NCBI RefSeq assembly: GCF_030915525.1
Contig: NZ_CP133269.1
Location: forward strand, 521,001 to 585,000
From: Neobacillus sp. PS2-9
GTDB lineage: Bacteria; Bacillota; Bacilli; Bacillales; Cytobacillaceae
Length of the DNA: 64,000 nt
Reading direction: 5' to 3'
The notes below the pieces were generated by a model. That model was not told where the DNA came from. It searched no databases and was given only the letters and a program-made list of their open reading frames with translations. Of this stretch, positions 1 through 64,000 are shown one piece after another (position 1 is the first letter of the stretch; the number at the start of each line of letters is the position of its first letter). The position numbers and the translations under genes are program-made.

Positions 1-122
1 CTATGATTCTAGATATGCCTGAAAAACAAGTAAAAACATATTTATATCGAGCAAGACTAAAGTTTAAACAGTTATGGACATTAGAGAAAAGTGATTTGGA
101 GGCCAATTTTAATGAAAGATAA
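1..122 (+). CDS. ECF sigma factor, C-terminal fragment (cut by window edge)
   Basis: Only the last ~39 codons are present. They read as sigma region 4.2, with LDMPEKQVKTYLYRARLKF resembling the DNA-recognition helix of ECF sigma factors. The stop (TAA, 120-122) overlaps the start of the next gene by 11 bp, the usual arrangement of a sigma/anti-sigma pair. Because the downstream partner looks like YhdL, a SigM-like sigma is possible, but the fragment is too short to name. Confidence 0.8.
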   Translation, partial: MILDMPEKQVKTYLYRARLKFKQLWTLEKSDLEANFNER

Positions 123-1155
123 GAATTATCATGAAGATTTCGATGATAATAATTTTGAGTTCGATCATGTTTTTAATGACAAAATGAAAAATACAGTTAA
201 AAAGGCAAAAATAAAATCCTTTTTCCGGACAATATTGATAAGTATTGTCACTGTATTGTTGCTGGGGTTGGCTGTTTCTTATGTATCAGGTAAAAGAGTG
301 GAAAAAAATTCACAACAGCTCACAACTGAAATTATGAATCGACATATGGCATTGGGTGCAAATACATTTACAGGTACGTTCTGGACTAAAAATAATACCT
401 TTTCAGGGGAAGCGGAGTATACCACCTTCAAGTATGTCAATGGAATACGTGTTTTCACTGGAACTCACGGTTATACATATAACGTGATGGGGTATACCGG
501 CAGAAGGTATTCATCAATCGCAGGAGGCGGGATCGATTTCACAAGAATGAATAAGGAAGAGCTATTTTTGAGACCTAAGTTTAATGATTTAGAGCAGCGT
601 TTGATGGAGTTTTATTATCCTTTTGTTGACTACAAGACATTTTATAAAAATGATCTATCAAAGGTAGCCGAAATTGGCGATAACAAATACATCGAAATGG
701 GGATTTCCTTTGACAAGTTATACACAATGGATGAAATAAATAAATTGCTACCTAGAGGTATGAACTTAACCTGGTATTGGGTTGATGTACTAAATAAACA
801 AGAAAAAGAAAATGTCGATTTTAAGATACTGAAACAACAGGGTAAAAATGGAATGGTAGAAAATCGTGAAGAATTTCCTTCCATTTGTTATGAAGACCGG
901 GCATATGGTTTTCATGCGATTAATGAATACGGTGAGAAGCTTGAAGATCCTGAAGAATACTTCAAGTCCGCCTTACAAAAAGCAGATATGAAGGACATTT
1001 ACCAACAATTAGCCGGAAAAGATGGGATTATTGATAATAAAGATATTAAAATTCAAGGGGTAGTGGTAACTGGAGATGCTAGATCTTTAATTAAATTAAA
1101 GGGTCTTCCATTTATTAAGGCATCATCCTTGGGAATCGTAACTGATAAATATTAA
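112..1155 (+). CDS. Membrane anti-sigma factor (YhdL-like, Sigma_reg_N/Sigma_reg_C type)
   Basis: 347 residues from ATG 112, which has GGAGG 10 bases upstream; an in-frame GTG at 91 lacks a ribosome site. The protein has an acidic cytoplasmic N-terminus (about 1-35), a single membrane helix (about 40-59) and a large extracytoplasmic part. Size and layout match the YhdL-type sigma-factor regulators of bacilli, which hold their ECF sigma at the membrane until an envelope signal arrives. The 11-bp overlap with the upstream sigma gene implies translational coupling. The target is inferred to be that sigma factor. A small hairpin without a T-run follows the stop (about 1171-1200). Confidence 0.75.
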   Translation: MKDKNYHEDFDDNNFEFDHVFNDKMKNTVKKAKIKSFFRTILISIVTVLLLGLAVSYVSGKRVEKNSQQLTTEIMNRHMALGANTFTGTFWTKNNTFSGEAEYTTFKYVNGIRVFTGTHGYTYNVMGYTGRRYSSIAGGGIDFTRMNKEELFLRPKFNDLEQRLMEFYYPFVDYKTFYKNDLSKVAEIGDNKYIEMGISFDKLYTMDEINKLLPRGMNLTWYWVDVLNKQEKENVDFKILKQQGKNGMVENREEFPSICYEDRAYGFHAINEYGEKLEDPEEYFKSALQKADMKDIYQQLAGKDGIIDNKDIKIQGVVVTGDARSLIKLKGLPFIKASSLGIVTDKY

Positions 1156-1355
1156 CCTAAGTTAGTTAATATAATGTAGAACTAAATGCAGTTCATTATG
1201 TTCTAACTAAACAAAACTGGATTAAGACAAAAAGTAACCTTTTATTAAGAGAAAAAATGTGAAGCATGACACTTAAATTAACGGGTGAAAGTATAACCAG
1301 TTATACTTCCAATTTTAACCTCAATTCCCAGGAAAACCCTGATATATTAATAAAG

Positions 1356-1394
1356 AAGCAAAGCGAATTCAGGAGCGAATTGCTTTGCTTTTTT
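1356..1394 (+). terminator. Rho-independent terminator in gene-free stretch 1156-1476
   Basis: AAGCAAAGC at 1356-1364 pairs with GCTTTGCTT at 1382-1390, extended by AATTC/GAATT, and is followed by TTTT. It probably ends the sigma/anti-sigma transcript. I see no convincing gene in the rest of the 321-bp gap. Confidence 0.7.
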
Positions 1395-1476
1395 AGTTAT
1401 TTTTATCTCTGCTGGTACATCAAAAGAGAACGGCTTAGAAAATTTTCATCGGTTTTTTTGCGGCTAGATTTAAGTT

Positions 1477-1836
1477 TTATTCAGAATCCATTTTTAAAAC
1501 TTCTTCTTCAAATTTTTGATATGCATTTTGGACACCCATAATAACTTTTTTTATTTTAAGGTAACCATTAGAATAAGCATATGTATCACGTATTTCTTCC
1601 CACATAAAATGATACTTTTTTAAATCTTCTGTCTCACATAAAATAAAATCAGTATAAGTACCGTCACCAAAAGCATCAGCATCAAAAAACTTCACCTTAA
1701 CATCTTCGTGGTATTTTTCAATTATTGAATAAAATTCACCTGCTAGTTCTCTTCTTCTTTTACGAGGTAAAGCTAACCAAGACGGATAAAACTCTAATAA
1801 AATAATAATACCGTGATTTAATTTTGTTATTGTCAT
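1477..1836 (-). CDS. Darcynin family protein
   Basis: 119 residues. I chose the ATG at 1836 because AAAGGAG lies 7 bases upstream; an in-frame extension to 1869 has no ribosome site. The sequence has the darcynin pattern: a short hydrophobic N-terminal strand, SWLALPRKRRRELAGEF, KFFDADAFGDGTYTDF, then ETEDLKKYHFMWEEIRD. This is a small family of unknown function with a probable ferredoxin-like alpha/beta fold. It stands alone between two oppositely oriented genes, so context gives no role. Confidence 0.65.
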   Translation of the reverse strand: MTITKLNHGIIILLEFYPSWLALPRKRRRELAGEFYSIIEKYHEDVKVKFFDADAFGDGTYTDFILCETEDLKKYHFMWEEIRDTYAYSNGYLKIKKVIMGVQNAYQKFEEEVLKMDSE

Positions 1837-2013
1837 TTCTTTGTCTCCTTTTAATTCAGTGGATACCATTAATTATACCAATTTTTTCCTTAATTTGTAC
1901 TACAAAGACGAACCCGATGGATGCAAGTTCTTTAACTATTAAAGAGTTTGCGATATATAAAGGCATCATCCAAGGGTGCAAATGTTAAATAACTATAAGA
2001 GAGGAGCAACAAT

Positions 2014-2667
2014 TTGAGAGAGCAATTCAAAAAATTCATGAAAAATTTTGAATTAACGGGTGATCTTGAACATGATGTGGTTACGTTCTTAAAAAATAAT
2101 AATTATTCTAAAACAGCTGAACATTCCATTAGGGTAGGGAAAGAAGCTGAACGAATAGCTTACAAATACAATGGTAATGAGATTGCTGCTAAAACAGCGG
2201 GATTATTACATGATATAAGTATTGTATTCCCCAATAACGAAAGAGCAGTTATAGTCGAGCAATTGGGGTTAAAGGTATTAGAGGAAGAAAAAATATTTCC
2301 ACTCATCGCTCATCAACGAATTTCTAGAGTGATGGCTAAGGAGATTTTTAATATTTCAGATGAAGAGATATTAAGTGCAATAGAGTGTCACACTACGTTA
2401 CGAAAAGAAGCTACTAAAACGGACAAAATTTTGTTTGTAGCAGATAAAATTGAATGGGACCAACCCGGTATACCACCATACATTAATGAAATTAAATCAC
2501 AACTTGAACTATCACTCGAACATGCGGCATTTTCTTATATCAATTATCTATGGGAGAGAAAAGAAACATTAAAGATTGTTCACCCATGGTTGGCAGAGGC
2601 ACATAATGAATTAAGAAACGGGACTCCACAGGGACGGTGCTCATGGTCCCCCCTGAGGTCAATGTGA
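2014..2667 (+). CDS. HD-domain hydrolase, YqeK-like
   Basis: 217 residues, starting at TTG 2014 behind GAGGAG. The metal-binding residues of an HD phosphohydrolase are visible: H37 in AEHSIRV, H66-D67 in GLLHDIS, a further His in IAHQR and Asp in VADKIEWD. Spacing and sequence resemble YqeK (symmetrical Ap4A hydrolase), but here the gene is not beside nadD. The last ~15 residues (from NGTPQGRC) are unlike the rest and come from a G/C-rich repeat-like stretch, so the natural stop may have been replaced. It could act on another nucleotide. Confidence 0.75.
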   Translation: MREQFKKFMKNFELTGDLEHDVVTFLKNNNYSKTAEHSIRVGKEAERIAYKYNGNEIAAKTAGLLHDISIVFPNNERAVIVEQLGLKVLEEEKIFPLIAHQRISRVMAKEIFNISDEEILSAIECHTTLRKEATKTDKILFVADKIEWDQPGIPPYINEIKSQLELSLEHAAFSYINYLWERKETLKIVHPWLAEAHNELRNGTPQGRCSWSPLRSM

Positions 2668-2697
2668 CCCACAAGAAACGTCCCCATGGTCCCCAAA
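2620..2697. repeat. G/C-rich repeat-like stretch with GGGAC/GTCCC blocks
   Basis: Contains GGGAC, GGGACGG, CATGGTCCCCC and CGTCCCCATGGTCCCC blocks, related in composition to the 44-bp palindromes elsewhere in the window but not foldable into the same shape. It overlaps the last codons of the HD gene. Confidence 0.45.
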
Positions 2698-2780
2698 GGA
2701 AACTTTTTTTGTCTTTTTGTATACATTTTCTTTCCTGAGTTGTTATGTAAATGAATAACTATTTGGAAGGAGTTTTTTTG

Positions 2781-3599
2781 TTGAAACAGCTGATTAAAAT
2801 GGAGATGAAACGTGCTTTTATTAGTTGGCCATACTTTTTTGTCCTATTAATAGGGATATTAATCTCCATCCTACATGTAAAGCAAGAAATAATGCCATCG
2901 ATCAATTTTGATTATCCACGCAAGGAAGGGGATCCATTGTTAACACCATGGACCAGGTGGATAGGGTTTGAGTACACTTCCTTTACGACAAATTTGTTAT
3001 ATTTACTTTTGCCAATTTTAGCAGCCATTCCTTTTGGCGATTCATATTACCTTGATCAAAAAAGCGGATACTTAAAAGGGATCATGACTAGGAGTTCGAA
3101 GGGTAATTATTTGCTAAGTAAATATTTCGTCACCTTTATTTCTGGCGGCAGCGTGATTCTTATCCCTTTAATGATTAATTTTTTAATATGTTCCTGGCTG
3201 TTGCCCAACACGCCACAAGACCCAACATGGGGAAATGCACCACTAGTAGATAGTAGTATGTGGGTTGATTTGTATTATGAGCATCCTTATCTATATGTAA
3301 GTCGATACTTAGCCATTGATTTTGTATTCGCGGGGACATTAGCGATAATATGTCTGGCAGTATCTGTTGCTGTAAAGAAGCAATTTGCTGTGTTGCTTGC
3401 CCCGTTCATGGTGTACCTAGTCATGTTCGTCATATTTCCATTGGCTGGTTTAGAGCAATATAGTCCTTTCCTTTTCCTAAAACCGGGACAGGGAGTGATC
3501 GGTCTTACGGTAACTAAGATCATTACCATTTGGTTCCCTCTATGGATGTTGTCATCATTGATTTTCTTTACAGGAGCATGGAAAAGTGAGGCTTACTAG
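2781..3599 (+). CDS. ABC transporter permease-like membrane protein (first of three)
   Basis: 272 residues from TTG 2781, which follows GGAAGGAG by 8 bases; the ATG at 2751 is in frame but less well placed. About six hydrophobic segments are visible (about 16-36, 75-95, 115-137, 180-205, 212-232 and 250-267), with a large outside loop after the first. This is the ABC-2 permease layout. It overlaps the next gene by 14 bp and opens an operon of three permease-like proteins, an ATPase and a DUF4352-like protein. The substrate is unknown; related sets export or resist peptides. Confidence 0.65.
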   Translation: MKQLIKMEMKRAFISWPYFFVLLIGILISILHVKQEIMPSINFDYPRKEGDPLLTPWTRWIGFEYTSFTTNLLYLLLPILAAIPFGDSYYLDQKSGYLKGIMTRSSKGNYLLSKYFVTFISGGSVILIPLMINFLICSWLLPNTPQDPTWGNAPLVDSSMWVDLYYEHPYLYVSRYLAIDFVFAGTLAIICLAVSVAVKKQFAVLLAPFMVYLVMFVIFPLAGLEQYSPFLFLKPGQGVIGLTVTKIITIWFPLWMLSSLIFFTGAWKSEAY

Positions 3600-4422
3600 G
3601 TACATAAAAAATAATCTTATTGAGATTTTGAATGATATGAAACGAGTACCAGTAAGGCTATTTTTCAGTTTATCTGTAGTCATTATATTTTGTTTTTTTA
3701 GAACGAAATGGTTAACCACTGAGTATGAAAAACTAGGCATTGATGTTCGATTAAGTGTATTAGATGGTATTCATATCGTGCTTGTAAATCCAGTGGTTCC
3801 AATATTCCTATCACCATTATTCATATATCTGATATCAGGGTTAGTAAGGGTTGATGATGAGATTTTGTATACGTTCAGATATAAAAATAGAAGTGATATT
3901 TGGAACATAAAAACCATGAAAGTAGTTAAATATGCTTTTCTATTTATTATCACTTTAATTTTCATTGAGACGACCATTGCCGTTTTTGTTCTATCAGTGG
4001 ATAACACATGGATGTCAAAAGGAGGAGTTTTATATAAGGCGGCTTTATTGGACTTTTATCATCAACCTCACTCCCAATTGCTGAAAAACTGGTTTAGTTA
4101 TTTTAATTGGTACCACACGGAAATGGTGATCGGAATAATGATAGTAATGAATACATTAGGACTAGTGATTGCTGTCTATGTTTCGATGATCATAAACGAG
4201 TTCATTGCTAATGAAGTATGGGGATATATCGTCTTATTTTGTTTAGGGTTGTTTGAGACTTTTGAAGATGTCCCCATCTTATACAATCATATGAGTATAG
4301 ACATTGTTGAGTGGTTGAGTCTATCAAATTTGTTTCTAAGCTTTCTATATTTACTATTTCTGTTCGTTATTATGTATGTTATTGGCAGGTATTTAACCCT
4401 TACAAAGGATTATTTGAGATGA
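3586..4422 (+). CDS. ABC-type permease-like membrane protein (second of three)
   Basis: 278 residues from GTG 3586, inside the end of the previous gene, so probably translationally coupled. Hydrophobic segments lie at about 24-42, 64-83, 105-127, 180-203, 210-226 and 240-268. It shares topology but little sequence with its neighbours, so it is a separate component and not a recent duplicate. The stop overlaps the next start as ATGA. No soluble domain or catalytic motif was seen. Confidence 0.6.
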   Translation: MRLTRYIKNNLIEILNDMKRVPVRLFFSLSVVIIFCFFRTKWLTTEYEKLGIDVRLSVLDGIHIVLVNPVVPIFLSPLFIYLISGLVRVDDEILYTFRYKNRSDIWNIKTMKVVKYAFLFIITLIFIETTIAVFVLSVDNTWMSKGGVLYKAALLDFYHQPHSQLLKNWFSYFNWYHTEMVIGIMIVMNTLGLVIAVYVSMIINEFIANEVWGYIVLFCLGLFETFEDVPILYNHMSIDIVEWLSLSNLFLSFLYLLFLFVIMYVIGRYLTLTKDYLR

Positions 4423-5294
4423 ATAGATATGAAATTCGAAAGGAAGATCGTTCAACTAGTAGTATGAGGATAGCAAGCCAGTTATTTAAGAAGGATATTT
4501 TGAACGGAATCTGGTCGAATCGGTGGAAGTATTTGTTTGTCACCGTCTTTTTTTCTGTTATTACCACAATAAATCTCTATAATTTTAATTCACATCCCTC
4601 GTTAAACGGTGAAAAGGTTCAATTTAATCTGTTTGATATCATTTTTTCTGTTTTTAGAGGCAATGATCCGACAGACCCCTTCTCAAAAATTATCTGGTTA
4701 ATGGTGCAGCTGTTGGCCGTATTTATTGTAGGCAGTTACTCTGATAAAGCGTTGGTTGACGGTGGCATATATTCGTTAATCCGAGCTGGTTCACGTAGCG
4801 CATGGTGGTATAGCAAAACGATATATGTCCTTTTTTCAGTAACTTTGTATTACCTAATCGGGTTTTCTACGGTGATTATGATAACTGATTTAGCATCGCC
4901 TTTAGCTTCAGATTGGAGTTCTTATGCAGAGGCATTTGAATTACCAAGAATGAATCAGTCCATTTCTAGTTGGCTGTTTGTTGCCTATTGCTTTGTTCTG
5001 CTGACAACATCCTCCATAGCTATTTCAATGATTCATTTAACATTAATGCAGATCATGAAACCGATTTATAGTTACATAGGTATCGTTACTATTTTGTTTG
5101 TCTCATTATTTTATGAATCCAGCTATCTGCCTGGTGAACATTCCATGATAATGAAACATACTCTTTTCATGGATAGCGGATTAATGATGATAGGGACAAT
5201 GATTTATAATTCTTTTCTTACCGGCATCTGTTTAATAATTGGAGCTAGGCTTTTTCACCGCAAAGATATTTTTGTCAAAAGTGATATTGATTAG
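4419..5294 (+). CDS. ABC-type permease-like membrane protein (third of three)
   Basis: 291 residues from ATG 4419, which overlaps the previous stop (ATGA) and is preferred over a 36-codon upstream extension lying inside that gene. After a charged N-terminus there are about six hydrophobic segments, with a long loop (about 150-190) in the middle. The ATPase gene follows after 14 bp. Three dissimilar membrane subunits for one ATPase is unusual, and it is unclear which two would form the channel. Confidence 0.6.
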   Translation: MNRYEIRKEDRSTSSMRIASQLFKKDILNGIWSNRWKYLFVTVFFSVITTINLYNFNSHPSLNGEKVQFNLFDIIFSVFRGNDPTDPFSKIIWLMVQLLAVFIVGSYSDKALVDGGIYSLIRAGSRSAWWYSKTIYVLFSVTLYYLIGFSTVIMITDLASPLASDWSSYAEAFELPRMNQSISSWLFVAYCFVLLTTSSIAISMIHLTLMQIMKPIYSYIGIVTILFVSLFYESSYLPGEHSMIMKHTLFMDSGLMMIGTMIYNSFLTGICLIIGARLFHRKDIFVKSDID

Positions 5295-5308
5295 GAGGAA
5301 CGAAAACA

Positions 5309-5971
5309 ATGATTGAAAGTTATGTAAATATTAAAAATGTAACTAAAACAATTAAGGGTGTTAATGTTTTAGAAAACATTACTTTAGATTTTGACAAAGG
5401 AAAAATTTATGGCTTTCAAGGAAAGAATGGGTCGGGGAAGACGATGCTCCTACGAGCTATTTGCGGTCTAATTCTTTGTTCAAAAGGGGAAATAGTAATC
5501 AATGGTGAAATAATTGGGAAAGACATTTCATTTCCAAGAAATATCGGTGCCTTAATTGAATACCCAGGTTTTATTCCTCAATATACAGGTTTAAAAAATC
5601 TTATGCTGTTAGCTTCTATCCAGAAGAGGGTAACGGTTGACGATATATATGAAGCCATAAGCATTGTAGGGCTTGACCCAAAAGATAAACGCAAGTTTAA
5701 AAAGTATTCGCTTGGAATGAAACAGAGATTAGGATTAGCCCAAGCAATTATGGAAGATCCAGATATAATCGTTTTAGATGAGCCTACAAACGCTTTGGAC
5801 GAAAAAGGTATATTAATGGTTCGAAACCTGCTACTAAACTTAAAGGAACGTGGAAAAACTATTTTCATTGCAAGTCATGATAAAGAAGAATTGGATTTTA
5901 TTGCTGATGAAAAGTTTATGATTGAAAATGGGAAAATTATTAGCCATAACAAACCAAAACAAACCGTATGA
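5309..5971 (+). CDS. ABC transporter ATP-binding protein
   Basis: 220 residues behind AGGAGG. It carries Walker A (GKNGSGKT, 38-45), the signature (YSLGMKQR, about 132-139), Walker B with its Glu (IIVLDEP, about 152-158) and the switch His (ASHDKEE, near 190). The length is that of a single nucleotide-binding domain that dimerises, as in peptide-resistance or export systems. It would power one or more of the three permeases just upstream. Its stop overlaps the following reading frame. Confidence 0.9.
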   Translation: MIESYVNIKNVTKTIKGVNVLENITLDFDKGKIYGFQGKNGSGKTMLLRAICGLILCSKGEIVINGEIIGKDISFPRNIGALIEYPGFIPQYTGLKNLMLLASIQKRVTVDDIYEAISIVGLDPKDKRKFKKYSLGMKQRLGLAQAIMEDPDIIVLDEPTNALDEKGILMVRNLLLNLKERGKTIFIASHDKEELDFIADEKFMIENGKIISHNKPKQTV

Positions 5972-5985
5972 GGTTGGGAATAAAA

Positions 5986-6528
5986 ATGACAAAGAAAGTG
6001 AAGTTATTGATTTTGTTTTGTTTGCTTTTCTTATATCTCATTGGTAGTCTTATCTTTTTCATTGAGAAGAGAGAAACTGATTTATTAAACAAGCCCAATA
6101 ATATCAAGGTGTTTACTCTTGGGGAACCAGTAGTATCTGGAGGGATAGCTACTACGATCGACAAGGTGTCCTATGAAAACAAGCTGCCAAATGAATCTAA
6201 AACCCTCAAACCGGCCTTAACCTATGCCATTATTGATGTGAAGATTCAGAACCAAGGCAATAAACCAAAGTTCATCAAGATTGGTAATTATCGGTTGCTT
6301 ATGGGAAATTGGACAGCAGATTTGAATCCTGGATATTATAAGTATTTAAAGTCTCAAAACCCGTCGTTTGATGACCGTAAATTGAATCCCAAAGAACAAA
6401 TATCAGGAAAGATCGCTTTTATTATCCCAATAGAAAGAAGTACTCTTAAAAATTACCGGGTTCAGATTCCTGCCTTAATCTATGAGCAGGGACAACTAAA
6501 ATATCAGAAAGAAATAGCAGTTAAATAG
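5986..6528 (+). CDS. Membrane-anchored protein, DUF4352-like domain
   Basis: 180 residues from ATG 5986 behind GAGGTTGGGA; ATG 5968, overlapping the previous stop, is a possible alternative. A lysine-rich start and one hydrophobic helix (about 4-25) anchor it. The rest is beta-rich, with YAIIDVKIQNQGNK and LNPKEQISGKIAFIIP typical of the immunoglobulin-like DUF4352 fold often found outside the membrane in Firmicutes. As last gene of the ABC operon it may be an accessory or sensing subunit; that is inference. Confidence 0.55.
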   Translation: MTKKVKLLILFCLLFLYLIGSLIFFIEKRETDLLNKPNNIKVFTLGEPVVSGGIATTIDKVSYENKLPNESKTLKPALTYAIIDVKIQNQGNKPKFIKIGNYRLLMGNWTADLNPGYYKYLKSQNPSFDDRKLNPKEQISGKIAFIIPIERSTLKNYRVQIPALIYEQGQLKYQKEIAVK

Positions 6529-6673
6529 ATTTAGGCAGTTTAATAATACAAGGGTACTAAGGACGCCATTTTCTAGGTTAGTTCAAAAAATTATTTGAAT
6601 ACTCAATATTTTTTGATATTATATAGAAGATTTGGGTTTCGACACCTTTATAAAATACGGGGGGTAAATAGTG

Positions 6674-7411
6674 ATGTATAAACGAGTATTGATAAAAATA
6701 AGTGGCGGTGCTTTGGCAAGTGAAAATGGGGATAGCTTTGGTGCTGAAAGTTTGGAACATATAACTGATGAAATTATTTCATTAACCTCTATTGGTATTG
6801 AAGTTTCTATTGTTATCGGGGGTGGAAACATATTTAGAGGTAATTTATCAACTCAATGGGGAATTGATCGGGTTGAAGCGGACAATATCGGTACATTGGG
6901 TACCATTATCAATAGTTTAATGCTAAGAGGAGTGTTAAAGTCGAAAATTGATAAAGAAGTACGAGTAATGACTTCTGTACCTGCCCCATCTGTTGCTGAA
7001 CCTTATATACGGTTAAAAGCGGTTCACCATCTGGAAAAAGGGTATATTGTCATCTTTGGCGGAGGAAATGGGCAACCCTTTGTGACAACAGACTATCCAA
7101 GTGTACAAAGAGCAATTGAAATGAATAGTGATGCCATCTTTGTAGCTAAGCAAGGTGTAGATGGAGTTTACACTTCGGACCCGAAATTAACAACAGATGC
7201 AAAATTGTATCAGAATTTAAACTACGATGATGTAGTAAAAAACCATATTCAAGTTATGGATCAATCAGCGTTATTACTTGCTAGAGACTTCGCTATACCT
7301 GTACATATATTTGATTTTAATGAAAAGAGAGTCATGAAAAGAATTTGTCTGGGGGAAAAAGTTGGAACATTAATTAGTAATGAAAAAACAGTCCTTGCAG
7401 AAGAAATTTAA
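6674..7411 (+). CDS. UMP kinase-like protein, divergent stand-alone PyrH paralogue
   Basis: 245 residues; ATG 6674 chosen, with GGGGG about 9 bases upstream. The amino-acid-kinase fold is clear: KRVLIKISGGAL at the start, IVIGGGNIFRG, AKQGVDGVYTSDPKL and a C-terminal VGTLIS. It differs from housekeeping PyrH in key loops: SGGAL in place of SGEAL, and GGGNGQPFVTTD in place of the usual GGTGNPxFTTD. It is not in a tsf-pyrH-frr cluster and has its own terminator, so it is probably a second copy. Phosphorylation of UMP is likely but not certain. Confidence 0.7.
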   Translation: MYKRVLIKISGGALASENGDSFGAESLEHITDEIISLTSIGIEVSIVIGGGNIFRGNLSTQWGIDRVEADNIGTLGTIINSLMLRGVLKSKIDKEVRVMTSVPAPSVAEPYIRLKAVHHLEKGYIVIFGGGNGQPFVTTDYPSVQRAIEMNSDAIFVAKQGVDGVYTSDPKLTTDAKLYQNLNYDDVVKNHIQVMDQSALLLARDFAIPVHIFDFNEKRVMKRICLGEKVGTLISNEKTVLAEEI

Positions 7412-7425
7412 CTGATTTCTTAAGT

Positions 7426-7456
7426 AAGTTCGTCAAAATATTGATGAACTTTTTTA
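7426..7456 (+). terminator. Rho-independent terminator after the PyrH-like gene
   Basis: AAGTTCGTCA pairs with TGATGAACTT around a short AT loop, followed by TTTTT. It lies between two convergent genes. Confidence 0.75.
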
Positions 7457-7469
7457 ATCGTGAAATGGA

Positions 7470-7910
7470 TCACTGTGAATTAACGTTCAAATTTGTCTGG
7501 ACTTCTGAAAAAATAAAATGTGTAACAGTTGAAGCATATGGATTTACAGTGTCAATGAACTCTTCTGCTTTAGAAAAATTTTCAAATTGCATTTTAAGCA
7601 TATAGCAAGCATTACCCGCTATTCGGTAACAAAAATCAACATTAGGAAGACTTTCTATGTAATTCTTAAATCGTTTATAGTCCCCATTTTTTACCGTTGC
7701 CTCTATTATACATTGAATAGGTAGTCCTAGTTTTTCGTAGTCAATTTCTAAAGTATACTTTTTTATTATTCCGAATGACTCCATTTGTCTTACTCGTTCA
7801 GTTACGGATGGAGAGGATAAATTAATTCTTCTTCCGAGTTCGCTCATTGATAAACGACTGTTTTTAGATAATTCAACTATTATTTTTTTATCAATATCAT
7901 CAATTTTCAT
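7470..7910 (-). CDS. Lrp/AsnC family transcriptional regulator
   Basis: 146 residues. N-terminal helix-turn-helix (about 1-60) with IDKKIIVELSKNSRLSMSELGRRINLSSPSVTERVRQME, then an alpha/beta RAM ligand domain (about 65-140). Full length for the family. The start follows AGAGGAAT. It is divergent from the CMD/AhpD-like gene at 8033 with a 122-bp AT-rich gap, so it probably controls that gene and itself. The ligand, usually an amino acid, cannot be told. Confidence 0.9.
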   Translation of the reverse strand: MKIDDIDKKIIVELSKNSRLSMSELGRRINLSSPSVTERVRQMESFGIIKKYTLEIDYEKLGLPIQCIIEATVKNGDYKRFKNYIESLPNVDFCYRIAGNACYMLKMQFENFSKAEEFIDTVNPYASTVTHFIFSEVQTNLNVNSQ

Positions 7911-8032
7911 TTTTAAATGAATTCCTCTCTTTTTTGTTAATTATTTAAAATATATAACGAAAAACCATTTATAATTTAATGTAATTTATACGATTTATCC
8001 TTTATATTTAATATAACAAGGAGGTAATGTAA

Positions 8033-8452
8033 ATGGCAAGAATCAATCAATCAAATTTTGGGAAAACAGCTTTTCAAAAGCTATTGGGTCATAATGCAAA
8101 AGTTATGGAGGCGTGGTCTGATTTAGGAGAAGCATTAGAACAAGACGGGCTATTGTCGTCCAAATTAAAAGAGCAAGTTAGAAGAACTTTGGCACAAAGC
8201 AATGGATGTGAGTATTGCAAAGCAAAAGGAAAGCCTGAGCCTGGTACGTTTGATGAAAGTACATCTGTTGCAGTAGGGTTTGCGGAGGTATTTTTGAAAT
8301 ACCCCAAAGGAATGGTCCCAGATTTCGCGTTTGAAATATTAAACGAGTATTTTTCTGAGAATGAAATTAGTGAGCTTTGTGCCTTCATTAGTTTTACCAC
8401 AGCCCAACATTATTTTGGTGCAGTAATGAAATTAGAACCTAACGGGTTCTAA
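8033..8452 (+). CDS. Carboxymuconolactone decarboxylase/AhpD-like protein
   Basis: 139 residues behind AAGGAGG. It has the CMD-fold signature: an all-helical domain with a CEYCKAKG CxxC pair (about 59-66) and a downstream helix with FISFTTAQHYFGAV. The cysteine pair suggests an AhpD-like thiol peroxidase or related redox role instead of decarboxylation. The usual His two residues after the second Cys is replaced (CxxCKAKG, not CxxCxxxH), so activity may differ. Divergent from an Lrp regulator that probably controls it. Confidence 0.75.
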   Translation: MARINQSNFGKTAFQKLLGHNAKVMEAWSDLGEALEQDGLLSSKLKEQVRRTLAQSNGCEYCKAKGKPEPGTFDESTSVAVGFAEVFLKYPKGMVPDFAFEILNEYFSENEISELCAFISFTTAQHYFGAVMKLEPNGF

Positions 8453-8554
8453 CTAAAAAAGGTAAACATTAAAAAAACGCTTGGAATGGTAGATTTTTTG
8501 AGGGAGGTAAATTGATTAGAAAGGCTAATCATCACAAAGTAAGCTAATAAAAAG

Positions 8555-8582
8555 AGCTAACACTCCATGTTAGCTTTTTTTG
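8555..8582 (+). terminator. Rho-independent terminator
   Basis: AGCTAACA/TGTTAGCT stem with a CTCCA loop and a T7 tail. It ends the CMD-like transcript. Confidence 0.8.
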
Positions 8583-8639
8583 TTGGTTAGGAAATAATAA
8601 AAAGGTCCGAGTGTGGATAACAGAACTAGTAGTCTGAAT

Positions 8640-8762
8640 CTAGCTCCAGCGCCTAGCCCCTCGGGTCAAATAACCTTCGGCAAGAAAAGTCAAAAGGCGG
8701 ACTTTTCCCGCCGAAGAACATTTGCCTGTCGGGGCTGGGCAGGCGCTTCCGCCTTTTGTTCT
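8640..8762. repeat. Intergenic inverted-repeat element, ~120 bp
   Basis: AGCGCCTAGCCCC near the left end pairs imperfectly with GGGGCTGGGCAGGCGCT near the right end, with an inner AAAGTC/GACTTT stem. Similar GC-rich elements recur between genes in Bacillaceae. An apparent 68-codon frame through it is not a gene. Confidence 0.6.
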
Positions 8763-8820
8763 TACACTACTAAAAAATATCACCAAGCGATGCTGCAATT
8801 AAACAAAAGTAATTTCTAAG

Positions 8821-9597
8821 CTATTTAACGGCTTTCCAAATTGTCCATCTATCCTTTTCAACTATGTTTTTATTTGTTGAAATAGACTCATCTATACGAT
8901 TTATTAATAATTTTAATTCTTTATCATCTAATTCATGTAAAATACTTCTTCCAGTTCTTTCGCTTAAGTCTTTAAGTAATTGCTCTTTACCTTCATACAC
9001 TTTTCTTGTTTCCCATAACTTAACTTCTTGAATTTCTCTAAATCCAACTTCCTTAAGGGTTTCGATTACGAATTGACTCTTGTGTCGACGTTTAGTCTCT
9101 TTTTCAATTAATCTTGGAAAGAATTCAAAGAAATGCCCTCTTATATGGTTATCATTACCTTCCAATAAACAATCTTCAGGCGTACGGTCTTGAATAATAT
9201 AAAATCCGTCGTCCTTCAACAATCTATATGCTTCGTTAAAACAACTTTGTAGATCCTCGATATGATGTATCAATGCTCTTTCAAGCAATAAATTGAAATT
9301 GTTACTTTCTAAGCCAGTATCCAAAGCATTTCCTTGCTTAAAATATATGTTTTTATATTCTTTGCAGTTAACTCTTGCCCCTTCAAGTATTGCTTCGGAA
9401 AAATCGACACCAGTAACAGAAACCACTCCCATATTTGATAATGCCTTGGAATAAATTCCTCCACCACATCCAATGTCCAAAGCCTTAGAAATATTCTCGA
9501 TTGGTACAAGGTCTTTTATGGCTTTAATCCATGAATTGTCAGCCTTTCGAGTTGTATAAGTAATGCCATTTTTCTTACTGTGAAAATCAATCCCCAC
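8821..9597 (-). CDS. Class I SAM-dependent methyltransferase
   Basis: 258 residues from GTG 9597, preceded by GAGGGATGA. The Rossmann SAM-binding core is complete: ALDIGCGGGIYSKAL (motif I, about 39-53), VTGVDFSEAIL (motif II), GNALDTGLESNNFNLLLERALIHHI (motifs III-IV) and LLKDDGFYIIQD. The C-terminal third has no marker of a particular substrate. It resembles UbiE/small-molecule methyltransferases more than rRNA or protein enzymes. It stands alone, convergent with the CMD-like gene. Confidence 0.85.
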   Translation of the reverse strand: MGIDFHSKKNGITYTTRKADNSWIKAIKDLVPIENISKALDIGCGGGIYSKALSNMGVVSVTGVDFSEAILEGARVNCKEYKNIYFKQGNALDTGLESNNFNLLLERALIHHIEDLQSCFNEAYRLLKDDGFYIIQDRTPEDCLLEGNDNHIRGHFFEFFPRLIEKETKRRHKSQFVIETLKEVGFREIQEVKLWETRKVYEGKEQLLKDLSERTGRSILHELDDKELKLLINRIDESISTNKNIVEKDRWTIWKAVK

Positions 9598-9723
9598 TTA
9601 TCATCCCTCATCTCTCAATCTATCTAAAATAGTACAGTTAAATTTTACCACAAATAGTTTTATAATTAATCTATTCATATCTTTCCGCCTCTTGTTCTTC
9701 CATTTCTACCATGACGAGGACCA

Positions 9724-9768
9724 AGGGACAGTCCCCCGTCGCTTTAAAGAGATGGGGGGCTATCCCTG
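9724..9768. repeat. Degenerate copy of the 44-bp palindrome
   Basis: The left arm (GGGACAGTCCCCCGTCGCTTTA) is intact, but the right arm is altered to GGGGGGCTATCCCTGTGG. Same family as the copy at 12107-12150. Confidence 0.6.
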
Positions 9769-9849
9769 TGGACCTCTATTACTCCATTAAAAAAGCTTTC
9801 ATCCCTGCTGGATCAACGTCCCCGTTAGTCTAGAAAGGCGAAACTTACA

Positions 9850-10005
9850 TTATTTTTTATCCCAGACCACTATAATAAATGTGGCAATGGGACCTACTAG
9901 TAAGGATAATAAGAACCAATTTAATCCACTTCTGTTCTTGCCTTGAGCTAACCCAGCATTGATTAGTGCTAAGGTACCCCAGCTAACATAATACTGATCA
10001 TTCAT
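9850..10005 (-). CDS. Small hydrophobic protein, 51 residues
   Basis: Short frame with ATG at 10005 and an excellent ribosome site (AGGAGGT, about 8 bases upstream). The product starts MNDQYYVSWGTLALINAGLA, then GKNRSGLNWFLLSLLVGPIATFIIVVW, giving one or two membrane helices with a short basic turn. The strong start and clean hydrophobicity argue that it is real. I do not recognise the family; it could be a small regulator of a membrane complex or a scaffold. Confidence 0.6.
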   Translation of the reverse strand: MNDQYYVSWGTLALINAGLAQGKNRSGLNWFLLSLLVGPIATFIIVVWDKK

Positions 10006-10698
10006 ATTTAAACCTACCTCCTGTCAATATTCTTCCTAGCTATCATAATGGTGTTCCGTAAACGATATGCTAATGTAGGTGTTTGGTGTCCTGATAGTTT
10101 CCTAGGTTTGTAATCACTTTACAGGCTCTTTTTTCTTCCGTATCCATGGCAGCTACCTTTTTAATAAACTATTCTATTCCTGTATTCTATAAACCTGCTT
10201 AGTAAGTCATAGTAAACCTTTAGGGACCGAGTAGTTGGGTATTTTCCTCGTAGATGCAGCCTGGTATCGACAATTTTTTTGCTGTTTTTTTAGCAAGAAA
10301 CCAATGATAGCGTGGATTTTAACTACTACTAACCAAACGTTTGATTACTATCGAATTAGGGGGAGAAAAGGGAAATAAGTCGATTTTATAGAAAGTAATA
10401 CTATTTTGTTGAATAGGAAGAAAAATGGCCGACAAATTTTTTATCCCATTTGTGATGAAAATAGCCATATAAATGAGTTTATGCTCGTTTTAACTAAATG
10501 ATTAATTAGTATAGCCTATAGGGAAATTGTTAAAGAAATGACGAAAGGTAGGGTGAAAGGGATGCTGCTAGTCTTGGTTAAGACCACACAACCGTCCCTT
10601 TGGTTCACCTTTCACTATACATTTTAGAAAATATTGGATATAATTAATTTAAATAAACTATCCAGTCGGTTTATTTTAAAAGAAAGGTGGGGATTCGT
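10006..10698. other. 693-bp stretch without a recognised gene
   Basis: No frame with a good start was found on either strand. Near 10545-10610 there are loosely inverted GGTGAAAGGGA and TCCCTTTGGTTCACC blocks. AT-rich spacer near 10620-10670 may hold the promoter of the hydrolase at 10699. Confidence 0.5.
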
Positions 10699-11529
10699 TT
10701 GGGAGAAGAGAGGTATATTACGGTTAGAAATGAGAAGATATATGCCAAAATCATAGGAAAAGGGGAACCCTTGATTTTTTTACATGGTGGACCAGGTGGG
10801 GAACATCGCTTTTTTTTACCTCATTTACAAGATTTATCTCAATACTTTACACTGATTTTTTATGATCAAAGAGGATGCGGGCAATCAGAAAATGCAATAA
10901 ATGAGGAGTATACGATGGATGGAGAGGTTGAAACGTTAGAGGCTCTTCGTCAATTTTTCAAAATAGATAAACTTAATCTCATTGGTGAATCTTGGGGGAG
11001 CATGTTAGCCCTTTTATATGCCGCCAAATACCCTAATCATGTGAACAAACTATTTATGACAGCCGCGGTTGGTGCGACAAAGGATGGATATTTTCGTTTT
11101 GAAAAAGAACTGCTGAACCGATTAACAAAGGATGAAAGGATAAGGCTGGAAGAGTTATCACCTAAAGTGGACCGGGGAGAGGTTGACGTGGCAGAGATTT
11201 TTAAAATCATCGATCCGTATTATGTGTACTCGCCTGAAAGTTTAACGAAAAAGACGAAAACCCAATCAAATGCCAGGGTAAATGAATGGATAGGAAAAGA
11301 CATTACGGAAAACTATGATGTTTCAAAGGATGCTAATAAGCTTAGTAACATCCCAATTTTGGTTGCACAAGGTGACCAGGACATCATTACTCCTGAAATC
11401 TTGGAACAAGTCTTAGTTAACTATATCCCTCATATTGAGGTAAGGGAAATTAATAACTGCGGTCATTGGTCGGTGGTCGAACAACCTGAGCAGCTTCAAG
11501 CGATGATTAAGGATTTTTTTCAAAATTGA
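10699..11529 (+). CDS. Alpha/beta hydrolase, proline iminopeptidase-like
   Basis: 276 residues. TTG 10699 is preferred because GGTGGGG lies 6 bases upstream. It has the S33-type features: oxyanion loop FLHGGPGG (near 30), DQRGCGQS, nucleophile elbow GESWGS (near 100), acid in AQGDQDIIT (near 235) and the His in NNCGHWS (near 260). A cap domain (about 130-210) sits between. Such enzymes cleave N-terminal proline or small esters and amides; the substrate cannot be told. It is followed after 29 bp by a sigma factor gene, so the two may be co-transcribed. Confidence 0.85.
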   Translation: MGEERYITVRNEKIYAKIIGKGEPLIFLHGGPGGEHRFFLPHLQDLSQYFTLIFYDQRGCGQSENAINEEYTMDGEVETLEALRQFFKIDKLNLIGESWGSMLALLYAAKYPNHVNKLFMTAAVGATKDGYFRFEKELLNRLTKDERIRLEELSPKVDRGEVDVAEIFKIIDPYYVYSPESLTKKTKTQSNARVNEWIGKDITENYDVSKDANKLSNIPILVAQGDQDIITPEILEQVLVNYIPHIEVREINNCGHWSVVEQPEQLQAMIKDFFQN

Positions 11530-11558
11530 TAGCTTGATAGGTGAAGGAGGACATCAAA

Positions 11559-12092
11559 ATGGGGTTGCAAGAATCTGTTTTGGAGGAACTATTTCATCAA
11601 TATAGCCCTATTATTTACCGCTATATTTTATTTGTGACGAAATGTAAAGAGGAAGCGGAGGATTTAACACAAGAAGTGTTTATTAATGCTTACCGCGGAT
11701 TACCCAATTATAGGGGAGAGTCGTCTTATAAGACTTGGTTATATTCTATTGCTCGTAACGTGATTATTGATTATTATCGAAAAAAGAGAAAGGTCGATAG
11801 GTTAATAGATTTGTCATTACCTGACCAGAATCAGCTGGTTCCTGAAGAAGTGTTAGATCGTAAGGAAAAAACACGAATTTTGCACAGAGCGATAATGGAG
11901 TTAAAGTTACCCTACCGAGAAATTATTATCTTACGAAAGATTAAAGGATATTCCATCGCTGAGACTGCCGATATACTAGGATGTGATGAGGGCAAAGTCA
12001 AAGTCACTCTTCATCGAGCCTTACATAGACTTAAACATAAGTTGAATCGAGATAGGTGGAGTTTTGATGACCAATCCTACTTTGTGAGTTGA
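11559..12092 (+). CDS. ECF-type RNA polymerase sigma factor
   Basis: 177 residues from ATG 11559 behind AAGGAGG; an in-frame GTG at 11541 overlaps that ribosome site. Region 2 (about 10-75) has AEDLTQEVFINAYRGLPNYRGESSYKTWLYSIARNVIIDYYRK, and region 4 (about 110-165) has LPYREIIILRKIKGYSIAETADILGCDEGKVKVTLHRALHRL. No anti-sigma gene follows; a palindromic repeat and a convergent gene come next. Control may be by the upstream hydrolase gene's transcript or by a distant regulator. Confidence 0.9.
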   Translation: MGLQESVLEELFHQYSPIIYRYILFVTKCKEEAEDLTQEVFINAYRGLPNYRGESSYKTWLYSIARNVIIDYYRKKRKVDRLIDLSLPDQNQLVPEEVLDRKEKTRILHRAIMELKLPYREIIILRKIKGYSIAETADILGCDEGKVKVTLHRALHRLKHKLNRDRWSFDDQSYFVS

Positions 12093-12106
12093 AGATTGCT
12101 TATTTT

Positions 12107-12150
12107 GGGGACAGTCCCCCAGCGCTTTAGCGCAGCGGGGGACTGTCCCC
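12107..12150. repeat. 44-bp palindrome, probable bidirectional terminator
   Basis: GGGGACAGTCCCCC...GGGGGACTGTCCCC with a TTTA-type loop, followed by T6 on the + strand. It lies between convergent sigma factor and IclR genes. Each arm is itself nearly palindromic. Confidence 0.85.
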
Positions 12151-12154
12151 TTTT

Positions 12155-12958
12155 TTAATCCAGATATTTTGAGATTTCTTTTGCGGCACCGATGATGCGG
12201 TCGGTTAAGGCTGTCATTTTTTCCTTTGTAAATCGAAAGTTTGGACCACATACGCTAATAAAGGCTATCAGATTCTTACGTTTATCAAAAATAGGAGCGG
12301 AAATGCCGTTTTCATTTTCATCCAGTTCTCCAACTGCTGTCGCAATTCCTCTTCTGCGGACCATTTGAATTTCTTCAAGTAGTTCATCCCGATTTGTAAT
12401 GGTAAACGGTGTCATTTGTTCAAGCGGTTGTCCCAATAGAATGTCTAGTTCTTCAGGAGGGAGCAAGCTTAATAGAAGTTTCCCATTAGACGTACAGTGA
12501 AGGGGGAGGTAAGCATTCACATAATCCACCAGTCTGATACTATGTTCGGGATCAATCTGATCAACGGTTAATGTTCCATAATGTTTAGGTACACTCAGCA
12601 AGACGGTTTCTTGTGTTTCCTCTCTCAATTTCTCCATACTGTTACGTGCCCGTCGGATGAGGGAACCGTAGTTGGTTGCTTGCGCAGCTAGTCGATTGGC
12701 AGCATATCCAAGTTGGTACCCTTTTGTTAACGGATCACGTTCTACATACCCGAAACTTTCAAGAGTTCCTATCAGACGCCAGACAGTCGTTCGATTCATA
12801 CCTGATTTTTCTACTAATTCTCCAATGGATATTGAATGGATGCTCTCCGCGACGATTTCCAGCAAGGATAAGGCACGGCCAACTGCTTGAACGGATGAAT
12901 TTTCTTGTTTATTTTTTTCGTTGTTTTGTAATTCATTATTTTTTTTCATAGTTCTCAT
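12155..12958 (-). CDS. IclR family transcriptional regulator
   Basis: 267 residues. Winged helix (about 22-85) with AVGRALSLLEIVAESIHSISIGELVEKSGMNRTTVWRLIGTLE, then an IclR effector domain (about 100-265) with LPLHCTSNGKLLLSLLPPEEL and AVGELDENENGISAPIFD. No clear ribosome site precedes ATG 12958, so the start is uncertain. It is divergent from the lyase/ALDH/ADH operon and probably controls it through the inverted repeats at 13071-13096. Confidence 0.85.
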   Translation of the reverse strand: MRTMKKNNELQNNEKNKQENSSVQAVGRALSLLEIVAESIHSISIGELVEKSGMNRTTVWRLIGTLESFGYVERDPLTKGYQLGYAANRLAAQATNYGSLIRRARNSMEKLREETQETVLLSVPKHYGTLTVDQIDPEHSIRLVDYVNAYLPLHCTSNGKLLLSLLPPEELDILLGQPLEQMTPFTITNRDELLEEIQMVRRRGIATAVGELDENENGISAPIFDKRKNLIAFISVCGPNFRFTKEKMTALTDRIIGAAKEISKYLD

Positions 12959-13023
12959 TATAGCTTAAGTTTAAGAGCGTAATCTAATGTTTTTGATATT
13001 TTCAAAAAAGTTTCATTTTGTGT

Positions 13024-13096
13024 TTGACATGAAGGTTTTTCCATTTTACAATGACATTAAAGTTCTTATTGTGAACAAGATGTTCACGATGTGAAC
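13024..13096 (+). promoter_or_regulatory. Sigma-A promoter plus GTTCAC/GTGAAC operators of the lyase operon
   Basis: TTGACA at 13024-13029, 17-bp spacer, TACAAT at 13047-13052. Just downstream are GTGAAC (13071), GTTCAC (13082) and GTGAAC (13091): TGTTCAC-GAT-GTGAACA is a perfect inverted repeat and the first two blocks form another. The position over the start of transcription fits a repressor site for the divergent IclR protein. Confidence 0.7.
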
Positions 13097-13147
13097 AAAA
13101 TTAAATATAAAACAAATAGAAATATAGATTCATTTGGAGATGGTTTC

Positions 13148-14491
13148 ATGAGGGAAGAATCAGATCAGTTTGGTGCAGTGGAAATTTCAAAGGATGCCTT
13201 GTATGGGATTCAGACGGTGCGTACCATGCAAAATCTCTCGTTTTCTGGTCGTACGTTGAGCCAATATTCAACGTATATCGAATCGCTCGCGCTGGTCAAA
13301 AAAGCGGCTGCTCTCGCCAATCAGGAAGCAGGAATTATTGATAACATCATTGGAAACGCCATCATGATTGCTTGCGACAGCTTAATCAAAGGTGATTACC
13401 ATGAGCATTTTCCTATCGATATTTTGCATGGCGGCGGTGGAATTGGCACCAATATGAACATGAATGAGGTCATTGCCAATCTGGCGAATGAATTGTTTGG
13501 GACTCCAAGAGGAAGTTATTCTCCCATTCATCCCGCTGATCAAGTAAACGCTTCCCAGTCGACATCTGATGTGTGCCATACGGCCATCAGGCTAGCCATC
13601 ATGAAAAGATCTGAGCCGCTTTTTGCCGCGTTAGACCAACTAATTGAGGCCATAAAATCAAAAGCAGTTGAGTTTCAGGACGTAACCACGATTGCTCGTA
13701 CCTGCTTGCAAGACGGGATGAGGGTGCAGCTTGGTGATACCTTCAGCGGGTATAGTCAAGTGATCAATCGGAGGCTACTTTCATTAGAAGAAGCGACTAG
13801 CAAACTTCACTTTATTAATCTTGGTGGAACGGTGATCGGGTCCGGGGTCGGTGCTCCGCAAGCCTACCGGGACACAGTAGTATCCAAACTCTGTGAAGTT
13901 TCAGGGATCGATCTTGCCCACCGTGAAAATTTATATGATGCTGCACAAAATATCGATGACCTAGCGAGGGTTTCAAGTGAACTACGCATACTAGCTTCCT
14001 GTTTGATCAAGTTGGCTAAGGATTTACGCCTCCTTTCATCAGGGCCTGAAGCAGGATTCGCGGAAATTCAGTTGCCGGCTGTGCAGGCTGGATCTTCCTT
14101 TTTTCCTGGAAAAGTGAATCCTGTCATACCAGAGACGTTGATTCAATGCTGTTTCCAAGTGATTGGCTGTGACAGTGTTGTGCAGTCCACTCTCGAACAT
14201 GGAGAATTAGGTCTTAACGTCTTTGAAGGGGCAGCAGGTGTAAACATATTAGATGCGATGGGGATGCTTGAAAAAGCACTGGTCACATTTACGGAAAAAT
14301 GTATTAGAGAAATCGAAGCGAATCGAGAGCGATGTGAGGAGCTGTCCAATAGTTTTATCCCGCTTGTGGTGGAATTAAAAGAAAAGGTAGGCTATACAGC
14401 CGCCGCTCGACTCGCAAAGGATAAAGGAAATGAAGAGATAAAAAATCTGATCCAAAACGGAGGGTTTGAATATGACACAAGCAACGAATAG
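13148..14491 (+). CDS. Aspartase/fumarase superfamily lyase, divergent
   Basis: 447 residues from ATG 13148 (GGAG 8 bases upstream). A longer frame from GTG 13091 would start inside the operator. The fold is clear from DILHGGGGIGTNMNMNEVIAN, HPADQVNASQSTSDV and GSSFFPGKVNPVIPE, the last being the catalytic serine loop. In ordinary aspartase the latter two read SQSTNDV and GSSIMPxKVNP, so the substrate may differ from aspartate or fumarate. It overlaps the next gene by 20 bp, and its C-terminus is shorter than in AspA. It should eliminate ammonia, an amine or water from a dicarboxylate-type substrate. Confidence 0.8.
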   Translation: MREESDQFGAVEISKDALYGIQTVRTMQNLSFSGRTLSQYSTYIESLALVKKAAALANQEAGIIDNIIGNAIMIACDSLIKGDYHEHFPIDILHGGGGIGTNMNMNEVIANLANELFGTPRGSYSPIHPADQVNASQSTSDVCHTAIRLAIMKRSEPLFAALDQLIEAIKSKAVEFQDVTTIARTCLQDGMRVQLGDTFSGYSQVINRRLLSLEEATSKLHFINLGGTVIGSGVGAPQAYRDTVVSKLCEVSGIDLAHRENLYDAAQNIDDLARVSSELRILASCLIKLAKDLRLLSSGPEAGFAEIQLPAVQAGSSFFPGKVNPVIPETLIQCCFQVIGCDSVVQSTLEHGELGLNVFEGAAGVNILDAMGMLEKALVTFTEKCIREIEANRERCEELSNSFIPLVVELKEKVGYTAAARLAKDKGNEEIKNLIQNGGFEYDTSNE

Positions 14492-15998
14492 TCACGTATT
14501 TGAAGGAATCGAACAGCCGAAACTGGAATGGGCGAAGGAATGGCTCAAGACCACCAAAAAACTATATATCAACGGGGATTGGGTGGATAGTTCGTCTGAT
14601 CAATTAATAGAATCGATCAATCCGGCCAACGGCCAAGTGGTTGGAACCTTCCAAGCCGCTTTAAAAGTGGATGTGGACAAGGCGGTAGTGGCAGCACGCG
14701 TAGCCTTTGAACATGGACCTTGGAGTACGATGTCACGAAAAGAACGTGCCAAAATCATGCGCAAAATCAGCGATTTAATGGATCAGCATCGCGCGGAGCT
14801 TGCTACGCTTGAAACATTGGATAACGGAAAGCTATACACGGAATCCTATCATGATGCCGTAGGTGAAGCCGTCGATATTTTTGAATATTATGCAGGCTGG
14901 ACAGACAAATATTATGGAGAAAACAATCCGGTTGAAGGGAATTTTCTAAGCATTACAACCAGAGATCCGATCGGTGTGTGCGGACAAATCCTTCCTTTCA
15001 ACTTTCCTTTAGATATGGCTGCATGGAAGCTTGCACCAGCATTGGCGATGGGAAATACGGTCCTATTAAAACCGTCAGAGAAAACCTCTTTTTCGGTGAT
15101 TCGTTTGTTCGAATTAATTGATGAAGCAAACCTTTTACCAAAGGGAGTCATCAACCTACTCCTTGGGGATGGAGAGACAGGACAGAATATTTCTACACAC
15201 ATGGGCGTTGATAAAGTGGCTTTTACAGGAAGCACAGATATTGGGAAGAAGCTTGTCCACAATTCAGCAGACTCTAACTTAAAGCCTGTTTCACTTGAAC
15301 TGGGAGGAAAATCTCCAAACATTATTTTTAATGATCCACCAAATCTAGATCAAGCGATTGAACGTTCCTTTTATGGGTTGTTCACACACAAAGGGGAGAA
15401 ATGTTCGGCTCCTACACGGTTGTTCGCCCATGTGGATGTGTACGACAAAGTGGTCGAAGACATTGCGAAACTAGCCAACAGCTATGTAGTAGGAGACCCA
15501 TTCGATCCAAGAAGTCATCAAGGTGCCCAGGTTTCTGAAGCCCATATGGAGCGTATTTTAGGCTATATCGAAAGTGGAAAAAGCGAGGGTGCTAGATTAG
15601 TAGCCGGCGGCGAGCGTGATCTAACAGGGGAAAATGCCAACGGATTCTTTATTCGTCCTACGATTTTTGCAGACGTAGACAATAAGATGAAGATTGCCCA
15701 AGAAGAAATCTTTGGACCTGTTCTTTGCATTATTCCTTTTGAAACAGAAGAAGAAGTCATTGCCATGGCGAATGATACGATTTATGGTCTTGGTGCGGGT
15801 CTATGGACGAATGATGTATCTAGGGCACACCGTGTGGCCAATAAGCTTCAAGCAGGTATGATTTTTGTAAATAAATATGGATGTTATGATTTTGCCAGTC
15901 CTTTTGGTGGCCTGAAACAAAGCGGTTGGGGGAAAGAATACGCGATTCATTCCCTGGCATCTTATACAAAACAAAAAGCGATTTGGTTTGCTTACTAA
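14472..15998 (+). CDS. NAD(P)-dependent aldehyde dehydrogenase
   Basis: 508 residues from ATG 14472, 7 bases after GGAGGG. Full-length ALDH: INPANGQVVGTF near the start, PWNYP-type loop as LPFNFPLDMAAWKLAPALAMGN, cofactor motif FTGSTDIGKK, base Glu in LELGGKSPN and catalytic Cys in KGEKCSAP. It resembles betaine-aldehyde and retinal-type ALDHs. Between a lyase and an alcohol dehydrogenase it probably oxidises an aldehyde made by the latter. The substrate is unknown. Confidence 0.9.
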   Translation: MTQATNSHVFEGIEQPKLEWAKEWLKTTKKLYINGDWVDSSSDQLIESINPANGQVVGTFQAALKVDVDKAVVAARVAFEHGPWSTMSRKERAKIMRKISDLMDQHRAELATLETLDNGKLYTESYHDAVGEAVDIFEYYAGWTDKYYGENNPVEGNFLSITTRDPIGVCGQILPFNFPLDMAAWKLAPALAMGNTVLLKPSEKTSFSVIRLFELIDEANLLPKGVINLLLGDGETGQNISTHMGVDKVAFTGSTDIGKKLVHNSADSNLKPVSLELGGKSPNIIFNDPPNLDQAIERSFYGLFTHKGEKCSAPTRLFAHVDVYDKVVEDIAKLANSYVVGDPFDPRSHQGAQVSEAHMERILGYIESGKSEGARLVAGGERDLTGENANGFFIRPTIFADVDNKMKIAQEEIFGPVLCIIPFETEEEVIAMANDTIYGLGAGLWTNDVSRAHRVANKLQAGMIFVNKYGCYDFASPFGGLKQSGWGKEYAIHSLASYTKQKAIWFAY

Positions 15999-16025
15999 AA
16001 TTTAGGGGACACGGGGGAAATGAAC

Positions 16026-17189
16026 ATGTTGATGAAAGCAGCAGTCATGACGGGTGTAGGAACACCATTAGAAATTCAAGAAGTGGAACTTGCAGAGCCA
16101 AAAGCGAATGAGGTTCTTGTGAAAATTGGGGCAACAGGTGTCTGCCACAGTGATTTAAATGCTTTAGGAGACGAAACCACGCCGAAGCCTACCGTTCTTG
16201 GCCATGAAGGAGCAGGAATTGTAGCAGCGGTTGGATCGAATGTAACGAAAGTAAAAGTGGGGGATAAGGTGGCATTAAGCTGGGCTCCTTATTGCGGAAC
16301 GTGCGAGTTTTGCGTAACAGGGAATGTTCATTTATGTGAAACAGCCTTCGGTCCGATGTTTGAAGGAACGCTTTTGGACGGAACCTCTCGTTTGAGTAAA
16401 AATGGAGAAACGATTTATCACAACTCGTTATTGTCTACCTTTGCAGAATATGCTGTTGTACCAGAGCTTTCATGTGTGAAGATTCCTGATGCCATGCCTC
16501 TTGCTCAAGCGTCCTTAATCGGTTGCGGTGTAGCGACAGGTTACGGTGCTGCCGTTCACGCTGCAAAAGTAACGCCAGGTTCGACCGTTGCGGTATTTGG
16601 GATTGGGGGAGTCGGTGTTAATGCCATTCAAGGAGCACGTATTGCCGGAGCGGCAAAGATCATTGCCTGTGATATGAAGCCGGCTAACCTTGAAATCGCG
16701 AAAAAATTCGGGGCTACTCATACAATCAATGTTGCCGAACAAAATGCGGAAGAAACGTTAAAAGAGCTGACTGGTGGATACGGTGTTCATTTCGCAATCG
16801 ACTGCTCCGGCCATACAGGAGCAACAGAAAGTGCTTGGAAAGGAACAAGAAAGGGAGGTACTGTAGTTGTAGTTGGCGCGTTCAACCCAGCTATGACCGT
16901 TAATTTGCCAGCTGGCGGCTTCCACCGTGTAGGAAAAATCTTAAAGGGCAGCTTCTATGGCGATACACAACCATACCGTGATTTCCCTACCATTGCCCAG
17001 CTTTATCTCGATGGCAAATTTATGCTGGATGAGCTTATCCTTGATCGCATTCAACTAGATGATATCAATCAAGCATTCGACAGCTTCCATGACTGCAACT
17101 GCATCAACGTGGGCAGAACAGTAGTTGAGTTTTCATCACAGGAACAGAAGGAAGTAGTAGATAGTTCTGATAGTGTAGTAACAATCTAA
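16026..17189 (+). CDS. Zinc-dependent alcohol dehydrogenase (class III-like)
   Basis: 387 residues; ATG 16026 is 8 bases from GGGGG, with ATG 16020 and 16032 as alternatives. Catalytic zinc ligands are visible in GVCHSD, GHEGAG and IGCGVATGYGA. The structural zinc site is CGTCEFCVTGNVHLC, and GIGGVGVNAIQGA is the NAD-binding loop. The pattern is of long-chain ADHs such as formaldehyde/aryl-alcohol dehydrogenases. Third gene of the lyase operon, it would feed the aldehyde dehydrogenase. Confidence 0.9.
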   Translation: MLMKAAVMTGVGTPLEIQEVELAEPKANEVLVKIGATGVCHSDLNALGDETTPKPTVLGHEGAGIVAAVGSNVTKVKVGDKVALSWAPYCGTCEFCVTGNVHLCETAFGPMFEGTLLDGTSRLSKNGETIYHNSLLSTFAEYAVVPELSCVKIPDAMPLAQASLIGCGVATGYGAAVHAAKVTPGSTVAVFGIGGVGVNAIQGARIAGAAKIIACDMKPANLEIAKKFGATHTINVAEQNAEETLKELTGGYGVHFAIDCSGHTGATESAWKGTRKGGTVVVVGAFNPAMTVNLPAGGFHRVGKILKGSFYGDTQPYRDFPTIAQLYLDGKFMLDELILDRIQLDDINQAFDSFHDCNCINVGRTVVEFSSQEQKEVVDSSDSVVTI

Positions 17190-17199
17190 CATTAAAAAT

Positions 17200-17243
17200 G
17201 GGGACAGTCCCCCGCTGCTTTACAGCTGTGGGGGACTGTCCCC
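17200..17243. repeat. 44-bp palindrome, probable bidirectional terminator
   Basis: GGGGACAGTCCCCCGCTGC arm with matching right arm ending GGGGGACTGTCCCC, between convergent ADH and RpiR genes. Confidence 0.85.
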
Positions 17244-17250
17244 ATTATTT

Positions 17251-17970
17251 TTATGAATCTCGCTCCACCAATAATTTTGCCAGTATTTCTTCGATGAATA
17301 TAAAAAATACGGTTCGCGTTTTTTCATACGGTAACAACTTCTCACTTTGAGCAGATTGGGTTAAGTAGAAGATATGATCTGCTTTTAAGGCTGAGGTATT
17401 GTCGTATTCCTCCAAAATCAACAAGCTTTCCGCCCCTTTAGCCTTCACGCTATTGAAGAGATTTTCAAAAGAAGCGAATTTACCGGTTACGGAAAAAACA
17501 ATTAGTAAAGTATCCTCATCCACCAAATGCTGCGCATGATCTTCCCCTTGGGACACCAAAATATTTTTGCCAGAAACAAGAGCGAGCTTATATGCAAAGT
17601 ATTCCACACATATAAAGGATGGACCCAAGCCGAATAGAACGATTCGGTTGTACTTTTTAAAAAGGGTGATAAACTCATCCACTAATGTGGGATCAAAATT
17701 GTCGATAAAGTCTTTTAATCGTTCAAGTTCGCTAGAAATGTTTCGATCTTCATGAATGATAGGCTGACCACTCAGAAATTGCTTGTATTGTTTAAAGCTT
17801 TCAAACCCAAGTTTTCTTACTAGCTTGGAAATTTTTGACGAAGACACCTGACAATAATCAGCAGCCTCTAAAATTTTCAGCTGATCATTTTCTTTTATAA
17901 TTTCAGAGAGTTTGCTATGGACCGCAAGCTCCAGGTCATTTAATTTATTAAGATTTATATTTATGGTCAT
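17251..17970 (-). CDS. RpiR/MurR family regulator (HTH + SIS)
   Basis: 239 residues. N-terminal HTH_6 domain (about 1-75, with AADYCQVSSSKISKLVRKLGFESFKQYK) and a SIS sugar-phosphate domain (about 95-235, with IVLFGLGPSFICVEYFAYKLA and LLIVFSVTGKFASFENLF). The family senses phosphosugars. It is divergent from the SDR-oxidase-kinase-BCCT genes, and two perfect palindromes lie in the 177-bp gap, so it probably represses them until the kinase product appears. Confidence 0.85.
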   Translation of the reverse strand: MTININLNKLNDLELAVHSKLSEIIKENDQLKILEAADYCQVSSSKISKLVRKLGFESFKQYKQFLSGQPIIHEDRNISSELERLKDFIDNFDPTLVDEFITLFKKYNRIVLFGLGPSFICVEYFAYKLALVSGKNILVSQGEDHAQHLVDEDTLLIVFSVTGKFASFENLFNSVKAKGAESLLILEEYDNTSALKADHIFYLTQSAQSEKLLPYEKTRTVFFIFIEEILAKLLVERDS

Positions 17971-18012
17971 TCCCTCGCTTCACCTAATAGTCTGTAATGA
18001 AAGTATATCAAA

Positions 18013-18068
18013 GTGGAAAATTTTCCACAATATAAAATGTTTTTAAAAAATATAGAAAATTTTCTATA
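18013..18068. promoter_or_regulatory. Two GAAAATTTTC palindromes, probable RpiR operators
   Basis: GTGGAAAATTTTCCAC (18013-18028) and TATAGAAAATTTTCTATA (18051-18068) are both perfect inverted repeats sharing GAAAATTTTC, with centres 39 bp apart. They lie between the divergent RpiR and SDR genes. Confidence 0.7.
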
Positions 18069-18147
18069 GAAATCGTTTACATAAGGAACTGTTTATAGTA
18101 AATTAACGTTAATAATATTAAAAACTTTCTAAGAAGAAGGGTTAAAC

Positions 18148-18942
18148 ATGACAACTCAAAAAGCTGATATCAAAGACTTCTCAATGAATTTTTTTAGCTT
18201 AAAAGGAAAAGTGGCCATCATCACTGGAGGAAATTCTGGATTAGGGCAAGGCTTTGCTTTAGCACTAGCAAAAGCTGGCGCAGACATTTTTGCAGTCAGC
18301 ATTGCTGGTGACAATGAAGAAACCAAAAACCTCATAGAAGCAGAAGGTGTTCGGTATCATCTCATGATTGCAGACGTCACGCAAGAAGGCGCTTGCCAAA
18401 GAATTGTGGAAGAATGCATCTCTACTTTTGGGAAAATCGATATCCTCATGAATAATGCGGGTATTTGTATCAATGAACCAGATGTAACAAAGTTTACTAG
18501 ACTTCAATGGGATAAAATGGTCTCAATCAATTTAACGGCAGCTTTTGAATTATCACATGAAGTGGCAAAGTACATGATTCCACAACAAAGCGGAAAAATC
18601 ATTAATACGTGTTCCTTGTTTTCCTACCTCGGAGGTCAATGGTCACCAGCTTATGCAGCAACGAAGCATGGTTTAGCCGGCTTTACAAAAGCCTATTGTG
18701 ACGAACTAGCACAATTCAATATTCAAGTGAACGGAATTGCACCTGGGTATTTCGCTACGGCGGTTACAGCTGAGACAAGAGCGAATCCAGAGGCGAATCA
18801 ACGTATTTTAGATCATATTCCAGCTAATCGATGGGGCAATATCTTAGATTTAATGGGTGCAGTTGTTTATTTAGCTTCAGACGCTTCCAACTATGTAAAT
18901 GGTACTCTCTTAAATGTGGATGGCGGCTATTTAGTCCGATAA
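18148..18942 (+). CDS. SDR family dehydrogenase, YgcW/KduD-like
   Basis: 264 residues. Classical short-chain dehydrogenase: cofactor loop TGGNSGLGQGFA (about 29-40), NNAGI (about 110), catalytic Ser region in NTCSLFSYLGG, YAATK (Tyr/Lys, about 170) and a C-terminal NVDGGYLVR. The closest remembered pattern is of KduD/YgcW sugar-acid or polyol dehydrogenases. First gene of a set followed by an FAD oxidase and an FGGY kinase, as in the E. coli ygc locus. Confidence 0.85.
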   Translation: MTTQKADIKDFSMNFFSLKGKVAIITGGNSGLGQGFALALAKAGADIFAVSIAGDNEETKNLIEAEGVRYHLMIADVTQEGACQRIVEECISTFGKIDILMNNAGICINEPDVTKFTRLQWDKMVSINLTAAFELSHEVAKYMIPQQSGKIINTCSLFSYLGGQWSPAYAATKHGLAGFTKAYCDELAQFNIQVNGIAPGYFATAVTAETRANPEANQRILDHIPANRWGNILDLMGAVVYLASDASNYVNGTLLNVDGGYLVR

Positions 18943-18980
18943 CGAAAGATAGAAATGGATCGTAAAGGAGAAATGCAGCG

Positions 18981-20492
18981 ATGACAAATGAACAATTAAT
19001 CAAAGAAGAAACAGCGATGCGGAAAGAACAGTTAGTAAAAGAATTAGAGTCTATTATTTCAGTAGGACAAATCAATACCGATCACGAAGCACTCTATGAT
19101 GCAGCAGCGGACCGATATAAAAAATATGCAAAGGCAAAAAAAGTTCTTGATGTTCCGATGCCAATGGCGATTGTGTATCCACACTCTACAGAAGAAGTAC
19201 AGGCACTTCTGCAGTTCTGCAATAAGCACAAGATCAATGTGATTCCTCGAAGCGGGAAAACAGCTACGGAAGGCGGTCTTGAAAACTGGAAAGAAATCGC
19301 AGTCGTCATCGATGGCTCGAAAATGAATCAAATCATTAAAATCGATCCTTATAACATGCAGGCAACGGTTCAAGCAGGTGTCAAACTACAAACCTTAGAA
19401 GATGAGCTGCGAAAAATTGGTTATACAACAGGCCACTCTCCACAGTCAAAGCCAGTAGCACAATTTGGCGGGTTGCTAGCAACAAGAAGTATTGGTCAAT
19501 TCTCCACTCTTTACGGTGCGATTGAAGACATGGTGGTCGGTTTAGAATGTGTATTCCCAGACGGACATGTTTCTAGAATCAAAAATGTGCCAAGAAGAGC
19601 GGGCGGACCGGATATTAGACACATTGTCATCGGTAACGAAGGAACGTTATGCTACATCACAGAAGTGACAGTGAAAATTTTTAAATACTACCCTGAAAAC
19701 AATGTCTTCCACGGTTATTTAATCAAGGATGTAGATACAGGGATTCATATTTTAAGAGAAGTCATTACAAACGGCTTTAGACCATCGGTGGCACGTGTCT
19801 ATTCCGAACAAGATGCAAGACAACATTTTTCCCACTTCTATAAAGACAAATGTGTGTTGATCTTTATGGCTGAAGGACCAAAAGGGATAGTCAAAGCAAC
19901 GAATGAAGCGATTGAAGAAGCGGTGGCTATATTCCAGGATGGCATCGTTGAAAAAGTAGAAGACCAATATATCGAAAATTGGTTCAACAACTTGAACTGG
20001 ACGCAAGGACATATTGACAATGAAATCCAAACGATGATTCAGCATCATAAACATGATGGTTATACAACGGAAGTATCCGCTGACTGGGAAAGCATCACCA
20101 AGATTTATCACAATGTCATGAAAAGAGTAAGGGAAGAGTTTGACCGAATTGAAGATATCACGATGCTTGGCGGCCACTCATCCCATAGTTATCTAAATGG
20201 AACCAATATGTACTTTGTCTATAACTACAATATTAATTGTGCGCCAGAGGATGAAATGAGAATTTATCATCATCCTATACAAGCCATTATTGTTGAAGAA
20301 ACCTTAAAGCTTGGCGGTTCGATGTGTCACCACCATGGTATTGGAAAATACCGTAGCGAGTGGACACTAGAAGAGCATGGTTCTGCTTACTATATGTTAG
20401 AAAAATTAAAAGAAGCGTTTGACCCGAATGGCATCATGAATTTTGGCACCATCTTCCCTCAAGAAGAAGGCCTAAAATATATCAAAGGATAA
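18981..20492 (+). CDS. FAD-binding oxidase, AGPS/YgcU-like
   Basis: 503 residues behind AAAGGAG. FAD_binding_4 domain (about 60-240) with PRSGKTATEGG and AQFGGLLATRSIGQFSTLYGAIEDMVVGLECV, then an FAD-oxidase C domain (about 250-500). The C-terminal HHHGIGKYR is the triple-His motif of alkyl-DHAP synthase, and YgcU belongs to the same group. The reaction is unknown, but it probably oxidises a hydroxy-acid or glycerol-like carbon. It sits 38 bp after the SDR gene and 18 bp before the kinase. Confidence 0.8.
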   Translation: MTNEQLIKEETAMRKEQLVKELESIISVGQINTDHEALYDAAADRYKKYAKAKKVLDVPMPMAIVYPHSTEEVQALLQFCNKHKINVIPRSGKTATEGGLENWKEIAVVIDGSKMNQIIKIDPYNMQATVQAGVKLQTLEDELRKIGYTTGHSPQSKPVAQFGGLLATRSIGQFSTLYGAIEDMVVGLECVFPDGHVSRIKNVPRRAGGPDIRHIVIGNEGTLCYITEVTVKIFKYYPENNVFHGYLIKDVDTGIHILREVITNGFRPSVARVYSEQDARQHFSHFYKDKCVLIFMAEGPKGIVKATNEAIEEAVAIFQDGIVEKVEDQYIENWFNNLNWTQGHIDNEIQTMIQHHKHDGYTTEVSADWESITKIYHNVMKRVREEFDRIEDITMLGGHSSHSYLNGTNMYFVYNYNINCAPEDEMRIYHHPIQAIIVEETLKLGGSMCHHHGIGKYRSEWTLEEHGSAYYMLEKLKEAFDPNGIMNFGTIFPQEEGLKYIKG

Positions 20493-20510
20493 CATAAGGT
20501 GGCTGGCTAT

Positions 20511-21941
20511 ATGAGCGGTTATGTAATGGGGATTGATAATGGCTCGCAAAGCACGAAAGTTGCCATTTATGATTTCGAAGGCAATGAGGTTGCATTTGGC
20601 TCTTATCAATTAAAAGAAACGTTATCCCCTGAACCAGGTGTCGTCATCCATCCCGATGATGATTTATGGGACAGTGTATATGGAGCGATAAAAAATTGTT
20701 TGGCTACTTTTACCGGCAATCCGAAAGAGATTGCCGGGATTGGCCTTTGTACCATTAGATGTTGTCGGGTGTTGTTAAACGAAGAGGGCCAGCTAGCTTA
20801 TCCTGTAATCAGCTGGATGGATTCCCGTTTGAACAAACCGTATGTTCATTCTGATGATCAAGTCAAATATGTAACGACTACTTCCGGGTATCTAGGCTTT
20901 CGATTGACAGGGGAATTCAAGGACACGGCTGCTAATTATGAAGTTCACTGGCCGTTGGACCGTGAAACACTTGATTGGTCGAAGGATGAGGAAGTTTTTA
21001 AGGCGTACGGTTTGAAAAGAGAAATGGTCTTTACGCTTGTCAAACCGGGTGAAAAGCTGGGGACGCTTCGTGGTGAACTAGCGGATGCGCTTGGGTTGAA
21101 CCCGGACATCCCTGTCGTAGCCACAGCGAATGATAAAGCGGTTGAGGCTTTGGGCTCCGGCATCAAGGATGATGGGACCATCATGATTTCTCTTGGAACC
21201 TTTATTTCGTCGATGTTGTTACGAAATGAATATAAGGAAAATGCAGTGAATTTTTTCCCAACGCTTGCCTGTATTCCCTTTAAATATGTGTATGAATCCA
21301 ATGGCATTCGCCGCGGGATGTGGACCGTGAGCTGGTTTAAGAAGCTGATCGGTGAAGAGCTTGTTACGGAAGCTGGGAAGCTCGGTGTATCGGAAGAGGA
21401 ATTCATGAACAGGAAAGCAGAAGAGGTGCCTGTAGGCAGTGACGGCCTGATTACGATTCTCGATTGGTTATCGACACCATCTGAACCTTATCGAAAAGGG
21501 ATTATGATGGGGTTTGATCAGCGACACACCAAGTTTCATATCTACCGCTCAATTTTGGAAGCGATTTCCTATAACATTAAAAACAATATTGATGATATGT
21601 TAGCGGAAATAGATGTCACGTTACATGAGGTAATCGTCATCGGCGGGGGTTCGAAAAGTGACTTGATGATGCAAATCATTGCCGACTTATATGGATTACC
21701 TGTCCATAGACGCGAAGGCAGCAGTGTTGCCTGTCTAGGAGCCGCGATTTGTGTCTGTCAGCATTTATCTATTTATAGTGACTTCTATGAAGCGGCAAAT
21801 CAAATGGTCAAAACTGAAAAAACGTTTTTACCAAATCCCGAAAATCACGTGCTCTATAATACCGTGAACGATACGGTCGTTAAACAGGTAAGAAAACATA
21901 CAGATGAAATTTTTAAGCTGACTTATCCCATCTTCAACTAA
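20511..21941 (+). CDS. FGGY-family carbohydrate kinase, YgcE-like
   Basis: 476 residues; ATG 20511 has AAGGTGG 9 bases upstream. The actin/hexokinase-type ATPase fold shows in GIDNGSQSTKVAIYD (phosphate 1), GIGLCTIRCCRVLL, ATANDKAVEALGSG and VIVIGGGSKSDLMMQIIADL (adenosine). Catalytic Asp is expected near WMDSRLN or ANDK. It phosphorylates a sugar, polyol or sugar-like hydroxy compound. Its product is a natural ligand for the divergent RpiR regulator. Confidence 0.85.
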   Translation: MSGYVMGIDNGSQSTKVAIYDFEGNEVAFGSYQLKETLSPEPGVVIHPDDDLWDSVYGAIKNCLATFTGNPKEIAGIGLCTIRCCRVLLNEEGQLAYPVISWMDSRLNKPYVHSDDQVKYVTTTSGYLGFRLTGEFKDTAANYEVHWPLDRETLDWSKDEEVFKAYGLKREMVFTLVKPGEKLGTLRGELADALGLNPDIPVVATANDKAVEALGSGIKDDGTIMISLGTFISSMLLRNEYKENAVNFFPTLACIPFKYVYESNGIRRGMWTVSWFKKLIGEELVTEAGKLGVSEEEFMNRKAEEVPVGSDGLITILDWLSTPSEPYRKGIMMGFDQRHTKFHIYRSILEAISYNIKNNIDDMLAEIDVTLHEVIVIGGGSKSDLMMQIIADLYGLPVHRREGSSVACLGAAICVCQHLSIYSDFYEAANQMVKTEKTFLPNPENHVLYNTVNDTVVKQVRKHTDEIFKLTYPIFN

Positions 21942-22061
21942 GATCTTACTATATTAGAGTCATCAAGAAGCCGGAACGTACAAAGTGTGAAAGCTTGTTA
22001 GGTTCTGGCGACAATATATAAAGAGATTTCTAAATTTTTGAAAAACAAGGGGGATTATTGG

Positions 22062-23621
22062 ATGAAAAATTTAAGGCACAGCGTTTTTTGGCCGCCGTTT
22101 TTATTATTGATTGCTGCCGCTCTATTTAGCTTTTTTAACAGGGAAGGTTTTATTAAAATGGCAACGGATGCTAATAACTGGCTACTCGCAAATGTCGGTT
22201 GGTTATTTAGCTTAGGCGGCTTGATTATGCTATTAACGGTTGTAGGGGTCTATTTTTCACCACTGGGGAAAGTAAAAATTGGTGGAAAAAATGCAAAGCC
22301 GATGCTTAAGTTGTCAAACTGGCTGGCAATTACTCTTTGTACGACGATTGCATCAGGTGTTACATTTTGGGGAATTGTTGAGCCAATCTACCATGTAACG
22401 GCTCCGCCTGAGTCTTTAGGAATTAAACCAAATAGCCCAGCATCTGCTATTTTCTCGATGTCAACGATGTATCTTCACTGGACGGTTACGCCATATGCTA
22501 TTTATTGTGTACCAGCACTTATGTTTGCTTTTGCTTATTATAATATGCGCAAACCATTCAGCTTAAGTTCCACGTTAGCACCGCTTTTTGGCGACAAAGT
22601 ATTTGGCGGCTGGGGAAAAACCATTGATGCCTTATGTTTATATACATTGGCACTAGGAATGGCAGCAGCCATGGGAACCAGTATTTTGAACTTAGCGGGT
22701 GGAGTGAATTACCTATCAGGTATCGCTAGTAATCCAACCCTTTGGGCAATTATCTCTGTCGTGGTTATGGTGACGTTTATTCTTTCTGCTTCCAGCGGTC
22801 TAATGAAGGGAATCCGAATTTTATCAGATATCAATATGAAGGTTTATATTGTCATCGTTCTATTTATGTTTGTTGCTGGACCGACTGCTTATATTGTTAA
22901 TCTAGGAACGGAATCCTTTGGTAACTTTTTATCTCATTTCTTCGAAAAAAGCTTATTTACTGGAGCCGCAGCCGGAGACCAGTGGCCACAGTGGTGGACG
23001 GTGTTCTATTGGGCTAACTGGTTTGCATGGGCAGCGATTACAGCCTTGTTCTTAGGAAGAATTTCATATGGTTATTCTGTAAAAGCGTTTATTATGGTTA
23101 ACTTTGTATTCCCGTCTGCTTTTGGTGCGTTGTGGATGACGATCTTTGGTGGGACGGCGATCCACAAGCAGATGACAGAAGGAACACTTGGGGATATCTT
23201 AACGAACCAAGGACCTGAATCCGTATTATATTCGGTTTTAGCTGATGTACCATTGTCTAGTTTAGTTATACCTTTCTATCTATTTGTTGTCTTTATCTCT
23301 TTCGTTACGGCATCCGACTCCAATATCTCGGCCATGGGTGGGATCAGTTCTACTGGAATTACGCCTGAGAGCCCAGAATCGGGATTGGGTATTAAAGTGG
23401 TTTGGGGATCTGCAATTGGGATTATTTCTTGGATCATGATCAGCTTCGCTAAGATTGACGGGATTAAAATGCTTTCGAATCTAGGAGGCGTACCTGCACT
23501 CATATTAGGGTTACTAACCGTCTTTGCCTTAATCAAGGTCGCTAAAAATCCAGAAAAATATGATGTAGCAAGCAAGGACGAGAGTAATGATACGCAGGAA
23601 GACTTGAAAAAGGTAATGTAA
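22062..23621 (+). CDS. BCCT family transporter
   Basis: 519 residues from ATG 22062 behind AAGGGGG. Twelve membrane segments with BCCT marks: FWGIVEPIYH, GMAAAMGTSILNLAGGVNYL and the WTVFYWANWFAWAAITALFLGRISYG region that carries the aromatic box. Usual BCCT proteins read FYWxWWISWAPFVG here, so the substrate pocket is altered. The family imports betaine, carnitine, choline and similar charged solutes with sodium or protons. Next to a kinase and an oxidase, it probably feeds the pathway and is not for osmoprotection. A weak hairpin (about 21972-22010) precedes it. Confidence 0.85.
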   Translation: MKNLRHSVFWPPFLLLIAAALFSFFNREGFIKMATDANNWLLANVGWLFSLGGLIMLLTVVGVYFSPLGKVKIGGKNAKPMLKLSNWLAITLCTTIASGVTFWGIVEPIYHVTAPPESLGIKPNSPASAIFSMSTMYLHWTVTPYAIYCVPALMFAFAYYNMRKPFSLSSTLAPLFGDKVFGGWGKTIDALCLYTLALGMAAAMGTSILNLAGGVNYLSGIASNPTLWAIISVVVMVTFILSASSGLMKGIRILSDINMKVYIVIVLFMFVAGPTAYIVNLGTESFGNFLSHFFEKSLFTGAAAGDQWPQWWTVFYWANWFAWAAITALFLGRISYGYSVKAFIMVNFVFPSAFGALWMTIFGGTAIHKQMTEGTLGDILTNQGPESVLYSVLADVPLSSLVIPFYLFVVFISFVTASDSNISAMGGISSTGITPESPESGLGIKVVWGSAIGIISWIMISFAKIDGIKMLSNLGGVPALILGLLTVFALIKVAKNPEKYDVASKDESNDTQEDLKKVM

Positions 23622-23638
23622 TAGTTTGAGGTCTTTTT

Positions 23639-23681
23639 GGGGACAGTCCCCCGGCGCTTTAAAGCGTTGGGGGACTGTCCC
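23639..23681. repeat. 44-bp palindrome, probable terminator of the BCCT operon
   Basis: GGGGACAGTCCCCCGGCGCTTTAAAGCG core with right arm GGGGGACTGTCCC, followed by T7. Confidence 0.85.
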
Positions 23682-23752
23682 TTTTTTTGCCACGATAACG
23701 TCGCTGTGGCACAATGAAGAGAGATGAATATTAAGGAAGGAAGTGCAAAGCG

Positions 23753-24460
23753 ATGAATTTCGAAATGGTTATGCAGGAACTGGAATCGCTCGGCAAGGAG
23801 CGAAGTAAGAAGATGTACATAAGCAATGGGGCACACGAGCCAGTTTTTGGCGTGGCTACAGGCGCAATGAAGCCGATGGCAAAGAAAATCAAGAAGAATC
23901 AGCCGTTGGCCGAGCAGCTTTATGCCACAGGGAACTACGATGCCATGTATTTTGCTGGCATCATTGCGGACCCCAAGGCAATGACTGAGGCGGATTTTGA
24001 TCGTTGGATCGATGGTGCGTATTTTTATATGCTTTCTGATTATGTGGTTGCCGTCACTTTAGCAGAAAGCGATTTGGCACAAGCTGTTGCCGATAAATGG
24101 ATCGCAAGCGGGGAAGAGCTTCGAATGTCGGCTGGCTGGAGCTGTTACTGCTGGCTTTTGGGTAATCGCAAGGACGAGGAGTTTAGTTCGAGTAAGCTTG
24201 CGAATATGCTTGAACAGGTGGAAAACACAATTCATGAGTCTCCCGAACGAACGAAATCCTCTATGAATAATTTTATATACACAGTCGGGGTTTCTTATGT
24301 GCCGCTCCATGAGAAGGCGGTTGAAACCGCAAAGGCAGTAGGCCTAGTGGAAATTAAGCGGGATAACAAAAAAAGCAGTATTCTGAATGCTTCCGAAATT
24401 ATTCAAAAGGGAATCGATCAAGGGAGACTTGGTTTCAAACGCAAATATGTAAGGTGTTAG
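23753..24460 (+). CDS. DNA alkylation repair protein (AlkD-like)
   Basis: 235 residues behind GGAAGGAAG. It reads as the HEAT-like repeat family of DNA alkylation repair enzymes: helical throughout, with GNYDAMYFAGIIADPKAM, RMSAGWSCYCWLLGNR and NNFIYTVGVSYVPLHEKA. Such proteins remove alkylated purines without base flipping in AlkD; some relatives lack glycosylase activity. It stands alone between two palindromic repeats. Confidence 0.8.
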   Translation: MNFEMVMQELESLGKERSKKMYISNGAHEPVFGVATGAMKPMAKKIKKNQPLAEQLYATGNYDAMYFAGIIADPKAMTEADFDRWIDGAYFYMLSDYVVAVTLAESDLAQAVADKWIASGEELRMSAGWSCYCWLLGNRKDEEFSSSKLANMLEQVENTIHESPERTKSSMNNFIYTVGVSYVPLHEKAVETAKAVGLVEIKRDNKKSSILNASEIIQKGIDQGRLGFKRKYVRC

Positions 24461-24475
24461 TAGAAGAAGAAGTTT

Positions 24476-24519
24476 GGGGACAGTCCCCCGCTGCTTTACA
24501 GCGACGGGGGACTGTCCCC
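24476..24519. repeat. 44-bp palindrome, probable terminator
   Basis: GGGGACAGTCCCCCGCTGC left arm and GCGACGGGGGACTGTCCCC right arm, just after the AlkD-like gene. Confidence 0.85.
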
Positions 24520-24555
24520 AATTTTGTTGCTGTGAAAACCTTCGAGTAGAGGTTT

Positions 24556-24667
24556 GACGAGTAAAAAGGGGAATGTGACGAGTAAATTGGATAAAGTGAC
24601 GAGTAATTAGTTAAAAAGACGAGTAAAATTCGATTTTGACGAGTAAATGGAGCAAACTGACGAGTAA
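24556..24667. repeat. Array of six TGACGAGTAA-type 10-mers, period 20-21 bp
   Basis: GACGAGTAA begins at 24556, 24577, 24598, 24618, 24638 and 24659, with unrelated AT-rich bases between. A weak copy (CGAGTAGA) precedes at 24543. It fills much of the gap 24461-24838, which holds no gene. Function unknown. A second array with the same word is at 47949. Confidence 0.85.
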
Positions 24668-24838
24668 GAAGAGATTCCTCCTTTTTCTATGTATGTCTAT
24701 TAGGTTTTGTAACCCAAATAACTCTCACTGTTCTCCATTAGATGTATTTCAATAAGGGTTTTCAGCAAAAATGATACCCAAAAAAGAAAATGGTGCTCAA
24801 GCATCGATGAATCGACCCACTGAGCACCATTTTTATAC

Positions 24839-25906
24839 TTATAAAATAAAGAAGGTAATAACCGACAGAAAGATAGATGTGATCAGCATGGCTATTAGTG
24901 GTCTTAGGGCTTTTGTTCGGAGGTCACGAAGGCTTACGTTTAGGCCCAGTCCGACCATGGCTGATGTAAGGATAAAGGTGGTTGCTGTTGAGATGCCGTC
25001 TAGAACGGCTGCTGGTACAGGGACCCACGTGCCTACAGCATAACTGCCGAACAAGCTCATGAGTATGAACCCCACCAAAAACCAAGGAAAATCAACTTTT
25101 GTTTCTCCTGCGGCATCTGCACTTTTTCGTTTCATCCAATACATCAAAATAAAACATAATGGAACAAGCAGTAGAACACGTCCAAGCTTGGCCAAGAGTG
25201 CCATGGCCAATCCATCGGGACCCGCAGGCGCACCGGCTAAAGCCACATGGGCAATTTCATGCAGGCTGCTGCCGCTCCAGATCCCGTAATCCACCGCGGA
25301 TAAGGGAAGAAGCGGGCGGATAATCGTATAGACGATGGAAAAAATGGTGCCCACTAGAGCGATGATTCCGACCCCAATCGCCGTATCCTCTTCTTTTGCT
25401 TTGATGATGGGTGCTACCGCTGCAATGGCTGCTGCCCCACATACTCCGGTTCCGACTCCCAGAAGTAGCGATAGAGATGAATCCGCTTTCAGTCTTTTAC
25501 CAAGCCAAACCGTTGCTAGAATCGCAAAGACGATGACTCCAGCATCCCGGACCACCAACCCCAAACCTTGGTTCAGAATTACATCGACATTTAATTTTAA
25601 TCCATATAAGATAATCGCAAACCGTAAGAAATATCTCGCTGAAAATTGGATTCCTGCCTTTATTTTTTCAGGATATCCAAAAAATTGCCTGTAAATGATG
25701 GCTAGTATAATCGCACAGGCCATCGGTCCGACTCGGTTAAAGCCCGGTATGGCCGAAAGCGCAAATCCAGCAGCCGCAATGACAATGGTAAAAGCGATTC
25801 CGCCTACCCACAAACCGGCTTTGGATTTTGGCTCTGGCTTTTTTTGCTGCTGTTGCTGGCCAGCTATTTCGTGTGAAGATAAGGCTCTTGCTGATTGACT
25901 ACTCAT
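24839..25906 (-). CDS. YeiH/UPF0324 family membrane protein (putative sulfate/sulfite exporter)
   Basis: 355 residues; start ATG 25906 behind GGGGTG. About ten membrane segments with the family marks LGVGTGVCGAAAIAAVAPIIKA, GSSLHEIAHVALAGAPAGPDGLAMALLAKLGRVLLLVPLC and LGLNVSLRDLRTKALRPL. UPF0324/YeiH proteins are annotated as sulfur-oxyanion exporters. It is divergent from a LysR gene of the YeiE/CysL kind, and lies 2.9 kb from a probable sulfite-producing sulfolactate pathway, which fits sulfite removal. Confidence 0.85.
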   Translation of the reverse strand: MSSQSARALSSHEIAGQQQQQKKPEPKSKAGLWVGGIAFTIVIAAAGFALSAIPGFNRVGPMACAIILAIIYRQFFGYPEKIKAGIQFSARYFLRFAIILYGLKLNVDVILNQGLGLVVRDAGVIVFAILATVWLGKRLKADSSLSLLLGVGTGVCGAAAIAAVAPIIKAKEEDTAIGVGIIALVGTIFSIVYTIIRPLLPLSAVDYGIWSGSSLHEIAHVALAGAPAGPDGLAMALLAKLGRVLLLVPLCFILMYWMKRKSADAAGETKVDFPWFLVGFILMSLFGSYAVGTWVPVPAAVLDGISTATTFILTSAMVGLGLNVSLRDLRTKALRPLIAMLITSIFLSVITFFIL

Positions 25907-26023
25907 TCAATCACCCCACAACTTATTTTGTACTTTCATCCTACTCTCGTTTTGTTGATAAGGAAAATAATGATATATAATAGTTATCATAAGTAAATCT
26001 ATATACATGAAGTGGGGGTTACC

Positions 26024-26908
26024 ATGGATCACTATTTAGAGGTGTTTGTAAAGGTTGTGGAAAAGGGGAATTTTTCAAAGGCTGCAGAAGATCTTCACAT
26101 GACCCAGCCGGCGGTCAGCCAATACATTAAAGTCATGGAGGAATCGGTTGGAGCCCGGCTCTTGGAACGGAGTAATAAATTTGTCCGTCTGAATAAGGCT
26201 GGCGAAATTGTCTTTCATCATGCAAAAGAGATTCTTGCCCTCTACTCCAATATGCAATATTTAATTGATGATCTCACTAACAAAGCGAGCGGACCCATCG
26301 CGATTGGTGCGAGCTATACCTTTGGCGAATACATTTTGCCGCACATTATCGCTAGGCTGCAGGCAAAGTACCCGCTTATTACACCGACGATTCAGATTCA
26401 CAATACTAAAGAAATCATTGACCTCGTCCAAACTCACCAACTAGATATCGGTATTGTAGAAGGGCATATTAACGAAAAGGTACCCAATGTAGAAATCGTT
26501 TCTGAAGATAAAATGGTCATTGTAGCTTCACCACAGCTTCCATTGCTAAAAGAGGGTCGTAGGGGGAAAATAGCGGAGCTGGGGGAGGAGACATGGATTT
26601 TACGAGAAAAGGGCTCAGGAACAAGGGAGGCTGCCGAACACCTCTTTGATAGTTTGGATTTTACCCCTAAGAAAGTGATGGAGTTTGGAAGTACACAGGT
26701 CATCAAGGAATCGGTTGAGGCCGGTCTAGGGATCAGCTTACTTTCCCAATGGGCCATAAAAAAAGAACTGATGTATGGCTATTTGGATATTGTTGACGTG
26801 GAAGGATTGCCGTTTAAACGGAATTTCTCTATCTTAACTCATTCGCCTTACCAAACGAAGGCTTTGCAACAATTTATTGAGGCATTAAGGGAGTATTTGG
26901 GAGGTTGA
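26024..26908 (+). CDS. LysR family regulator, YeiE/CysL-like
   Basis: 294 residues from ATG 26024 (GGGGGT just upstream). LysR helix-turn-helix (about 1-60: NFSKAAEDLHMTQPAVSQYIKVMEESVGARLLER) and a periplasmic-binding-type effector domain (about 90-290) with GPIAIGASYTFGEYILPHIIARL. Divergent from the YeiH-type exporter, the same pairing as E. coli yeiE-yeiH. It probably activates the exporter in response to a sulfur oxyanion. Confidence 0.85.
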   Translation: MDHYLEVFVKVVEKGNFSKAAEDLHMTQPAVSQYIKVMEESVGARLLERSNKFVRLNKAGEIVFHHAKEILALYSNMQYLIDDLTNKASGPIAIGASYTFGEYILPHIIARLQAKYPLITPTIQIHNTKEIIDLVQTHQLDIGIVEGHINEKVPNVEIVSEDKMVIVASPQLPLLKEGRRGKIAELGEETWILREKGSGTREAAEHLFDSLDFTPKKVMEFGSTQVIKESVEAGLGISLLSQWAIKKELMYGYLDIVDVEGLPFKRNFSILTHSPYQTKALQQFIEALREYLGG

Positions 26909-26910
26909 TT

Positions 26911-26955
26911 GGGGGACAGGATTGGGGGACAGTCCCCCGCTGCTTTACTGCGGTG
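26911..26955. repeat. Truncated copy of the 44-bp palindrome
   Basis: A duplicated GGGGGACAG followed by GGGGGACAGTCCCCCGCTGC; the right arm breaks off after TTTACTGCGGTG, so it cannot form the full hairpin. Confidence 0.7.
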
Positions 26956-27068
26956 AAGGTGGTTTGTATGCTCCACCACAAAAATGAAAGGTCTTTTCGT
27001 AAATTTTGTTGCTCTTTCTAACATAAAAGGCAAATTCGGACAGCTTGGTTCATTACAAGGGTAACCAT

Positions 27069-27536
27069 GTCCGAATCAAGGATGGATTCGGCCAGAATTA
27101 CTTCTCCTAAGCCAAGCCTTGTCCGAATCAAGGTTGGATTCAGACAGAGTTCCTTTTCCAAAGCCAAGCCATGTCCGAATCAAGGATGGATTCGGCCAGA
27201 ATTACTTCTCCTAAGCCAAGCCTTGTCCGAATCAAGGTTGGATTCGGCCAGAGTTCCTTCTCCAAAGCTAAACCATGTCCGAATCAAGGTTGGATTCAGA
27301 CAGAGTTCCTTTTCCAAAGCCAAGCCATGTCCGAATCAAGGTTGGATTCGGCCAGAGTTCCTTCTCCAAAGCCAAACCATGTCCGAATCAACGTTGGATT
27401 CAGACAGAGTTCCTTCTCCAAAGCCAAACCTTGTCCGTATTAAGGTTAGATTCGGCCAGAGCTCCTTTACCAAAGCCAAGCCTTGACCGAATCAAGATAG
27501 GACCGGACAACCTTTCTTTTTCCAAATGCCTTTCTA
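27069..27536. repeat. Tandem array of nine 52-bp units
   Basis: Units begin at 27069, 27121, 27173, 27225, 27277, 27329, 27381, 27433 and (decayed) 27485. A typical unit starts GTCCGAATCAAGGTTGG, continues ATTCGGCCAGAGTTCC and ends CCAAAGCCAAGCCTT. Each holds CCGAATC-N7-GATTCGG, a perfect inverted repeat in about half the units and decayed to GATTCAG in alternating ones. A partial unit precedes at ~27037. The 52-bp period is not a multiple of three, and the long reading frames through it are not genes. It fills the gap 26956-27540 before the sulfolactate genes. Confidence 0.9.
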
Positions 27537-27633
27537 TCCGAAAATCTGAGACTTCATAGAAAATAAATACTAATCTTGCAAAAACAGCCAAAATAAAAGA
27601 AAAGACCCCTTCTCAAACCCGGTCATCTATTGA

Positions 27634-27687
27634 CCAAACTAGCCGCGGGTGATTTAATATAATCATAGTGGTTGGGTCACTGAGCCA
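27634..27687 (+). promoter_or_regulatory. Promoter and GntR operator 1 before the slcC-like gene
   Basis: TTGACC (27634) with TTTAAT about 17 bp downstream looks like a sigma-A promoter. TGGTTGGGTCACTGAGCCA at 27669-27687 is one of four matching 19-bp palindromes, here just downstream of the -10 region, as expected for a repressor site. Confidence 0.7.
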
Positions 27688-27711
27688 TAAACAAGGGAGG
27701 GTAATCAATTT

Positions 27712-28662
27712 ATGAAAGCCTTGATAACAGAACTAATTTGGAATGAAGGAATTGAGGAACTAGTTCGCCAAGGGTTTGAGGTGCACTATGATGAGAGTCT
27801 ATGGAACAATCGCGCACAGCTACTCCAGATGGTCAAAGAGTACGACGCAATAATTGTTCGGAATCAAACCAAGGTGGATCAGGAATTACTACATGCCGGA
27901 AGCCGCTTGAAGGTAGTCGGCCGCCTGGGAGTGGGAATGGATAACATTGATATCCCAGCTGCGAAAGCAAGAGGGATTCAAGTGGTGTATGGGCGTCATG
28001 CGAATGCGACCTCTGTTGCGGAATATGTGCTGTCGGCCATGTTAATTGCGAACCGGCCGCTCTATCTAGCAGATGCAGATATTCGAACCGGAAATTGGAA
28101 CCGTAAACGGTTCACGGGCGGCGAAATCGCCAACAAAACACTTGGATTAATTGGACTAGGTGAAATCTCGCATCGTGTAGCGAAGCGGGCACTTGCTTTT
28201 GGCATGAAGGTCATTGGCTATGATCCATTTGTCACCGAGTACGACCACATTGTTTCCGAAACCGGAATCCAGCTTAAAAACTCCTTAGATGACGTATTAA
28301 CCATGTCCGATTTCATCTCCTTACATGTTCCTTTAACACCTCAGACGCACTATTTAATCTCCGAATTCGAATTGAGAAAGATGAAACCAACAGCGTATAT
28401 CATCAATACCTCTAGAGGAGGCATCATAAATGAACCGGCACTGGCGACTGCACTGAATAGCCAAACAATTGCCGGGGCCTTTTTAGATGTCCTTGAAGTA
28501 GAACCAATCTCACCATCTAATCAACTCTTATCCTGCGAAACTGCGACAATCACACCACATATTGCAGGACTCACCGACGAATCTCAAATCAGAACCTCGT
28601 TATTAGTTGCAAAGGAAGTAATAAAAGTAGTCAATGGGGAACGCTCCTTATGCACTGTCTAA
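27712..28662 (+). CDS. slcC: 2-hydroxyacid dehydrogenase, (S)-sulfolactate dehydrogenase-like
   Basis: 316 residues behind AAGGGAGG. Typical D-isomer-specific 2-hydroxyacid dehydrogenase: NAD loop GLIGLGEISHRVAKRA (about 144-159), substrate Arg in INTSRGGIINEPAL (about 234), Glu in DVLEVEPI and catalytic His in TPHIAG (about 285). SlcC of sulfolactate degraders is in this family and oxidises (S)-sulfolactate to sulfopyruvate. The name rests on the following suyAB-like and comC-like genes; phosphoglycerate dehydrogenase-like activity on another acid is the alternative. Confidence 0.7.
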   Translation: MKALITELIWNEGIEELVRQGFEVHYDESLWNNRAQLLQMVKEYDAIIVRNQTKVDQELLHAGSRLKVVGRLGVGMDNIDIPAAKARGIQVVYGRHANATSVAEYVLSAMLIANRPLYLADADIRTGNWNRKRFTGGEIANKTLGLIGLGEISHRVAKRALAFGMKVIGYDPFVTEYDHIVSETGIQLKNSLDDVLTMSDFISLHVPLTPQTHYLISEFELRKMKPTAYIINTSRGGIINEPALATALNSQTIAGAFLDVLEVEPISPSNQLLSCETATITPHIAGLTDESQIRTSLLVAKEVIKVVNGERSLCTV

Positions 28663-28693
28663 ACAAAATATTTAGAAAATTAAAATATTATTG

Positions 28694-28755
28694 TTGACTA
28701 TCCAGTTATTAGGTGTTTTAATAAGGTTATAGAAATTGGTTGGGTCACTCAACCA
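28694..28755 (+). promoter_or_regulatory. Promoter and GntR operator 2 before suyA
   Basis: TTGACT (about 28695) and TTTAAT some 17 bp on form a likely sigma-A promoter. TGGTTGGGTCACTCAACCA at 28737-28755 is the best copy of the palindromic operator. suyAB therefore has its own promoter, with the same control as the upstream gene. Confidence 0.7.
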
Positions 28756-28811
28756 CAATCACCAACCGCAACAACCAAAACCACAACCATAACCAAAAAG
28801 GAGGCTTTCAA

Positions 28812-29156
28812 ATGAGTATCAACAGTCAAGCAAATACTCTCACGGAACAACAGCCAGAGGCGGCTGGAAATGTAAGCACTCACAAATTTTTAATCCATCA
28901 TCGTGGCGATCATGTAGGAGTGGCTACTACTCCCATTCAAAAAGGAGAAAAAGTCATCGGCGTGTATATGGATGACAATTCCGATGTAACAGTAGTGTCA
29001 AAAGGGGATATTCCTCTAGGCCACAAAATCTCCTTAGTTAATTTAGAAAAAGGAGAACCAGTTTTAAAGTATGGAGTGCAAGTTGGGGTAACAACAGAAA
29101 AGTGGGAAATTGGCGATTACGTTCATACCCACAATATTAAAACGGCGAGGTGGTAG
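28812..29156 (+). CDS. suyA: Sulfolactate sulfo-lyase small subunit (SAF domain, SuyA-like)
   Basis: 114 residues from ATG 28812 behind AAAGGAGG. The body is a SAF domain: FLIHHRGDHVGVATTPIQKGEKV, GDIPLGHKISLVNLEKGEPVLKYG and IGDYVHTHNIKTARW, the last being the conserved VHTHN end. Altronate and galactarate dehydratases carry this domain fused or as a small subunit; SuyA is the separate small subunit of (R)-sulfolactate sulfo-lyase. SuyB follows after 3 bp. Confidence 0.75.
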   Translation: MSINSQANTLTEQQPEAAGNVSTHKFLIHHRGDHVGVATTPIQKGEKVIGVYMDDNSDVTVVSKGDIPLGHKISLVNLEKGEPVLKYGVQVGVTTEKWEIGDYVHTHNIKTARW

Positions 29157-29159
29157 GAG

Positions 29160-30317
29160 ATGGGACAACAGCTTTTTGGATATCGCAGAGAAAATGGTAA
29201 GGTTGGCATTCGGAATCACGTGATTATTTTACCGGTAGATGATATTTCTAACGCAGCTTGTGAAGCTGTTGCAAGACAAGTTCAAGGTACGTTAGCTCTT
29301 CCGCATGCGTACGGCAGACTACAGTATGGTCCAGACTTGGATTTGCATTTCAGAACGATGATTGGAACAGGTTCTAACCCGAACGTTGCAGCCGTCATCG
29401 TCATCGGTATTGAACAGAACTGGACGAAGAAAATCGCTGATGGGATTGCCGAAACTGGTAAACCAGTATCCTATTTTTCTATCGAAGGAAATGGTGATTT
29501 TGAAACGATCCGCGCAGCAAGCTGGAAGGCGAAGGAATATGTTCAATGGGCCACTGAACTTCAAAGGGAACCAATTGAATTAAAGGATTTAACCATCAGC
29601 ATTAAATGTGGTGAATCCGATACAACAACTGGCATGGGCTCGTGTCCAACTGTTTCTCAGGCAGTGGATCGTTTGGTTGATGCTGGTGCGACGGTATTCT
29701 TTGGGGAAACCTCTGAACTAACCGGCGGTGAGCATATTATCCGCGAGCGGATGGCTACACCGGAACTTCAAGAGAGATTCATGGCCATCTATGATGATTA
29801 TGTAGGTGAAATTGGATCTAAAGGTGTAGATTTATTAGGCTCACAGCCAACTCAAGGAAATATCGCCGGCGGCTTATCAACCATTGAAGAGAAAGCCTTG
29901 GGGAATATCGCAAAAACAGGTACGAAGGAAGTTGTAGGTGTCCTAGACCCTGCTGACAAACCAGAAAATGGCCCTGGTCTTTACTTCATGGATACCTCTT
30001 CTGCAGCAGCAGAATGTATCACCTTGATGGCTGCAGGTGGAGCGGTTCTTCACCTATTCCCTACTGGCCAAGGTAATATTATTGGTAACCCAATTGAACC
30101 GGTTGTGAAGATTACGGCTAATCCGATCACGGCTGCTACGATGAGTGAACACATTGACGTGGACGTGCAAGGCTTGCTATCACGTAACATCTCGCTGGAA
30201 CAAGCAGGGGATCAATTAATGGAAATGATTTGCCGTACAGTCAATGGCCGTCTTACTTGTGCAGAGGCATTAGGCCATCGTGAATTTGTCATGACAAAAC
30301 TATATCGCAGTGCTTAA
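29160..30317 (+). CDS. suyB: Sulfolactate sulfo-lyase large subunit (SuyB-like, UxaA family)
   Basis: 385 residues. UxaA-type C-terminal domain without the SAF part: [74 protein letters not shown] and [11 protein letters not shown]. The conserved cysteines in KCGESD and GSCP may help hold a metal. The size (~390) and split arrangement match SuyB, which with SuyA cleaves (R)-sulfolactate to pyruvate and sulfite in the cytoplasm. Altronate hydrolase is less likely because no hexuronate genes are near. Confidence 0.75.
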
Positions 30318-30324
30318 ACCGTTT

Positions 30325-30360
30325 CTCCCTACACATAGCTATGCGTAGGGAGTTCACTTT
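30325..30360 (+). terminator. Strong hairpin between suyB and the comC-like gene
   Basis: CTCCCTACACATAG (30325-30338) faces CTATGCGTAGGGAG (30339-30352), 13 of 14 pairs, followed by TTCACTTTTTT. It is probably a partial terminator that lowers expression of the next gene, or a stabilising 3' end for suyAB mRNA. Confidence 0.65.
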
Positions 30361-30383
30361 TTTATAAGAAGGAGTTTTTACGA

Positions 30384-31451
30384 ATGGGAACCTATCGTGA
30401 ATTGGATCTTAAAAGTTTTTGCGAAGACCTGCTAGTAAGCGTGGGAATGAACCAAGAGAATGCCTCTGTGGCTGCAGATTCATTAGTGAAAGCGAACCTT
30501 GAAGGTGTGGACAGCCACGGAATCAGCCGTCTTCCCATCTACGTCAAACGGTTTAAAGATCATAGGATTAATTTGAATCCTGAAATTAAAATAACGGAGC
30601 AGACATCATCTGTTTTACTGGTAGATGGAGATAATGGCCTTGGCCATGTGGTTAGTTATCAGGCCATTTTAAAAGGAACAGAAATGGCGAAACAAAGCGG
30701 GATTACCGCCATTGCGATAAAAAATAGCAATCATTTTGGTACCGCCTCTTATTTTTGTCAGCTGGCCTGTGAGCAAAACCTCGCCTGTATCGGTTTCACC
30801 AACTCGCCGCCAGGCATCGCACCATGGGGAGGGAAAAATGCCTTTTTTGGAACAAACCCGATTGCTTTTGGGTTTCCAACGGGCAACGATCAGCCCGTGA
30901 TCATTGACTTATCGACTAGCATTGTCGCTAGGGGGAAAATTATTTTAGCAGCCAAACAGGGACAGCCTATTCCAGATGGGTGGGCGATGGATGAAGACGG
31001 TCTTCCTACCAATGATGCGAAAGCGGCATTAAGGGGTTCTGTCCTGCCATTAGGCGGAGCGAAGGGATCCGCTTTAGCTTTAGCCGTAGAAATCTTAACG
31101 GGGATTCTGACTGGGGCTGCTTTTGGGCCTTATGTGAAAAATATTTATAATGAAGCGGAAACGGAACACGCCAATGTGGGGCATTTCTTCCTATTGCTGG
31201 ATATCGAAAAGTTTATGCACCTATCAACCTTTTTTGAGTCGCTCGAACATCTGTTAACAGAGATGAAGGAAGTTCCGAAAGCACCGGGCACGAATGAAAT
31301 CAGGTACCCAGGGGAAAGAAGAAAGAGGGATAGGGAGCTGCGCCAATTAGCAGGAATTGAATTGTCGTCCAGTGTAGAAGAGGAACTCATTAAGCTTGCG
31401 GAACAGTATTATGTCCCGTTTCCAGAGCCTCTATCATTGGAAAAAATATAA
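30384..31451 (+). CDS. comC: Malate/lactate/sulfolactate dehydrogenase family protein (ComC-like)
   Basis: 355 residues behind AGAAGGAG. It belongs to the Ldh2/YlbC/ComC oxidoreductase family: VDSHGISRLPIYV (about 42-54), NSNHFGTASYFCQLA with the catalytic His, NPIAFGFPTGNDQPVIIDLSTSIVARGKI and LGGAKGSALALAVEILTG. ComC reduces sulfopyruvate to (R)-sulfolactate, so with the SlcC-like enzyme it would invert (S)-sulfolactate for the R-specific SuyAB. Family members also act on malate, lactate or ureidoglycolate; the assignment depends on context. The symbol here means the sulfolactate enzyme and not the competence gene. Confidence 0.65.
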   Translation: MGTYRELDLKSFCEDLLVSVGMNQENASVAADSLVKANLEGVDSHGISRLPIYVKRFKDHRINLNPEIKITEQTSSVLLVDGDNGLGHVVSYQAILKGTEMAKQSGITAIAIKNSNHFGTASYFCQLACEQNLACIGFTNSPPGIAPWGGKNAFFGTNPIAFGFPTGNDQPVIIDLSTSIVARGKIILAAKQGQPIPDGWAMDEDGLPTNDAKAALRGSVLPLGGAKGSALALAVEILTGILTGAAFGPYVKNIYNEAETEHANVGHFFLLLDIEKFMHLSTFFESLEHLLTEMKEVPKAPGTNEIRYPGERRKRDRELRQLAGIELSSSVEEELIKLAEQYYVPFPEPLSLEKI

Positions 31452-31456
31452 AATAA

Positions 31457-31501
31457 AAAGGATAGATGAACCGGTAGAATCCGATTAACATCTATCCTTT
31501 G
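31457..31501 (+). terminator. Terminator after the comC-like gene
   Basis: AAAGGATAGATG pairs with CATCTATCCTTT across a 20-base loop. The T-run is short (TTTG), so efficiency is uncertain. Confidence 0.6.
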
Positions 31502-31608
31502 TTTACAAAAAGTGACCTCGTTTACTACAACAACCACGATTTTTGTTAGTGTACTAACGCTTCCCGTTATAATGTTTAAAAGAACCCCATTAACTTCTTT
31601 ACTGCTGC

Positions 31609-31971
31609 TCATTCACCGAGTAGCTGCTCTTCTTGTTCATCCCACATCGCAAACAAAGATTGTATCTCGGATCCTGTGTAAGCGCCAACCACCCTCACAT
31701 TCCTATGGACCAACTGCACTCCAACCATAACCGAGACAAATTCATCTTCTGCTCGCAGGCGGGCAACGGTTTCCTTGTCTCCGGTGATAAGGACGAAGCC
31801 ATTGAGATCACTGCCATGAGGCTCAAGAACAACTACCTCGAAACGATCGATTTTTCCTTCCTGTTGCAATCGAATACAGTATTCCATTGCATTATTGAGC
31901 GTGGCCTTTGCCGCCTTTTCACGCCCCGGTATGATTTCACCCCAACCAACGAGTAACGAACCTTTTGCCAT
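31609..31971 (-). CDS. Hypothetical protein, 120 residues
   Basis: Starts at ATG 31971 behind AAAGGGAGAG. The sequence (GSLLVGWGEIIPGREKAAKATLNNAMEYCIRLQQEGKIDRFEVVVLEPHG...) looks like a small alpha/beta, ferredoxin-like or dimeric barrel fold, with a charged C-terminal tail. No catalytic motif is seen. It is divergent from a PadR gene, with three operator-like repeats between them, so it is probably that regulator's target. Confidence 0.6.
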   Translation of the reverse strand: MAKGSLLVGWGEIIPGREKAAKATLNNAMEYCIRLQQEGKIDRFEVVVLEPHGSDLNGFVLITGDKETVARLRAEDEFVSVMVGVQLVHRNVRVVGAYTGSEIQSLFAMWDEQEEQLLGE

Positions 31972-31992
31972 ATCATTCTCTCCCTTTTATTT

Positions 31993-32133
31993 TATATGTT
32001 AAAATTAACCTATTACAAAATTAACATATTAGTTTTTATAAATCAACTAAAATATATGTTAAGTTTAACCTATAATTATCTCGGTTTACTTGATAAAAAT
32101 TACATGCGAATATATATTAAAATGAACCTATAA
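31993..32133. promoter_or_regulatory. Three TTAA-type direct repeats, probable PadR operators
   Basis: TATATGTTAAAATTAACCTA (from ~31993), ATATGTTAAGTTTAACCTAT (from ~32054) and TATATTAAAATGAACCTATA (from ~32111) are near-copies with a GTTAA-TTAAC inverted core. An inverted piece (AATTAACATATT) lies at about 32019. They fill the gap between the divergent 120-residue gene and padR. Confidence 0.65.
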
Positions 32134-32160
32134 AAACAACTATGATAAAGGAGTGGTTAG

Positions 32161-32724
32161 ATGAGTTCCTTTCGTTATGCCATGCTTACATTATTGGCGC
32201 GGGAGCCGCTAAGCGGATACGATATTAAGCAACAGATGAATAGTCGAATGGGGCCGTTCTGGAAAGCAGGAAGTAATCAAATATATCCTGAATTGGCAAA
32301 AATGGATGAAGAAGGACTAGTAGTACTCCATGAAGTAGAGCAAAATGATTACCGTCCTGCTCGAAAAGTATATAGAATTACAGAAAGTGGGCAGCAAGAA
32401 CTAATTCGTTGGACAACCGAGCCTACTGAACCAGAAATAATTCGGGATGAATTCCTTTTGAAGGCTTATAATTCTTGGCTTGTTGAATCTGAACAAATGA
32501 TACCCAGTTTGGAAGAGAAAAAGAAGGAACATGAGGAGAAGTTGACAATATATCTTGACAAGGTAAATGAACTTAAAGAAATGCTAAATCCATCAAATTC
32601 TAGGGATCCTATTCTGTCCAGCATGTCCGTCGTGGAATTCGGAATTGAATATGAAAAACTCTATATAAAGTGGTGTACAAATTTAATTGAAAGACTAAAG
32701 AATTCATTCAACGAATCATCATAA
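32161..32724 (+). CDS. PadR family transcriptional regulator
   Basis: 187 residues behind AAAGGAGTGG. PadR winged helix (about 1-85: YAMLTLLAREPLSGYDIKQQMNSRMGPFWKAGSNQIYPELAKMDEEGLV) and a helical C-terminal dimerisation part (Vir_C type, about 95-185). Usually a repressor released by small aromatic or lipophilic molecules. It probably represses itself and the divergent gene through the repeats upstream. Confidence 0.9.
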   Translation: MSSFRYAMLTLLAREPLSGYDIKQQMNSRMGPFWKAGSNQIYPELAKMDEEGLVVLHEVEQNDYRPARKVYRITESGQQELIRWTTEPTEPEIIRDEFLLKAYNSWLVESEQMIPSLEEKKKEHEEKLTIYLDKVNELKEMLNPSNSRDPILSSMSVVEFGIEYEKLYIKWCTNLIERLKNSFNESS

Positions 32725-32800
32725 GAGGATCTATAAGTAAAGAGTAATAAAGACCGCTACAGCCATCCGCGTTTTAAACGCAAGCCCGCGTCCTATTTAT

Positions 32801-32833
32801 TGGTCAACCAGATTTTTCTGGTTGACCATTTTT
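32801..32833 (+). terminator. Rho-independent terminator
   Basis: TGGTCAACCAGA (32801-32812) pairs perfectly with TCTGGTTGACCA (32817-32828), loop TTTT, then T5. It separates padR from the sigma factor locus. Confidence 0.85.
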
Positions 32834-32880
32834 GTGTTTTATCTTCAAGGAGCTAGATACATAGAATATATTTTTCCGCA

Positions 32881-32906
32881 TGTAACTTCTTATGGTTTAT
32901 AACGTT
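32881..32906 (+). promoter_or_regulatory. ECF-type promoter before the sigma gene
   Basis: TGTAAC (32881-32886), 16-bp spacer, CGTT (32903-32906), close to the TGAAAC-N16-CGT consensus of Bacillus ECF promoters. This suggests autoregulation. A similar pair lies at 35466-35492. Confidence 0.55.
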
Positions 32907-32948
32907 TTGATTAGTATAGACGTCTTGAAGGAAAAAGGAGCTTAATAA

Positions 32949-33455
32949 ATGGATTGGGAGAAGATATGGATTGATTATTGGAAAGAAGTATATGTATTTG
33001 TATTTTTACGGGTTCGTCATAAGCAGGAAGCAGAAGATATCACGCAGGAAACCTTTATCAAAGCTATCCGGGCAGAGGATAGGTATTTAGAAGATAATGT
33101 GAATATATTAGCCCTTTTAAAAACCATTGCTAGAAACCTGATCATTGACATATGGAGAAAAAAGCAAAAAACGCAAGAACCCTTAAGTCTTGAACCCGAA
33201 CTGTTCTTAACCGATATAGGAAGTGATTTAGAAAAAATCATCGAACAAAAGGAACAAGTGGAACATGCCCTTTACTTATTAAATGAGGATCAGAGAAAAG
33301 TAATTGTATTACGGCTTTTGCAGGGACTGTCGATCAAAGAAACAGCGGAACTGCTGGGGAAGACGGAAGCCTTCGTAAAAGTCATACAATTTCGCGCGAT
33401 AAAGAAGGTTCAGGACCTAATGAAAAAGGAATTTTTGGAGGAGGCTTTGCGATGA
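32949..33455 (+). CDS. ECF-type RNA polymerase sigma factor
   Basis: 168 residues behind AAAAAGGAG. Region 2 (about 8-75) has QEAEDITQETFIKAIRAEDRY and LLKTIARNLIIDIWRKKQK; region 4 (about 100-160) has LNEDQRKVIVLRLLQGLSIKETAELLGKTEAFVKVIQFRAIKKVQ. It overlaps the next gene (ATGA), which encodes a membrane protein with a basic cytoplasmic start, the usual anti-sigma position. The locus ends with an OatA-like acyltransferase, as in the B. subtilis sigV region. Confidence 0.9.
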   Translation: MDWEKIWIDYWKEVYVFVFLRVRHKQEAEDITQETFIKAIRAEDRYLEDNVNILALLKTIARNLIIDIWRKKQKTQEPLSLEPELFLTDIGSDLEKIIEQKEQVEHALYLLNEDQRKVIVLRLLQGLSIKETAELLGKTEAFVKVIQFRAIKKVQDLMKKEFLEEALR

Positions 33456-34774
33456 GTTTATCAAACGAGCAAGATAGACTTTCCCAATATATTGATAGAT
33501 TGAATCAAACCGGAAGAATAAACATAGACAAAGCGGATGATCAAGCATGGACTGAAATGCTCGATACCGTTCATCTGATTAAACTTTCCAACATAATAGA
33601 CATGCCGACACCTGATTTTGAAGAAAAAGGAATCCAGGTAATTAAAAAAGAGGTTGAGAAAACACGGAAAAAAGTGGTTGAGATAAAGACCCTCAAAAAA
33701 CGCACATGGAAAAAACATTTTTTGCCGGTAGTTGCTGCATCTTTAGTTGCTTTATCCGTTTGTCTTCCGACTTTTTTTCCTAATCAAAAAGCAAAGGCAG
33801 AACAGATTCGTGTGGTAAAAGAGCAACAGTTAGTTTCATTGGGTGTTTCAAAGGTTAATTTCCCAACTATGCTGTCAGATGGAAAATCGGTTGGCTTTGA
33901 AAAAGATGAAAAAATTTTTATTTGGAACCAAAGCAATCAATCGTTTAAACAATTTCCTTTGAATAGTTTTCAATATATGAGAAATCCAGCATGGTCGCCG
34001 GACGAGAAGACCATAGCATTTTCCGGTTATCAAACCAAGAATGCTGGGATTTGGCTAATGGAACAAGATGGATCGCACGTACGTCAACTAGCAGCACCGG
34101 GTTCCCCTGATGATTTTTATGACCATCCAACCTGGTCACCGGATGGGAAGAAGCTAGCCTTTGCTAAACAAAGCTATCAATTGAATGATTCAGATGGGGT
34201 AACTCAAACAAGCGAGGAAATATGGCTAATGGATATCGGGGCTGGCAAGTTAAGAAAAATCACTGATGGTTCTGAACCTAGCTGGTCACCAGATGGCAAG
34301 AATATCGCTTACACTAAGACCCGAATAAAAGGGGAATCGATTCAAAAAGAAGTGTGGATAATCAAGACGGATGGTTCCAATCCGAAAAAATTAACCGATG
34401 GAATGGAGCCAAAGTGGTCACCAAATGGTCAATTTCTCACTTTTGCTAGGAATACAACCACTAATGAAAAAGTGGGTACGGAAAAAGCTCAAATTGTTGT
34501 TACGTATCGTGAGATCTTGGCTTTACATGTGGAAAGCAAAAGCGAATCACAATTAACAAAGTCAAAATTAAATGAACGAGAGTTAAACAACCTCATTTCC
34601 TCATCCAAATCAGCGACAAACAATTTGCCAGTGAATGTTGTCATGAGCGGTGAATATAGTGACTGGCAGCCAAGCTGGTCAAAAGACGGGAAGAGCATCG
34701 TGTTTGTTAGGGATACCAATGAGGAAAAAGGCAATCACTTTAACTTAATGAAAATTGACTTAAAATATGAATAA
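33452..34774 (+). CDS. Probable anti-sigma factor with TolB/WD40-type beta-propeller
   Basis: 440 residues, start overlapping the sigma stop. A cytoplasmic part (about 1-85, amphipathic, with EMLDTVHLIKLS), one membrane helix (about 91-108), then an outside domain with repeated blades: AWSPDEKTIAFSG, TWSPDGKKLAFAK, SWSPDGKNIAYTK, KWSPNGQFLTFAR and SWSKDGKSIVFVR. These are PD40/TolB-like propeller repeats. By position it should bind the sigma factor, and the propeller could sense a cell-wall ligand or protein. The N-terminal part shows no clear zinc-binding anti-sigma motif, so the role is inferred. Confidence 0.7.
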   Translation: MSLSNEQDRLSQYIDRLNQTGRINIDKADDQAWTEMLDTVHLIKLSNIIDMPTPDFEEKGIQVIKKEVEKTRKKVVEIKTLKKRTWKKHFLPVVAASLVALSVCLPTFFPNQKAKAEQIRVVKEQQLVSLGVSKVNFPTMLSDGKSVGFEKDEKIFIWNQSNQSFKQFPLNSFQYMRNPAWSPDEKTIAFSGYQTKNAGIWLMEQDGSHVRQLAAPGSPDDFYDHPTWSPDGKKLAFAKQSYQLNDSDGVTQTSEEIWLMDIGAGKLRKITDGSEPSWSPDGKNIAYTKTRIKGESIQKEVWIIKTDGSNPKKLTDGMEPKWSPNGQFLTFARNTTTNEKVGTEKAQIVVTYREILALHVESKSESQLTKSKLNERELNNLISSSKSATNNLPVNVVMSGEYSDWQPSWSKDGKSIVFVRDTNEEKGNHFNLMKIDLKYE

Positions 34775-34796
34775 TCCCAAAAAGGCAGGAAAAGCA

Positions 34797-35345
34797 ATGA
34801 AGATTGGAATTATGATTAGTTCGCTGTTACTCATAATGACTGTAATCTCTGGGTGTGGAAATGGATCCTCGCCTAACAAGAAGGTCGGTCTAGAAAAAAA
34901 TACTGTCAACGAAAACGAGAAGATCATGAATCATACAAATGAAAGTACAGCAAAAGAAACACAGGAAGTTCTTCTGGATCATTTGAAAATAAAAGTAAGC
35001 AGCCAATGGAGTGTCAATAAAGGGATAGATTCTGCAGCTTTTTCAATCAAAGGTAAATCGGTAGGTATCATTGAGGGGCTGGCCTACGCTGATTCATTAG
35101 AGGCGGTATTACCCAATCAATCCATTGTAACTGACAAACAGAAACTAACACAGCTACCATTTGATGCGTATCAAGTAACTACCAGCAGTGACACGGTGAG
35201 GTCGAAAACAAAAACGGAGACCCATATATACATGTTCATTGAGCCTAAAAAGGCCGTTTACGATTTGCACTTTGATGCTAATTTGGTGGATGAAACAACT
35301 ATTTTACAAATTGTTCGATCTGCTGAGATTGTCCATACTGAGTGA
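34797..35345 (+). CDS. Lipoprotein of the sigma locus
   Basis: 182 residues from ATG 34797 (AGGAAA upstream; the longer start at 34767 lacks a ribosome site and adds ten residues before the signal). Lipid signal peptide ending at VISGCGNG, then a polar linker and a globular part (about 60-182). The latter has VLLDHLKIKVSSQWSVNK and SVGIIEGLAY, reminiscent of small outside domains that accompany anti-sigma factors. Third gene of the sigma operon, overlapping or abutting the propeller gene. Function unknown. Confidence 0.7.
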   Translation: MKIGIMISSLLLIMTVISGCGNGSSPNKKVGLEKNTVNENEKIMNHTNESTAKETQEVLLDHLKIKVSSQWSVNKGIDSAAFSIKGKSVGIIEGLAYADSLEAVLPNQSIVTDKQKLTQLPFDAYQVTTSSDTVRSKTKTETHIYMFIEPKKAVYDLHFDANLVDETTILQIVRSAEIVHTE

Positions 35346-35373
35346 CATTCATACAGAAATTCAAGACAAGAAC

Positions 35374-35408
35374 AAAAGCTACCAGAGAATGGTGGCTTTT
35401 TCTTTTTT
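35374..35408 (+). terminator. Rho-independent terminator
   Basis: AAAAGCTACCA pairs with TGGTGGCTTTT (one G-T pair), then TCTTTTTT. It ends the sigma operon. Confidence 0.8.
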
Positions 35409-35465
35409 GGAGAGGGAGCAAAACAATGACGCTCAAGTAGAAAAATGATATTTTTTAGAAAATAT

Positions 35466-35492
35466 TGTAACTTTTTGTAAGAACTGCTCGTT
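35466..35492 (+). promoter_or_regulatory. ECF-type promoter before the acyltransferase gene
   Basis: TGTAAC (35466-35471), 17-bp spacer, CGTT (35489-35492) continuing TTTT. It has the same elements as the promoter at 32881, suggesting that the neighbouring ECF sigma factor reads both. Confidence 0.55.
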
Positions 35493-35554
35493 TTTTCTAA
35501 TGGGATGAATCGATCCCCTCGATGGAATGAGATTTTATTAAGGAGGAGTTTATT

Positions 35555-37399
35555 TTGCCTATTCCTATAAAAGAAAACAAGCGGTACATTGCTGGGATTG
35601 ATGGATTAAGGGCTATAGCTGTCCTTTCCGTCATAGCCTATCATCTAAATGTAAGTTGGGCTCCAGGTGGGTTATTAGGAGTGGTGATATTCTTTGTTTT
35701 ATCAGGTTATTTAATTACAGATCTTATCGTTATGGAGTGGGAGGAAAATGGTTCTATTAATCTAAAAAAATTCTGGCATAGAAGAATACGAAGGTTATTT
35801 CCTGCACTAATTGTGATGGTGATTGTAGTCATGGCGTGGATTACTCTATTCAATTGTGCCATCATCCCAAATATAAGAGGTGATTTACTAGCTTCTCTTT
35901 TTTATATAAGCAATTGGTGGTTTATTTTTCATAAAATCTCTTATTTTTCTAGTTTCGGAACGCCATCTCCCTTTACACATTTATGGTCTTTAGCAGTGGA
36001 AGAACAATTTTATATCCTTTGGCCATTGCTATTAATTTTGGGCTTAAAGGTTTTTAGACGAAGAACATCGATATTGTGGGTCACACTGATCATCGCAATA
36101 ATCTCTATATCTCTTATGGGATTGAATTATAAAGTAGGGACAGACCCAAGTAGAATTTATTATGGAACAGATACAAGGCTTTTCTCGCTTCTATTTGGAG
36201 CATTTCTTGCATTGATTTGGCCTAGTCGAAAGCTCTCCAAACGTGCGCCAAGATTTGCCATCATTACTTTAGATGTAGCAGGTAGTTTAAGTTTTGTCAT
36301 ATTAATAGTAATGATTTGGAAAACCAACCAGTTTGAAGCGTTTCTATATAGAGGCGGAATGGTCCTAACGTCATTAGCGGCATTAATCTTGGTTGCTACA
36401 TTGGCACACCCAGGCAGTCATCTTAGTAAACTACTTGGATTCAAGCCGCTTCGATGGATTGGTGTTCGTTCCTACTCCATGTATCTTTGGCACTATCCCA
36501 TTATTGTCTTAAGCAATCCTGTAGCTAATAATGAAGAATTAAATATTCTTCGTATGACATTACAGGTTTTCGGAATTTTTTTACTATCTGCACTGTCATG
36601 GCGTTATATAGAAAATCCCATAAGACGTGGAGCTATTGGTAAATTTCTAAACAATCGTGAACCTACAAAACCATTGTTTAAACAGGTTTCTCTTCTTCAA
36701 AAGCTTCTATTGGTTTTGTCCCTTTTAACCATAGGAATTTCCTTTTGGGGAATGTCGTCGTCTGCTTCCGAAAGCAAGAATCACAGGACAAATGATATTC
36801 AGTTAATAACAACCGAACGAAAAAAATGGCAGGATAAAGACAATGAGCAAAAGAACAATAGTTCTCCTAGTAAGGAAGCGAATAATGGTCAAGTGGAGGA
36901 AAAAAAGTCGGGTCCTGTGTCAGGAGTAGATGAAACAAGCATTACAGCAATTGGAGATTCCGTTATGCTTATGGTGGCTCCTTATTTAAAAAAAGAGTTT
37001 CCGGAGATTGTCATAGATGCAAAAGTTGGGCGTCAAATGAGAGATGCTTCTACTGTCATACAACGCTTAAAATCAGAAGGTAAATTAGGTGATAAAGTGA
37101 TCATAGAATTAGGAACAAATGGTCCAATTGATAAAAATCAGCTTGTTTCTTTAATAGACTCTCTGGGTAATAGAAAGAAAATTATTTTAGTGAACTCACG
37201 GGTACCCCGTCCTTGGGAAAGTAAGGTGAATTCAATTCTAAGAGAGGTTACGGCATCGTCCTCTAGAATTTCTTTGGTGAATTGGTATGATGCGAGTATG
37301 GGAAAAGATTCATACTTTTATTCAGATGGCGTACATCCAAATATAAAAGGCTCTCAGATTTATGCCTCACTTATAGCAAAAGCAGCAATAAAAAAATGA
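35555..37399 (+). CDS. OatA/YrhL-like membrane acyltransferase with SGNH domain
   Basis: 614 residues from TTG 35555 behind AAGGAGGAG. The acyltransferase_3 domain spans about 10-375 with ~10-11 membrane segments and GIDGLRAIAVLSVIAYHL (catalytic His), FFVLSGYLIT, FWHRRIRRLFPAL and HLWSLAVEEQFYILWP. After a polar linker comes an outside SGNH esterase-like domain (about 460-614) with AIGDSVML, GTNGPI and DGVHPN. This is the layout of peptidoglycan O-acetyltransferases, which give lysozyme resistance. Teichoic-acid acylation is the alternative. It is probably controlled by the nearby ECF sigma factor. Confidence 0.85.
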   Translation: MPIPIKENKRYIAGIDGLRAIAVLSVIAYHLNVSWAPGGLLGVVIFFVLSGYLITDLIVMEWEENGSINLKKFWHRRIRRLFPALIVMVIVVMAWITLFNCAIIPNIRGDLLASLFYISNWWFIFHKISYFSSFGTPSPFTHLWSLAVEEQFYILWPLLLILGLKVFRRRTSILWVTLIIAIISISLMGLNYKVGTDPSRIYYGTDTRLFSLLFGAFLALIWPSRKLSKRAPRFAIITLDVAGSLSFVILIVMIWKTNQFEAFLYRGGMVLTSLAALILVATLAHPGSHLSKLLGFKPLRWIGVRSYSMYLWHYPIIVLSNPVANNEELNILRMTLQVFGIFLLSALSWRYIENPIRRGAIGKFLNNREPTKPLFKQVSLLQKLLLVLSLLTIGISFWGMSSSASESKNHRTNDIQLITTERKKWQDKDNEQKNNSSPSKEANNGQVEEKKSGPVSGVDETSITAIGDSVMLMVAPYLKKEFPEIVIDAKVGRQMRDASTVIQRLKSEGKLGDKVIIELGTNGPIDKNQLVSLIDSLGNRKKIILVNSRVPRPWESKVNSILREVTASSSRISLVNWYDASMGKDSYFYSDGVHPNIKGSQIYASLIAKAAIKK

Positions 37400-37421
37400 C
37401 GTATGCTAATTCATACGTCAT
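37390..37421 (-). terminator. Terminator for the GntR gene (minus strand)
   Basis: ATGACGTATG/CATACGTCAT stem; read on the minus strand it is followed by TTTTTTT. It also overlaps the stop of the acyltransferase gene and may serve both directions. Confidence 0.75.
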
Positions 37422-37446
37422 TTCTAGTGTCGTCTATTATTTTTCC

Positions 37447-38145
37447 TTATGCCTCAGTTACCGCATTTTCCGTAATCGAACGTTCCACGCTTTCTAGATG
37501 TTCCTTCATACATTGCTGTGCTAACTCTGAATTTTTCTGTTTGATTGCTTGTAAAATTCTCGTGTGTTCTTGAACGGATTGTAAGGCACGACCAGGAATT
37601 TGCATGGTTTTACTTCGTGACTCAGACAATAAATCAATTAGATAATTCATAATCCCGGTTAAAACGGTATTCTTTGAGTTATTGGCTATTGTTATATGAA
37701 ATTTATGGTCCAATTCAGCTAATCTCGTATAATCTATTTTTCCTTTGACGATTTCATTTGCTTCATTCACAATATGCTCTAACTCAGTGAATTGGTCGTT
37801 AGTCGAGTTTTCAATTGCCCACTTGACGGTCCATTCTTCGAGGATCTTTCGGACAGAGAAAAAGTCTTTAATCTGTTCAGTTGAGACAAAAAGTGCTTCC
37901 GTCACCTTTTGAATTTGATGTTCGGGTGAGGCAACAAATACGCCTGTTCCATGCTTCACTTGTAGGTACCCATAGGCTTCGAGAATTTTGTAGGCTTCCC
38001 TCACCGTATTTCTACTGACGGAAAGCTCGATCCCCATCTCTCTTTCTCCTGGTATTCGTTCCCCGACTTGGTATTCTCCAGCTTGAATTTTTCTCTTAAT
38101 ACTGTCTGCTACCTGTTCAGAAATTCCTTTTCTATTAAATTCCAC
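37447..38145 (-). CDS. GntR family regulator, FadR subfamily
   Basis: 232 residues from GTG 38145, which follows GGAGGG by 12 bases; an upstream GTG at 38181 would add 12 residues that span this ribosome site. Winged helix (about 8-75: EQVADSIKRKIQAGEYQVGERIPGEREMGIELSVSRNTVREAYKIL) and an all-helical FCD domain (about 85-220) with LDHKFHITIANNS, which carries metal-ligand His. FCD proteins bind small carboxylates. It is divergent from the TRAP operon, and a TGGT-N11-ACCA palindrome recurs before both TRAP and sulfolactate genes. Confidence 0.85.
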   Translation of the reverse strand: MEFNRKGISEQVADSIKRKIQAGEYQVGERIPGEREMGIELSVSRNTVREAYKILEAYGYLQVKHGTGVFVASPEHQIQKVTEALFVSTEQIKDFFSVRKILEEWTVKWAIENSTNDQFTELEHIVNEANEIVKGKIDYTRLAELDHKFHITIANNSKNTVLTGIMNYLIDLLSESRSKTMQIPGRALQSVQEHTRILQAIKQKNSELAQQCMKEHLESVERSITENAVTEA

Positions 38146-38286
38146 GTTATCACTGCTCCCTCCGTTAAAATCGAAGCGCACTTTATGTTTTTAATAATCT
38201 AGTACCTTTATACTAGTTGCTCTTAATTTTATTTAAGCACTCAGTAAATAACTTGTAAATGGTTTCCATCAATTTTTGGATTTTAT

Positions 38287-38305
38287 TGGTTAGGTGACCC
38301 AACCA
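38287..38305. promoter_or_regulatory. GntR operator 3
   Basis: TGGTTAGGTGACCCAACCA, a 19-bp palindrome in the 381-bp gap between gntR and the TRAP genes, nearer gntR. Suits self-control of the regulator. Confidence 0.7.
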
Positions 38306-38380
38306 GTACCAGTGTATTTTCATTAAACCATTTTTATTATTACTAAGCAATAAATATTTTTAATAGGAAAAATAATATTT

Positions 38381-38433
38381 GATTTTTTAGAAAATTGAAA
38401 TATAATTAATTTAGTGGTTGGGTGACTGAACCA
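38381..38433 (+). promoter_or_regulatory. Promoter and GntR operator 4 before the TRAP operon
   Basis: TTGATT (about 38380) and TATAAT (about 38401) about 16 bp apart form a sigma-A promoter. TGGTTGGGTGACTGAACCA at 38415-38433 lies over the expected transcription start. Confidence 0.7.
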
Positions 38434-38526
38434 TATTAGGAGGGAGGAGTACATACTATTACTAGCTAACCAGGTTGATTTTTTAAAAATTTGAAAGGGC
38501 TTACAAATTGGTAGGGAGGTTAAGAA

Positions 38527-39534
38527 ATGAAAAAAGCTTCTGTCTTCGTTCTCATAGTGTTAACCTGTTTATTCATGATTACCGGCTGTTCCAGTACCAG
38601 TACGGCAACAAGTAAAGGCACAGATGCAGAGTATGTTTTAAGGCTCGGACATTTGCAGACAGAAACTCATCCTTATCATAAGGGAGCTTTAAAGTTTAAA
38701 GAGCTAGTTGAGAAAGAATCAAAAGGGAGAATTAGAATTGATATTTTTCCTAGCAGCCAGTTAGGAAACGGGAGGGACCAGATTGAGGGAGCCCAAATCG
38801 GATCGATTCACTTCCACATAGGTTCCGTTGCACCAGTGACTAATTTTGCCCCGAAGTTTAATGTACTCAATCTTCCTTATTTATTTGAAAGTCGTGAGCA
38901 TGCCTTTAGGGTTCTCGATGGAGAAATCGGTAAGGAACTAGGAGAAGACCTGGCGAATCGTGGGTTAATGAATTTAGGTTTTATGGAAAACGGCTGGAGA
39001 CATATGACCAATAATGTCAAGCCAATTAAAACTGCTAAAGATGCAGCAAGTATGAAAATTAGAGTCCAGGAATCGCCACCCTATATTTCGTTTGTGAAGG
39101 CACTGAAATCAACTCCTGTTCCGGTACCGTTTGGGGAACTTTACACCGCGCTCGAGCAGCATGTCGTAGATGGTCAGGAAAATCCGCTTGCGCAGATTTA
39201 TTTAAACAAATTTAATGAAGTTCAAAAGTATTTGACGTTAACCGCTCATAATTATGATGCCGCTGTTTTTATTATGAGTAAAACCACCTATGACACGCTG
39301 CCAAAGGATTTGCAAAAGGTGATCACCAAAGCATCCAAAGAGGCAATTCAATATGAGAGAAAAGTAGCTTTAGAGGATGAGAAACAACTGCTTGAGGACC
39401 TGAGAAAAACAGATATTCAAATCGAGGAAAACCCTGACTTAGACTCCTTTAGAGAAGCGGTTAAACCAGTATACAAAGAGTTTGAAGGCTCCATTGGAAA
39501 AGATCTGCTGGAAAAAATAGAAAGCTTAAAATAA
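38527..39534 (+). CDS. TRAP transporter solute-binding lipoprotein (DctP family)
   Basis: 335 residues behind GGGAGG. Lipoprotein signal ending ITGCSS (Cys ~21), then a DctP fold: LRLGHLQTETHPYHKGALKFKELVEKES, GQEN-type substrate loop as DGQENPLAQIYLNKF and the carboxylate-binding Arg region KIRVQESPPYISFVKAL. It catches an organic acid outside the membrane and passes it to DctQM. The shared operator with the sulfolactate genes makes sulfolactate or a similar C3 sulfonate the leading candidate. Confidence 0.85.
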   Translation: MKKASVFVLIVLTCLFMITGCSSTSTATSKGTDAEYVLRLGHLQTETHPYHKGALKFKELVEKESKGRIRIDIFPSSQLGNGRDQIEGAQIGSIHFHIGSVAPVTNFAPKFNVLNLPYLFESREHAFRVLDGEIGKELGEDLANRGLMNLGFMENGWRHMTNNVKPIKTAKDAASMKIRVQESPPYISFVKALKSTPVPVPFGELYTALEQHVVDGQENPLAQIYLNKFNEVQKYLTLTAHNYDAAVFIMSKTTYDTLPKDLQKVITKASKEAIQYERKVALEDEKQLLEDLRKTDIQIEENPDLDSFREAVKPVYKEFEGSIGKDLLEKIESLK

Positions 39535-39553
39535 TCATGTGGAGGTGCATTCA

Positions 39554-40132
39554 ATGAAAGGGTTTATGACGGAACTGAGTAAAAAAGTGGATAAAGCCAG
39601 CAAATTTCTCTTAATCTTCTTTTTCGTTATTGCTTTCGTGGCTACGGTGTATCAAGTGTTTTCCCGGTTCGTTTTACAGAGTTCCATCGTGCAAAAGACG
39701 CTTCCAATGGTTGATTTTTCCGTATTTAATTTAAGCTGGGCGGAAGAGCTCATTCGTTACATGTTTGTCTGGATTGTTTTTTTAGGGATCGGAATTGTTT
39801 ATAAAAGCAAGGAACATGCACAGGTGGAAATTTTACTTCATTATTTGCCTGAAAAATTGAAAGGTAAGCTGCAAGTCCTCATTGAAGTCATCAACTCCGC
39901 TGTCTTTCTATTTTTAATCGTATATGGCTTTAGCATCTTAAAATTTACTAGTCAACAAATATCCCCTTCAATGGGACTGAATATGACGCTGATTTATGGC
40001 TCTGTCCTCGTCTGTTCGCTCATCTGTCTTCTTCATTCTTTTGTTAACATACTTAATTTGGTAGTTGGAAAAGAGGAAAAGGCTCGGATTGTTCAGGTAG
40101 AAGTGGCAAATGAGAATCCCCATATAGGATAG
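39554..40132 (+). CDS. TRAP transporter small membrane subunit (DctQ family)
   Basis: 192 residues from ATG 39554 behind GTGGAGG; an in-frame GTG at 39539 overlaps that site. Four membrane segments (about 16-36, 60-80, 105-127, 140-163) with the DctQ mark SWAEELIRYMFVWIVFLGIGIVYKSKEHAQVEIL. It forms the membrane complex with DctM. It sits 19 bp after dctP and 16 bp before dctM. Confidence 0.85.
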   Translation: MKGFMTELSKKVDKASKFLLIFFFVIAFVATVYQVFSRFVLQSSIVQKTLPMVDFSVFNLSWAEELIRYMFVWIVFLGIGIVYKSKEHAQVEILLHYLPEKLKGKLQVLIEVINSAVFLFLIVYGFSILKFTSQQISPSMGLNMTLIYGSVLVCSLICLLHSFVNILNLVVGKEEKARIVQVEVANENPHIG

Positions 40133-40148
40133 AAAAGGAGGAAGTTGA

Positions 40149-41435
40149 ATGACAGTAGCAGTTATTGTCCTGGTTGTCCTGTTTGTACTGATGTTTCTGG
40201 GTGTTCCTATTGCTATCTCGTTAATATTAGCATCCATTTCCGGTTTTTTATCTAGTATCTACTATGTTCCATTAGAAGTCGTTCCTCAAAGATTATTAAC
40301 CTCTGTAGATTCGTTTCCACTTCTAGCTATTCCCTTTTTCATGCTGACGGGTGAATTTATGATGTCTGGCAGTATGGGACAACGGATTGCGGGATTTGCT
40401 TTTGCATCGGTCGGCTGGCTGCGTGCCGGTTTAGCACAGGTTTCGACGTTAACAAGTATGTTCTTCGCAGGAATTTCGGGATCAGGTGCAGCAGATACGG
40501 CGGCTGTCGGTAAAATGATGATCCCAATGATGGAGAAAAAAGGCTACGATAAAGGATTTGCCGCTGCTACTGTAGCGAGTGCAGGAACCATCGCAGTCGT
40601 TATTCCGCCATCCATTCCTATGATTGTATACGGAGTAACGGCAGGCGTTTCGATTGGGGATTTGTTCACAGCCGGGATTGTCCCTGGAATCTTAATTGGT
40701 TTGTCGATTATGATGCTAAACTATTGGCTGACAAAAAAGAATAACTATTCTCAAGAGAACACGAAGTTTGAATTCTCTTCTTTCAAAAAGACTTTCTTTG
40801 AAGGAATATTGGCCTTAATCCTTCCATTAATTATCATCTTTGGAATAAGGGGAGGTATTTTTACTCCGACGGAAGCTGGTGCGATTGCTGCTGCCTATGC
40901 TTTTATTATCAATAAATTTGTCTATAAGGATATGGATTGGAAGGATGTACCGGAGGCTTTTATTAAAGCAGGTAAAATGACAGGGATGGTTGTCTTTATT
41001 ATTGCAGCTGCGAATCTATTTGGCTGGCTGCTAACCGCTGAACAAATTCCGCAGCTACTTGTTAATCTAGTAACTGGATTCTCTGATAATCGTTATCTCA
41101 TCCTGCTTATGTTCACGGTTATTTTCTTTATCGCAGGCTGCTTCTTGAACGCATCTGCGGCGATTACAATCTTAACACCATTATTGCTGCCGATTGCTAT
41201 AGCAGCAGGAATTGACCCGGTGTTCTTTGGACTCATTATGGTCGTTAACCTATCAATCGGACTCATCACACCGCCAGTAGGATTAGACCTCTTTGTTGTA
41301 AAAGGGATAGCCGACATTTCCTACGATAAACTGGTCCGATCGATTGCACCCTTCATTGTCGTCATGGTCGTTGACCTACTAATCATCACCTTCTTCCCGG
41401 CATTATCCATGTTTTGGGTGACCATGGGTAAATAA
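40149..41435 (+). CDS. TRAP transporter large permease (DctM family)
   Basis: 428 residues behind AAAAGGAGG. Twelve or so hydrophobic segments with DctM marks: FPLLAIPFFMLTGEFM, GISGSGAADTAAVGKMMIPMMEKKGYDKGFAAATVASAGTIAVVIPPSIPMIVYG, FTPTEAGAIAAAYA and LSIGLITPPVGLDLFV. It is the sodium-coupled channel of the TRAP system. The operon ends in a 44-bp palindrome. Confidence 0.9.
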   Translation: MTVAVIVLVVLFVLMFLGVPIAISLILASISGFLSSIYYVPLEVVPQRLLTSVDSFPLLAIPFFMLTGEFMMSGSMGQRIAGFAFASVGWLRAGLAQVSTLTSMFFAGISGSGAADTAAVGKMMIPMMEKKGYDKGFAAATVASAGTIAVVIPPSIPMIVYGVTAGVSIGDLFTAGIVPGILIGLSIMMLNYWLTKKNNYSQENTKFEFSSFKKTFFEGILALILPLIIIFGIRGGIFTPTEAGAIAAAYAFIINKFVYKDMDWKDVPEAFIKAGKMTGMVVFIIAAANLFGWLLTAEQIPQLLVNLVTGFSDNRYLILLMFTVIFFIAGCFLNASAAITILTPLLLPIAIAAGIDPVFFGLIMVVNLSIGLITPPVGLDLFVVKGIADISYDKLVRSIAPFIVVMVVDLLIITFFPALSMFWVTMGK

Positions 41436-41441
41436 AAATTT

Positions 41442-41485
41442 GGGGACAGTCCCCCGCCGCTTTAGAGCAGTGGGGGACTGTCCCC
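41442..41485. repeat. 44-bp palindrome, probable terminator of the TRAP operon
   Basis: GGGGACAGTCCCCCGCCGC left arm, GGGGGACTGTCCCC right arm, then GTTTT. Confidence 0.85.
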
Positions 41486-41537
41486 GTTTTATGATATTAT
41501 AGATATATGAAATTGAAATGTAACGAGGTTGAGGAAC

Positions 41538-42533
41538 ATGAGTACAATTTTGGATATTGCCAAGCTTGCGGGTGTGGCGAAGAGTACGGTGTCTCGGTAT
41601 TTGAATGGTGGTTCTGTTGGGGAAGCGACCAAAAAGAAAATTGAACAGGCAATCAAGGAGACCGGGTATACTCCCAATCCGTTTGCGCAAAGCTTGAAAG
41701 CAAAGAAAACCAATATTATTGGCACGATTGTCCCCAGGCTGGATTCCTATGCTTCTTCGCAGACGTTAATTGGCATCGATGAACAATTAAAGCAACTAAA
41801 TTATCAAATGCTAATCTCCAATACCAGTCAAAGTCTGGAACGAGAGATTGAAAGCATTTATAGCTTCGCCAATCAAAAAATGGCGGGGATTATTTTGCTT
41901 GCGACTGAAATCACGGATCAGCATATCAAGGCCTTTGAAACGGTTAACGTTCCTGTCCTGTTAATTGGACAAGAGCATGAGGACTTTCATAGTCTGATCC
42001 ATGATGATTTCAACGCTGGGTATGAGATGGGAAGGTATGTCCTTGAAAAGGGATACCGGAAAATTGCTTATCTAGGCGTAACCGAACGGGATATTGCTGT
42101 TGGGGTGAAGCGAAAGCAGGGCTTTACAAAGGCTATTCAAGAAGTAGCGGATTGCGAGGTTCGATTCTATGAGACTTTGTTCAAGATTCCAGCAGCGCAA
42201 GCGAGTGCAACGGAAATCATCCGTGAATTCCAGCCCTCTATCATTGTTTGTGCGACCGATAATATTGCCCTTGGGGTTCTGAAGGCAGCGTATACTGAGG
42301 GGCCCAAAATTCCCGAGGATTTAGCGGTAACGGGTTTTGGCGGCTATGATGTGACAGAAATCATCCATCCGGGCTTAACGACTGCGAAGTTTTTTTACAA
42401 GGAAGCGGGAGAAACAGCTGCAAGGCAAATGGTCGAGTTAGTCAATGAACGCAATGTGGAAAAAATAATTGTTTCTAAATTTGAAATAGTCGAAAGAGAA
42501 AGCGTTGACAATCGCTTTAAGCGTACCCTATAA
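41538..42533 (+). CDS. LacI family regulator of sucrose genes
   Basis: 331 residues from ATG 41538 behind GAGG. LacI helix-turn-helix (about 1-25: TILDIAKLAGVAKSTVSRYLNG), hinge, and a periplasmic-binding-like effector domain (about 60-325) with GTIVPRLDSYASSQTLIGIDEQLK and ATDNIALGVLKAAYTEG. Its neighbours (sucrose PTS, GH32, fructokinase) and the GGAACCGGTTCC operators downstream mark it as the local sucrose/fructoside repressor (ScrR/SacR type). The promoter of the following operon lies inside its last codons. Confidence 0.85.
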   Translation: MSTILDIAKLAGVAKSTVSRYLNGGSVGEATKKKIEQAIKETGYTPNPFAQSLKAKKTNIIGTIVPRLDSYASSQTLIGIDEQLKQLNYQMLISNTSQSLEREIESIYSFANQKMAGIILLATEITDQHIKAFETVNVPVLLIGQEHEDFHSLIHDDFNAGYEMGRYVLEKGYRKIAYLGVTERDIAVGVKRKQGFTKAIQEVADCEVRFYETLFKIPAAQASATEIIREFQPSIIVCATDNIALGVLKAAYTEGPKIPEDLAVTGFGGYDVTEIIHPGLTTAKFFYKEAGETAARQMVELVNERNVEKIIVSKFEIVERESVDNRFKRTL

Positions 42534-42555
42534 TAAAAACAACGAAACCGGTTCC
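42505..42555 (+). promoter_or_regulatory. Promoter of the sucrose operon and LacI operator 1
   Basis: TTGACA (42505-42510), 18-bp spacer, TATAAT (42529-42534); the -10 box overlaps the regulator's stop codon. GAAACCGGTTCC at 42544-42555 follows at the expected start of transcription. Confidence 0.75.
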
Positions 42556-42560
42556 AAACG

Positions 42561-42616
42561 AGAGAACCGTATCACTTGGTCACAAGCGGATTCGGTTTCT
42601 CTTTTCATTTCATATT
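42561..42616 (+). terminator. Terminator-like hairpin in the sucrose operon leader
   Basis: AGAGAACCG (42561-42569) pairs with CGGTTTCTCT (42593-42602, one bulge), followed by TTTCATTTCATATTTTTT. It could be a weak terminator for the regulator or an attenuator of the operon. Confidence 0.45.
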
Positions 42617-42631
42617 TTTTTAACAAAAAAC

Positions 42632-42643
42632 GGAACCGGTTCC
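42632..42643. promoter_or_regulatory. LacI operator 2
   Basis: Perfect 12-bp palindrome GGAACCGGTTCC, 88 bp (centre to centre) from operator 1. Confidence 0.8.
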
Positions 42644-42676
42644 ACAAACGAAAGTTTTTTATTTTTGCGCCAAAAT

Positions 42677-42688
42677 GGAACCGGTTCC
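42677..42688. promoter_or_regulatory. LacI operator 3
   Basis: Second perfect GGAACCGGTTCC, 45 bp from operator 2 and 37 bp before the PTS start codon. The spacing allows looping by a repressor tetramer or two dimers. Confidence 0.8.
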
Positions 42689-42724
42689 TAAAACCGAATC
42701 CAAACAAAAAAGAGAGGGATTAAG

Positions 42725-44176
42725 ATGGATCATAAGAAAATTGCACGGGAAGTACTCGATGCTATTGGTGGTCAGGAAAACTTAGCAGCTGCAGCGCATT
42801 GTGCCACACGTCTACGTTTAGTTTTACAAGATGAATCAGCCGTGAATCAAGCAGCGTTGGATCAAATGGACGCAGTGAAGGGGACCTTTTCGACGGGAGG
42901 TCAGTTTCAAATTATTTTAGGTTCGGGAACGGTGAACGAGGTCTATAAGCACTTGGCAGCGATGTCAGGTCAAACAGAAATGTCCACGAGTGATGTGAAA
43001 GACGCGGCGTCGAAGAAACTGAATCCGATTCAGCAATTTGTCAAAATGCTGTCAGACATTTTCGTTCCGATTATCCCAGCAATTGTCGCTGGCGGTTTAC
43101 TCATGGGGATCAACAATATTTTAACAGCCCCAGACTTGTTTATTGAGGGAAAATCCTTAGTGGATGCCAATCCGGAAATGGTGGATTTAGCGGCACTCAT
43201 TAATACTTTTGCCAATGCAGCCTTTGTCTTTTTACCGATATTAATTGGATTTTCAGCCACGAAGCGGTTTGGCGGAAATCCGTTCCTTGGCGCGACACTT
43301 GGAATGCTGATGGTTCACCCAGACTTGTTAAATGGGTACGGCTACGGTGCTGCGTTACTGAAACATGAAGTTCCTGTTTGGAAAATTTTTGGCTTAGAAA
43401 TTGAAAAAGTAGGCTATCAGGGAACCGTTCTTCCGGTCCTTGCCGCGTCATTTATTTTAGCAAAAATTGAAACCTACCTGCGGAAGGTTGTCCCATCTGC
43501 TTTAGACAATCTATTAACCCCGTTATTCTCGATCTTTATTACCGGGATTTTAACGTTCACTTTAGTGGGACCGCTTACACGATCAGCTGGTAATCTATTA
43601 ACAGATGGAATCGTTTGGTTGTATGACACAACTGGGATCATTGGCGGAATTATCTTTGGCCTGCTTTATGCTCCGATTGTTATTACAGGTATGCATCATA
43701 GTTTTATAGCAGTAGAAACACAATTGCTAGCCGATGTAGCCAAAACAGGTGGATCATTCATTTTCGTTATTGCGGCGATGTCTAACATTGCGCAAGGTGC
43801 TGCGACACTGGCCGTGCTTAAGACGACGAAAAATGCAAAAATCAAAGGAACGGCTTCCGCAGCGGGAATCTCTGCGTTGTTAGGAATTACAGAGCCTGCC
43901 ATGTTTGGAGTGAACTTAAAGTTACGCTATCCATTTATCGGGGCGATTTCGGGTTCTGCCGTCGGATCTGGCTTTGTAACGATGTTCAAGGTGAAAGCGA
44001 CGGCGTTAGGAGCCGCTGGAATTCCAGGAGTGATCTCCATTCGCCCGGATACGATTATTTCTTATATTATCGGTATGGCTATAGCATTTGTCGTCGCCTT
44101 TATTGTCACGATTGTTTTAGCAAAAAGGAACGAAAAAAAGGGCATGAAACAATCATCTGACCAAAGAGCAGCATAA
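42725..44176 (+). CDS. PTS sucrose-type EIIBC component
   Basis: 483 residues behind AGAGAGGG. EIIB domain (about 1-85) with the phosphorylated Cys26 in AAHCATRLRLVL, and EIIC domain (about 105-470) with ten or so membrane segments including PIIPAIVAGGLLMGINNIL, GMHHSFIAVE and GISALLGITEPAMFGVNLKLRYPF. The pattern is of sucrose EIIBC (ScrA/SacP); no EIIA is fused, so one encoded elsewhere must serve. Imports sucrose as sucrose-6-phosphate for the hydrolase downstream. Confidence 0.85.
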   Translation: MDHKKIAREVLDAIGGQENLAAAAHCATRLRLVLQDESAVNQAALDQMDAVKGTFSTGGQFQIILGSGTVNEVYKHLAAMSGQTEMSTSDVKDAASKKLNPIQQFVKMLSDIFVPIIPAIVAGGLLMGINNILTAPDLFIEGKSLVDANPEMVDLAALINTFANAAFVFLPILIGFSATKRFGGNPFLGATLGMLMVHPDLLNGYGYGAALLKHEVPVWKIFGLEIEKVGYQGTVLPVLAASFILAKIETYLRKVVPSALDNLLTPLFSIFITGILTFTLVGPLTRSAGNLLTDGIVWLYDTTGIIGGIIFGLLYAPIVITGMHHSFIAVETQLLADVAKTGGSFIFVIAAMSNIAQGAATLAVLKTTKNAKIKGTASAAGISALLGITEPAMFGVNLKLRYPFIGAISGSAVGSGFVTMFKVKATALGAAGIPGVISIRPDTIISYIIGMAIAFVVAFIVTIVLAKRNEKKGMKQSSDQRAA

Positions 44177-44183
44177 TAAAAAA

Positions 44184-44207
44184 GAGGAGAATCCCGTGAT
44201 TCTCCTT
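44184..44207 (+). other. Hairpin between PTS and hydrolase genes
   Basis: AGGAGAATC (44185-44193) pairs with GATTCTCCT (44198-44206), loop CCGT; no T-run follows. Probably an mRNA-processing or stability element and not a terminator. Confidence 0.5.
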
Positions 44208-44229
44208 TCTGTATTAGGAGTGTATCAGC

Positions 44230-45717
44230 ATGGAATGGACAAAAGAGCAACGATACAGAAGCATGGACGATGTGAACGAAGAGGAAATTCAAGGGTTAGC
44301 GAAACTCGTGAATCAATGTCCGTGGCGTCAGGCTTTTCATATTCAGCCGGTGACAGGATTGCTAAACGACCCAAATGGCTTTAGTTATTTTAATGGGGAA
44401 TATCACTTATTCTATCAGTGGTTTCCACTCGGTCCGGTTCATGGGTTGAAGCATTGGTACCATACGAAGTCTAGAGACCTTGTGCATTGGGAAGAGGTCG
44501 GAATGGGCATTGCGCCGTCGAATGAGTTTGATCGTCATGGGGTGTATTCCGGAAGCGGCATTGAGCACGAGGGAAAATTATACTTACTATACACGGGTAA
44601 CACTCGCGATGAACAGTGGCACCGACACCCGTATCAATGTCTGGCAGTGATGAATCCGGATGGAAGCATCGAGAAAATGGATGCGCCGGTGATTGGCGAG
44701 GTTCCAAATGGCTATACCGACCATTTTCGTGATCCAAAGGTGTGGAAGCAGGGGGATTCCTTCTTTGTAGTGATTGGGGCGCAAAGGGAAAATGAAACGG
44801 GGTGTGTCGTTTTATATCACTCTTCGGATTTGAAAAATTGGCATTTTGCAGGCGAAGTGAAGACTGGCTTAGGTGAAGACTTCGGTTATATGTGGGAATG
44901 TCCGGATTATTTTGAGTTGGACGGGCAAGGCGTGCTCCTTTTCTCTCCACAAGGGTTACAAGTGGAAGGCGACCACTATCAAAATATATATCAATCAGGG
45001 TATGTCATTGGAAGTCCTATAGATTTAGAGAATAACGAACTAAAACATGGAGCTTTTCATGAGTTGGATCGCGGGTTTGATTTTTACGCACCGCAAACGA
45101 CGGTGGATCCCGAGGGACGTCGGATTTTAGTTGGATGGATGGGTTTGCCGGAGATTGACTATCCGACTGATATAAATGGCTGGGCGCACTGTTTAACCCT
45201 TCCTAGGGAACTTTCGGTTCGTGAAGGAAAGCTGATTCAGCAGCCAGTCACTGAGCTTGAATTACTTCGCGGTAAAAAGGTGGAAAACAGCCAAACGGTC
45301 GTGAATGAACATGTTGCTTTAAAGGATTTTGAGGGAGGCATGTATGAGCTTCTTGTGGATTTCTCTGATTTTACTGCCGAGGAGTTTGGTTTGGAGCTCA
45401 GGGTCGGTGAAGATGAGAAAACCGTCATTAAATATGATGCAGTGGAGAATAAGGTTGTGTTTGATCGGACGCAATCCGGCGAAGCCTTTGCTGAGGAGTT
45501 TGGTACCGTTCGAAAATGTACGTTGGACGCTGAGACGATTTCGTTCCGAATTTTTGTGGATGTTTCCTCTGTTGAGGTGTTTGTAAATGATGGAGAGGAA
45601 GTTTTTACAGGAAGGATTTTCCCTAGTGAAAATAGTAACGGAATCCGTGTGTTTGCTCGTGGGGGCCAAACGAAGGTAACGGCGGTTAAATGGGAGATTA
45701 AAGAGGGACAGAGGTGA
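44230..45717 (+). CDS. Sucrose-6-phosphate hydrolase (GH32)
   Basis: 495 residues, AGGAG 9 bases upstream. GH32 five-blade propeller (about 35-340) with nucleophile Asp47 in LLNDPNGF, transition-state Asp in FRDPKV (about 163) and acid/base Glu in WECPDYF (about 219), then a beta-sandwich (about 350-495). It splits sucrose-6-phosphate to glucose-6-phosphate and fructose. Operon position between the sucrose PTS and a fructokinase supports this over a levanase role. Confidence 0.9.
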   Translation: MEWTKEQRYRSMDDVNEEEIQGLAKLVNQCPWRQAFHIQPVTGLLNDPNGFSYFNGEYHLFYQWFPLGPVHGLKHWYHTKSRDLVHWEEVGMGIAPSNEFDRHGVYSGSGIEHEGKLYLLYTGNTRDEQWHRHPYQCLAVMNPDGSIEKMDAPVIGEVPNGYTDHFRDPKVWKQGDSFFVVIGAQRENETGCVVLYHSSDLKNWHFAGEVKTGLGEDFGYMWECPDYFELDGQGVLLFSPQGLQVEGDHYQNIYQSGYVIGSPIDLENNELKHGAFHELDRGFDFYAPQTTVDPEGRRILVGWMGLPEIDYPTDINGWAHCLTLPRELSVREGKLIQQPVTELELLRGKKVENSQTVVNEHVALKDFEGGMYELLVDFSDFTAEEFGLELRVGEDEKTVIKYDAVENKVVFDRTQSGEAFAEEFGTVRKCTLDAETISFRIFVDVSSVEVFVNDGEEVFTGRIFPSENSNGIRVFARGGQTKVTAVKWEIKEGQR

Positions 45718-45721
45718 CAGA

Positions 45722-46684
45722 ATGGGAAAGCTTTTTTCGATTGGTGAAATGTTAATCGATTTTATTCCTCTTCAAAAGGGAGCGGCCTTAAAGGATGTGG
45801 TTGCGTTTGAGAGAGCGCCAGGGGGTGCACCGGCCAATGTGGCTGCGGCCGTTGCCAAATATGGGCAGAAAGCAGCGATGATTTCGAAAGTAGGGAACGA
45901 TGCGTTTGGCGACTTTTTAGTCGAGAAGCTTGTCGAGGCGGGTGTGGAGACGGACAAAATTTACCGGACGGGGGAAGCGAATACTGCCTTGGCTTTTGTC
46001 TCGTTAAAAGAAAACGGGGAACGTGATTTCTCGTTTTACCGGAATCCTTCGGCTGATTTGCTGTTGAGCGAGGAAGAAATCGAGCTGGATTGGTTTCAAG
46101 CGGGGGATATCCTCCACTTTTGCTCGGTTGATTTAGTGGAAAGCCCGATGAAGCAGGCGCATACGAAAGCCATCGAGGCGGTTTCTGCTGCGGAAGGCTT
46201 GGTCAGTTTTGACCCCAATGTGAGGCTTCCGCTTTGGGATGACCCAGAGGACTGTCGGAAGGCCATTCTCGAATTTATACCGGCAGCTGACATCGTCAAG
46301 GTGTCGGATGAAGAGCTTTCGTTTATTACGGGAATACAAGGGGAGTTCGATGCGATTCAATCGTTGTTCGTTGGAAACGTGAAGGCCGTCGTTTACACAA
46401 AGGGCGCGGCCGGAGCGGATTTGTATTTAAAGGATGAGATCTTTAAATCGAGCGGATACACGGTGGAACCGGTGGATACAACCGGAGCAGGGGATGCTTT
46501 CATTGGTGGATTTTTATATCAATTGCTAGAATTACAGGCAAACCCGGGTAACGTGGAAGAAGTACTTAGAAGAAATGCAGCCGATATCCTCCGATTTGCG
46601 AACTCAAGCGGCGCCCTCACCACAACAGGAAAAGGAGCAATCTCCGCGCTGCCGAGCAAAGAAGAGGTGGAGAGCCTAATATAA
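45722..46684 (+). CDS. scrK: Fructokinase (PfkB/ribokinase family)
   Basis: 320 residues, 4 bp after the hydrolase. PfkB marks: GEMLIDFIP, APGGAPANVAAAVAKYGQKAAMISKVGNDAFG and the anion-hole/base motif VDTTGAGDAFIGGFL (base Asp about 251). It phosphorylates the fructose released by the GH32 enzyme. The last gene of the sucrose operon, closed by a 44-bp palindrome. Confidence 0.85.
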   Translation: MGKLFSIGEMLIDFIPLQKGAALKDVVAFERAPGGAPANVAAAVAKYGQKAAMISKVGNDAFGDFLVEKLVEAGVETDKIYRTGEANTALAFVSLKENGERDFSFYRNPSADLLLSEEEIELDWFQAGDILHFCSVDLVESPMKQAHTKAIEAVSAAEGLVSFDPNVRLPLWDDPEDCRKAILEFIPAADIVKVSDEELSFITGIQGEFDAIQSLFVGNVKAVVYTKGAAGADLYLKDEIFKSSGYTVEPVDTTGAGDAFIGGFLYQLLELQANPGNVEEVLRRNAADILRFANSSGALTTTGKGAISALPSKEEVESLI

Positions 46685-46690
46685 ATTTTT

Positions 46691-46736
46691 GGGGGACAGT
46701 CCCCCGGCGCTTTAACGCAGCGGGGGACTGACCCCC
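46691..46736. repeat. 44-bp palindrome, probable bidirectional terminator
   Basis: GGGGGACAGTCCCCCGGCGC and GCGGGGGACTGACCCCC arms with one mismatch (ACTGAC), then T6, between convergent fructokinase and GGDEF genes. Confidence 0.85.
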
Positions 46737-46750
46737 TTTTTTGTTGCCTA

Positions 46751-47776
46751 TTAAGCTACTGTATTTCTCCCGTTATTTTTCGCTTGGTATAAGGCTTTAT
46801 CGGCTAATTCTAGTAATTCCAGGGGATTCTTATCTTTGGTGGGAATTAGGGAAGCCACGCCAAAGCTCATGGTTACCGAGTTATTGATCTTAGACCATTC
46901 ATGAGGAATGTTTAATTGCTCAACTTCTTGTCGGATTCTTTCTGCTAGGAAACGAGCTTCATGTGCATCCTTTTTTGGCAGGATAATGGCAAATTCCTCG
47001 CCCCCATATCTTGCACAGATGGCCTCATACGAATTCATAATATCCTTGACCCGATTGGATATATCTATTAAACACTGATCCCCCAATAAATGACCGTAGT
47101 GATCGTTGTAGCATTTAAAATAATCGACATCGAACAAAATGACTGAAAGAGAGTTTTTGCTTTTATAGAGGGACTGCCAATAATAATCCAGCATCTTATC
47201 AAAATACCTTCGATTAAATAAGGAGGTTAACCCATCCACATTTGAAAGGTATTCTAGCTTTTTCTCCAGCTCCTTGCTTTTTGTAATGTCATTTCGAATG
47301 ACAATATATTGAAATGGCTTATTATTTTTATCTAAAAATGGAACAATCGTTGTAGATGTCCAATAGTATGTACCACTTTTTGTTTTATTTCTAATTTCTC
47401 CACTCCATACTTTTCCTTGAGTAACAGTAGTCCAAAGATCTCTAATAAATTCTTTGGAATGATAGCTGCTATTTAAAATTCGCATGTTTTTTCCTTTTAG
47501 TTCTTCAAAGGAGTATTCGGAAAGGCGGCAGAATTTCTCATTCGCATATAAGATATTGGCCGATTTATCGACGATTTGAACAAGATTGGACTCGTCTAAG
47601 GCAAATTTTAAATCCTGAAGATCTTTAAGGGTATCCAGATAATTTTTTTCAAATTCATTCTGATGCTTATTATTAGGACTAATTTTATCTAGAAATTTAT
47701 TTTTAATATAAAATGTAAAGAATAACGCTACCACTGTAATAAGAGAAGTATCTATTACCTCATGATAAAAGCTCAT
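46751..47776 (-). CDS. Diguanylate cyclase (membrane helix, PAS, GGDEF)
   Basis: 341 residues; the second of two adjacent ATGs (47776) is better spaced from AAGGGG. One N-terminal membrane helix (about 9-27), a PAS domain (about 55-165: NILYANEKFCRLSEYSFEELKGKNMRILNSSYH), then GGDEF (about 175-340) with VDGLTSLFNRRYFD, DVDYFKCYNDHYGHLLGDQCL and active ARYGGEEFAII. The RxxD inhibitory site is absent before GGEEF (SYEAIC). It should make cyclic di-GMP in response to a PAS signal. Stands alone; the gene-free 490 bp upstream hold a 10-mer array. Confidence 0.9.
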   Translation of the reverse strand: MSFYHEVIDTSLITVVALFFTFYIKNKFLDKISPNNKHQNEFEKNYLDTLKDLQDLKFALDESNLVQIVDKSANILYANEKFCRLSEYSFEELKGKNMRILNSSYHSKEFIRDLWTTVTQGKVWSGEIRNKTKSGTYYWTSTTIVPFLDKNNKPFQYIVIRNDITKSKELEKKLEYLSNVDGLTSLFNRRYFDKMLDYYWQSLYKSKNSLSVILFDVDYFKCYNDHYGHLLGDQCLIDISNRVKDIMNSYEAICARYGGEEFAIILPKKDAHEARFLAERIRQEVEQLNIPHEWSKINNSVTMSFGVASLIPTKDKNPLELLELADKALYQAKNNGRNTVA

Positions 47777-47948
47777 CATTGTACCCCTTCACATGCTCTT
47801 GAATGATTAAATTGGTAAGAAAGACCTAATTACTATTTTAAAAGTAAAGACATTGAATATGTATTGTCCATTTTATGACAATTTTTTCGAGAAGTATTAT
47901 ATTATTCTTTGCCTAAGAATTGCTTAACAGTGGGTGGGTGTTGTAATT

Positions 47949-48041
47949 GGCGAGTAAATGGAGAAAATGACGAGTAAAGTTTTGATGTTGACGAGTAATT
48001 TATGAATTTAGACGAGTAAAAGATCTAAAGTGACGAGAAAA
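47949..48041. repeat. Second TGACGAGTAA array, five copies, period 20-21 bp
   Basis: Copies start at 47949 (GGCGAGTAA), 47969, 47990, 48011 and 48032 (GACGAGAAA). Same word and period as the array at 24556. It lies in the gap 47777-48266, which otherwise shows only AT-rich spacer and a GATTAGTATAG motif at ~48073. Confidence 0.85.
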
Positions 48042-48266
48042 GCAGTAATATAGATATTTCTCCCGTTTTTAATTAATCGTTTGATTAGTATAGTCCATAT
48101 GGAATGGTGATGAACTTGTTTTTTATGCATGAGTAGACAGGAAGGGCAAGATCGTTTGCTGAAAAATGGTAAAACACAATATATTTTAAGAAGGAAATGT
48201 AAAACCAAAGTTGAATCCTAAATAATGAATAACTAGCAAATGTCAAATTTAAGGAGACATCTTACT

Positions 48267-48560
48267 ATGACCAATCCGAATAAGAATCAAAAGGTTTGCA
48301 GCAAAGGCCATACCTATTATAAGAGTAGCGATTGTCCAACCTGTCCTATTTGTGAGAAGGAGCGTAAACCTGAAAGAGGGTTTCTTGCATTGCTATCAGC
48401 ACCGGCAAGACGGGCCTTGGAAAACAATGAGGTGACTACTCTAGAGAAGCTATCAACCTATAGTGAAAAGGAAATATTGCAGTTTCATGGTGTGGGACCG
48501 GCTTCGTTGCCCAGACTTAGGGCGGCTTTGAAGGAACTAGGATTATCCTTTAAAGGCTAA
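48267..48560 (+). CDS. Small protein with zinc-ribbon start and RNA polymerase alpha-CTD-like domain
   Basis: 97 residues from ATG 48267 behind AAGGAGA. Cys residues in KVCSKGHTYYKSSDCPTCPICEK suggest a small zinc ribbon (about 9-32). The rest (about 40-95: LSAPARRALENNEVTTLEKLSTYSEKEILQFHGVGPASLPRLRAALKELG) is the helix-hairpin-helix of the alpha C-terminal domain. Such stand-alone proteins are common in bacilli and probably bind DNA or RNA polymerase; the role is not known. Confidence 0.75.
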   Translation: MTNPNKNQKVCSKGHTYYKSSDCPTCPICEKERKPERGFLALLSAPARRALENNEVTTLEKLSTYSEKEILQFHGVGPASLPRLRAALKELGLSFKG

Positions 48561-48605
48561 TTTTGGGGTTACTCATAATCACTATACCTACAGGGGGAGA
48601 TTTAT

Positions 48606-48983
48606 ATGCCATTAAAAGTAGGAGATATCATTACGTTTGAACGGATTTTTACGGTAAGGGATGTTGAGTTATTTTCGGAGGTATCAGGTGATGAAGGAAT
48701 TCATCATATAATCCCAGATGAACAGGGAAGGCTTGTCGTGCAAGGGCTGTTGACTGCAACACTACCGACAAAAGTAGGTGGGGATCATAACGTACTGGCC
48801 CGAAATATGAATTTTGAGTTTTTGCGACCTGTGTTCACGGGGGATACCATCATTTGTGAAGTTACAATTGAAAAATATGAACGGCAAGAGAATAATAGAA
48901 CGGCTATTATTGCGTCTTTTTTATGTAAAAATCAGAATGAAAAAGAGGTCTTAAAAGGTGATTTTTCGAGGGTAATTCTATAA
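48606..48983 (+). CDS. Hotdog-fold MaoC-like dehydratase domain protein
   Basis: 125 residues behind AGGGGGAG. MaoC/FAS1-type hotdog pattern: VGDIITFERIFTVRDVELFSEVSGDEGIHH, LVVQGLLTATLPTKVGG, NMNFEFLRPVFTGDTI. The catalytic Asp/His of R-hydratases is expected in SGDEGIHH, where the usual spacing (D-x4-H) is roughly kept. It may be an enoyl-CoA hydratase or thioesterase-like protein. No fatty-acid genes are near. Confidence 0.7.
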   Translation: MPLKVGDIITFERIFTVRDVELFSEVSGDEGIHHIIPDEQGRLVVQGLLTATLPTKVGGDHNVLARNMNFEFLRPVFTGDTIICEVTIEKYERQENNRTAIIASFLCKNQNEKEVLKGDFSRVIL

Positions 48984-48998
48984 ATTTATAAATTCAAA

Positions 48999-49042
48999 GG
49001 GAACAGTCCCCAACCGCTTTAAAGCGACGGGGGACTGTCCCC
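48999..49042. repeat. 44-bp palindrome, probable bidirectional terminator
   Basis: Left arm GGGAACAGTCCCCAACCGC has two differences; right arm GCGACGGGGGACTGTCCCC is normal. Between convergent genes. Confidence 0.8.
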
Positions 49043-49050
49043 ATTTTTCA

Positions 49051-50070
49051 CTATGATTTCTTGGCCAGGGATTTTCTATCAATGGTTTCGGGTTGTTTTT
49101 CTAACCAGCCGTGTTTCACGAGGATGGTGTAACAGAAGGTGCCGGCCTCCATGGCGTGGGTGAATACTTTATAGTAGTTTAGCATGATATCCGACCGTAA
49201 GCTGGAACCCAATGCTGCCCCATAATATGACAGAGCTGCATTAACCAAAAACGCTGCGTGAAACATCATCAGTTTGTCCGAAAATGGACTGATGGTTGAA
49301 TCTGTAATCTCTACATCCCACTTTTCGGGAATAGGTAGATGATCTTGTTTTAAGATAGCGTCAAAGCTATCCGCATCTTTCCCCGCCAATTTCACGTTTT
49401 TTATCATAAAATTTCGAACGTCTTCCGATTTTGCTACCTGACTAAAAGCAATACTTAACGACCGGATAAATCCAGTTTTTTTTGAATTAAAGAAAAGGGT
49501 GCTGATTTCGGAACTATTCAGTGGTCTTTTGTCTCCGATTAAATTATCAATGATTCCTGTTGATTCAACAAACTCCGGTCCATGCGGGGAAGGAATGGAG
49601 GGAACGCTTGAAAATTTCGGTTGATCTTTCGCCAGTTGCTGGATTTTTTGGAACAACTCGTTCGTTTGTCTCGTACATTCAAAAAAGTAATTTTGAAGGT
49701 CCTGTCGCTCTAAGGTTGTAATTGCTAAGCTATACGCTGGTAACCCGTGTAGGCTCATAATATAGGAGTAAAAAAGGATAAATTGATCAGAAAACAGACG
49801 CGGGGCATTCAAATTGACGTCCGCCTCTGTAAAGCCGATTGGCACTTGGAAATGAGCACTCCTCAAGAATTCGGTGATTTTCTTGATGTGGGTCTCGGAT
49901 AATCGTAAAGATATTTCAATTATTTCCTTTATGTCTTTGTGTTCAACAATTTTGAGAAAATATTTGTACATACAGATGGCCATGCTGTCGCCCATATATT
50001 GGAGCCAAAGAGCAGAAACCTCTGAGACCGTTAAGAAATTAGTCTTCGTTTTCTTATTAAAAATCCCCAA
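49051..50070 (-). CDS. DUF3231 family protein (two repeats)
   Basis: 339 residues from TTG 50070, 8 bases after GGAGG; a 5-codon longer TTG start would include that ribosome site. Two homologous helical halves (about 1-165 and 175-335), each ferritin-like in pattern: LTVSEVSALWLQYMGDSMAICMYKYFL and LNSSEISTLFFNSKKTGFIRSLSIAFSQ. DUF3231 proteins are found in spore formers, and several are made in sporulating cells. Biochemical role unknown. Confidence 0.8.
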   Translation of the reverse strand: MGIFNKKTKTNFLTVSEVSALWLQYMGDSMAICMYKYFLKIVEHKDIKEIIEISLRLSETHIKKITEFLRSAHFQVPIGFTEADVNLNAPRLFSDQFILFYSYIMSLHGLPAYSLAITTLERQDLQNYFFECTRQTNELFQKIQQLAKDQPKFSSVPSIPSPHGPEFVESTGIIDNLIGDKRPLNSSEISTLFFNSKKTGFIRSLSIAFSQVAKSEDVRNFMIKNVKLAGKDADSFDAILKQDHLPIPEKWDVEITDSTISPFSDKLMMFHAAFLVNAALSYYGAALGSSLRSDIMLNYYKVFTHAMEAGTFCYTILVKHGWLEKQPETIDRKSLAKKS

Positions 50071-50151
50071 AAGGAATGCCTCCAATTATTGTTTAGGTTT
50101 CTTTTATTGTTATTTTAAGATTATCGGAGAAAAAGTATACATAAAGAGTTT

Positions 50152-50195
50152 GGGGACAGACCCCCAGCGCTTTACAGCAGCGGGGGACTGTCCCC
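50152..50195. repeat. 44-bp palindrome
   Basis: GGGGACAGACCCCCAGCGC and GCGGGGGACTGTCCCC arms, in the gap between divergent DUF3231 and MBL-fold genes, so here it cannot be a terminator for either. Confidence 0.8.
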
Positions 50196-50295
50196 TTATT
50201 TTTGTTAACAAGTGTACTTCTACTTTTATGATTGATATAATTTGAATATTATGAATATATTTTAATGACTTTGTAATAGGTTGGGAGAAGAGTTC

Positions 50296-51123
50296 ATGTT
50301 TATGAAGAAGAATTTTGAGCAAAAGAGTGTGAATGGGGTGCAGATGGGTAATGGAACCCTATGTTTCCAAAGTGTGAAGTTAAATGTTCATTGCTTTTTC
50401 ATTGATGGTGTTTTAATTGATACTGGAGCAAAGTCACTGGAAAGGTTTTTTACGTCATATTTTAAGCAACTTGATATTGATCAAGTAGTGATCACCCACT
50501 TTCATGAAGATCATACAGGCTGTGCCTCCTTCCTGCAGAAAGATCTCCAGGTTCCCCTTTTCATGGATGGCATCATGCTTGAATCCTGCATGAAGAAGGC
50601 TGATTATCCATTATATCGTCAACTGTTTTGGGGAAGGCGTAGACCCTTTCGCGCAGAACCAATTGGTGAAACTTTTCATTCACAAAATGCCACGTGGCAG
50701 GTAATCAAAACACCAGGCCATTCCATTGATCATCTTGCATTTTTAAATGAAGCAACAGGTCAGCTCTTTACGGGAGACCTTTATTGTCAGGAAAAAACAA
50801 AGGTTGTTCTTAGAGAGGAAAATATCCCTGTGCTTATCGAATCATTAAAAAAAGTCTTAACTTATGATTTTGATGATGTGTTTTGCAATCACGCAGGATA
50901 TTTAAGCAATGGGCGTACAGCGTTAAAGAGAAAGCTGGAATATCTGCTGAATCTGCAAGGAACGATTTTAAAGCTTCATGATGAAGGAAAGAACCCAGAC
51001 GAGATTAATCATACTTTGTTTCCAAAAAAATACCCTATTATGTCTTTTTCCTCGGGAGAATGGGACTCCATCCATATTGTACATTCCATTATTAAACAAA
51101 AAGATAAAACGCTAATTTCATAA
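50296..51123 (+). CDS. Metallo-beta-lactamase fold hydrolase
   Basis: 275 residues from ATG 50296, with GGGAGAAGAG upstream. The MBL metal motif is VITHFHEDHTG (HxHxDH, about 68-78), with later His in KTPGHSIDHLAF (about 149), Asp in LFTGDLYC and a final His in CNHAGY. All metal ligands of the glyoxalase II-like class are present. The substrate is unknown; the long C-terminal part (about 200-275) resembles the winged-helix-like end of some MBL hydrolases. Confidence 0.85.
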   Translation: MFMKKNFEQKSVNGVQMGNGTLCFQSVKLNVHCFFIDGVLIDTGAKSLERFFTSYFKQLDIDQVVITHFHEDHTGCASFLQKDLQVPLFMDGIMLESCMKKADYPLYRQLFWGRRRPFRAEPIGETFHSQNATWQVIKTPGHSIDHLAFLNEATGQLFTGDLYCQEKTKVVLREENIPVLIESLKKVLTYDFDDVFCNHAGYLSNGRTALKRKLEYLLNLQGTILKLHDEGKNPDEINHTLFPKKYPIMSFSSGEWDSIHIVHSIIKQKDKTLIS

Positions 51124-51160
51124 TGTCTGTAAAAATTATTGTTAATCCAAAATTAAAAGG

Positions 51161-51979
51161 GTGATTGGGATAAATTTTTTAGTAGACCACCATACGGTAA
51201 CATCGATAGTCTACAAGCTCCGTAGTGCGGGGTGTGTATTTGCAGAAGAGGAGACTCAGTTACTTGTTTCAGAAGCACAATCTTTAGAGGATCTCACAAA
51301 AAAGGTCGAAATGCGAGTCGAGGGTTTACCACTTGAATACGTAATTGGATGGGCACTGTTCTGTGGTCTTCGGATTGAAGTGGAACAAGGAGTTTTTGTT
51401 CCTCGGCACCGTACAGAATTTCTTGTTCGTCAGGCGGAAGACCTAGCATGTTCTGGTGATCTCGTCGTTGACCTCTGTTGTGGTTCAGGGGCTATAGGTG
51501 CCGCACTGGCAGCTGCTATGGGAGACATAATGTTGTATGGTTCTGATATCGACCCTATCGCAACACGATGTGCAAGAAAAAACGTAACTAAATTCGGTGG
51601 TCATGTTTTTGAAGGAGACTTGTATGAGGCTTTACCACGATGGATGAGAGGCCGTATAAATATACTGGTTGCTAACGTACCTTATGTTCCCACGAAAGCA
51701 ATGGAACTGCTTCCCTTGGAGGCCCGTCTTTATGAACCAAATTTGGCTCTGGATGGAGGAGTGGATGGCCTTAACATTTTAAGAAGAGTGGTAAAAGAAG
51801 CCCCTGATTGGCTCGCTCCGGGAGGACACCTACTCATCGAGACGAGCGAAATGCAGGCACCACAAACTATTGAGGTTTTTGCTCATTCTGGATTGGTCAC
51901 TAAAGTAGTTAGAGACGCAGAACGGGACGCTACAGTTGTTATTGGAACCAATAGTGGGGACAGTCCCCCAGCTCTTTAA
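51161..51979 (+). CDS. PrmC/HemK-like N5-methyltransferase, altered C-terminus
   Basis: 272 residues from GTG 51161 (weak ribosome site, start uncertain). PrmC-like layout: helical N-terminal part (about 10-70), GxPLEYVIGWALFCGLRIEVEQGVFVPRHRTEFLV, SAM loop VVDLCCGSGAIGAAL (about 100-114), GSDIDPIA and the catalytic loop LVANVPYVP (NVPY for the usual NPPY). NVPY is also known in stand-alone relatives. The last residues (GTNSGDSPPAL) are encoded by a 44-bp palindrome, so the native end has been replaced. It may methylate a protein or small molecule other than release factors. Confidence 0.75.
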   Translation: MIGINFLVDHHTVTSIVYKLRSAGCVFAEEETQLLVSEAQSLEDLTKKVEMRVEGLPLEYVIGWALFCGLRIEVEQGVFVPRHRTEFLVRQAEDLACSGDLVVDLCCGSGAIGAALAAAMGDIMLYGSDIDPIATRCARKNVTKFGGHVFEGDLYEALPRWMRGRINILVANVPYVPTKAMELLPLEARLYEPNLALDGGVDGLNILRRVVKEAPDWLAPGGHLLIETSEMQAPQTIEVFAHSGLVTKVVRDAERDATVVIGTNSGDSPPAL

Positions 51980-51999
51980 AGCGGCGGGGGACTGTCCCC
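51956..51999. repeat. 44-bp palindrome that supplies the end of the methyltransferase gene
   Basis: GGGGACAGTCCCCCAGCTC and GCGGCGGGGGACTGTCCCC arms. It begins before the stop at 51979 and gives the last eight or so codons and the stop of the upstream gene. Confidence 0.85.
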
Positions 52000-52086
52000 T
52001 AAATATTTAAAAACTAGGCATTCTCATTATATAAACACTGACATGAATGTAGGCATTTTTTCATATTATATTTTGGGGGTGGTAAA

Positions 52087-52527
52087 ATGCCAAGAGTAAG
52101 TTACCGAAGTTCAGACGTTGACTTAATGGCAAGGATGATGAGAGCAGAAGCCGAAGGTGAAGGAAAACAGGGAATGTTATATGTTGGAAATGTCATTGTG
52201 AATCGTCTTGTAGCAAATTGTTTAGACTTTAAAGGTTTAAGAACAGTTAACCAAGTTGTTTTTCAAGTACAAGGAGGAAATTTTTCCTTTGAAGCTGTTC
52301 AAAAAGGGAATGTATTTTATCAAAGAGCAAGAACTTCTGAAAGAAGATTAGCAAAACAGAATTTGGATTATTGGAGAGACCACCCAGCGAAATTCGCCCT
52401 TTGGTATTTTAATCCACATGCTCCATGCCCACCCACATGGTACGGTCAACCTCATACTGGTCAATTTAAAGAACATTGTTTTTATGAACCAAAACCTGGA
52501 ACATGTGATACTGTTTATAGCGGTTAA
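52087..52527 (+). CDS. cwlJ: Spore cortex-lytic enzyme CwlJ (SleB/CwlJ hydrolase)
   Basis: 146 residues behind GGGGGTGG. Single Hydrolase_2 domain: DVDLMARMMRAEAEGEGKQGMLYVGNVIVNRLV with the catalytic Glu near 20, FSFEAVQKGNVFY and HPAKFALWYFNPHAPCPPTWYGQPHTGQFKEHCFY. Length and lack of a signal peptide match CwlJ, which sits in the spore coat and opens the cortex during germination. No gerQ is beside it here. Confidence 0.9.
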   Translation: MPRVSYRSSDVDLMARMMRAEAEGEGKQGMLYVGNVIVNRLVANCLDFKGLRTVNQVVFQVQGGNFSFEAVQKGNVFYQRARTSERRLAKQNLDYWRDHPAKFALWYFNPHAPCPPTWYGQPHTGQFKEHCFYEPKPGTCDTVYSG

Positions 52528-52552
52528 GCTTACTCTTTGAGTAAGCTTTTTT
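52526..52552 (+). terminator. Terminator of cwlJ
   Basis: AAGCTTACTC/GAGTAAGCTT perfect stem, loop TTT, then T4-6. It overlaps the stop codon. Confidence 0.85.
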
Positions 52553-52650
52553 ACATATTTAAAATATTTAAACAAAAAACCTTTTATATCCAAGAATGCA
52601 AGATTGTGAACTATTGTATCTAAGATAGCGGGTGCTTGTGTTGAAGATCG

Positions 52651-52676
52651 AGCTGTCATTTTGGCGGCTTTTTTTA
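52651..52676 (+). terminator. Second terminator-like hairpin
   Basis: AGCTGTC (52651-52657) pairs with GGCGGCT (two G-U pairs), then T7. No gene lies between it and the cwlJ terminator, so a short RNA from 52553-52650 or a decayed element is possible. Confidence 0.5.
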
Positions 52677-52767
52677 TTAAGCTAACATGCAGTTTAGCAT
52701 TATAATAAGTTGAAACATTTCTTAGGGTAAAACGTATTAAAGATATGTGACTTGGAGGTGGAAGTGT

Positions 52768-52953
52768 ATGTATGAATATAAGTTTGTAGAAACTTCTCTT
52801 GGGGGATTTTTTTCTTCTCCAAAACATAGAGAAACCATTAATGCTTATGCATCAGAGGGTTGGAAATTAGTACAGGTCTTGCCACTGGAATATAATGGAC
52901 ACGGGAAACCTATGTCATATGAGATCATATTTGAAAGGCTTATTCAAGACTAG
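52768..52953 (+). CDS. DUF4177 family small protein
   Basis: 61 residues from ATG 52768 behind TTGGAGG. The pattern YEYKFVETSLGGFFSSPKHRETINAYASEGWKLVQVLPLEYNGHGKPMSYEIIFER is that of DUF4177: a beta-alpha-beta unit with the conserved EGWKLV. Function unknown. It is 25 bp before a small membrane protein gene and probably in one transcript with it. Confidence 0.8.
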   Translation: MYEYKFVETSLGGFFSSPKHRETINAYASEGWKLVQVLPLEYNGHGKPMSYEIIFERLIQD

Positions 52954-52978
52954 TTTTATCATTATAGGAAGTGAAAAA

Positions 52979-53413
52979 ATGTTCTTTTATTATTTAATGC
53001 TCATACTTGGAGCCTTGTTTGTAATAGGCGCAGTAATTGCCTTTATTGTTATGTATAGTGATAGAGACTATTCATTTTTAAATGTAAGTAAAAGCCTTGG
53101 AAGCTTATTAGTAGGTGTTTTACTTTTAGCAGTTACGCTCCCAAGCCTGAAATATGTTGTGCTAAAGGAATACGATGTCGTCAGTGGGAAATGTGTTATC
53201 GAAATAGATTCATCAGGTCGTTCTTCTGAAGCGGACTTTGAAATGCCCGATACAGATGAAATATTTAGCTTCAGAGATATTCCTGAACTTGATGCCTATG
53301 GAAAGGCAATCCCTTATTATTGTGAGGTGACAGTTACAAAAGACCATATGGTTGAAATTAGTTATAAAATATATGATGCCAAAACACGAAAGTTAATCTT
53401 AACAAGTAAATAG
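52979..53413 (+). CDS. Membrane protein, 144 residues, unknown
   Basis: ATG 52979 behind GGAAGTG; a longer frame from 52895 lies inside the DUF4177 gene. Two membrane helices (about 3-25 and 40-58), then an outside domain of about 85 residues with DVVSGKCVIEIDSSGRSSEADFEMPDTDEIFSF and PYYCEVTVTKDHMVEISYKIYD, beta-rich, with two Cys that could pair. I do not recognise the family. Confidence 0.65.
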   Translation: MFFYYLMLILGALFVIGAVIAFIVMYSDRDYSFLNVSKSLGSLLVGVLLLAVTLPSLKYVVLKEYDVVSGKCVIEIDSSGRSSEADFEMPDTDEIFSFRDIPELDAYGKAIPYYCEVTVTKDHMVEISYKIYDAKTRKLILTSK

Positions 53414-53508
53414 CCTATAATCAGTAGGTTTACCTGTAGCCCAATGGGGAATTCTATTGTTAACAAAATTTTTGCATGACATTTTTGTTTTTGAAAGGTG
53501 AGAAGTGG

Positions 53509-54279
53509 ATGGATTCACTATGGCTTGAATATGCATGGACCTTGTTAATTCTAATCGGATTAGAAGGATTGTTATCGGCTGACAACGCTCTTGTACTAGC
53601 TGTGATAGCCAAACATTTACCCGCAGATCAGAAAAAAAGAGCTATAAATTATGGAATCATTATGGCATTTAGTTTCCGATTTGCTGCACTTTTTGTCATT
53701 TCTTTTATTGCAAACGTCTGGCAAATCCAGGCGATAGGAGCAGCTTATCTTCTATACCTAGGATTAAAGCATGTCATTAAGGCGCAGTTCGGAAAAGAAA
53801 ATGAGAATATTCATAAGGACGATGAAAAGGAATCAGTAGGTAAAGGTTTTTGGCCCACAGTAGGGAAGATTGCATTAGCTGACCTCGCTTTTGCAATTGA
53901 TTCGATTCTAGCTGCGGTTGCTCTGGCCCTTGGACTTACAGATTCACCGCTTGGCAATTTCGGGGGTATGGATGGAGGACAGTTCATTGTTGTTCTTCTT
54001 GGAGGGATTGCTGGCCTTGTCTTGATTAAGTTTGCAGCAACCTGGTTTGTGCAACTTCTAGAAAAACGCCCAGCTTTGGAAACAACAGCATATGCCATTG
54101 TAGCCTGGGTTGGTGTCAAACTTGCAGTAATTACCCTTGCCCATGAGGATATTGGTGTCTTAGATCATCATTTCCCCCACGGTACCACTTGGACACTAAT
54201 ATTTTATGGAGTATTAGTTGCTATCGCTCTAATTGGTTGGTTTGCACCAAGTAAAAGCCATATCAAAGCTAAATCCTAA
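53509..54279 (+). CDS. TerC family membrane protein (probable metal exporter)
   Basis: 256 residues from ATG 53509 behind GAAAGGTGAG. TerC marks: GLEGLLSADNALVLAVIAKHLP (Asp in membrane, about 22-34) and the matching ADLAFAIDSILAAVALALGL (about 135-155), seven to eight membrane segments and a His-rich loop EDIGVLDHHFPHG. B. subtilis relatives (YceF, YkoY) export manganese and help load secreted enzymes. I looked for a yybP-ykoY type riboswitch in the 95 bp upstream and did not see one. Confidence 0.85.
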   Translation: MDSLWLEYAWTLLILIGLEGLLSADNALVLAVIAKHLPADQKKRAINYGIIMAFSFRFAALFVISFIANVWQIQAIGAAYLLYLGLKHVIKAQFGKENENIHKDDEKESVGKGFWPTVGKIALADLAFAIDSILAAVALALGLTDSPLGNFGGMDGGQFIVVLLGGIAGLVLIKFAATWFVQLLEKRPALETTAYAIVAWVGVKLAVITLAHEDIGVLDHHFPHGTTWTLIFYGVLVAIALIGWFAPSKSHIKAKS

Positions 54280-54349
54280 AACATTAACGGTGCGATGCTT
54301 CAATTAACGAAGGATCGCTTTTTCTGATACAAGAAAACTTGTTTTTAAA

Positions 54350-54373
54350 AAAAACCACTCAGAGTGGTTTTTT
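54350..54373. terminator. Bidirectional terminator
   Basis: AAACCACTC/GAGTGGTTT stem with A-run before and T6 after, between the convergent TerC and 52-residue genes. Confidence 0.85.
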
Positions 54374-54530
54374 AATCGCGCATGGATCCTGCCTCTCGGG
54401 AAGTCATTGCCCCTTGTCCTTGGCTAACATCTTTTTGAATTTGTCCTTTTACTTCTTGTGCATCCGTTCCTGCGAATTCTGGTTTCATGATAGAACCCAT
54501 ACTCTCTTTCGCTTGTTGATTTTGTTTCAT
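54372..54530 (-). CDS. Small hydrophilic protein, 52 residues, possibly spore-related
   Basis: ATG 54530 with AGGAGGG upstream; stop at 54372-54374. Product starts MKQNQQAKESMGSIMKPEF and continues AGTDAQEVKGQIQKDVSQGQ, ending GAMTSREAGSMRD. It is rich in Gln, Ala, Gly and Ser, without Cys or Trp, and AGTDAQEVK resembles the AGTxxxEVK unit of gamma-type small acid-soluble spore proteins. The match is short, so the family is tentative. The excellent ribosome site and terminator support a real gene. Confidence 0.65.
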   Translation of the reverse strand: MKQNQQAKESMGSIMKPEFAGTDAQEVKGQIQKDVSQGQGAMTSREAGSMRD

Positions 54531-54569
54531 ACAAGCCCTCCTTACTCGATTGTTTAACTATCTTATTAT

Positions 54570-54603
54570 TTACAAAAAACTCTCGGAGTATCCCGAGAGT
54601 TTG
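54570..54603 (-). terminator. Terminator of the cupin gene (minus strand)
   Basis: ACTCTCGG/CCGAGAGT stem around 54578-54601; on the minus strand it is followed by TTTTTT. Confidence 0.8.
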
Positions 54604-54671
54604 AGCGGACTGCACATAAGGTAAAGAAGGTAAGAATTGATAGTAACTTGGAAAAACGGCTTCCGTTCTAC

Positions 54672-55067
54672 TTATAATTTCGTATACCATTCGTCCTCGA
54701 CGGATTCTAACCAATCCGTTGGTCCTGGAGTAAGGGCTAAATGGACAAACCAACTGTCTTTTGTCGCCCCATGCCAATGTTTCACATTCGGTGGAATATT
54801 GACCACATCACCCGTCTTTAGTAATTGAGCTGGTTTTCCTTCCTCTTGATACCACCCCTCACCGCCAGTAACTATCAAAACTTGGCCAGCATGATGAGAG
54901 TGCCAGTTATTGCGCGCTCCGGGAGCAAAGGTTACATTCCCAATGGCTGTGTTTAATGGTGTTGGATCGGAAAACACCATTTGTAGGTAGGCATCACCGA
55001 TAAAGTTTGCATCTACTTTTTGTCCCAATGGGAAGATCGTGCTATTTTTTAAATGTTCATTTTTCAT
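54672..55067 (-). CDS. Cupin domain protein
   Basis: 131 residues from ATG 55067 with GTAGGGA upstream. Single cupin barrel: motif 1 WHSHHAGQVLIVTGGEGWYQEEG (GxHxHx-type metal ligands) and motif 2 GDVVNIPPNVKHWHGA. Resembles the stand-alone cupins near carboxymuconolactone decarboxylases and quinone or aldehyde detoxification genes. It follows an SDR gene by 33 bp on the same strand and is probably co-transcribed with it under the divergent TetR regulator. Confidence 0.85.
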   Translation of the reverse strand: MKNEHLKNSTIFPLGQKVDANFIGDAYLQMVFSDPTPLNTAIGNVTFAPGARNNWHSHHAGQVLIVTGGEGWYQEEGKPAQLLKTGDVVNIPPNVKHWHGATKDSWFVHLALTPGPTDWLESVEDEWYTKL

Positions 55068-55100
55068 TATAAAATCCCTACTTTCTAAAATTCTTAATTA

Positions 55101-55847
55101 TTAACCCACTTGAACAGTTGGACGAATAATCAATTCATTAATGGCTACATCGGATGGTTGCTCAATGGCAAAGGAAATCGCACGAGCGATGCTGTCCGCA
55201 TCAATTGCCACTTTGTAAAATTCATCTAAGCCTGCTTTTAATTCTGGATCTGTAGTAGTTTCTAATAATTCGCTGTTAACAGCCCCTGGAGAAACATTCG
55301 TTACACGGATATTGGTGCCACTCATTGCCTCTTCTTGACGTAAACCTTCTGAAATCGCTCGTACTGCATGTTTGGTACCGCAGTAAACTGTTCCACCTGG
55401 ATAGATGTTATGGCCAGCAACAGAGGATAGGTTAATGATATGACCTGATTTACGTTCACGCATTGATGGAAGAACGGCGGCGATGGCATACAAAACACCT
55501 TTAATATTGACATCAATCATCTGATCCCATTCCTCAATTTTTTTCTTAAAAAGAAAAGCTTGGGGCATCACTCCAGCATTATTAACTAATACGTCGATTT
55601 TTCCAAACTCTTTAAGTGCATAGGCAGCGAGTTCTTCCAATTGTTCATGAGAAGTTACATCTGTCACTTTATAGATAGCTTGCCCACCACTCGTTTGTAT
55701 CTCATCTTGCAATTTCTTTAATCGGTCCTCCCGACGAGCCGCTAGCACCAACTTTGCTCCTTTAGATGCTAGTTCTTTTGCGGTAGCTTCACCAATCCCA
55801 CTAGAAGCCCCCGTTATAATGACCGCTTGATTTTGAATAGTAGACAT
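55101..55847 (-). CDS. SDR family oxidoreductase
   Basis: 248 residues from ATG 55847 behind GAAAGGGTG; an upstream in-frame GTG overlaps that site. Classical SDR: TGASSGIGEATAKEL (about 11-25), NNAGVMPQ (about 88), INLSSVAGHNIYPGGTVYCGTKHAVR with Ser, Tyr and Lys. The last part (INELIIRPTVQVG) is like YdfG/serine 3-dehydrogenase-type enzymes. Divergent from a TetR gene that probably represses it. Confidence 0.85.
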   Translation of the reverse strand: MSTIQNQAVIITGASSGIGEATAKELASKGAKLVLAARREDRLKKLQDEIQTSGGQAIYKVTDVTSHEQLEELAAYALKEFGKIDVLVNNAGVMPQAFLFKKKIEEWDQMIDVNIKGVLYAIAAVLPSMRERKSGHIINLSSVAGHNIYPGGTVYCGTKHAVRAISEGLRQEEAMSGTNIRVTNVSPGAVNSELLETTTDPELKAGLDEFYKVAIDADSIARAISFAIEQPSDVAINELIIRPTVQVG

Positions 55848-55928
55848 AATCAATGACACCCTTTCTTAATATCTTCCACATATAGTAAATCTAATGTTTG
55901 AATCAATTTGCATATTGTTGCATTACTG

Positions 55929-56022
55929 CACAATTGTGTATAATTATAATCGCAATGAGGATGTCTTCAATGACCAATTGACCACGATTCGTGTATTAGC
56001 GCACAAATCGATTAAAATTGTG
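55929..56022. promoter_or_regulatory. Candidate TetR operators in the SDR/TetR gap
   Basis: CACAATTGTG (55929-55938) is a perfect 10-bp palindrome, and CACAA-N11-TTGTG spans 56002-56022. Both sit in the 208-bp gap between the divergent genes. Which one binds the regulator is not clear. Confidence 0.45.
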
Positions 56023-56055
56023 TATTATTTTTAAGAAAGTTTGGTGACGCTGACC

Positions 56056-56601
56056 ATGTCTAGGGTTGATAGAAGAATAATCAAGTCTCAAGAAGCAATA
56101 AAAAAAGCTTTTATTGCACTGATGTCTGAAAAAAATTTGGATGAAATAACGATACAGGATATTGCCGACAGGGCGAATGTTGGCCGAAGAACGATTTATC
56201 TTCATTACTTGGATAAATATGACCTACTGGATAAGCTTATCGAAAAACATATTAACGAACTAAGGAAATTGTGCGAATCGGCAGCTGATTTGAGTTTTGT
56301 TGAGGGAAATCTGATTTGGTTTGAATACTTTGAACGTAATTCTTCCTTCTTTTCAACTATGTTAGCGAGTAAAGGAGCCCCTGCTTTTCGAAGTCATTTC
56401 CTTGAATTTGTCATCGAGGAGTTAGAGGGTGATGTAAATATAACCGAAGGCATAAATCAAGGTTTAAATAAGGAGTTAGTTCTTAAATTTTTTGGAGCAG
56501 CCATCGTAGAGATAGTAGAAGCATGGATCACCAATGGATTATCTGAACGGACCCAAGTCGTGGCAGAACAAGTAGGGATATTATTAGATAGGAATCTTTA
56601 A
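56056..56601 (+). CDS. TetR/AcrR family regulator
   Basis: 181 residues from ATG 56056 (weak GGTGA upstream). TetR helix-turn-helix (about 8-55: SQEAIKKAFIALMSEKNLDEITIQDIADRANVGRRTIYLHYLDKYDLLDKL) and a C-terminal ligand domain of the TetR_C_8 kind. Divergent from the SDR-cupin pair, whose expression it likely controls. Confidence 0.85.
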   Translation: MSRVDRRIIKSQEAIKKAFIALMSEKNLDEITIQDIADRANVGRRTIYLHYLDKYDLLDKLIEKHINELRKLCESAADLSFVEGNLIWFEYFERNSSFFSTMLASKGAPAFRSHFLEFVIEELEGDVNITEGINQGLNKELVLKFFGAAIVEIVEAWITNGLSERTQVVAEQVGILLDRNL

Positions 56602-56606
56602 ATTTT

Positions 56607-56650
56607 GGGGACAGTCCCCCACCGCTTTACAGCAGTGGGGGACTGTCCCC
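56607..56650. repeat. 44-bp palindrome, probable bidirectional terminator
   Basis: GGGGACAGTCCCCCACCGC and GCAGTGGGGGACTGTCCCC arms, then T6, between convergent TetR and RsbR-like genes. Confidence 0.85.
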
Positions 56651-56660
56651 ATTTTTTACA

Positions 56661-57491
56661 TTAATCAAGCGAAAGTGCTTTTGAGAGATTTGATTTGATG
56701 GTGACTTTGTTAAAGTTGAGTCCAAGTTGTACGGCTGTTTGTGCGATTTCAGGGCGCAATCCTGAGAGTGTTGTTTCCACGCCTATTAGGTTCAAGGCAT
56801 CAATTAATAAAAAGATTTGATGAGCGACCATGGTATCAATCATGATGACTCCAGATAAATCGATAAATAGTTGGTTCACATTTTTACTTGCGCATTGTTC
56901 AAGTGTATTCTCTAGTATTAGTTTCGCTCTAGCCGTATCGATGTCCCCAACTAATGGAAGTAAGGCAGAGTCCTTTGATAAGGTAATCACCGGTGAGCTT
57001 AATTCATTGATCAGCTCTTGTTGTGCGAAAAGCTGGGAAGTGGAAGCATTGTGTGTTTCTTCTGCAAAACGCAGAATCACTGTATCAAACGTCTTGGTAA
57101 TCAATCTATTCCACGTTTTCACGTCTTGTGGTGTTACTTCTTCTTTGTATAGTGAAACATATTCATCTATAAAATCCAGATACTGTTCACGTGTCCTCAT
57201 AAATTCTCTAATAATAAAATGAATTGGTGTTCTTTGATGTTCGGTATCACGTGCCACTTCCTCTATCCACGTTTGGAAATTGGTAAAAAACTCACATTCC
57301 TTAAGGATAAAGATTTCACATGCATGTAAATGGAACTCATAGTTTTTTTTTTTTAAGTTCTCAATCACCTTTGGGTCATTTGAGGCATATACACCCTTTG
57401 GATCACTTTTATCTAAAGAGTTATACCAATCCTCTGTTAATTGTCGGGCTTTGCTTAATAAAAATGAGTGTAGCTTCTCACTTCTGTGCAT
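56661..57491 (-). CDS. RsbR-type stressosome protein (RsbRD-like)
   Basis: 276 residues from ATG 57491 behind TTGGAG. N-terminal non-haem globin-like sensor (about 1-150, RsbR_N) and a C-terminal STAS domain (about 160-275) with LFIDLSGVIMIDTMVAHQIFLLIDALNLIGVETTLSGLRPEIAQTAVQLG. The Thr in IDTMVA and the Thr in EIAQTAVQ match the two RsbT phosphorylation sites of RsbR proteins. Length and orphan location match YqhA/RsbRD of B. subtilis, which senses stress and feeds the sigma-B cascade. Confidence 0.8.
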   Translation of the reverse strand: MHRSEKLHSFLLSKARQLTEDWYNSLDKSDPKGVYASNDPKVIENLKKKNYEFHLHACEIFILKECEFFTNFQTWIEEVARDTEHQRTPIHFIIREFMRTREQYLDFIDEYVSLYKEEVTPQDVKTWNRLITKTFDTVILRFAEETHNASTSQLFAQQELINELSSPVITLSKDSALLPLVGDIDTARAKLILENTLEQCASKNVNQLFIDLSGVIMIDTMVAHQIFLLIDALNLIGVETTLSGLRPEIAQTAVQLGLNFNKVTIKSNLSKALSLD

Positions 57492-57586
57492 ACTCTTCAC
57501 TCCAATATTTCTAAATTCACATTCTATTAAAAGTAACTATTTCTATTTAACAATATTTGCATATAACCTCGCAACTTTGCGGGTTT

Positions 57587-57630
57587 GGGGACAATCCCCT
57601 GTCGCTTTACAGTAGCGGGGGACTGTCCCC
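57587..57630. repeat. 44-bp palindrome
   Basis: Left arm GGGGACAATCCCCTGTCGC slightly changed, right arm GCGGGGGACTGTCCCC, then GTTTTTT. Between divergent genes (RsbR-like leftwards, GH18 rightwards). Confidence 0.8.
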
Positions 57631-57714
57631 GTTTTTTGAACCCTTTCATTTCGTGAATAAGTTACCCCTTTTCATACCAACTTAAGAACTATACATATTA
57701 GAAGAAGGTGTATT

Positions 57715-58821
57715 ATGGCGAAAAATGGTTATTGGTCATTGACCATCCTTTCTTTGAGCATGGCATTATTTTTACTGTCATCCTGTAATCAGGTGCAAAG
57801 AAAAGAGGAACATCATAAGAATAAAACGCCCCGTGAAGTTTTAGGTTTTTACACAGAGCAGGAAGGAACGTATCCAGGGTCGCAACCTACAGTGAACTCG
57901 CAATTCGCCAATTTGAGCATTATTGCCCCCTTTTGGTATAAGCTTGACGATAAACGTCCGGGCAGCCTGATAGCTTCCGTTACAGCTGATCATAAGAGAC
58001 AGGTTATTGAGAGTGCCCATAAAAACCACCTGAAGGTATATATGGTTGTACATAATCTCTTTTATGAAACCGTGGAGAAGGGCAAGCAGGTAGCGAGTAC
58101 TGTTCTCGATAATGGTACAAACCGCAATGTGTTCATTCAGAACCTACGAAATGAAATGAATCAGTTTAAATATGACGGTATTAATATTGATATGGAAAAT
58201 TTGCATTTGACTGACCGAGATTCCTTTAGTCTGATGATAAAAAACTTGTCTGATGCACTTCATCGTGATGGAAAAGTAGTGACGGTTTCAGTCCCGGCAA
58301 ACACAGGTGATTCCCGGGCTAATCCCTGGTCACCGTGGTTTGATTATAAAAAGCTTGGTCAATATTCTGATGGGTTAATGATCATGACATATGATGAGCA
58401 CAACCCAAGAACAAAACCAGGGGCATCGGCATCAGTCGATTGGACAGAAGCAACGATTCGTTATGCGTTGAAACAGGGAGTGCCATCCTCGAAAATGTTA
58501 CTCGGTATCGCTGGTTATGGATGGGACTGGGATACAACAACAAACAAAGCCACGTATAGCTCCTATTCACAGTTAATGGATCAGAAAACAAAATATAAAG
58601 CGGAGGTTATATGGGACTCCCATTCGCAAACACCTCATTTCAGTTATGTTGATGAAAAAAATCATAGCCACCAGGCATGGTTTGAGAATAGCTATAGTTT
58701 GCGGTTTAAGCTTGACCTTGTAGAAAAATATAACTTACAAGGAATTGGGATTTGGCGGCTCGGCTTAGAAGACCCCAAGTACTGGACGACTATACCTAAG
58801 AAAGTAAAAGTTAAAAAGTGA
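57715..58821 (+). CDS. GH18 family lipoprotein, spore-cortex hydrolase-like
   Basis: 368 residues. Lipoprotein signal ending LLSSCNQ (Cys ~24), then a GH18 barrel (about 40-360): FWYKLDDKRPG, the catalytic YDGINIDMENL (DxxDxDxE-type, Glu about 161), VSVPAN, LMIMTYDEHNPRTKPGA and GIWRLGLEDP. The pattern is of YaaH/YdhD/SleL-type glucosaminidases that act on spore peptidoglycan, though without LysM repeats. Membrane anchoring suggests a role in the forespore or in vegetative wall turnover. Confidence 0.8.
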   Translation: MAKNGYWSLTILSLSMALFLLSSCNQVQRKEEHHKNKTPREVLGFYTEQEGTYPGSQPTVNSQFANLSIIAPFWYKLDDKRPGSLIASVTADHKRQVIESAHKNHLKVYMVVHNLFYETVEKGKQVASTVLDNGTNRNVFIQNLRNEMNQFKYDGINIDMENLHLTDRDSFSLMIKNLSDALHRDGKVVTVSVPANTGDSRANPWSPWFDYKKLGQYSDGLMIMTYDEHNPRTKPGASASVDWTEATIRYALKQGVPSSKMLLGIAGYGWDWDTTTNKATYSSYSQLMDQKTKYKAEVIWDSHSQTPHFSYVDEKNHSHQAWFENSYSLRFKLDLVEKYNLQGIGIWRLGLEDPKYWTTIPKKVKVKK

Positions 58822-58983
58822 TGGATGGGTTCACCCATTCCTGAACGTATAGGTGGAAAAGAAAAGGCAAAATGATACCGTGATTACATTGGCGGCGACG
58901 ATTTATCATTACAGAAGTTACTTTTAAACACATCCTTCAGACAGTTGAAAAGCAAAGTGGCTAATATTCATTTTTAAAGCTTG

Positions 58984-59020
58984 AAATCGGCCTTTTATAT
59001 AAGAAAGGTCGGTTTTTTTA
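58984..59020 (+). terminator. Rho-independent terminator
   Basis: AAATCGGCCTTT pairs with AAAGGTCGGTTT (G-U pairs), then T7. It lies 160 bp after the GH18 gene, in the gene-free stretch 58822-59473. Confidence 0.7.
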
Positions 59021-59076
59021 AATTGAAAGTAGCCGGATTCGTGGAATTTTATATGTTTGAGTAAGGTTTTGTAGGA

Positions 59077-59292
59077 ATTCTATATATGGAAAGAGGAATT
59101 CTACAAAAATGAAGAGGAATTCTACAAAATTTTAATTAATTCTACAAAATCGTGGAAGGATTCTACAAAGTTAGGAAATAAACTTCCAACTTCACCTCAA
59201 AAAGATAGAGTGCCAGAGTTATTCTACAAAGTTAAGGACTAATTCTACAAAGTTTCAATTTATTCTACAAATTAGAGAGGGGATTCTACAAA
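59077..59292. repeat. Array of ATTCTACAAA 10-mers, period 20-21 bp
   Basis: ATTCTACAAA or close forms begin at 59077 (ATTCTATATA), 59098, 59119, 59139, 59160, 59221, 59242, 59262 and 59283. The 61-bp interval equals three periods, with decayed ACTTCCAAC near 59182. Spacers are unrelated. It fills most of the 652-bp gap before 59474; function unknown. Confidence 0.85.
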
Positions 59293-59473
59293 AACTGAAA
59301 ACTAACTTCCAATCCAACTGACTGCATTAGAATGAACGAATAACCGTTATTTTTGCTGCTCAGCTATTATTTTCTTAAATCGTTTATTATTTATGGTAAA
59401 ATAAGTTAATAGTTTGAGGCTTACACCATATGTTTAGAAGGAATACTTGTTTCATGAAGGGAGTTATATAGTC

Positions 59474-59740
59474 GTGCAGCGGATGAAATTCTTTTTTAAA
59501 CAATTTCTATATGAGCCTTTGTGGTTTAAAATACTTATTCCTACAACATTACTTATCGCAATCATTTTAAGCAGTTCATTTTTTGCAGATACGGCTTTTT
59601 ATCAAAGTGTCTCCAAATTAGCAGCCGCTATCTTCTTTTGTGCGTACGGTATTAAATTTAGAAGGAATTTTAAAACAGCTAGCCTCTTTTTTGCTTGTTC
59701 GGTTCTATGTATTTATCTATCTATTATGTCACTATTTTAG
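59474..59740 (+). CDS. Small membrane protein, 88 residues
   Basis: GTG 59474 follows GAAGGGAG by about 10 bases; ATG 59483 is an alternative. After a basic start (KFFFKQFLYEPLWFK) come three hydrophobic segments (about 18-37, 44-60, 65-85). No family recognised. Ends just before a 44-bp palindrome that is its likely terminator. Confidence 0.6.
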   Translation: MQRMKFFFKQFLYEPLWFKILIPTTLLIAIILSSSFFADTAFYQSVSKLAAAIFFCAYGIKFRRNFKTASLFFACSVLCIYLSIMSLF

Positions 59741-59746
59741 TTAGTT

Positions 59747-59790
59747 GGGGACAGTCCCCCGCTGCTTTACAGCAGCGAGGGACTGTCCCT
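59747..59790. repeat. 44-bp palindrome, probable terminator
   Basis: GGGGACAGTCCCCCGCTGC and GCAGCGAGGGACTGTCCCT arms, then GTTTTT. Confidence 0.85.
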
Positions 59791-59805
59791 GTTTTTATCC
59801 ATTAA

Positions 59806-59875
59806 TTTTGTTGCAAATGCAACAAAAGTAGGTTAAATTTAATGTATGAAGTTTTTATTGCATTTGCAACAAAAA
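59806..59875. promoter_or_regulatory. Two GTTGCAAATGCAAC-type palindromes, probable MarR operators
   Basis: GTTGCAAATGCAAC is flanked by TTTT and AAAA at 59806-59827 (near-perfect over 22 bp). A second, ATTGCATTTGCAAC with the same flanks, is at 59852-59875; centres are 47 bp apart. They lie just before the marR-paiA pair. Confidence 0.75.
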
Positions 59876-59895
59876 TTCACACTAAGGAGTTCATT

Positions 59896-60884
<989 letters not shown>

Positions 60885-61038
60885 TGGAACTGAAAGGATT
60901 CATTATGTTAAAGATGGGATGGCTGCGGCTATCCTATTTTTTATATGGAATTAAATGACAAAAATGATATGATTTAATTAGGTGAATTTATGAGGCCGGT
61001 TGATTATAAAAAGTCATTTGAAAATGGGGGAGGGAGTT

Positions 61039-61218
61039 GTGTTAAGTAAGAAACTGAGCATCCCACAATTATTAATTACGGTGTTTTGGGTAATTACGTT
61101 AATTACTATTTCGTATGCATTCATAGTATGGGATAAACCAATATATCACGGTATGTATGCAGGTGGACTGTTTATTGTTGGTATAGTAATTGCTAAGTTG
61201 ATAGTTAAGGATAAATAG
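61039..61218 (+). CDS. Small membrane protein, 59 residues
   Basis: GTG 61039 chosen, after a GGGGGAGGGAG purine run; ATG 61024 would add five residues over that run. Two membrane helices (about 8-28 and 36-55) joined by VWDKPIYHGMYAG. No family recognised. Confidence 0.5.
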   Translation: MLSKKLSIPQLLITVFWVITLITISYAFIVWDKPIYHGMYAGGLFIVGIVIAKLIVKDK

Positions 61219-61303
61219 AAAGAATCAAAATGAGTAAAGAACATCCCTTGTGACATTATTTGGGTCTCAACGTCTATTATATTAATATAGGAGGGATTAA
61301 TTA

Positions 61304-61768
61304 TTGTCTAAATGGTTAGCTGCACCTGTACTTTTTATCCTATTTACTCTCATGGGTTGTTCAAGTAATGGAATGGAAGGAGATCAGCCTCCAAAATCTA
61401 TGATTCAAATTGGGAAGCAAACATATGAGATGAAGCTAGGGTCTTATTGCTGGAATGCAAATGGTCAAGGAACATGCGTGGATACACTTGGACCAGTTGA
61501 GCAATTAAAAGGGAAAAAGCCTATAGAAGTAAGACCTGGCGAAGTGTTAACTTTTGTGATGAACTATCATCCAAAACCAAACGAATTCCATTTAACTCAG
61601 ATGAATAATAATCACGAAATTGATTTCAATGTAGAGAAGAATCGGTTTACCGCACCTGTTGAAAAAGGGATATATTATTATTCTTACGGAGTATGGTGGA
61701 TGGATGAAAAGGATGAACATCTTTCAAATGGAAGTGCCTCTTATGCATTCGCTTTAGAGGTAAAATAG
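61304..61768 (+). CDS. Lipoprotein, 154 residues
   Basis: TTG 61304 behind AGGAGGG. Lipoprotein signal ending TLMGCSSN (Cys ~19), then a beta-rich outside domain with two Cys (LGSYCWNANGQGTCVD) and VRPGEVLTFVMNYHPKPNEFHLTQ. The last motif has the look of a small immunoglobulin-like or cupredoxin-like fold. No family name recognised; common among Bacillus lipoproteins of unknown role. Confidence 0.7.
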   Translation: MSKWLAAPVLFILFTLMGCSSNGMEGDQPPKSMIQIGKQTYEMKLGSYCWNANGQGTCVDTLGPVEQLKGKKPIEVRPGEVLTFVMNYHPKPNEFHLTQMNNNHEIDFNVEKNRFTAPVEKGIYYYSYGVWWMDEKDEHLSNGSASYAFALEVK

Positions 61769-61831
61769 GATTTGGAATGAACGTTTCTTATTGAGTAAAA
61801 GAATCATTCATGATAATTGAGGGGGATAAAT

Positions 61832-61930
61832 ATGTTTTCAAATATTGGTGTACCTGGCTTAATCCTTCTATTTCTCTTTTTAGCCTTAATTATTGGAGGG
61901 ATATTTTTATTGTATAAGATTTTTTTCTAA
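61832..61930 (+). CDS. 32-residue membrane peptide resembling the start of TatA
   Basis: ATG 61832 behind GGGGGATAA; the peptide is MFSNIGVPGLILLFLFLALI plus a hydrophobic tail ending YKIFF. The first 12 residues nearly match the N-terminus of Bacillus TatA proteins (MFSNIGIPGLIL), but the FGP hinge and amphipathic helix are missing. Either a small membrane protein in its own right or a truncated TatA; no longer TatA continuation is seen in the next 150 bases in any frame. Confidence 0.55.
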   Translation: MFSNIGVPGLILLFLFLALIIGGIFLLYKIFF

Positions 61931-62152
61931 GATTTTATTGGGGCTATTCTATTAAGTTGTTGATCCTGTTACATAGAAGTACTCCTCCAGTTATTCTTAA
62001 ACAATATTATTTTTTACAAAAAACCACTCCATATATGTTGGGCCTATTTTTTGTTAAAGATATGGATATAATATAGAGAGAATCAATTACCATTACTAGT
62101 TGGACCTCTTCAATTTATAAATATATTTATTAAGGTAATGGGAGGGGTCTAT

Positions 62153-62455
62153 ATGCTGAGATGTGCTTGGTGTATGAAAATCATAAAGAATAACCGGCCA
62201 GTATTTGGTTTAAGTGTTAAGTTCGCAGAGGGAATCGATTATACTGAAAGTGAAGGGAAAATCATTCAAATAGGTCTAAGCATTCGAAACACTACTGTTC
62301 CTATGATTGTCACAGCGAAAGGATCAGAAGCCAAATTACAAGGAACTGATGGTATATTTTCAATATGTAGTGAAAAATGCGGAATGAAAATGAAGGAAAC
62401 CTTAACAAAAGAATTGGCTACTTTTAAAGAATTTCACGATATTGCTCTTCAATAA
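62153..62455 (+). CDS. Small Cys-rich protein, 100 residues
   Basis: ATG 62153 behind GGGAGGGG. CAWCMK near the start and CSEKC at about 77-81 could form a zinc site (C-x2-C ... C-x3-C). The middle (FGLSVKFAEGIDYTESEGKIIQIGLSIRNTTVPMIVTAKGSEAK) is beta-rich. I do not recognise the family. Confidence 0.65.
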   Translation: MLRCAWCMKIIKNNRPVFGLSVKFAEGIDYTESEGKIIQIGLSIRNTTVPMIVTAKGSEAKLQGTDGIFSICSEKCGMKMKETLTKELATFKEFHDIALQ

Positions 62456-62476
62456 AAATAATTTCTGTGTAGTTTA

Positions 62477-62508
62477 GGCGTTTCTATTATAAAGGGACGC
62501 TTTTTTTA
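62477..62508 (+). terminator. Terminator of the Cys-rich gene
   Basis: GGCGTTTCT pairs with AGGGACGC (G-U pairs), then T7. Confidence 0.6.
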
Positions 62509-62592
62509 TTTAGGAGTGGTTGGAAAATATGTTGCTTTTAGAAGAGCTTCCGAAGTTACCGTCCTGCTCTTTTTCTCCGGTAAGCTTGTAGA

Positions 62593-62618
62593 AAAATAAA
62601 AACGCCAAATACTGGCGT
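62593..62618 (-). terminator. Terminator of the 57-residue gene (minus strand)
   Basis: ACGCCA/TGGCGT stem around a 5-base loop; on the minus strand TTTTTATTTTTC follows. Confidence 0.75.
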
Positions 62619-62634
62619 CTTATGTTTTGCGGTC

Positions 62635-62808
62635 CTATCGATTATCGTTGTCTGTTAAGTTGTCAACTGCGTTTGCAGTTGCGTCAACAGCATTCATTGC
62701 AGCATTTTCCGTGGCTTCTAGTCCTTTATGGATCGAATGAAACACGGCTCCTGCTCCACTTTTAATGTTTTCTGAAACATTTTTGTTATTTTTTTCTTGT
62801 TTAGACAA
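62635..62808 (-). CDS. Small hydrophilic protein, 57 residues
   Basis: TTG 62808 chosen because AGGAGG lies 8 bases upstream; GTG 62817 would overlap it. The product is helical and Ala/Asn-rich (KSGAGAVFHSIHKGLEATENAAMNAVDATANAVDNLTDNDNR), with a heptad-like GAVFHSIHKGLEATENA part. It may be a spore or stress protein; no family recognised. Confidence 0.6.
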   Translation of the reverse strand: MSKQEKNNKNVSENIKSGAGAVFHSIHKGLEATENAAMNAVDATANAVDNLTDNDNR

Positions 62809-62910
62809 TTTGTTCACCTCCTAAATGTCCATATGTTATGTAAAAAACAATAAGATATTCTGAGTATCGTCGTAGACACCCATCCTTTTTAAAAGGCACT
62901 GTTAAACTTG

Positions 62911-63043
62911 CCTGTTGATTTCCGCTCCAGGCACGAGCGGTTCGTGGGTGTTTCGGCGAGCCTCCTCGGCGCTTACGCCTGCGGGGTCTCCCCTGAACCA
63001 TATTCCCACAGGAGTCTTCGTGCCTTTCGCTCCAATCAACAGG
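62911..63043. repeat. GC-rich inverted-repeat element, ~133 bp
   Basis: Bounded by CCTGTTGATT (62911-62920) and AATCAACAGG (63034-63043), with a second pair CAGGCACGA/TCGTGCCT inside and a GC-rich core. It resembles non-coding elements scattered in Bacillaceae genomes. It fills part of the 377-bp gap 62809-63185; the rest has no gene. Confidence 0.65.
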
Positions 63044-63185
63044 GTGTAAAAATCAACACTGTTCTTTAACAAAGCCTTTTAAAAAAAACTCGAAAATAAT
63101 TAACGGACTTTTCGATTTTTATCAGTCCATTGATATGTGAGAATGTGATTAAACAAAGTTCCGAAGAATGTGAGGGGAAGTAGAA

Positions 63186-64000
63186 ATGCAAAAAGATATT
63201 CGAGTAGGAGTCATAGGTGTAGGCGGAGTAGGGGAAATTCTTTTAAGGGAGTTTTTACATCATCCGAGAACTGATGTGATCGGTATTTATGATACAACCC
63301 CATCCAGATTGAATGAAATAAGTGAGAAATATAATGTTCCTATGTTTGAGCATTATATTGATCTTATTGAAGATGAAAGAATCAATTTTGTCTATATCGC
63401 CGTTCCGCCTAAGTATCACCACTCCATAGCCATGGAGGTAATCAAAAGAAATAAACATGTTATTTGTGAGAAACCATTGGCCAATTCCTTGGATGAAGCT
63501 GAGGAGCTTTTTTCATTAGCGAAAGAGAGAAATATTATTCATGTGATGAATTTTCCAACCATCTACAGACAATGCTTCTCCACATTAAGAGAATATCTAT
63601 CCAATGGGTATATTGGGGATGTGCAAAGGGTCGAAATTCAATGTTATTTTCCAGAATGGCCAAGACCGTGGCAACAGAATAACTGGATCAGTTCAAGGGA
63701 GCAAGGTGGATTTATACGGGAAGTGTTCCCTCACTATATCCAAATGGTTCAAATGTTGTTTGGTGAGATGGACATTCAATACTCATCGGTAACATTCCCG
63801 GAGGATACGGAAAAATGCGAGACGAGTTTCATAGCTCATGGACAGATTAATGGTCAAATACCTGTCTTATTTAATGGAATAGCTGGAATCGGTCAAAAGG
63901 AAGAGATCGCCTTTACCATAATGGGGGATAAGGGTGTGATGGCTCTTGAAAACTGGCGTTCATTATCTATAAAAACTAGTACATCATCACCTGAAACCAT
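63186..64000 (+). CDS. Gfo/Idh/MocA family oxidoreductase (cut by window edge)
   Basis: 271 codons to the edge with no stop; ATG 63186 has GAGGGGAAG upstream. N-terminal Rossmann fold with GVIGVGGVGEILLREF (about 8-23), YIAVPPKYHHSIAMEVIKRNKHVICEKPLANSLDEAEEL including the EKP catalytic Lys (about 98), then the beta-sheet domain with GGFIREVFPHYIQMVQMLFG (His about 183). Such enzymes oxidise or epimerise sugars, inositols and related compounds with NAD(P). The substrate is unknown, and the next genes lie outside the window. Confidence 0.85.
   Translation, partial: MQKDIRVGVIGVGGVGEILLREFLHHPRTDVIGIYDTTPSRLNEISEKYNVPMFEHYIDLIEDERINFVYIAVPPKYHHSIAMEVIKRNKHVICEKPLANSLDEAEELFSLAKERNIIHVMNFPTIYRQCFSTLREYLSNGYIGDVQRVEIQCYFPEWPRPWQQNNWISSREQGGFIREVFPHYIQMVQMLFGEMDIQYSSVTFPEDTEKCETSFIAHGQINGQIPVLFNGIAGIGQKEEIAFTIMGDKGVMALENWRSLSIKTSTSSPET

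Follow-up and report, generated by a model that had tools for sequence, protein, structure and literature searches.

Gene content and arrangement of the locus

Within the 64-kb stretch of DNA that was analysed (the window), genes for an SlcC-like dehydrogenase, both subunits of a SuyAB-type enzyme and a ComC-like dehydrogenase lie together, and a gntR gene and the dctPQM genes of a TRAP importer lie 6 kb away (Table 1). All of these reading frames are open where the preliminary description had placed them, and its observation of the locus and of a shared operator is confirmed as real; its functional interpretation is partly supported. Gene families were assigned with Pfam and NCBIfam profiles, and the start of gntR was placed at GTG 38145 by correspondence with the start in a related locus (L124).

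Table 1. Features of the two gene groups and of the exporter and LysR-type regulator genes next to them, in window coordinates.
Feature	Position	Strand	Basis or remark
Putative sulfite/sulfate exporter (YeiH-type), next to the suy gene group	24839..25906	-	Pfam PF03601
LysR-family regulator, divergent from exporter gene	26012..26908	+	LysR family
Operator O1 (TGGTTGGGTCACTGAGCCA)	27669..27687	+	24 bp upstream of slcC start
slcC-like D-2-hydroxyacid dehydrogenase, proposed (S)-sulfolactate dehydrogenase	27712..28662	+	2-Hacid_dh
Operator O2 (TGGTTGGGTCACTCAACCA)	28737..28755	+	56 bp upstream of suyA start
suyA, predicted (R)-sulfolactate sulfo-lyase small subunit	28812..29156	+	37-48% identity to three other SuyA
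suyB, predicted (R)-sulfolactate sulfo-lyase large subunit	29160..30317	+	PF04295 and PF20629 (GD_AH_second and GD_AH_C)
comC-like Ldh2-family dehydrogenase, proposed sulfopyruvate to (R)-sulfolactate	30384..31451	+	PF02615
gntR, FadR-type regulator	37447..38145 (listed ORF to 38181)	-	GntR and FCD
Operator O3, gntR-side part of gntR-dctP interval	38287..38305	-	pattern match
Promoter-like TTGATT-16-TATAAT before dctP	38379..38406	+	scan; O4 starts 8 bp downstream
Operator O4, before dctP	38415..38433	+	pattern match
dctP, TRAP solute-binding protein	38527..39534	+	TIGR00787, PF03480
dctQ, TRAP small permease	39554..40132 (alternative GTG start 39539)	+	PF04290
dctM, TRAP large permease	40149..41435	+	TIGR00786

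The preliminary description presented a split regulon, which is true of the window but not of the system. The genes form a single block in 16 of the 18 genomes of the family that have this TRAP form (the window included), and the other gapped genome (G152) has a gap of about 10 kb whose gene content differs from that of the window. These two observations rule out the split as a meaningful design; it is an insertion in this lineage. The combination of slcC, suyAB, comC and a GntR gene recurs in loci of the Actinomycetota, Chloroflexota, and Acidobacteriota.

Assignment of the SuyAB subunits

SuyB shares 63-70% identity with SuyB-type proteins from Rhodococcus, Paracoccus, Cupriavidus and others, and the next protein in the list shares 39%. 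Phylogenetic reconstruction (40 sequences chosen from 115 collected, with references that were close kin of assayed enzymes from other strains) grouped it with SuyB of Cupriavidus and Paracoccus, separated by a branch of 3.94 (support 100/100) from split UxaA-like proteins and from UxaA and GarD of Escherichia coli. On the basis of this tree, we reject an altronate or galactarate dehydratase identity for SuyB; because SuyB groups with its proteobacterial counterparts, the main objection that the preliminary description had raised against its own reading does not apply.

SuyA is encoded by a separate small-subunit gene directly 5' of suyB, and the three homologs to which it was compared were those of Cupriavidus, Paracoccus, and Rhodococcus. 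It had no Pfam match at E ≤ 0.001, the SAF domain named in the preliminary description included, and a genome-wide search for SAF yielded a match solely in another gene. An NCBIfam model for galactarate dehydratase matched the N-terminal part of SuyA only, at 27.7 bits and far under its cut-off. Most of the Bacillaceae copies of SuyB that were listed are named 'UxaA family hydrolase' by NCBI, and the name '(2R)-sulfolactate sulfo-lyase subunit beta' has already been given to the copies from Neobacillus niacini P0016 and Bacillus sp. OV194 P0108, among others. Comparison at the sequence level supports the prediction that suyAB encodes an enzyme of the (R)-sulfolactate sulfo-lyase type (EC 4.4.1.24).

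Assignment of the dehydrogenases

Compared with their counterparts from suy loci of proteobacteria, actinobacteria, and acidobacteria, SlcC is 37-44% and the ComC-like protein 31-42% identical. In a tree of SlcC homologs, whose references were copies from suy loci rather than assayed SlcC enzymes, 28 sequences from suy loci (27 chosen loci and the window) separated from five paralogues of the same genome with branch support of 88/90. Assignment of the slcC product to the SlcC type is thus moderately supported.

The claim of a ComC/Ldh2-type dehydrogenase held at the level of the domain family but not at that of the specific enzyme. PF02615 (Ldh_2) matched at 405 bits (cut-off 38.8), and no other gene of the genome matched it at E ≤ 1e-6. 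NCBIfam NF040650 (L-sulfolactate dehydrogenase), the top of five families matched, gave 291.2 bits against a cut-off of 500 bits, and the gene is therefore designated as ComC-like only. Its best relatives in the PDB were 1v9n (malate dehydrogenase) and 2x06 (L-sulfolactate dehydrogenase).

A palindromic operator shared by both gene groups

Four copies of one 19-bp palindrome lie before slcC, before suyA, and, twice, in the gap between gntR and dctP. The pattern TGGTTGGGTGACTCAACCA, with up to three mismatches, gave six matches at four places in the window versus a mean of 0.03 in shuffled sequence, a count that is partly circular because the pattern was derived from the same sites. Exact matches to GGTTRGGTNACYNANCC across the 5.19-Mb genome occur solely at these four places; with one mismatch, three further places appear, and a backward control pattern yielded seven matches with up to one mismatch.

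An independent test was provided by a search of 193 genomes of the family. The operator was present in 23 of the 24 genomes that encode this type of SuyB and in none of the 169 others (Fisher p = 6.6e-29, with genomes treated as independent despite their kinship), and the backward control pattern had four matches, in four other genomes. Together with the four exact sites in the genome, this search bears out the claim that one operator is shared by both gene groups and is restricted to the regulon. Every one of the 18 TRAP-form genomes, the window included, has a site with up to two mismatches before slcC as well as operator sites in the gntR-dctP interval. Three of the 169 operator-free genomes encode a SuyB at 70-73% identity; the GntR in view there is of another kind or lacking, so the operator and the type of GntR occur together. 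GntR, in which PF00392 and PF07729 (FCD) both score over cut-off, is predicted from this co-occurrence to bind the palindrome.

A promoter scan gave no match at O1 or O2. The scan that gave the promoter-like match at O4 found two matches in all, versus a mean of 1.9 in shuffled sequence, which makes the match there weak evidence alone.

The TRAP importer and associated exporters

The genes dctP, dctQ, and dctM are consecutive, with DctP scoring 281.8 bits against TIGR00787 (cut-off 175) and DctM 449.4 bits against TIGR00786 (cut-off 268); a lipobox-like ITGC was noted by eye in DctP. Of the 24 genomes of the family that encode this type of SuyB, 18 have the importer within the cluster marked by the operator, in agreement with the earlier claim that it is under the same operator. 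The best PDB relatives of DctP are mostly named just 'DctP subunit' and otherwise include one isethionate binder and many sialic-acid binders, so the DctP sequence leaves the substrate unfixed.

The exporter gene next to the suy gene group matched PF03601 at 264.9 bits (cut-off 24.5) and TIGR00698 at 164 bits, under the cut-off of 232.6. It has no operator and is therefore regarded as associated with, but outside, the GntR regulon. A PF03601-type exporter also lies to the left of slcC in four other loci (L123, L124, L125, L127). Across the 18 TRAP-form genomes, such a gene is found between gntR and dctP in nine and beside slcC in five, and no exporter match was detected in four of the 18 loci within the 20 kb viewed.

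The DctP sequence is also compatible with a role of the cluster in the metabolism of an altronate-, galactarate-, or erythronate-like sugar acid by means of a two-part dehydratase, hydroxyacid redox reactions of SlcC and ComC, and TRAP import. TRAP systems often carry sugar acids, and SuyB belongs to the superfamily of galactarate and altronate dehydratases. We nevertheless consider such a role very unlikely given the long, fully supported branch between the SuyB clade and UxaA/GarD, the lack of any gene for an aldolase or a kinase in either operator-marked group, and the recurrence of sulfite/sulfate-type exporter genes across loci.

A proposed pathway of sulfolactate catabolism

From sequence comparison, we consider it likely that the cluster is a sulfolactate catabolic regulon for import and desulfonation to pyruvate and sulfite. 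External 3-sulfolactate would be imported by DctPQM. SlcC would oxidise (S)-sulfolactate to sulfopyruvate and the ComC-like enzyme would reduce sulfopyruvate to (R)-sulfolactate, such that the pair would act as a racemase, and SuyAB would then remove sulfite from (R)-sulfolactate, leaving pyruvate for growth. Sulfite may exit via a YeiH-type exporter, encoded by the flanking copy here and, in half of the TRAP-form genomes, by a copy within the regulon. GntR, predicted to act at the palindrome before slcC, suyA, gntR, and dctP, probably keeps the regulon repressed when neither sulfolactate nor a product is available.

Bacillus spores contain sulfolactate, and the regulon might instead recycle the cell's own spore sulfolactate rather than serve as a nutrient pathway. 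This appears extremely improbable: a TRAP importer suggests uptake, nothing in the genome matches ComA (PF02679), which takes part in sulfolactate synthesis, and ComA and SuyB show no association across the family (8/27 versus 65/166, p = 0.40). The latter two results led us to reject own spore sulfolactate as the source. Scavenging of sulfolactate from the spores of other species is possible. The genome has two matches to PF04029 (a ComB-type family), an observation that says little alone.

A second form with an SDH-like/fumarase-like cassette

All six Bacillaceae loci that carry the operator and lack TRAP genes have the operator (up to two mismatches) before an operon of succinate dehydrogenase (SDH)-like and fumarase-like genes and also before suyA. 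This cassette adjoins suyAB, and sulfite-type exporter genes are close by. The cassette fumarase (at least 83% identity) was found in seven of the 193 family genomes, with the next best match at 49%, and all seven encode SuyB at 86% identity or more (p = 2e-7, with genomes taken as independent). Cassette and suyAB share a locus in eight of the 80 loci retained among the matches listed (Bacillota, Pseudomonadota, Chloroflexota, and Acidobacteriota). The 25 cassette flavoproteins in a tree, from bacteria and haloarchaea, fall into a single clade that is distinct from SdhA, FrdA, and NadB (100/100). Twelve plasmid loci were viewed among the 18 listed with a flavoprotein of at least 46% identity, out of 310 matching records; a sulfite/sulfate exporter is annotated nearby in eight of the 10 annotated loci (8/12 counting an unannotated pair), and tblastn with our own exporter queries found none in that pair (L181, L182).

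Since the same operator stands before this cassette in the six relatives, the substrate imported here might be another C3 or C4 sulfonate (DHPS, cysteate, 3-sulfomalate, or sulfosuccinate), with sulfolactate merely an inner intermediate; HpsN for DHPS is likewise present in many other suy loci. For the window, this is unlikely, as the two operator-marked gene groups contain no HpsN, transaminase, or SDH/fumarase cassette, and the genome has neither a cassette-type flavoprotein (best matches 34% and 31%) nor a fifth exact operator. Uptake of sulfolactate itself is the reading that we retain for the window.

For the relatives, we tentatively suggest that the same GntR/operator system, in a second and apparently undescribed form, may mineralise a C4 sulfodicarboxylate, most simply sulfosuccinate. 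The SDH-like flavoprotein/Fe-S enzyme would convert sulfosuccinate to sulfofumarate, which a class-I fumarase-like enzyme would hydrate to 3-sulfomalate. A ComC-like relative of malate dehydrogenase, with beta-decarboxylation, could then give sulfopyruvate and subsequently (R)-sulfolactate for SuyAB; alternatively, 3-sulfomalate might itself be the substrate of SuyAB, yielding oxaloacetate and sulfite. A DctA-like, TRAP, or TTT carrier would serve for uptake, and TauE or YeiH for the exit of sulfite.

An intact slcC lies within the locus in two of the six cassette loci versus all 18 TRAP-form loci, a count that includes one (L136) in which slcC and comC each matched as two segments. Loss of slcC was dropped as a hallmark of this form, since full copies occur elsewhere in two genomes (G062, G052) and slcC is absent genome-wide in only two of the six. 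No literature joining sulfosuccinate and sulfolactate, or on sulfosuccinate breakdown, was found in a search that covered few subscription journals; desulfonation of sulphosuccinate by bacteria was reportedly described in 1994, by another route.

Comparison with known systems and implications

The sulfolactate pathway of Chromohalobacter salexigens was reportedly described by Denger and Cook in 2010. The window shares with C. salexigens and Paracoccus the same four enzymes, with the dehydrogenase pair as racemase followed by the sulfo-lyase, and differs in its TRAP importer, its FadR-type GntR with an operator of its own, and the lack of sulfosugar genes in either group; the sulfolactate transporter of C. 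salexigens is of a type other than TRAP. The Cupriavidus pinatubonensis HpsNO-SuyAB cluster (strain HN-2 plasmid, L002), from a species whose SuyAB enzyme has reportedly been studied in strain JMP134, likewise has SuyAB (SuyB 64% identity), but it also has HpsN for DHPS entry, MFS and TTT-type transport genes, and a LacI-type regulator, none of which is in the window's two groups. A plasmid locus of Rhodococcus koreensis (L004) similarly has a divergent FadR/GntR gene before suyAB, with hydroxyacid dehydrogenase and Ldh family genes further on, but carries an MFS gene in place of TRAP as well as an aldehyde dehydrogenase. A further comparison is with TTT-type suy loci of the same bacterial families (Bacillaceae; L146, L147, L019), which combine suyAB-slcC-comC with a GntR gene, although slcC is incomplete and comC was not found in L147. 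These loci differ in having another GntR (35-43% identity), a SuyB at 71-72%, tricarboxylate-type transporter genes (named from similarity and by eye), and no operator that we could find.

The SlcC/ComC/SuyAB pathway is described in a study of P. wurundjeri (PMC12421959) and in a review (PMC9594981). The preliminary description regarded a Bacillaceae version with TRAP uptake and this GntR control as new. One study already reports suyB in 12 Firmicutes genomes, those named being sulfate/sulfite reducers, and cleavage of sulfolactate by SuyAB of Desulfovibrio DF1 (PMC6278857). Of the TRAP/GntR form, no published account was found in a limited search with few subscription journals; the one paper in that search to combine sulfolactate with a TRAP transporter and GntR was a genome annotation of Ruegeria.

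If the proposed function of the SDH/fumarase form is true, it would constitute a genetic route for a C4 sulfonate with a clear enzyme set; sulfosuccinate esters, a related group, are surfactants used in mass quantities. The operator eases the finding of the regulon in a genome. Aerobic Bacilli that break down sulfoquinovose form sulfolactate as an end product (PMC9594981). A regulon that imports and desulfonates sulfolactate, if our interpretation is true, would put Bacillaceae within the Firmicutes on the consuming side of sulfolactate exchange.

Identity of the Proposed Sulfo-Lyase and Dehydrogenases

All genes named in the preliminary description (slcC, suyAB, comC-like, gntR, and dctPQM) were present in the window (521001-585000 on a single contig of 5.19 Mb), with open frames and matches to the expected families. 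A Pfam search of the window returned no match for SuyA; the protein was alignable with SuyA of three other genera. Among named matches, SuyB was closest to that of a Bacillus sp. MAG (99% identity), followed by that of Neobacillus niacini (98%), in line with a Neobacillus-like host. Homologs with at least 70% identity to SuyB were detected at 28 places in 27 of 193 family genomes, the next best match being 43%. Screening of 72,556 plasmid records recovered 313 matches, 13 of them at 60-80% identity and the remaining 300 below 60%; among those listed, identities were 63-70%, followed by a record at 39%.

A phylogenetic tree built from a selection of 40 out of 115 collected sequences placed the window SuyB with those of Cupriavidus and Paracoccus, separated by a branch of 3.94 (support 100/100) from split UxaA-like proteins (loci L118-L120) and from Escherichia coli UxaA and GarD, which form long branches. 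The protein did not group with altronate or galactarate dehydratases, in agreement with its description as SuyB-type. UxaA-like matches (30%) in genomes G165, G166, and G167 lay within open frames of 978-991 codons, which exceed the usual fused dehydratase (~500 aa).

For SlcC, a tree was built from the window protein, its counterparts in 27 selected suy loci, and five own-genome paralogues; a branch with 88/90 support separated the suy-locus and window proteins, from Bacillota, Pseudomonadota, Actinomycetota, Chloroflexota, and Acidobacteriota, from the paralogues. The second dehydrogenase is the sole member of its family that a genome-wide search recovered at E <= 1e-6. Its best NCBIfam match was the L-sulfolactate dehydrogenase model, although its score (291 bits) is far below the 500-bit cut-off; we therefore refer to it only as ComC-like.

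A Shared Operator

The earlier proposal that one operator serves both gene groups is borne out by four copies of a 19-bp near-palindrome, located before slcC (O1), before suyA (O2), on the gntR side of the gntR-dctP gap (O3), and before dctP (O4), which are the only exact matches of GGTTRGGTNACYNANCC in the genome. Allowing one mismatch added three further places, and a backward control pattern gave seven matches at up to one mismatch. The strict pattern GGTTGGGTNACYNAACC, with no mismatch allowed, yielded 48 rows in 23 of the 193 family genomes, all among the 24 that encode SuyB at 86% identity or more; the exception among the 24, G062, has operator sites at one mismatch, and no exact match was found in the other 169 genomes. 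The association between operator and SuyB has a Fisher p of 6.6e-29 when genomes are treated as independent despite their kinship. The backward control gave four matches, in four genomes outside the 24. The 48 rows were located at suy clusters, in one case (G152) before a displaced dctP.

Three genomes with SuyB at 70-73% (G150, G140, and G192) had no exact operator genome-wide and none with up to three mismatches in the scanned stretches, and the GntR seen in G150 and G140 is of another type (35-43%). The operator thus goes with the GntR type of the window. O4 starts 8 bp downstream of a promoter-like TATAAT, a position that fits a role for GntR as a repressor. A promoter scan performed no better than on shuffled sequences and returned no match at O1 or O2.

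By analogy with the published pathway, as described in PMC12421959, PMC9594981, and PMC6278857, the TRAP transporter would take up the substrate, SlcC and the ComC-like protein would act as a racemase via sulfopyruvate, and SuyAB would generate pyruvate and sulfite, the latter being exported from the cell. GntR would repress the system until the substrate lifts repression.

Forms of the System in Bacillaceae

The form with TRAP genes was identified in 18 of the 24 genomes, including the window. In 16 of these 18, comC, gntR, and dctPQM form one block; G154, which is near-identical to the window, has a comC-gntR gap of only ~40 bp, and the ~10 kb gap of G152 holds sugar ABC transporter-like and other genes by eye. 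The split is therefore lineage-specific. The term "split regulon" thus holds for the window, with its gap of ~6 kb, but not for the system.

Nine of the 18 genomes have a PF03601-type exporter gene in the gntR-dctP interval, in each case preceded by an operator with up to two mismatches (9/9); the assignment is by Pfam for one copy (L138) and by 64-69% similarity for the others, with partial or broken matches in L128 and L136. Another PF03601-type gene, accompanied by a LysR gene, is located left of slcC in 5/18, the window among them. Neither exporter type was found within the 20 kb viewed in L126, L133, L139, and L140 (4/18).

As regards the novelty of the Bacillaceae version, suyB of Firmicutes is already in print (PMC6278857), and some Bacillaceae SuyB copies already carry the sulfo-lyase name; no account of the TRAP/GntR form was found in the literature searched, most subscription papers lying outside its reach.

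Six family loci from four genera (L129, L132, and L142-L145) carry the same operator and no TRAP genes. They encode instead a cassette operon comprising an SdhB-like Fe-S protein, a cytochrome b-like protein, an SdhA-like flavoprotein, and the alpha and beta parts of a class-I fumarase (Pfam and NCBIfam assignments were made for the L142 cassette and the L132 symporter). In all six, an operator within two mismatches of the consensus directly precedes the cassette, a second precedes suyA, and TauE and/or PF03601-type exporter genes lie inside the cassette or within a few kb. L129, L132, and L142 additionally have a DctA-like symporter gene in the vicinity. Cassette-type fumarase (at least 83%; next best 49%) was detected in 7/193 family genomes, all of which have SuyB, on a different contig from the cassette in G115.

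Coordinates of features in the window and in loci of relatives or plasmids (L numbers; G numbers are family genomes)
Locus	Position	Feature
Window	27669, 28737, 38287, 38415	Operator copies
Window	26907-26945, 41440-41485	GGGGACAGTCCCC / GGGGGACTGTCCCC-type repeats near both region ends, by eye
Window	27065-27496	52-bp tandem repeat, 8.3 copies, between LysR gene and slcC; repetitive ORF at same place in L124 similar by eye
Window	31452-37446	Insertion between comC and gntR: small ORF, PadR, ECF sigma factor, PD40 protein, small ORF (lipoprotein-like by eye), acyltransferase
Window	41529-46684	Downstream: LacI-type regulator (by eye), PTS EIIBC, GH32 hydrolase, sugar-kinase-like (by eye); similar ORFs after dctM in G152
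L129	2300-8879	Cassette (suyB-plus orientation)
L132	2822-9389	Cassette (suyB-plus orientation)
L142	4056-9322	Cassette (suyB-plus orientation)
L129 (G062)	9219-9646	slcC as short pieces only; full-length copy (65%) elsewhere in G062
L138 (G089)	6335-12684	Two suyAB pairs in one cluster, second directly before dctPQM
L164 (G115 contig 125)	1845-12080	Cassette apart from suyAB, with own TRAP and GntR genes; G115 also carries a TRAP-type suy cluster
L146	12531-15576	Third form in Bacillaceae: suyAB-slcC-comC-gntR plus transporter genes of tricarboxylate type, lacking this operator
L147	6608-9642	Third form; slcC incomplete, comC not found
L019	13915-16952	Third form
L175	3479-10447	Haloarchaeal version; argininosuccinate lyase-annotated gene in place of fumarase
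L183	2422-10419	Haloarchaeal version; argininosuccinate lyase-annotated gene in place of fumarase

The Cassette Outside the Family and Its Possible Substrate

Among the 80 loci listed, seven from outside the family (Chloroflexota, Acidobacteriota, and Alphaproteobacteria) have the cassette and suyAB in the same locus, or eight with family locus L013. On plasmid pMRAD01 of Methylobacterium radiotolerans, one stretch carries the cassette, TauE, suyAB, and DctA, together with genes for an NAD(P)-dependent oxidoreductase and a ComC-like protein. In two haloarchaea, the neighbours of the flavoprotein and Fe-S genes are TauE, a gene annotated as argininosuccinate lyase, and a two-part pair of the UxaA family; in one of them, the large protein of the pair shares only 35.5% identity with SuyB of the window. 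The flavoproteins of 25 loci were recovered as a single clade (support 100/100) that excluded SdhA, FrdA, and NadB; the exact position of this clade is unsure given the long branches of the outside rows. Four active-site motifs of SdhA (HPTG, an RD-type motif, H..GG, and ANRLGGN) are all present in 16 of the 25; each of the other nine misses one.

As substrate of the cassette-bearing form, a C4 sulfodicarboxylate (for example, sulfosuccinate) would suit the order of predicted steps (oxidation, hydration, then a sulfo-lyase), together with the dicarboxylate carriers and sulfite exporters, better than would a C3 sulfonate. Counting against a sulfosuccinate-type substrate, a two-part UxaA/SuyB-type pair lay within the stretch in only three of 12 plasmid loci viewed (L172, L175, and L183), so that the desulfonating step of the others is elsewhere or different, and two of ten annotated plasmid loci had no sulfite exporter. 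The SDH and fumarase genes could also serve another dicarboxylate. In Paracoccus versutus, suyAB lies ~21 kb from the cassette flavoprotein locus on the same plasmid. HpsN is also encoded in several of the alphaproteobacterial loci, and suyAB may serve DHPS there.

If a C4 sulfodicarboxylate is the substrate, two ends of the pathway are possible. 3-Sulfomalate may be cleaved directly to oxaloacetate, a route that would suit L018 and L032, where no slcC or comC match was found within the stretch examined. Alternatively, the route may run via sulfopyruvate and sulfolactate, consistent with the ComC-like gene present in all six Bacillaceae cassette loci.
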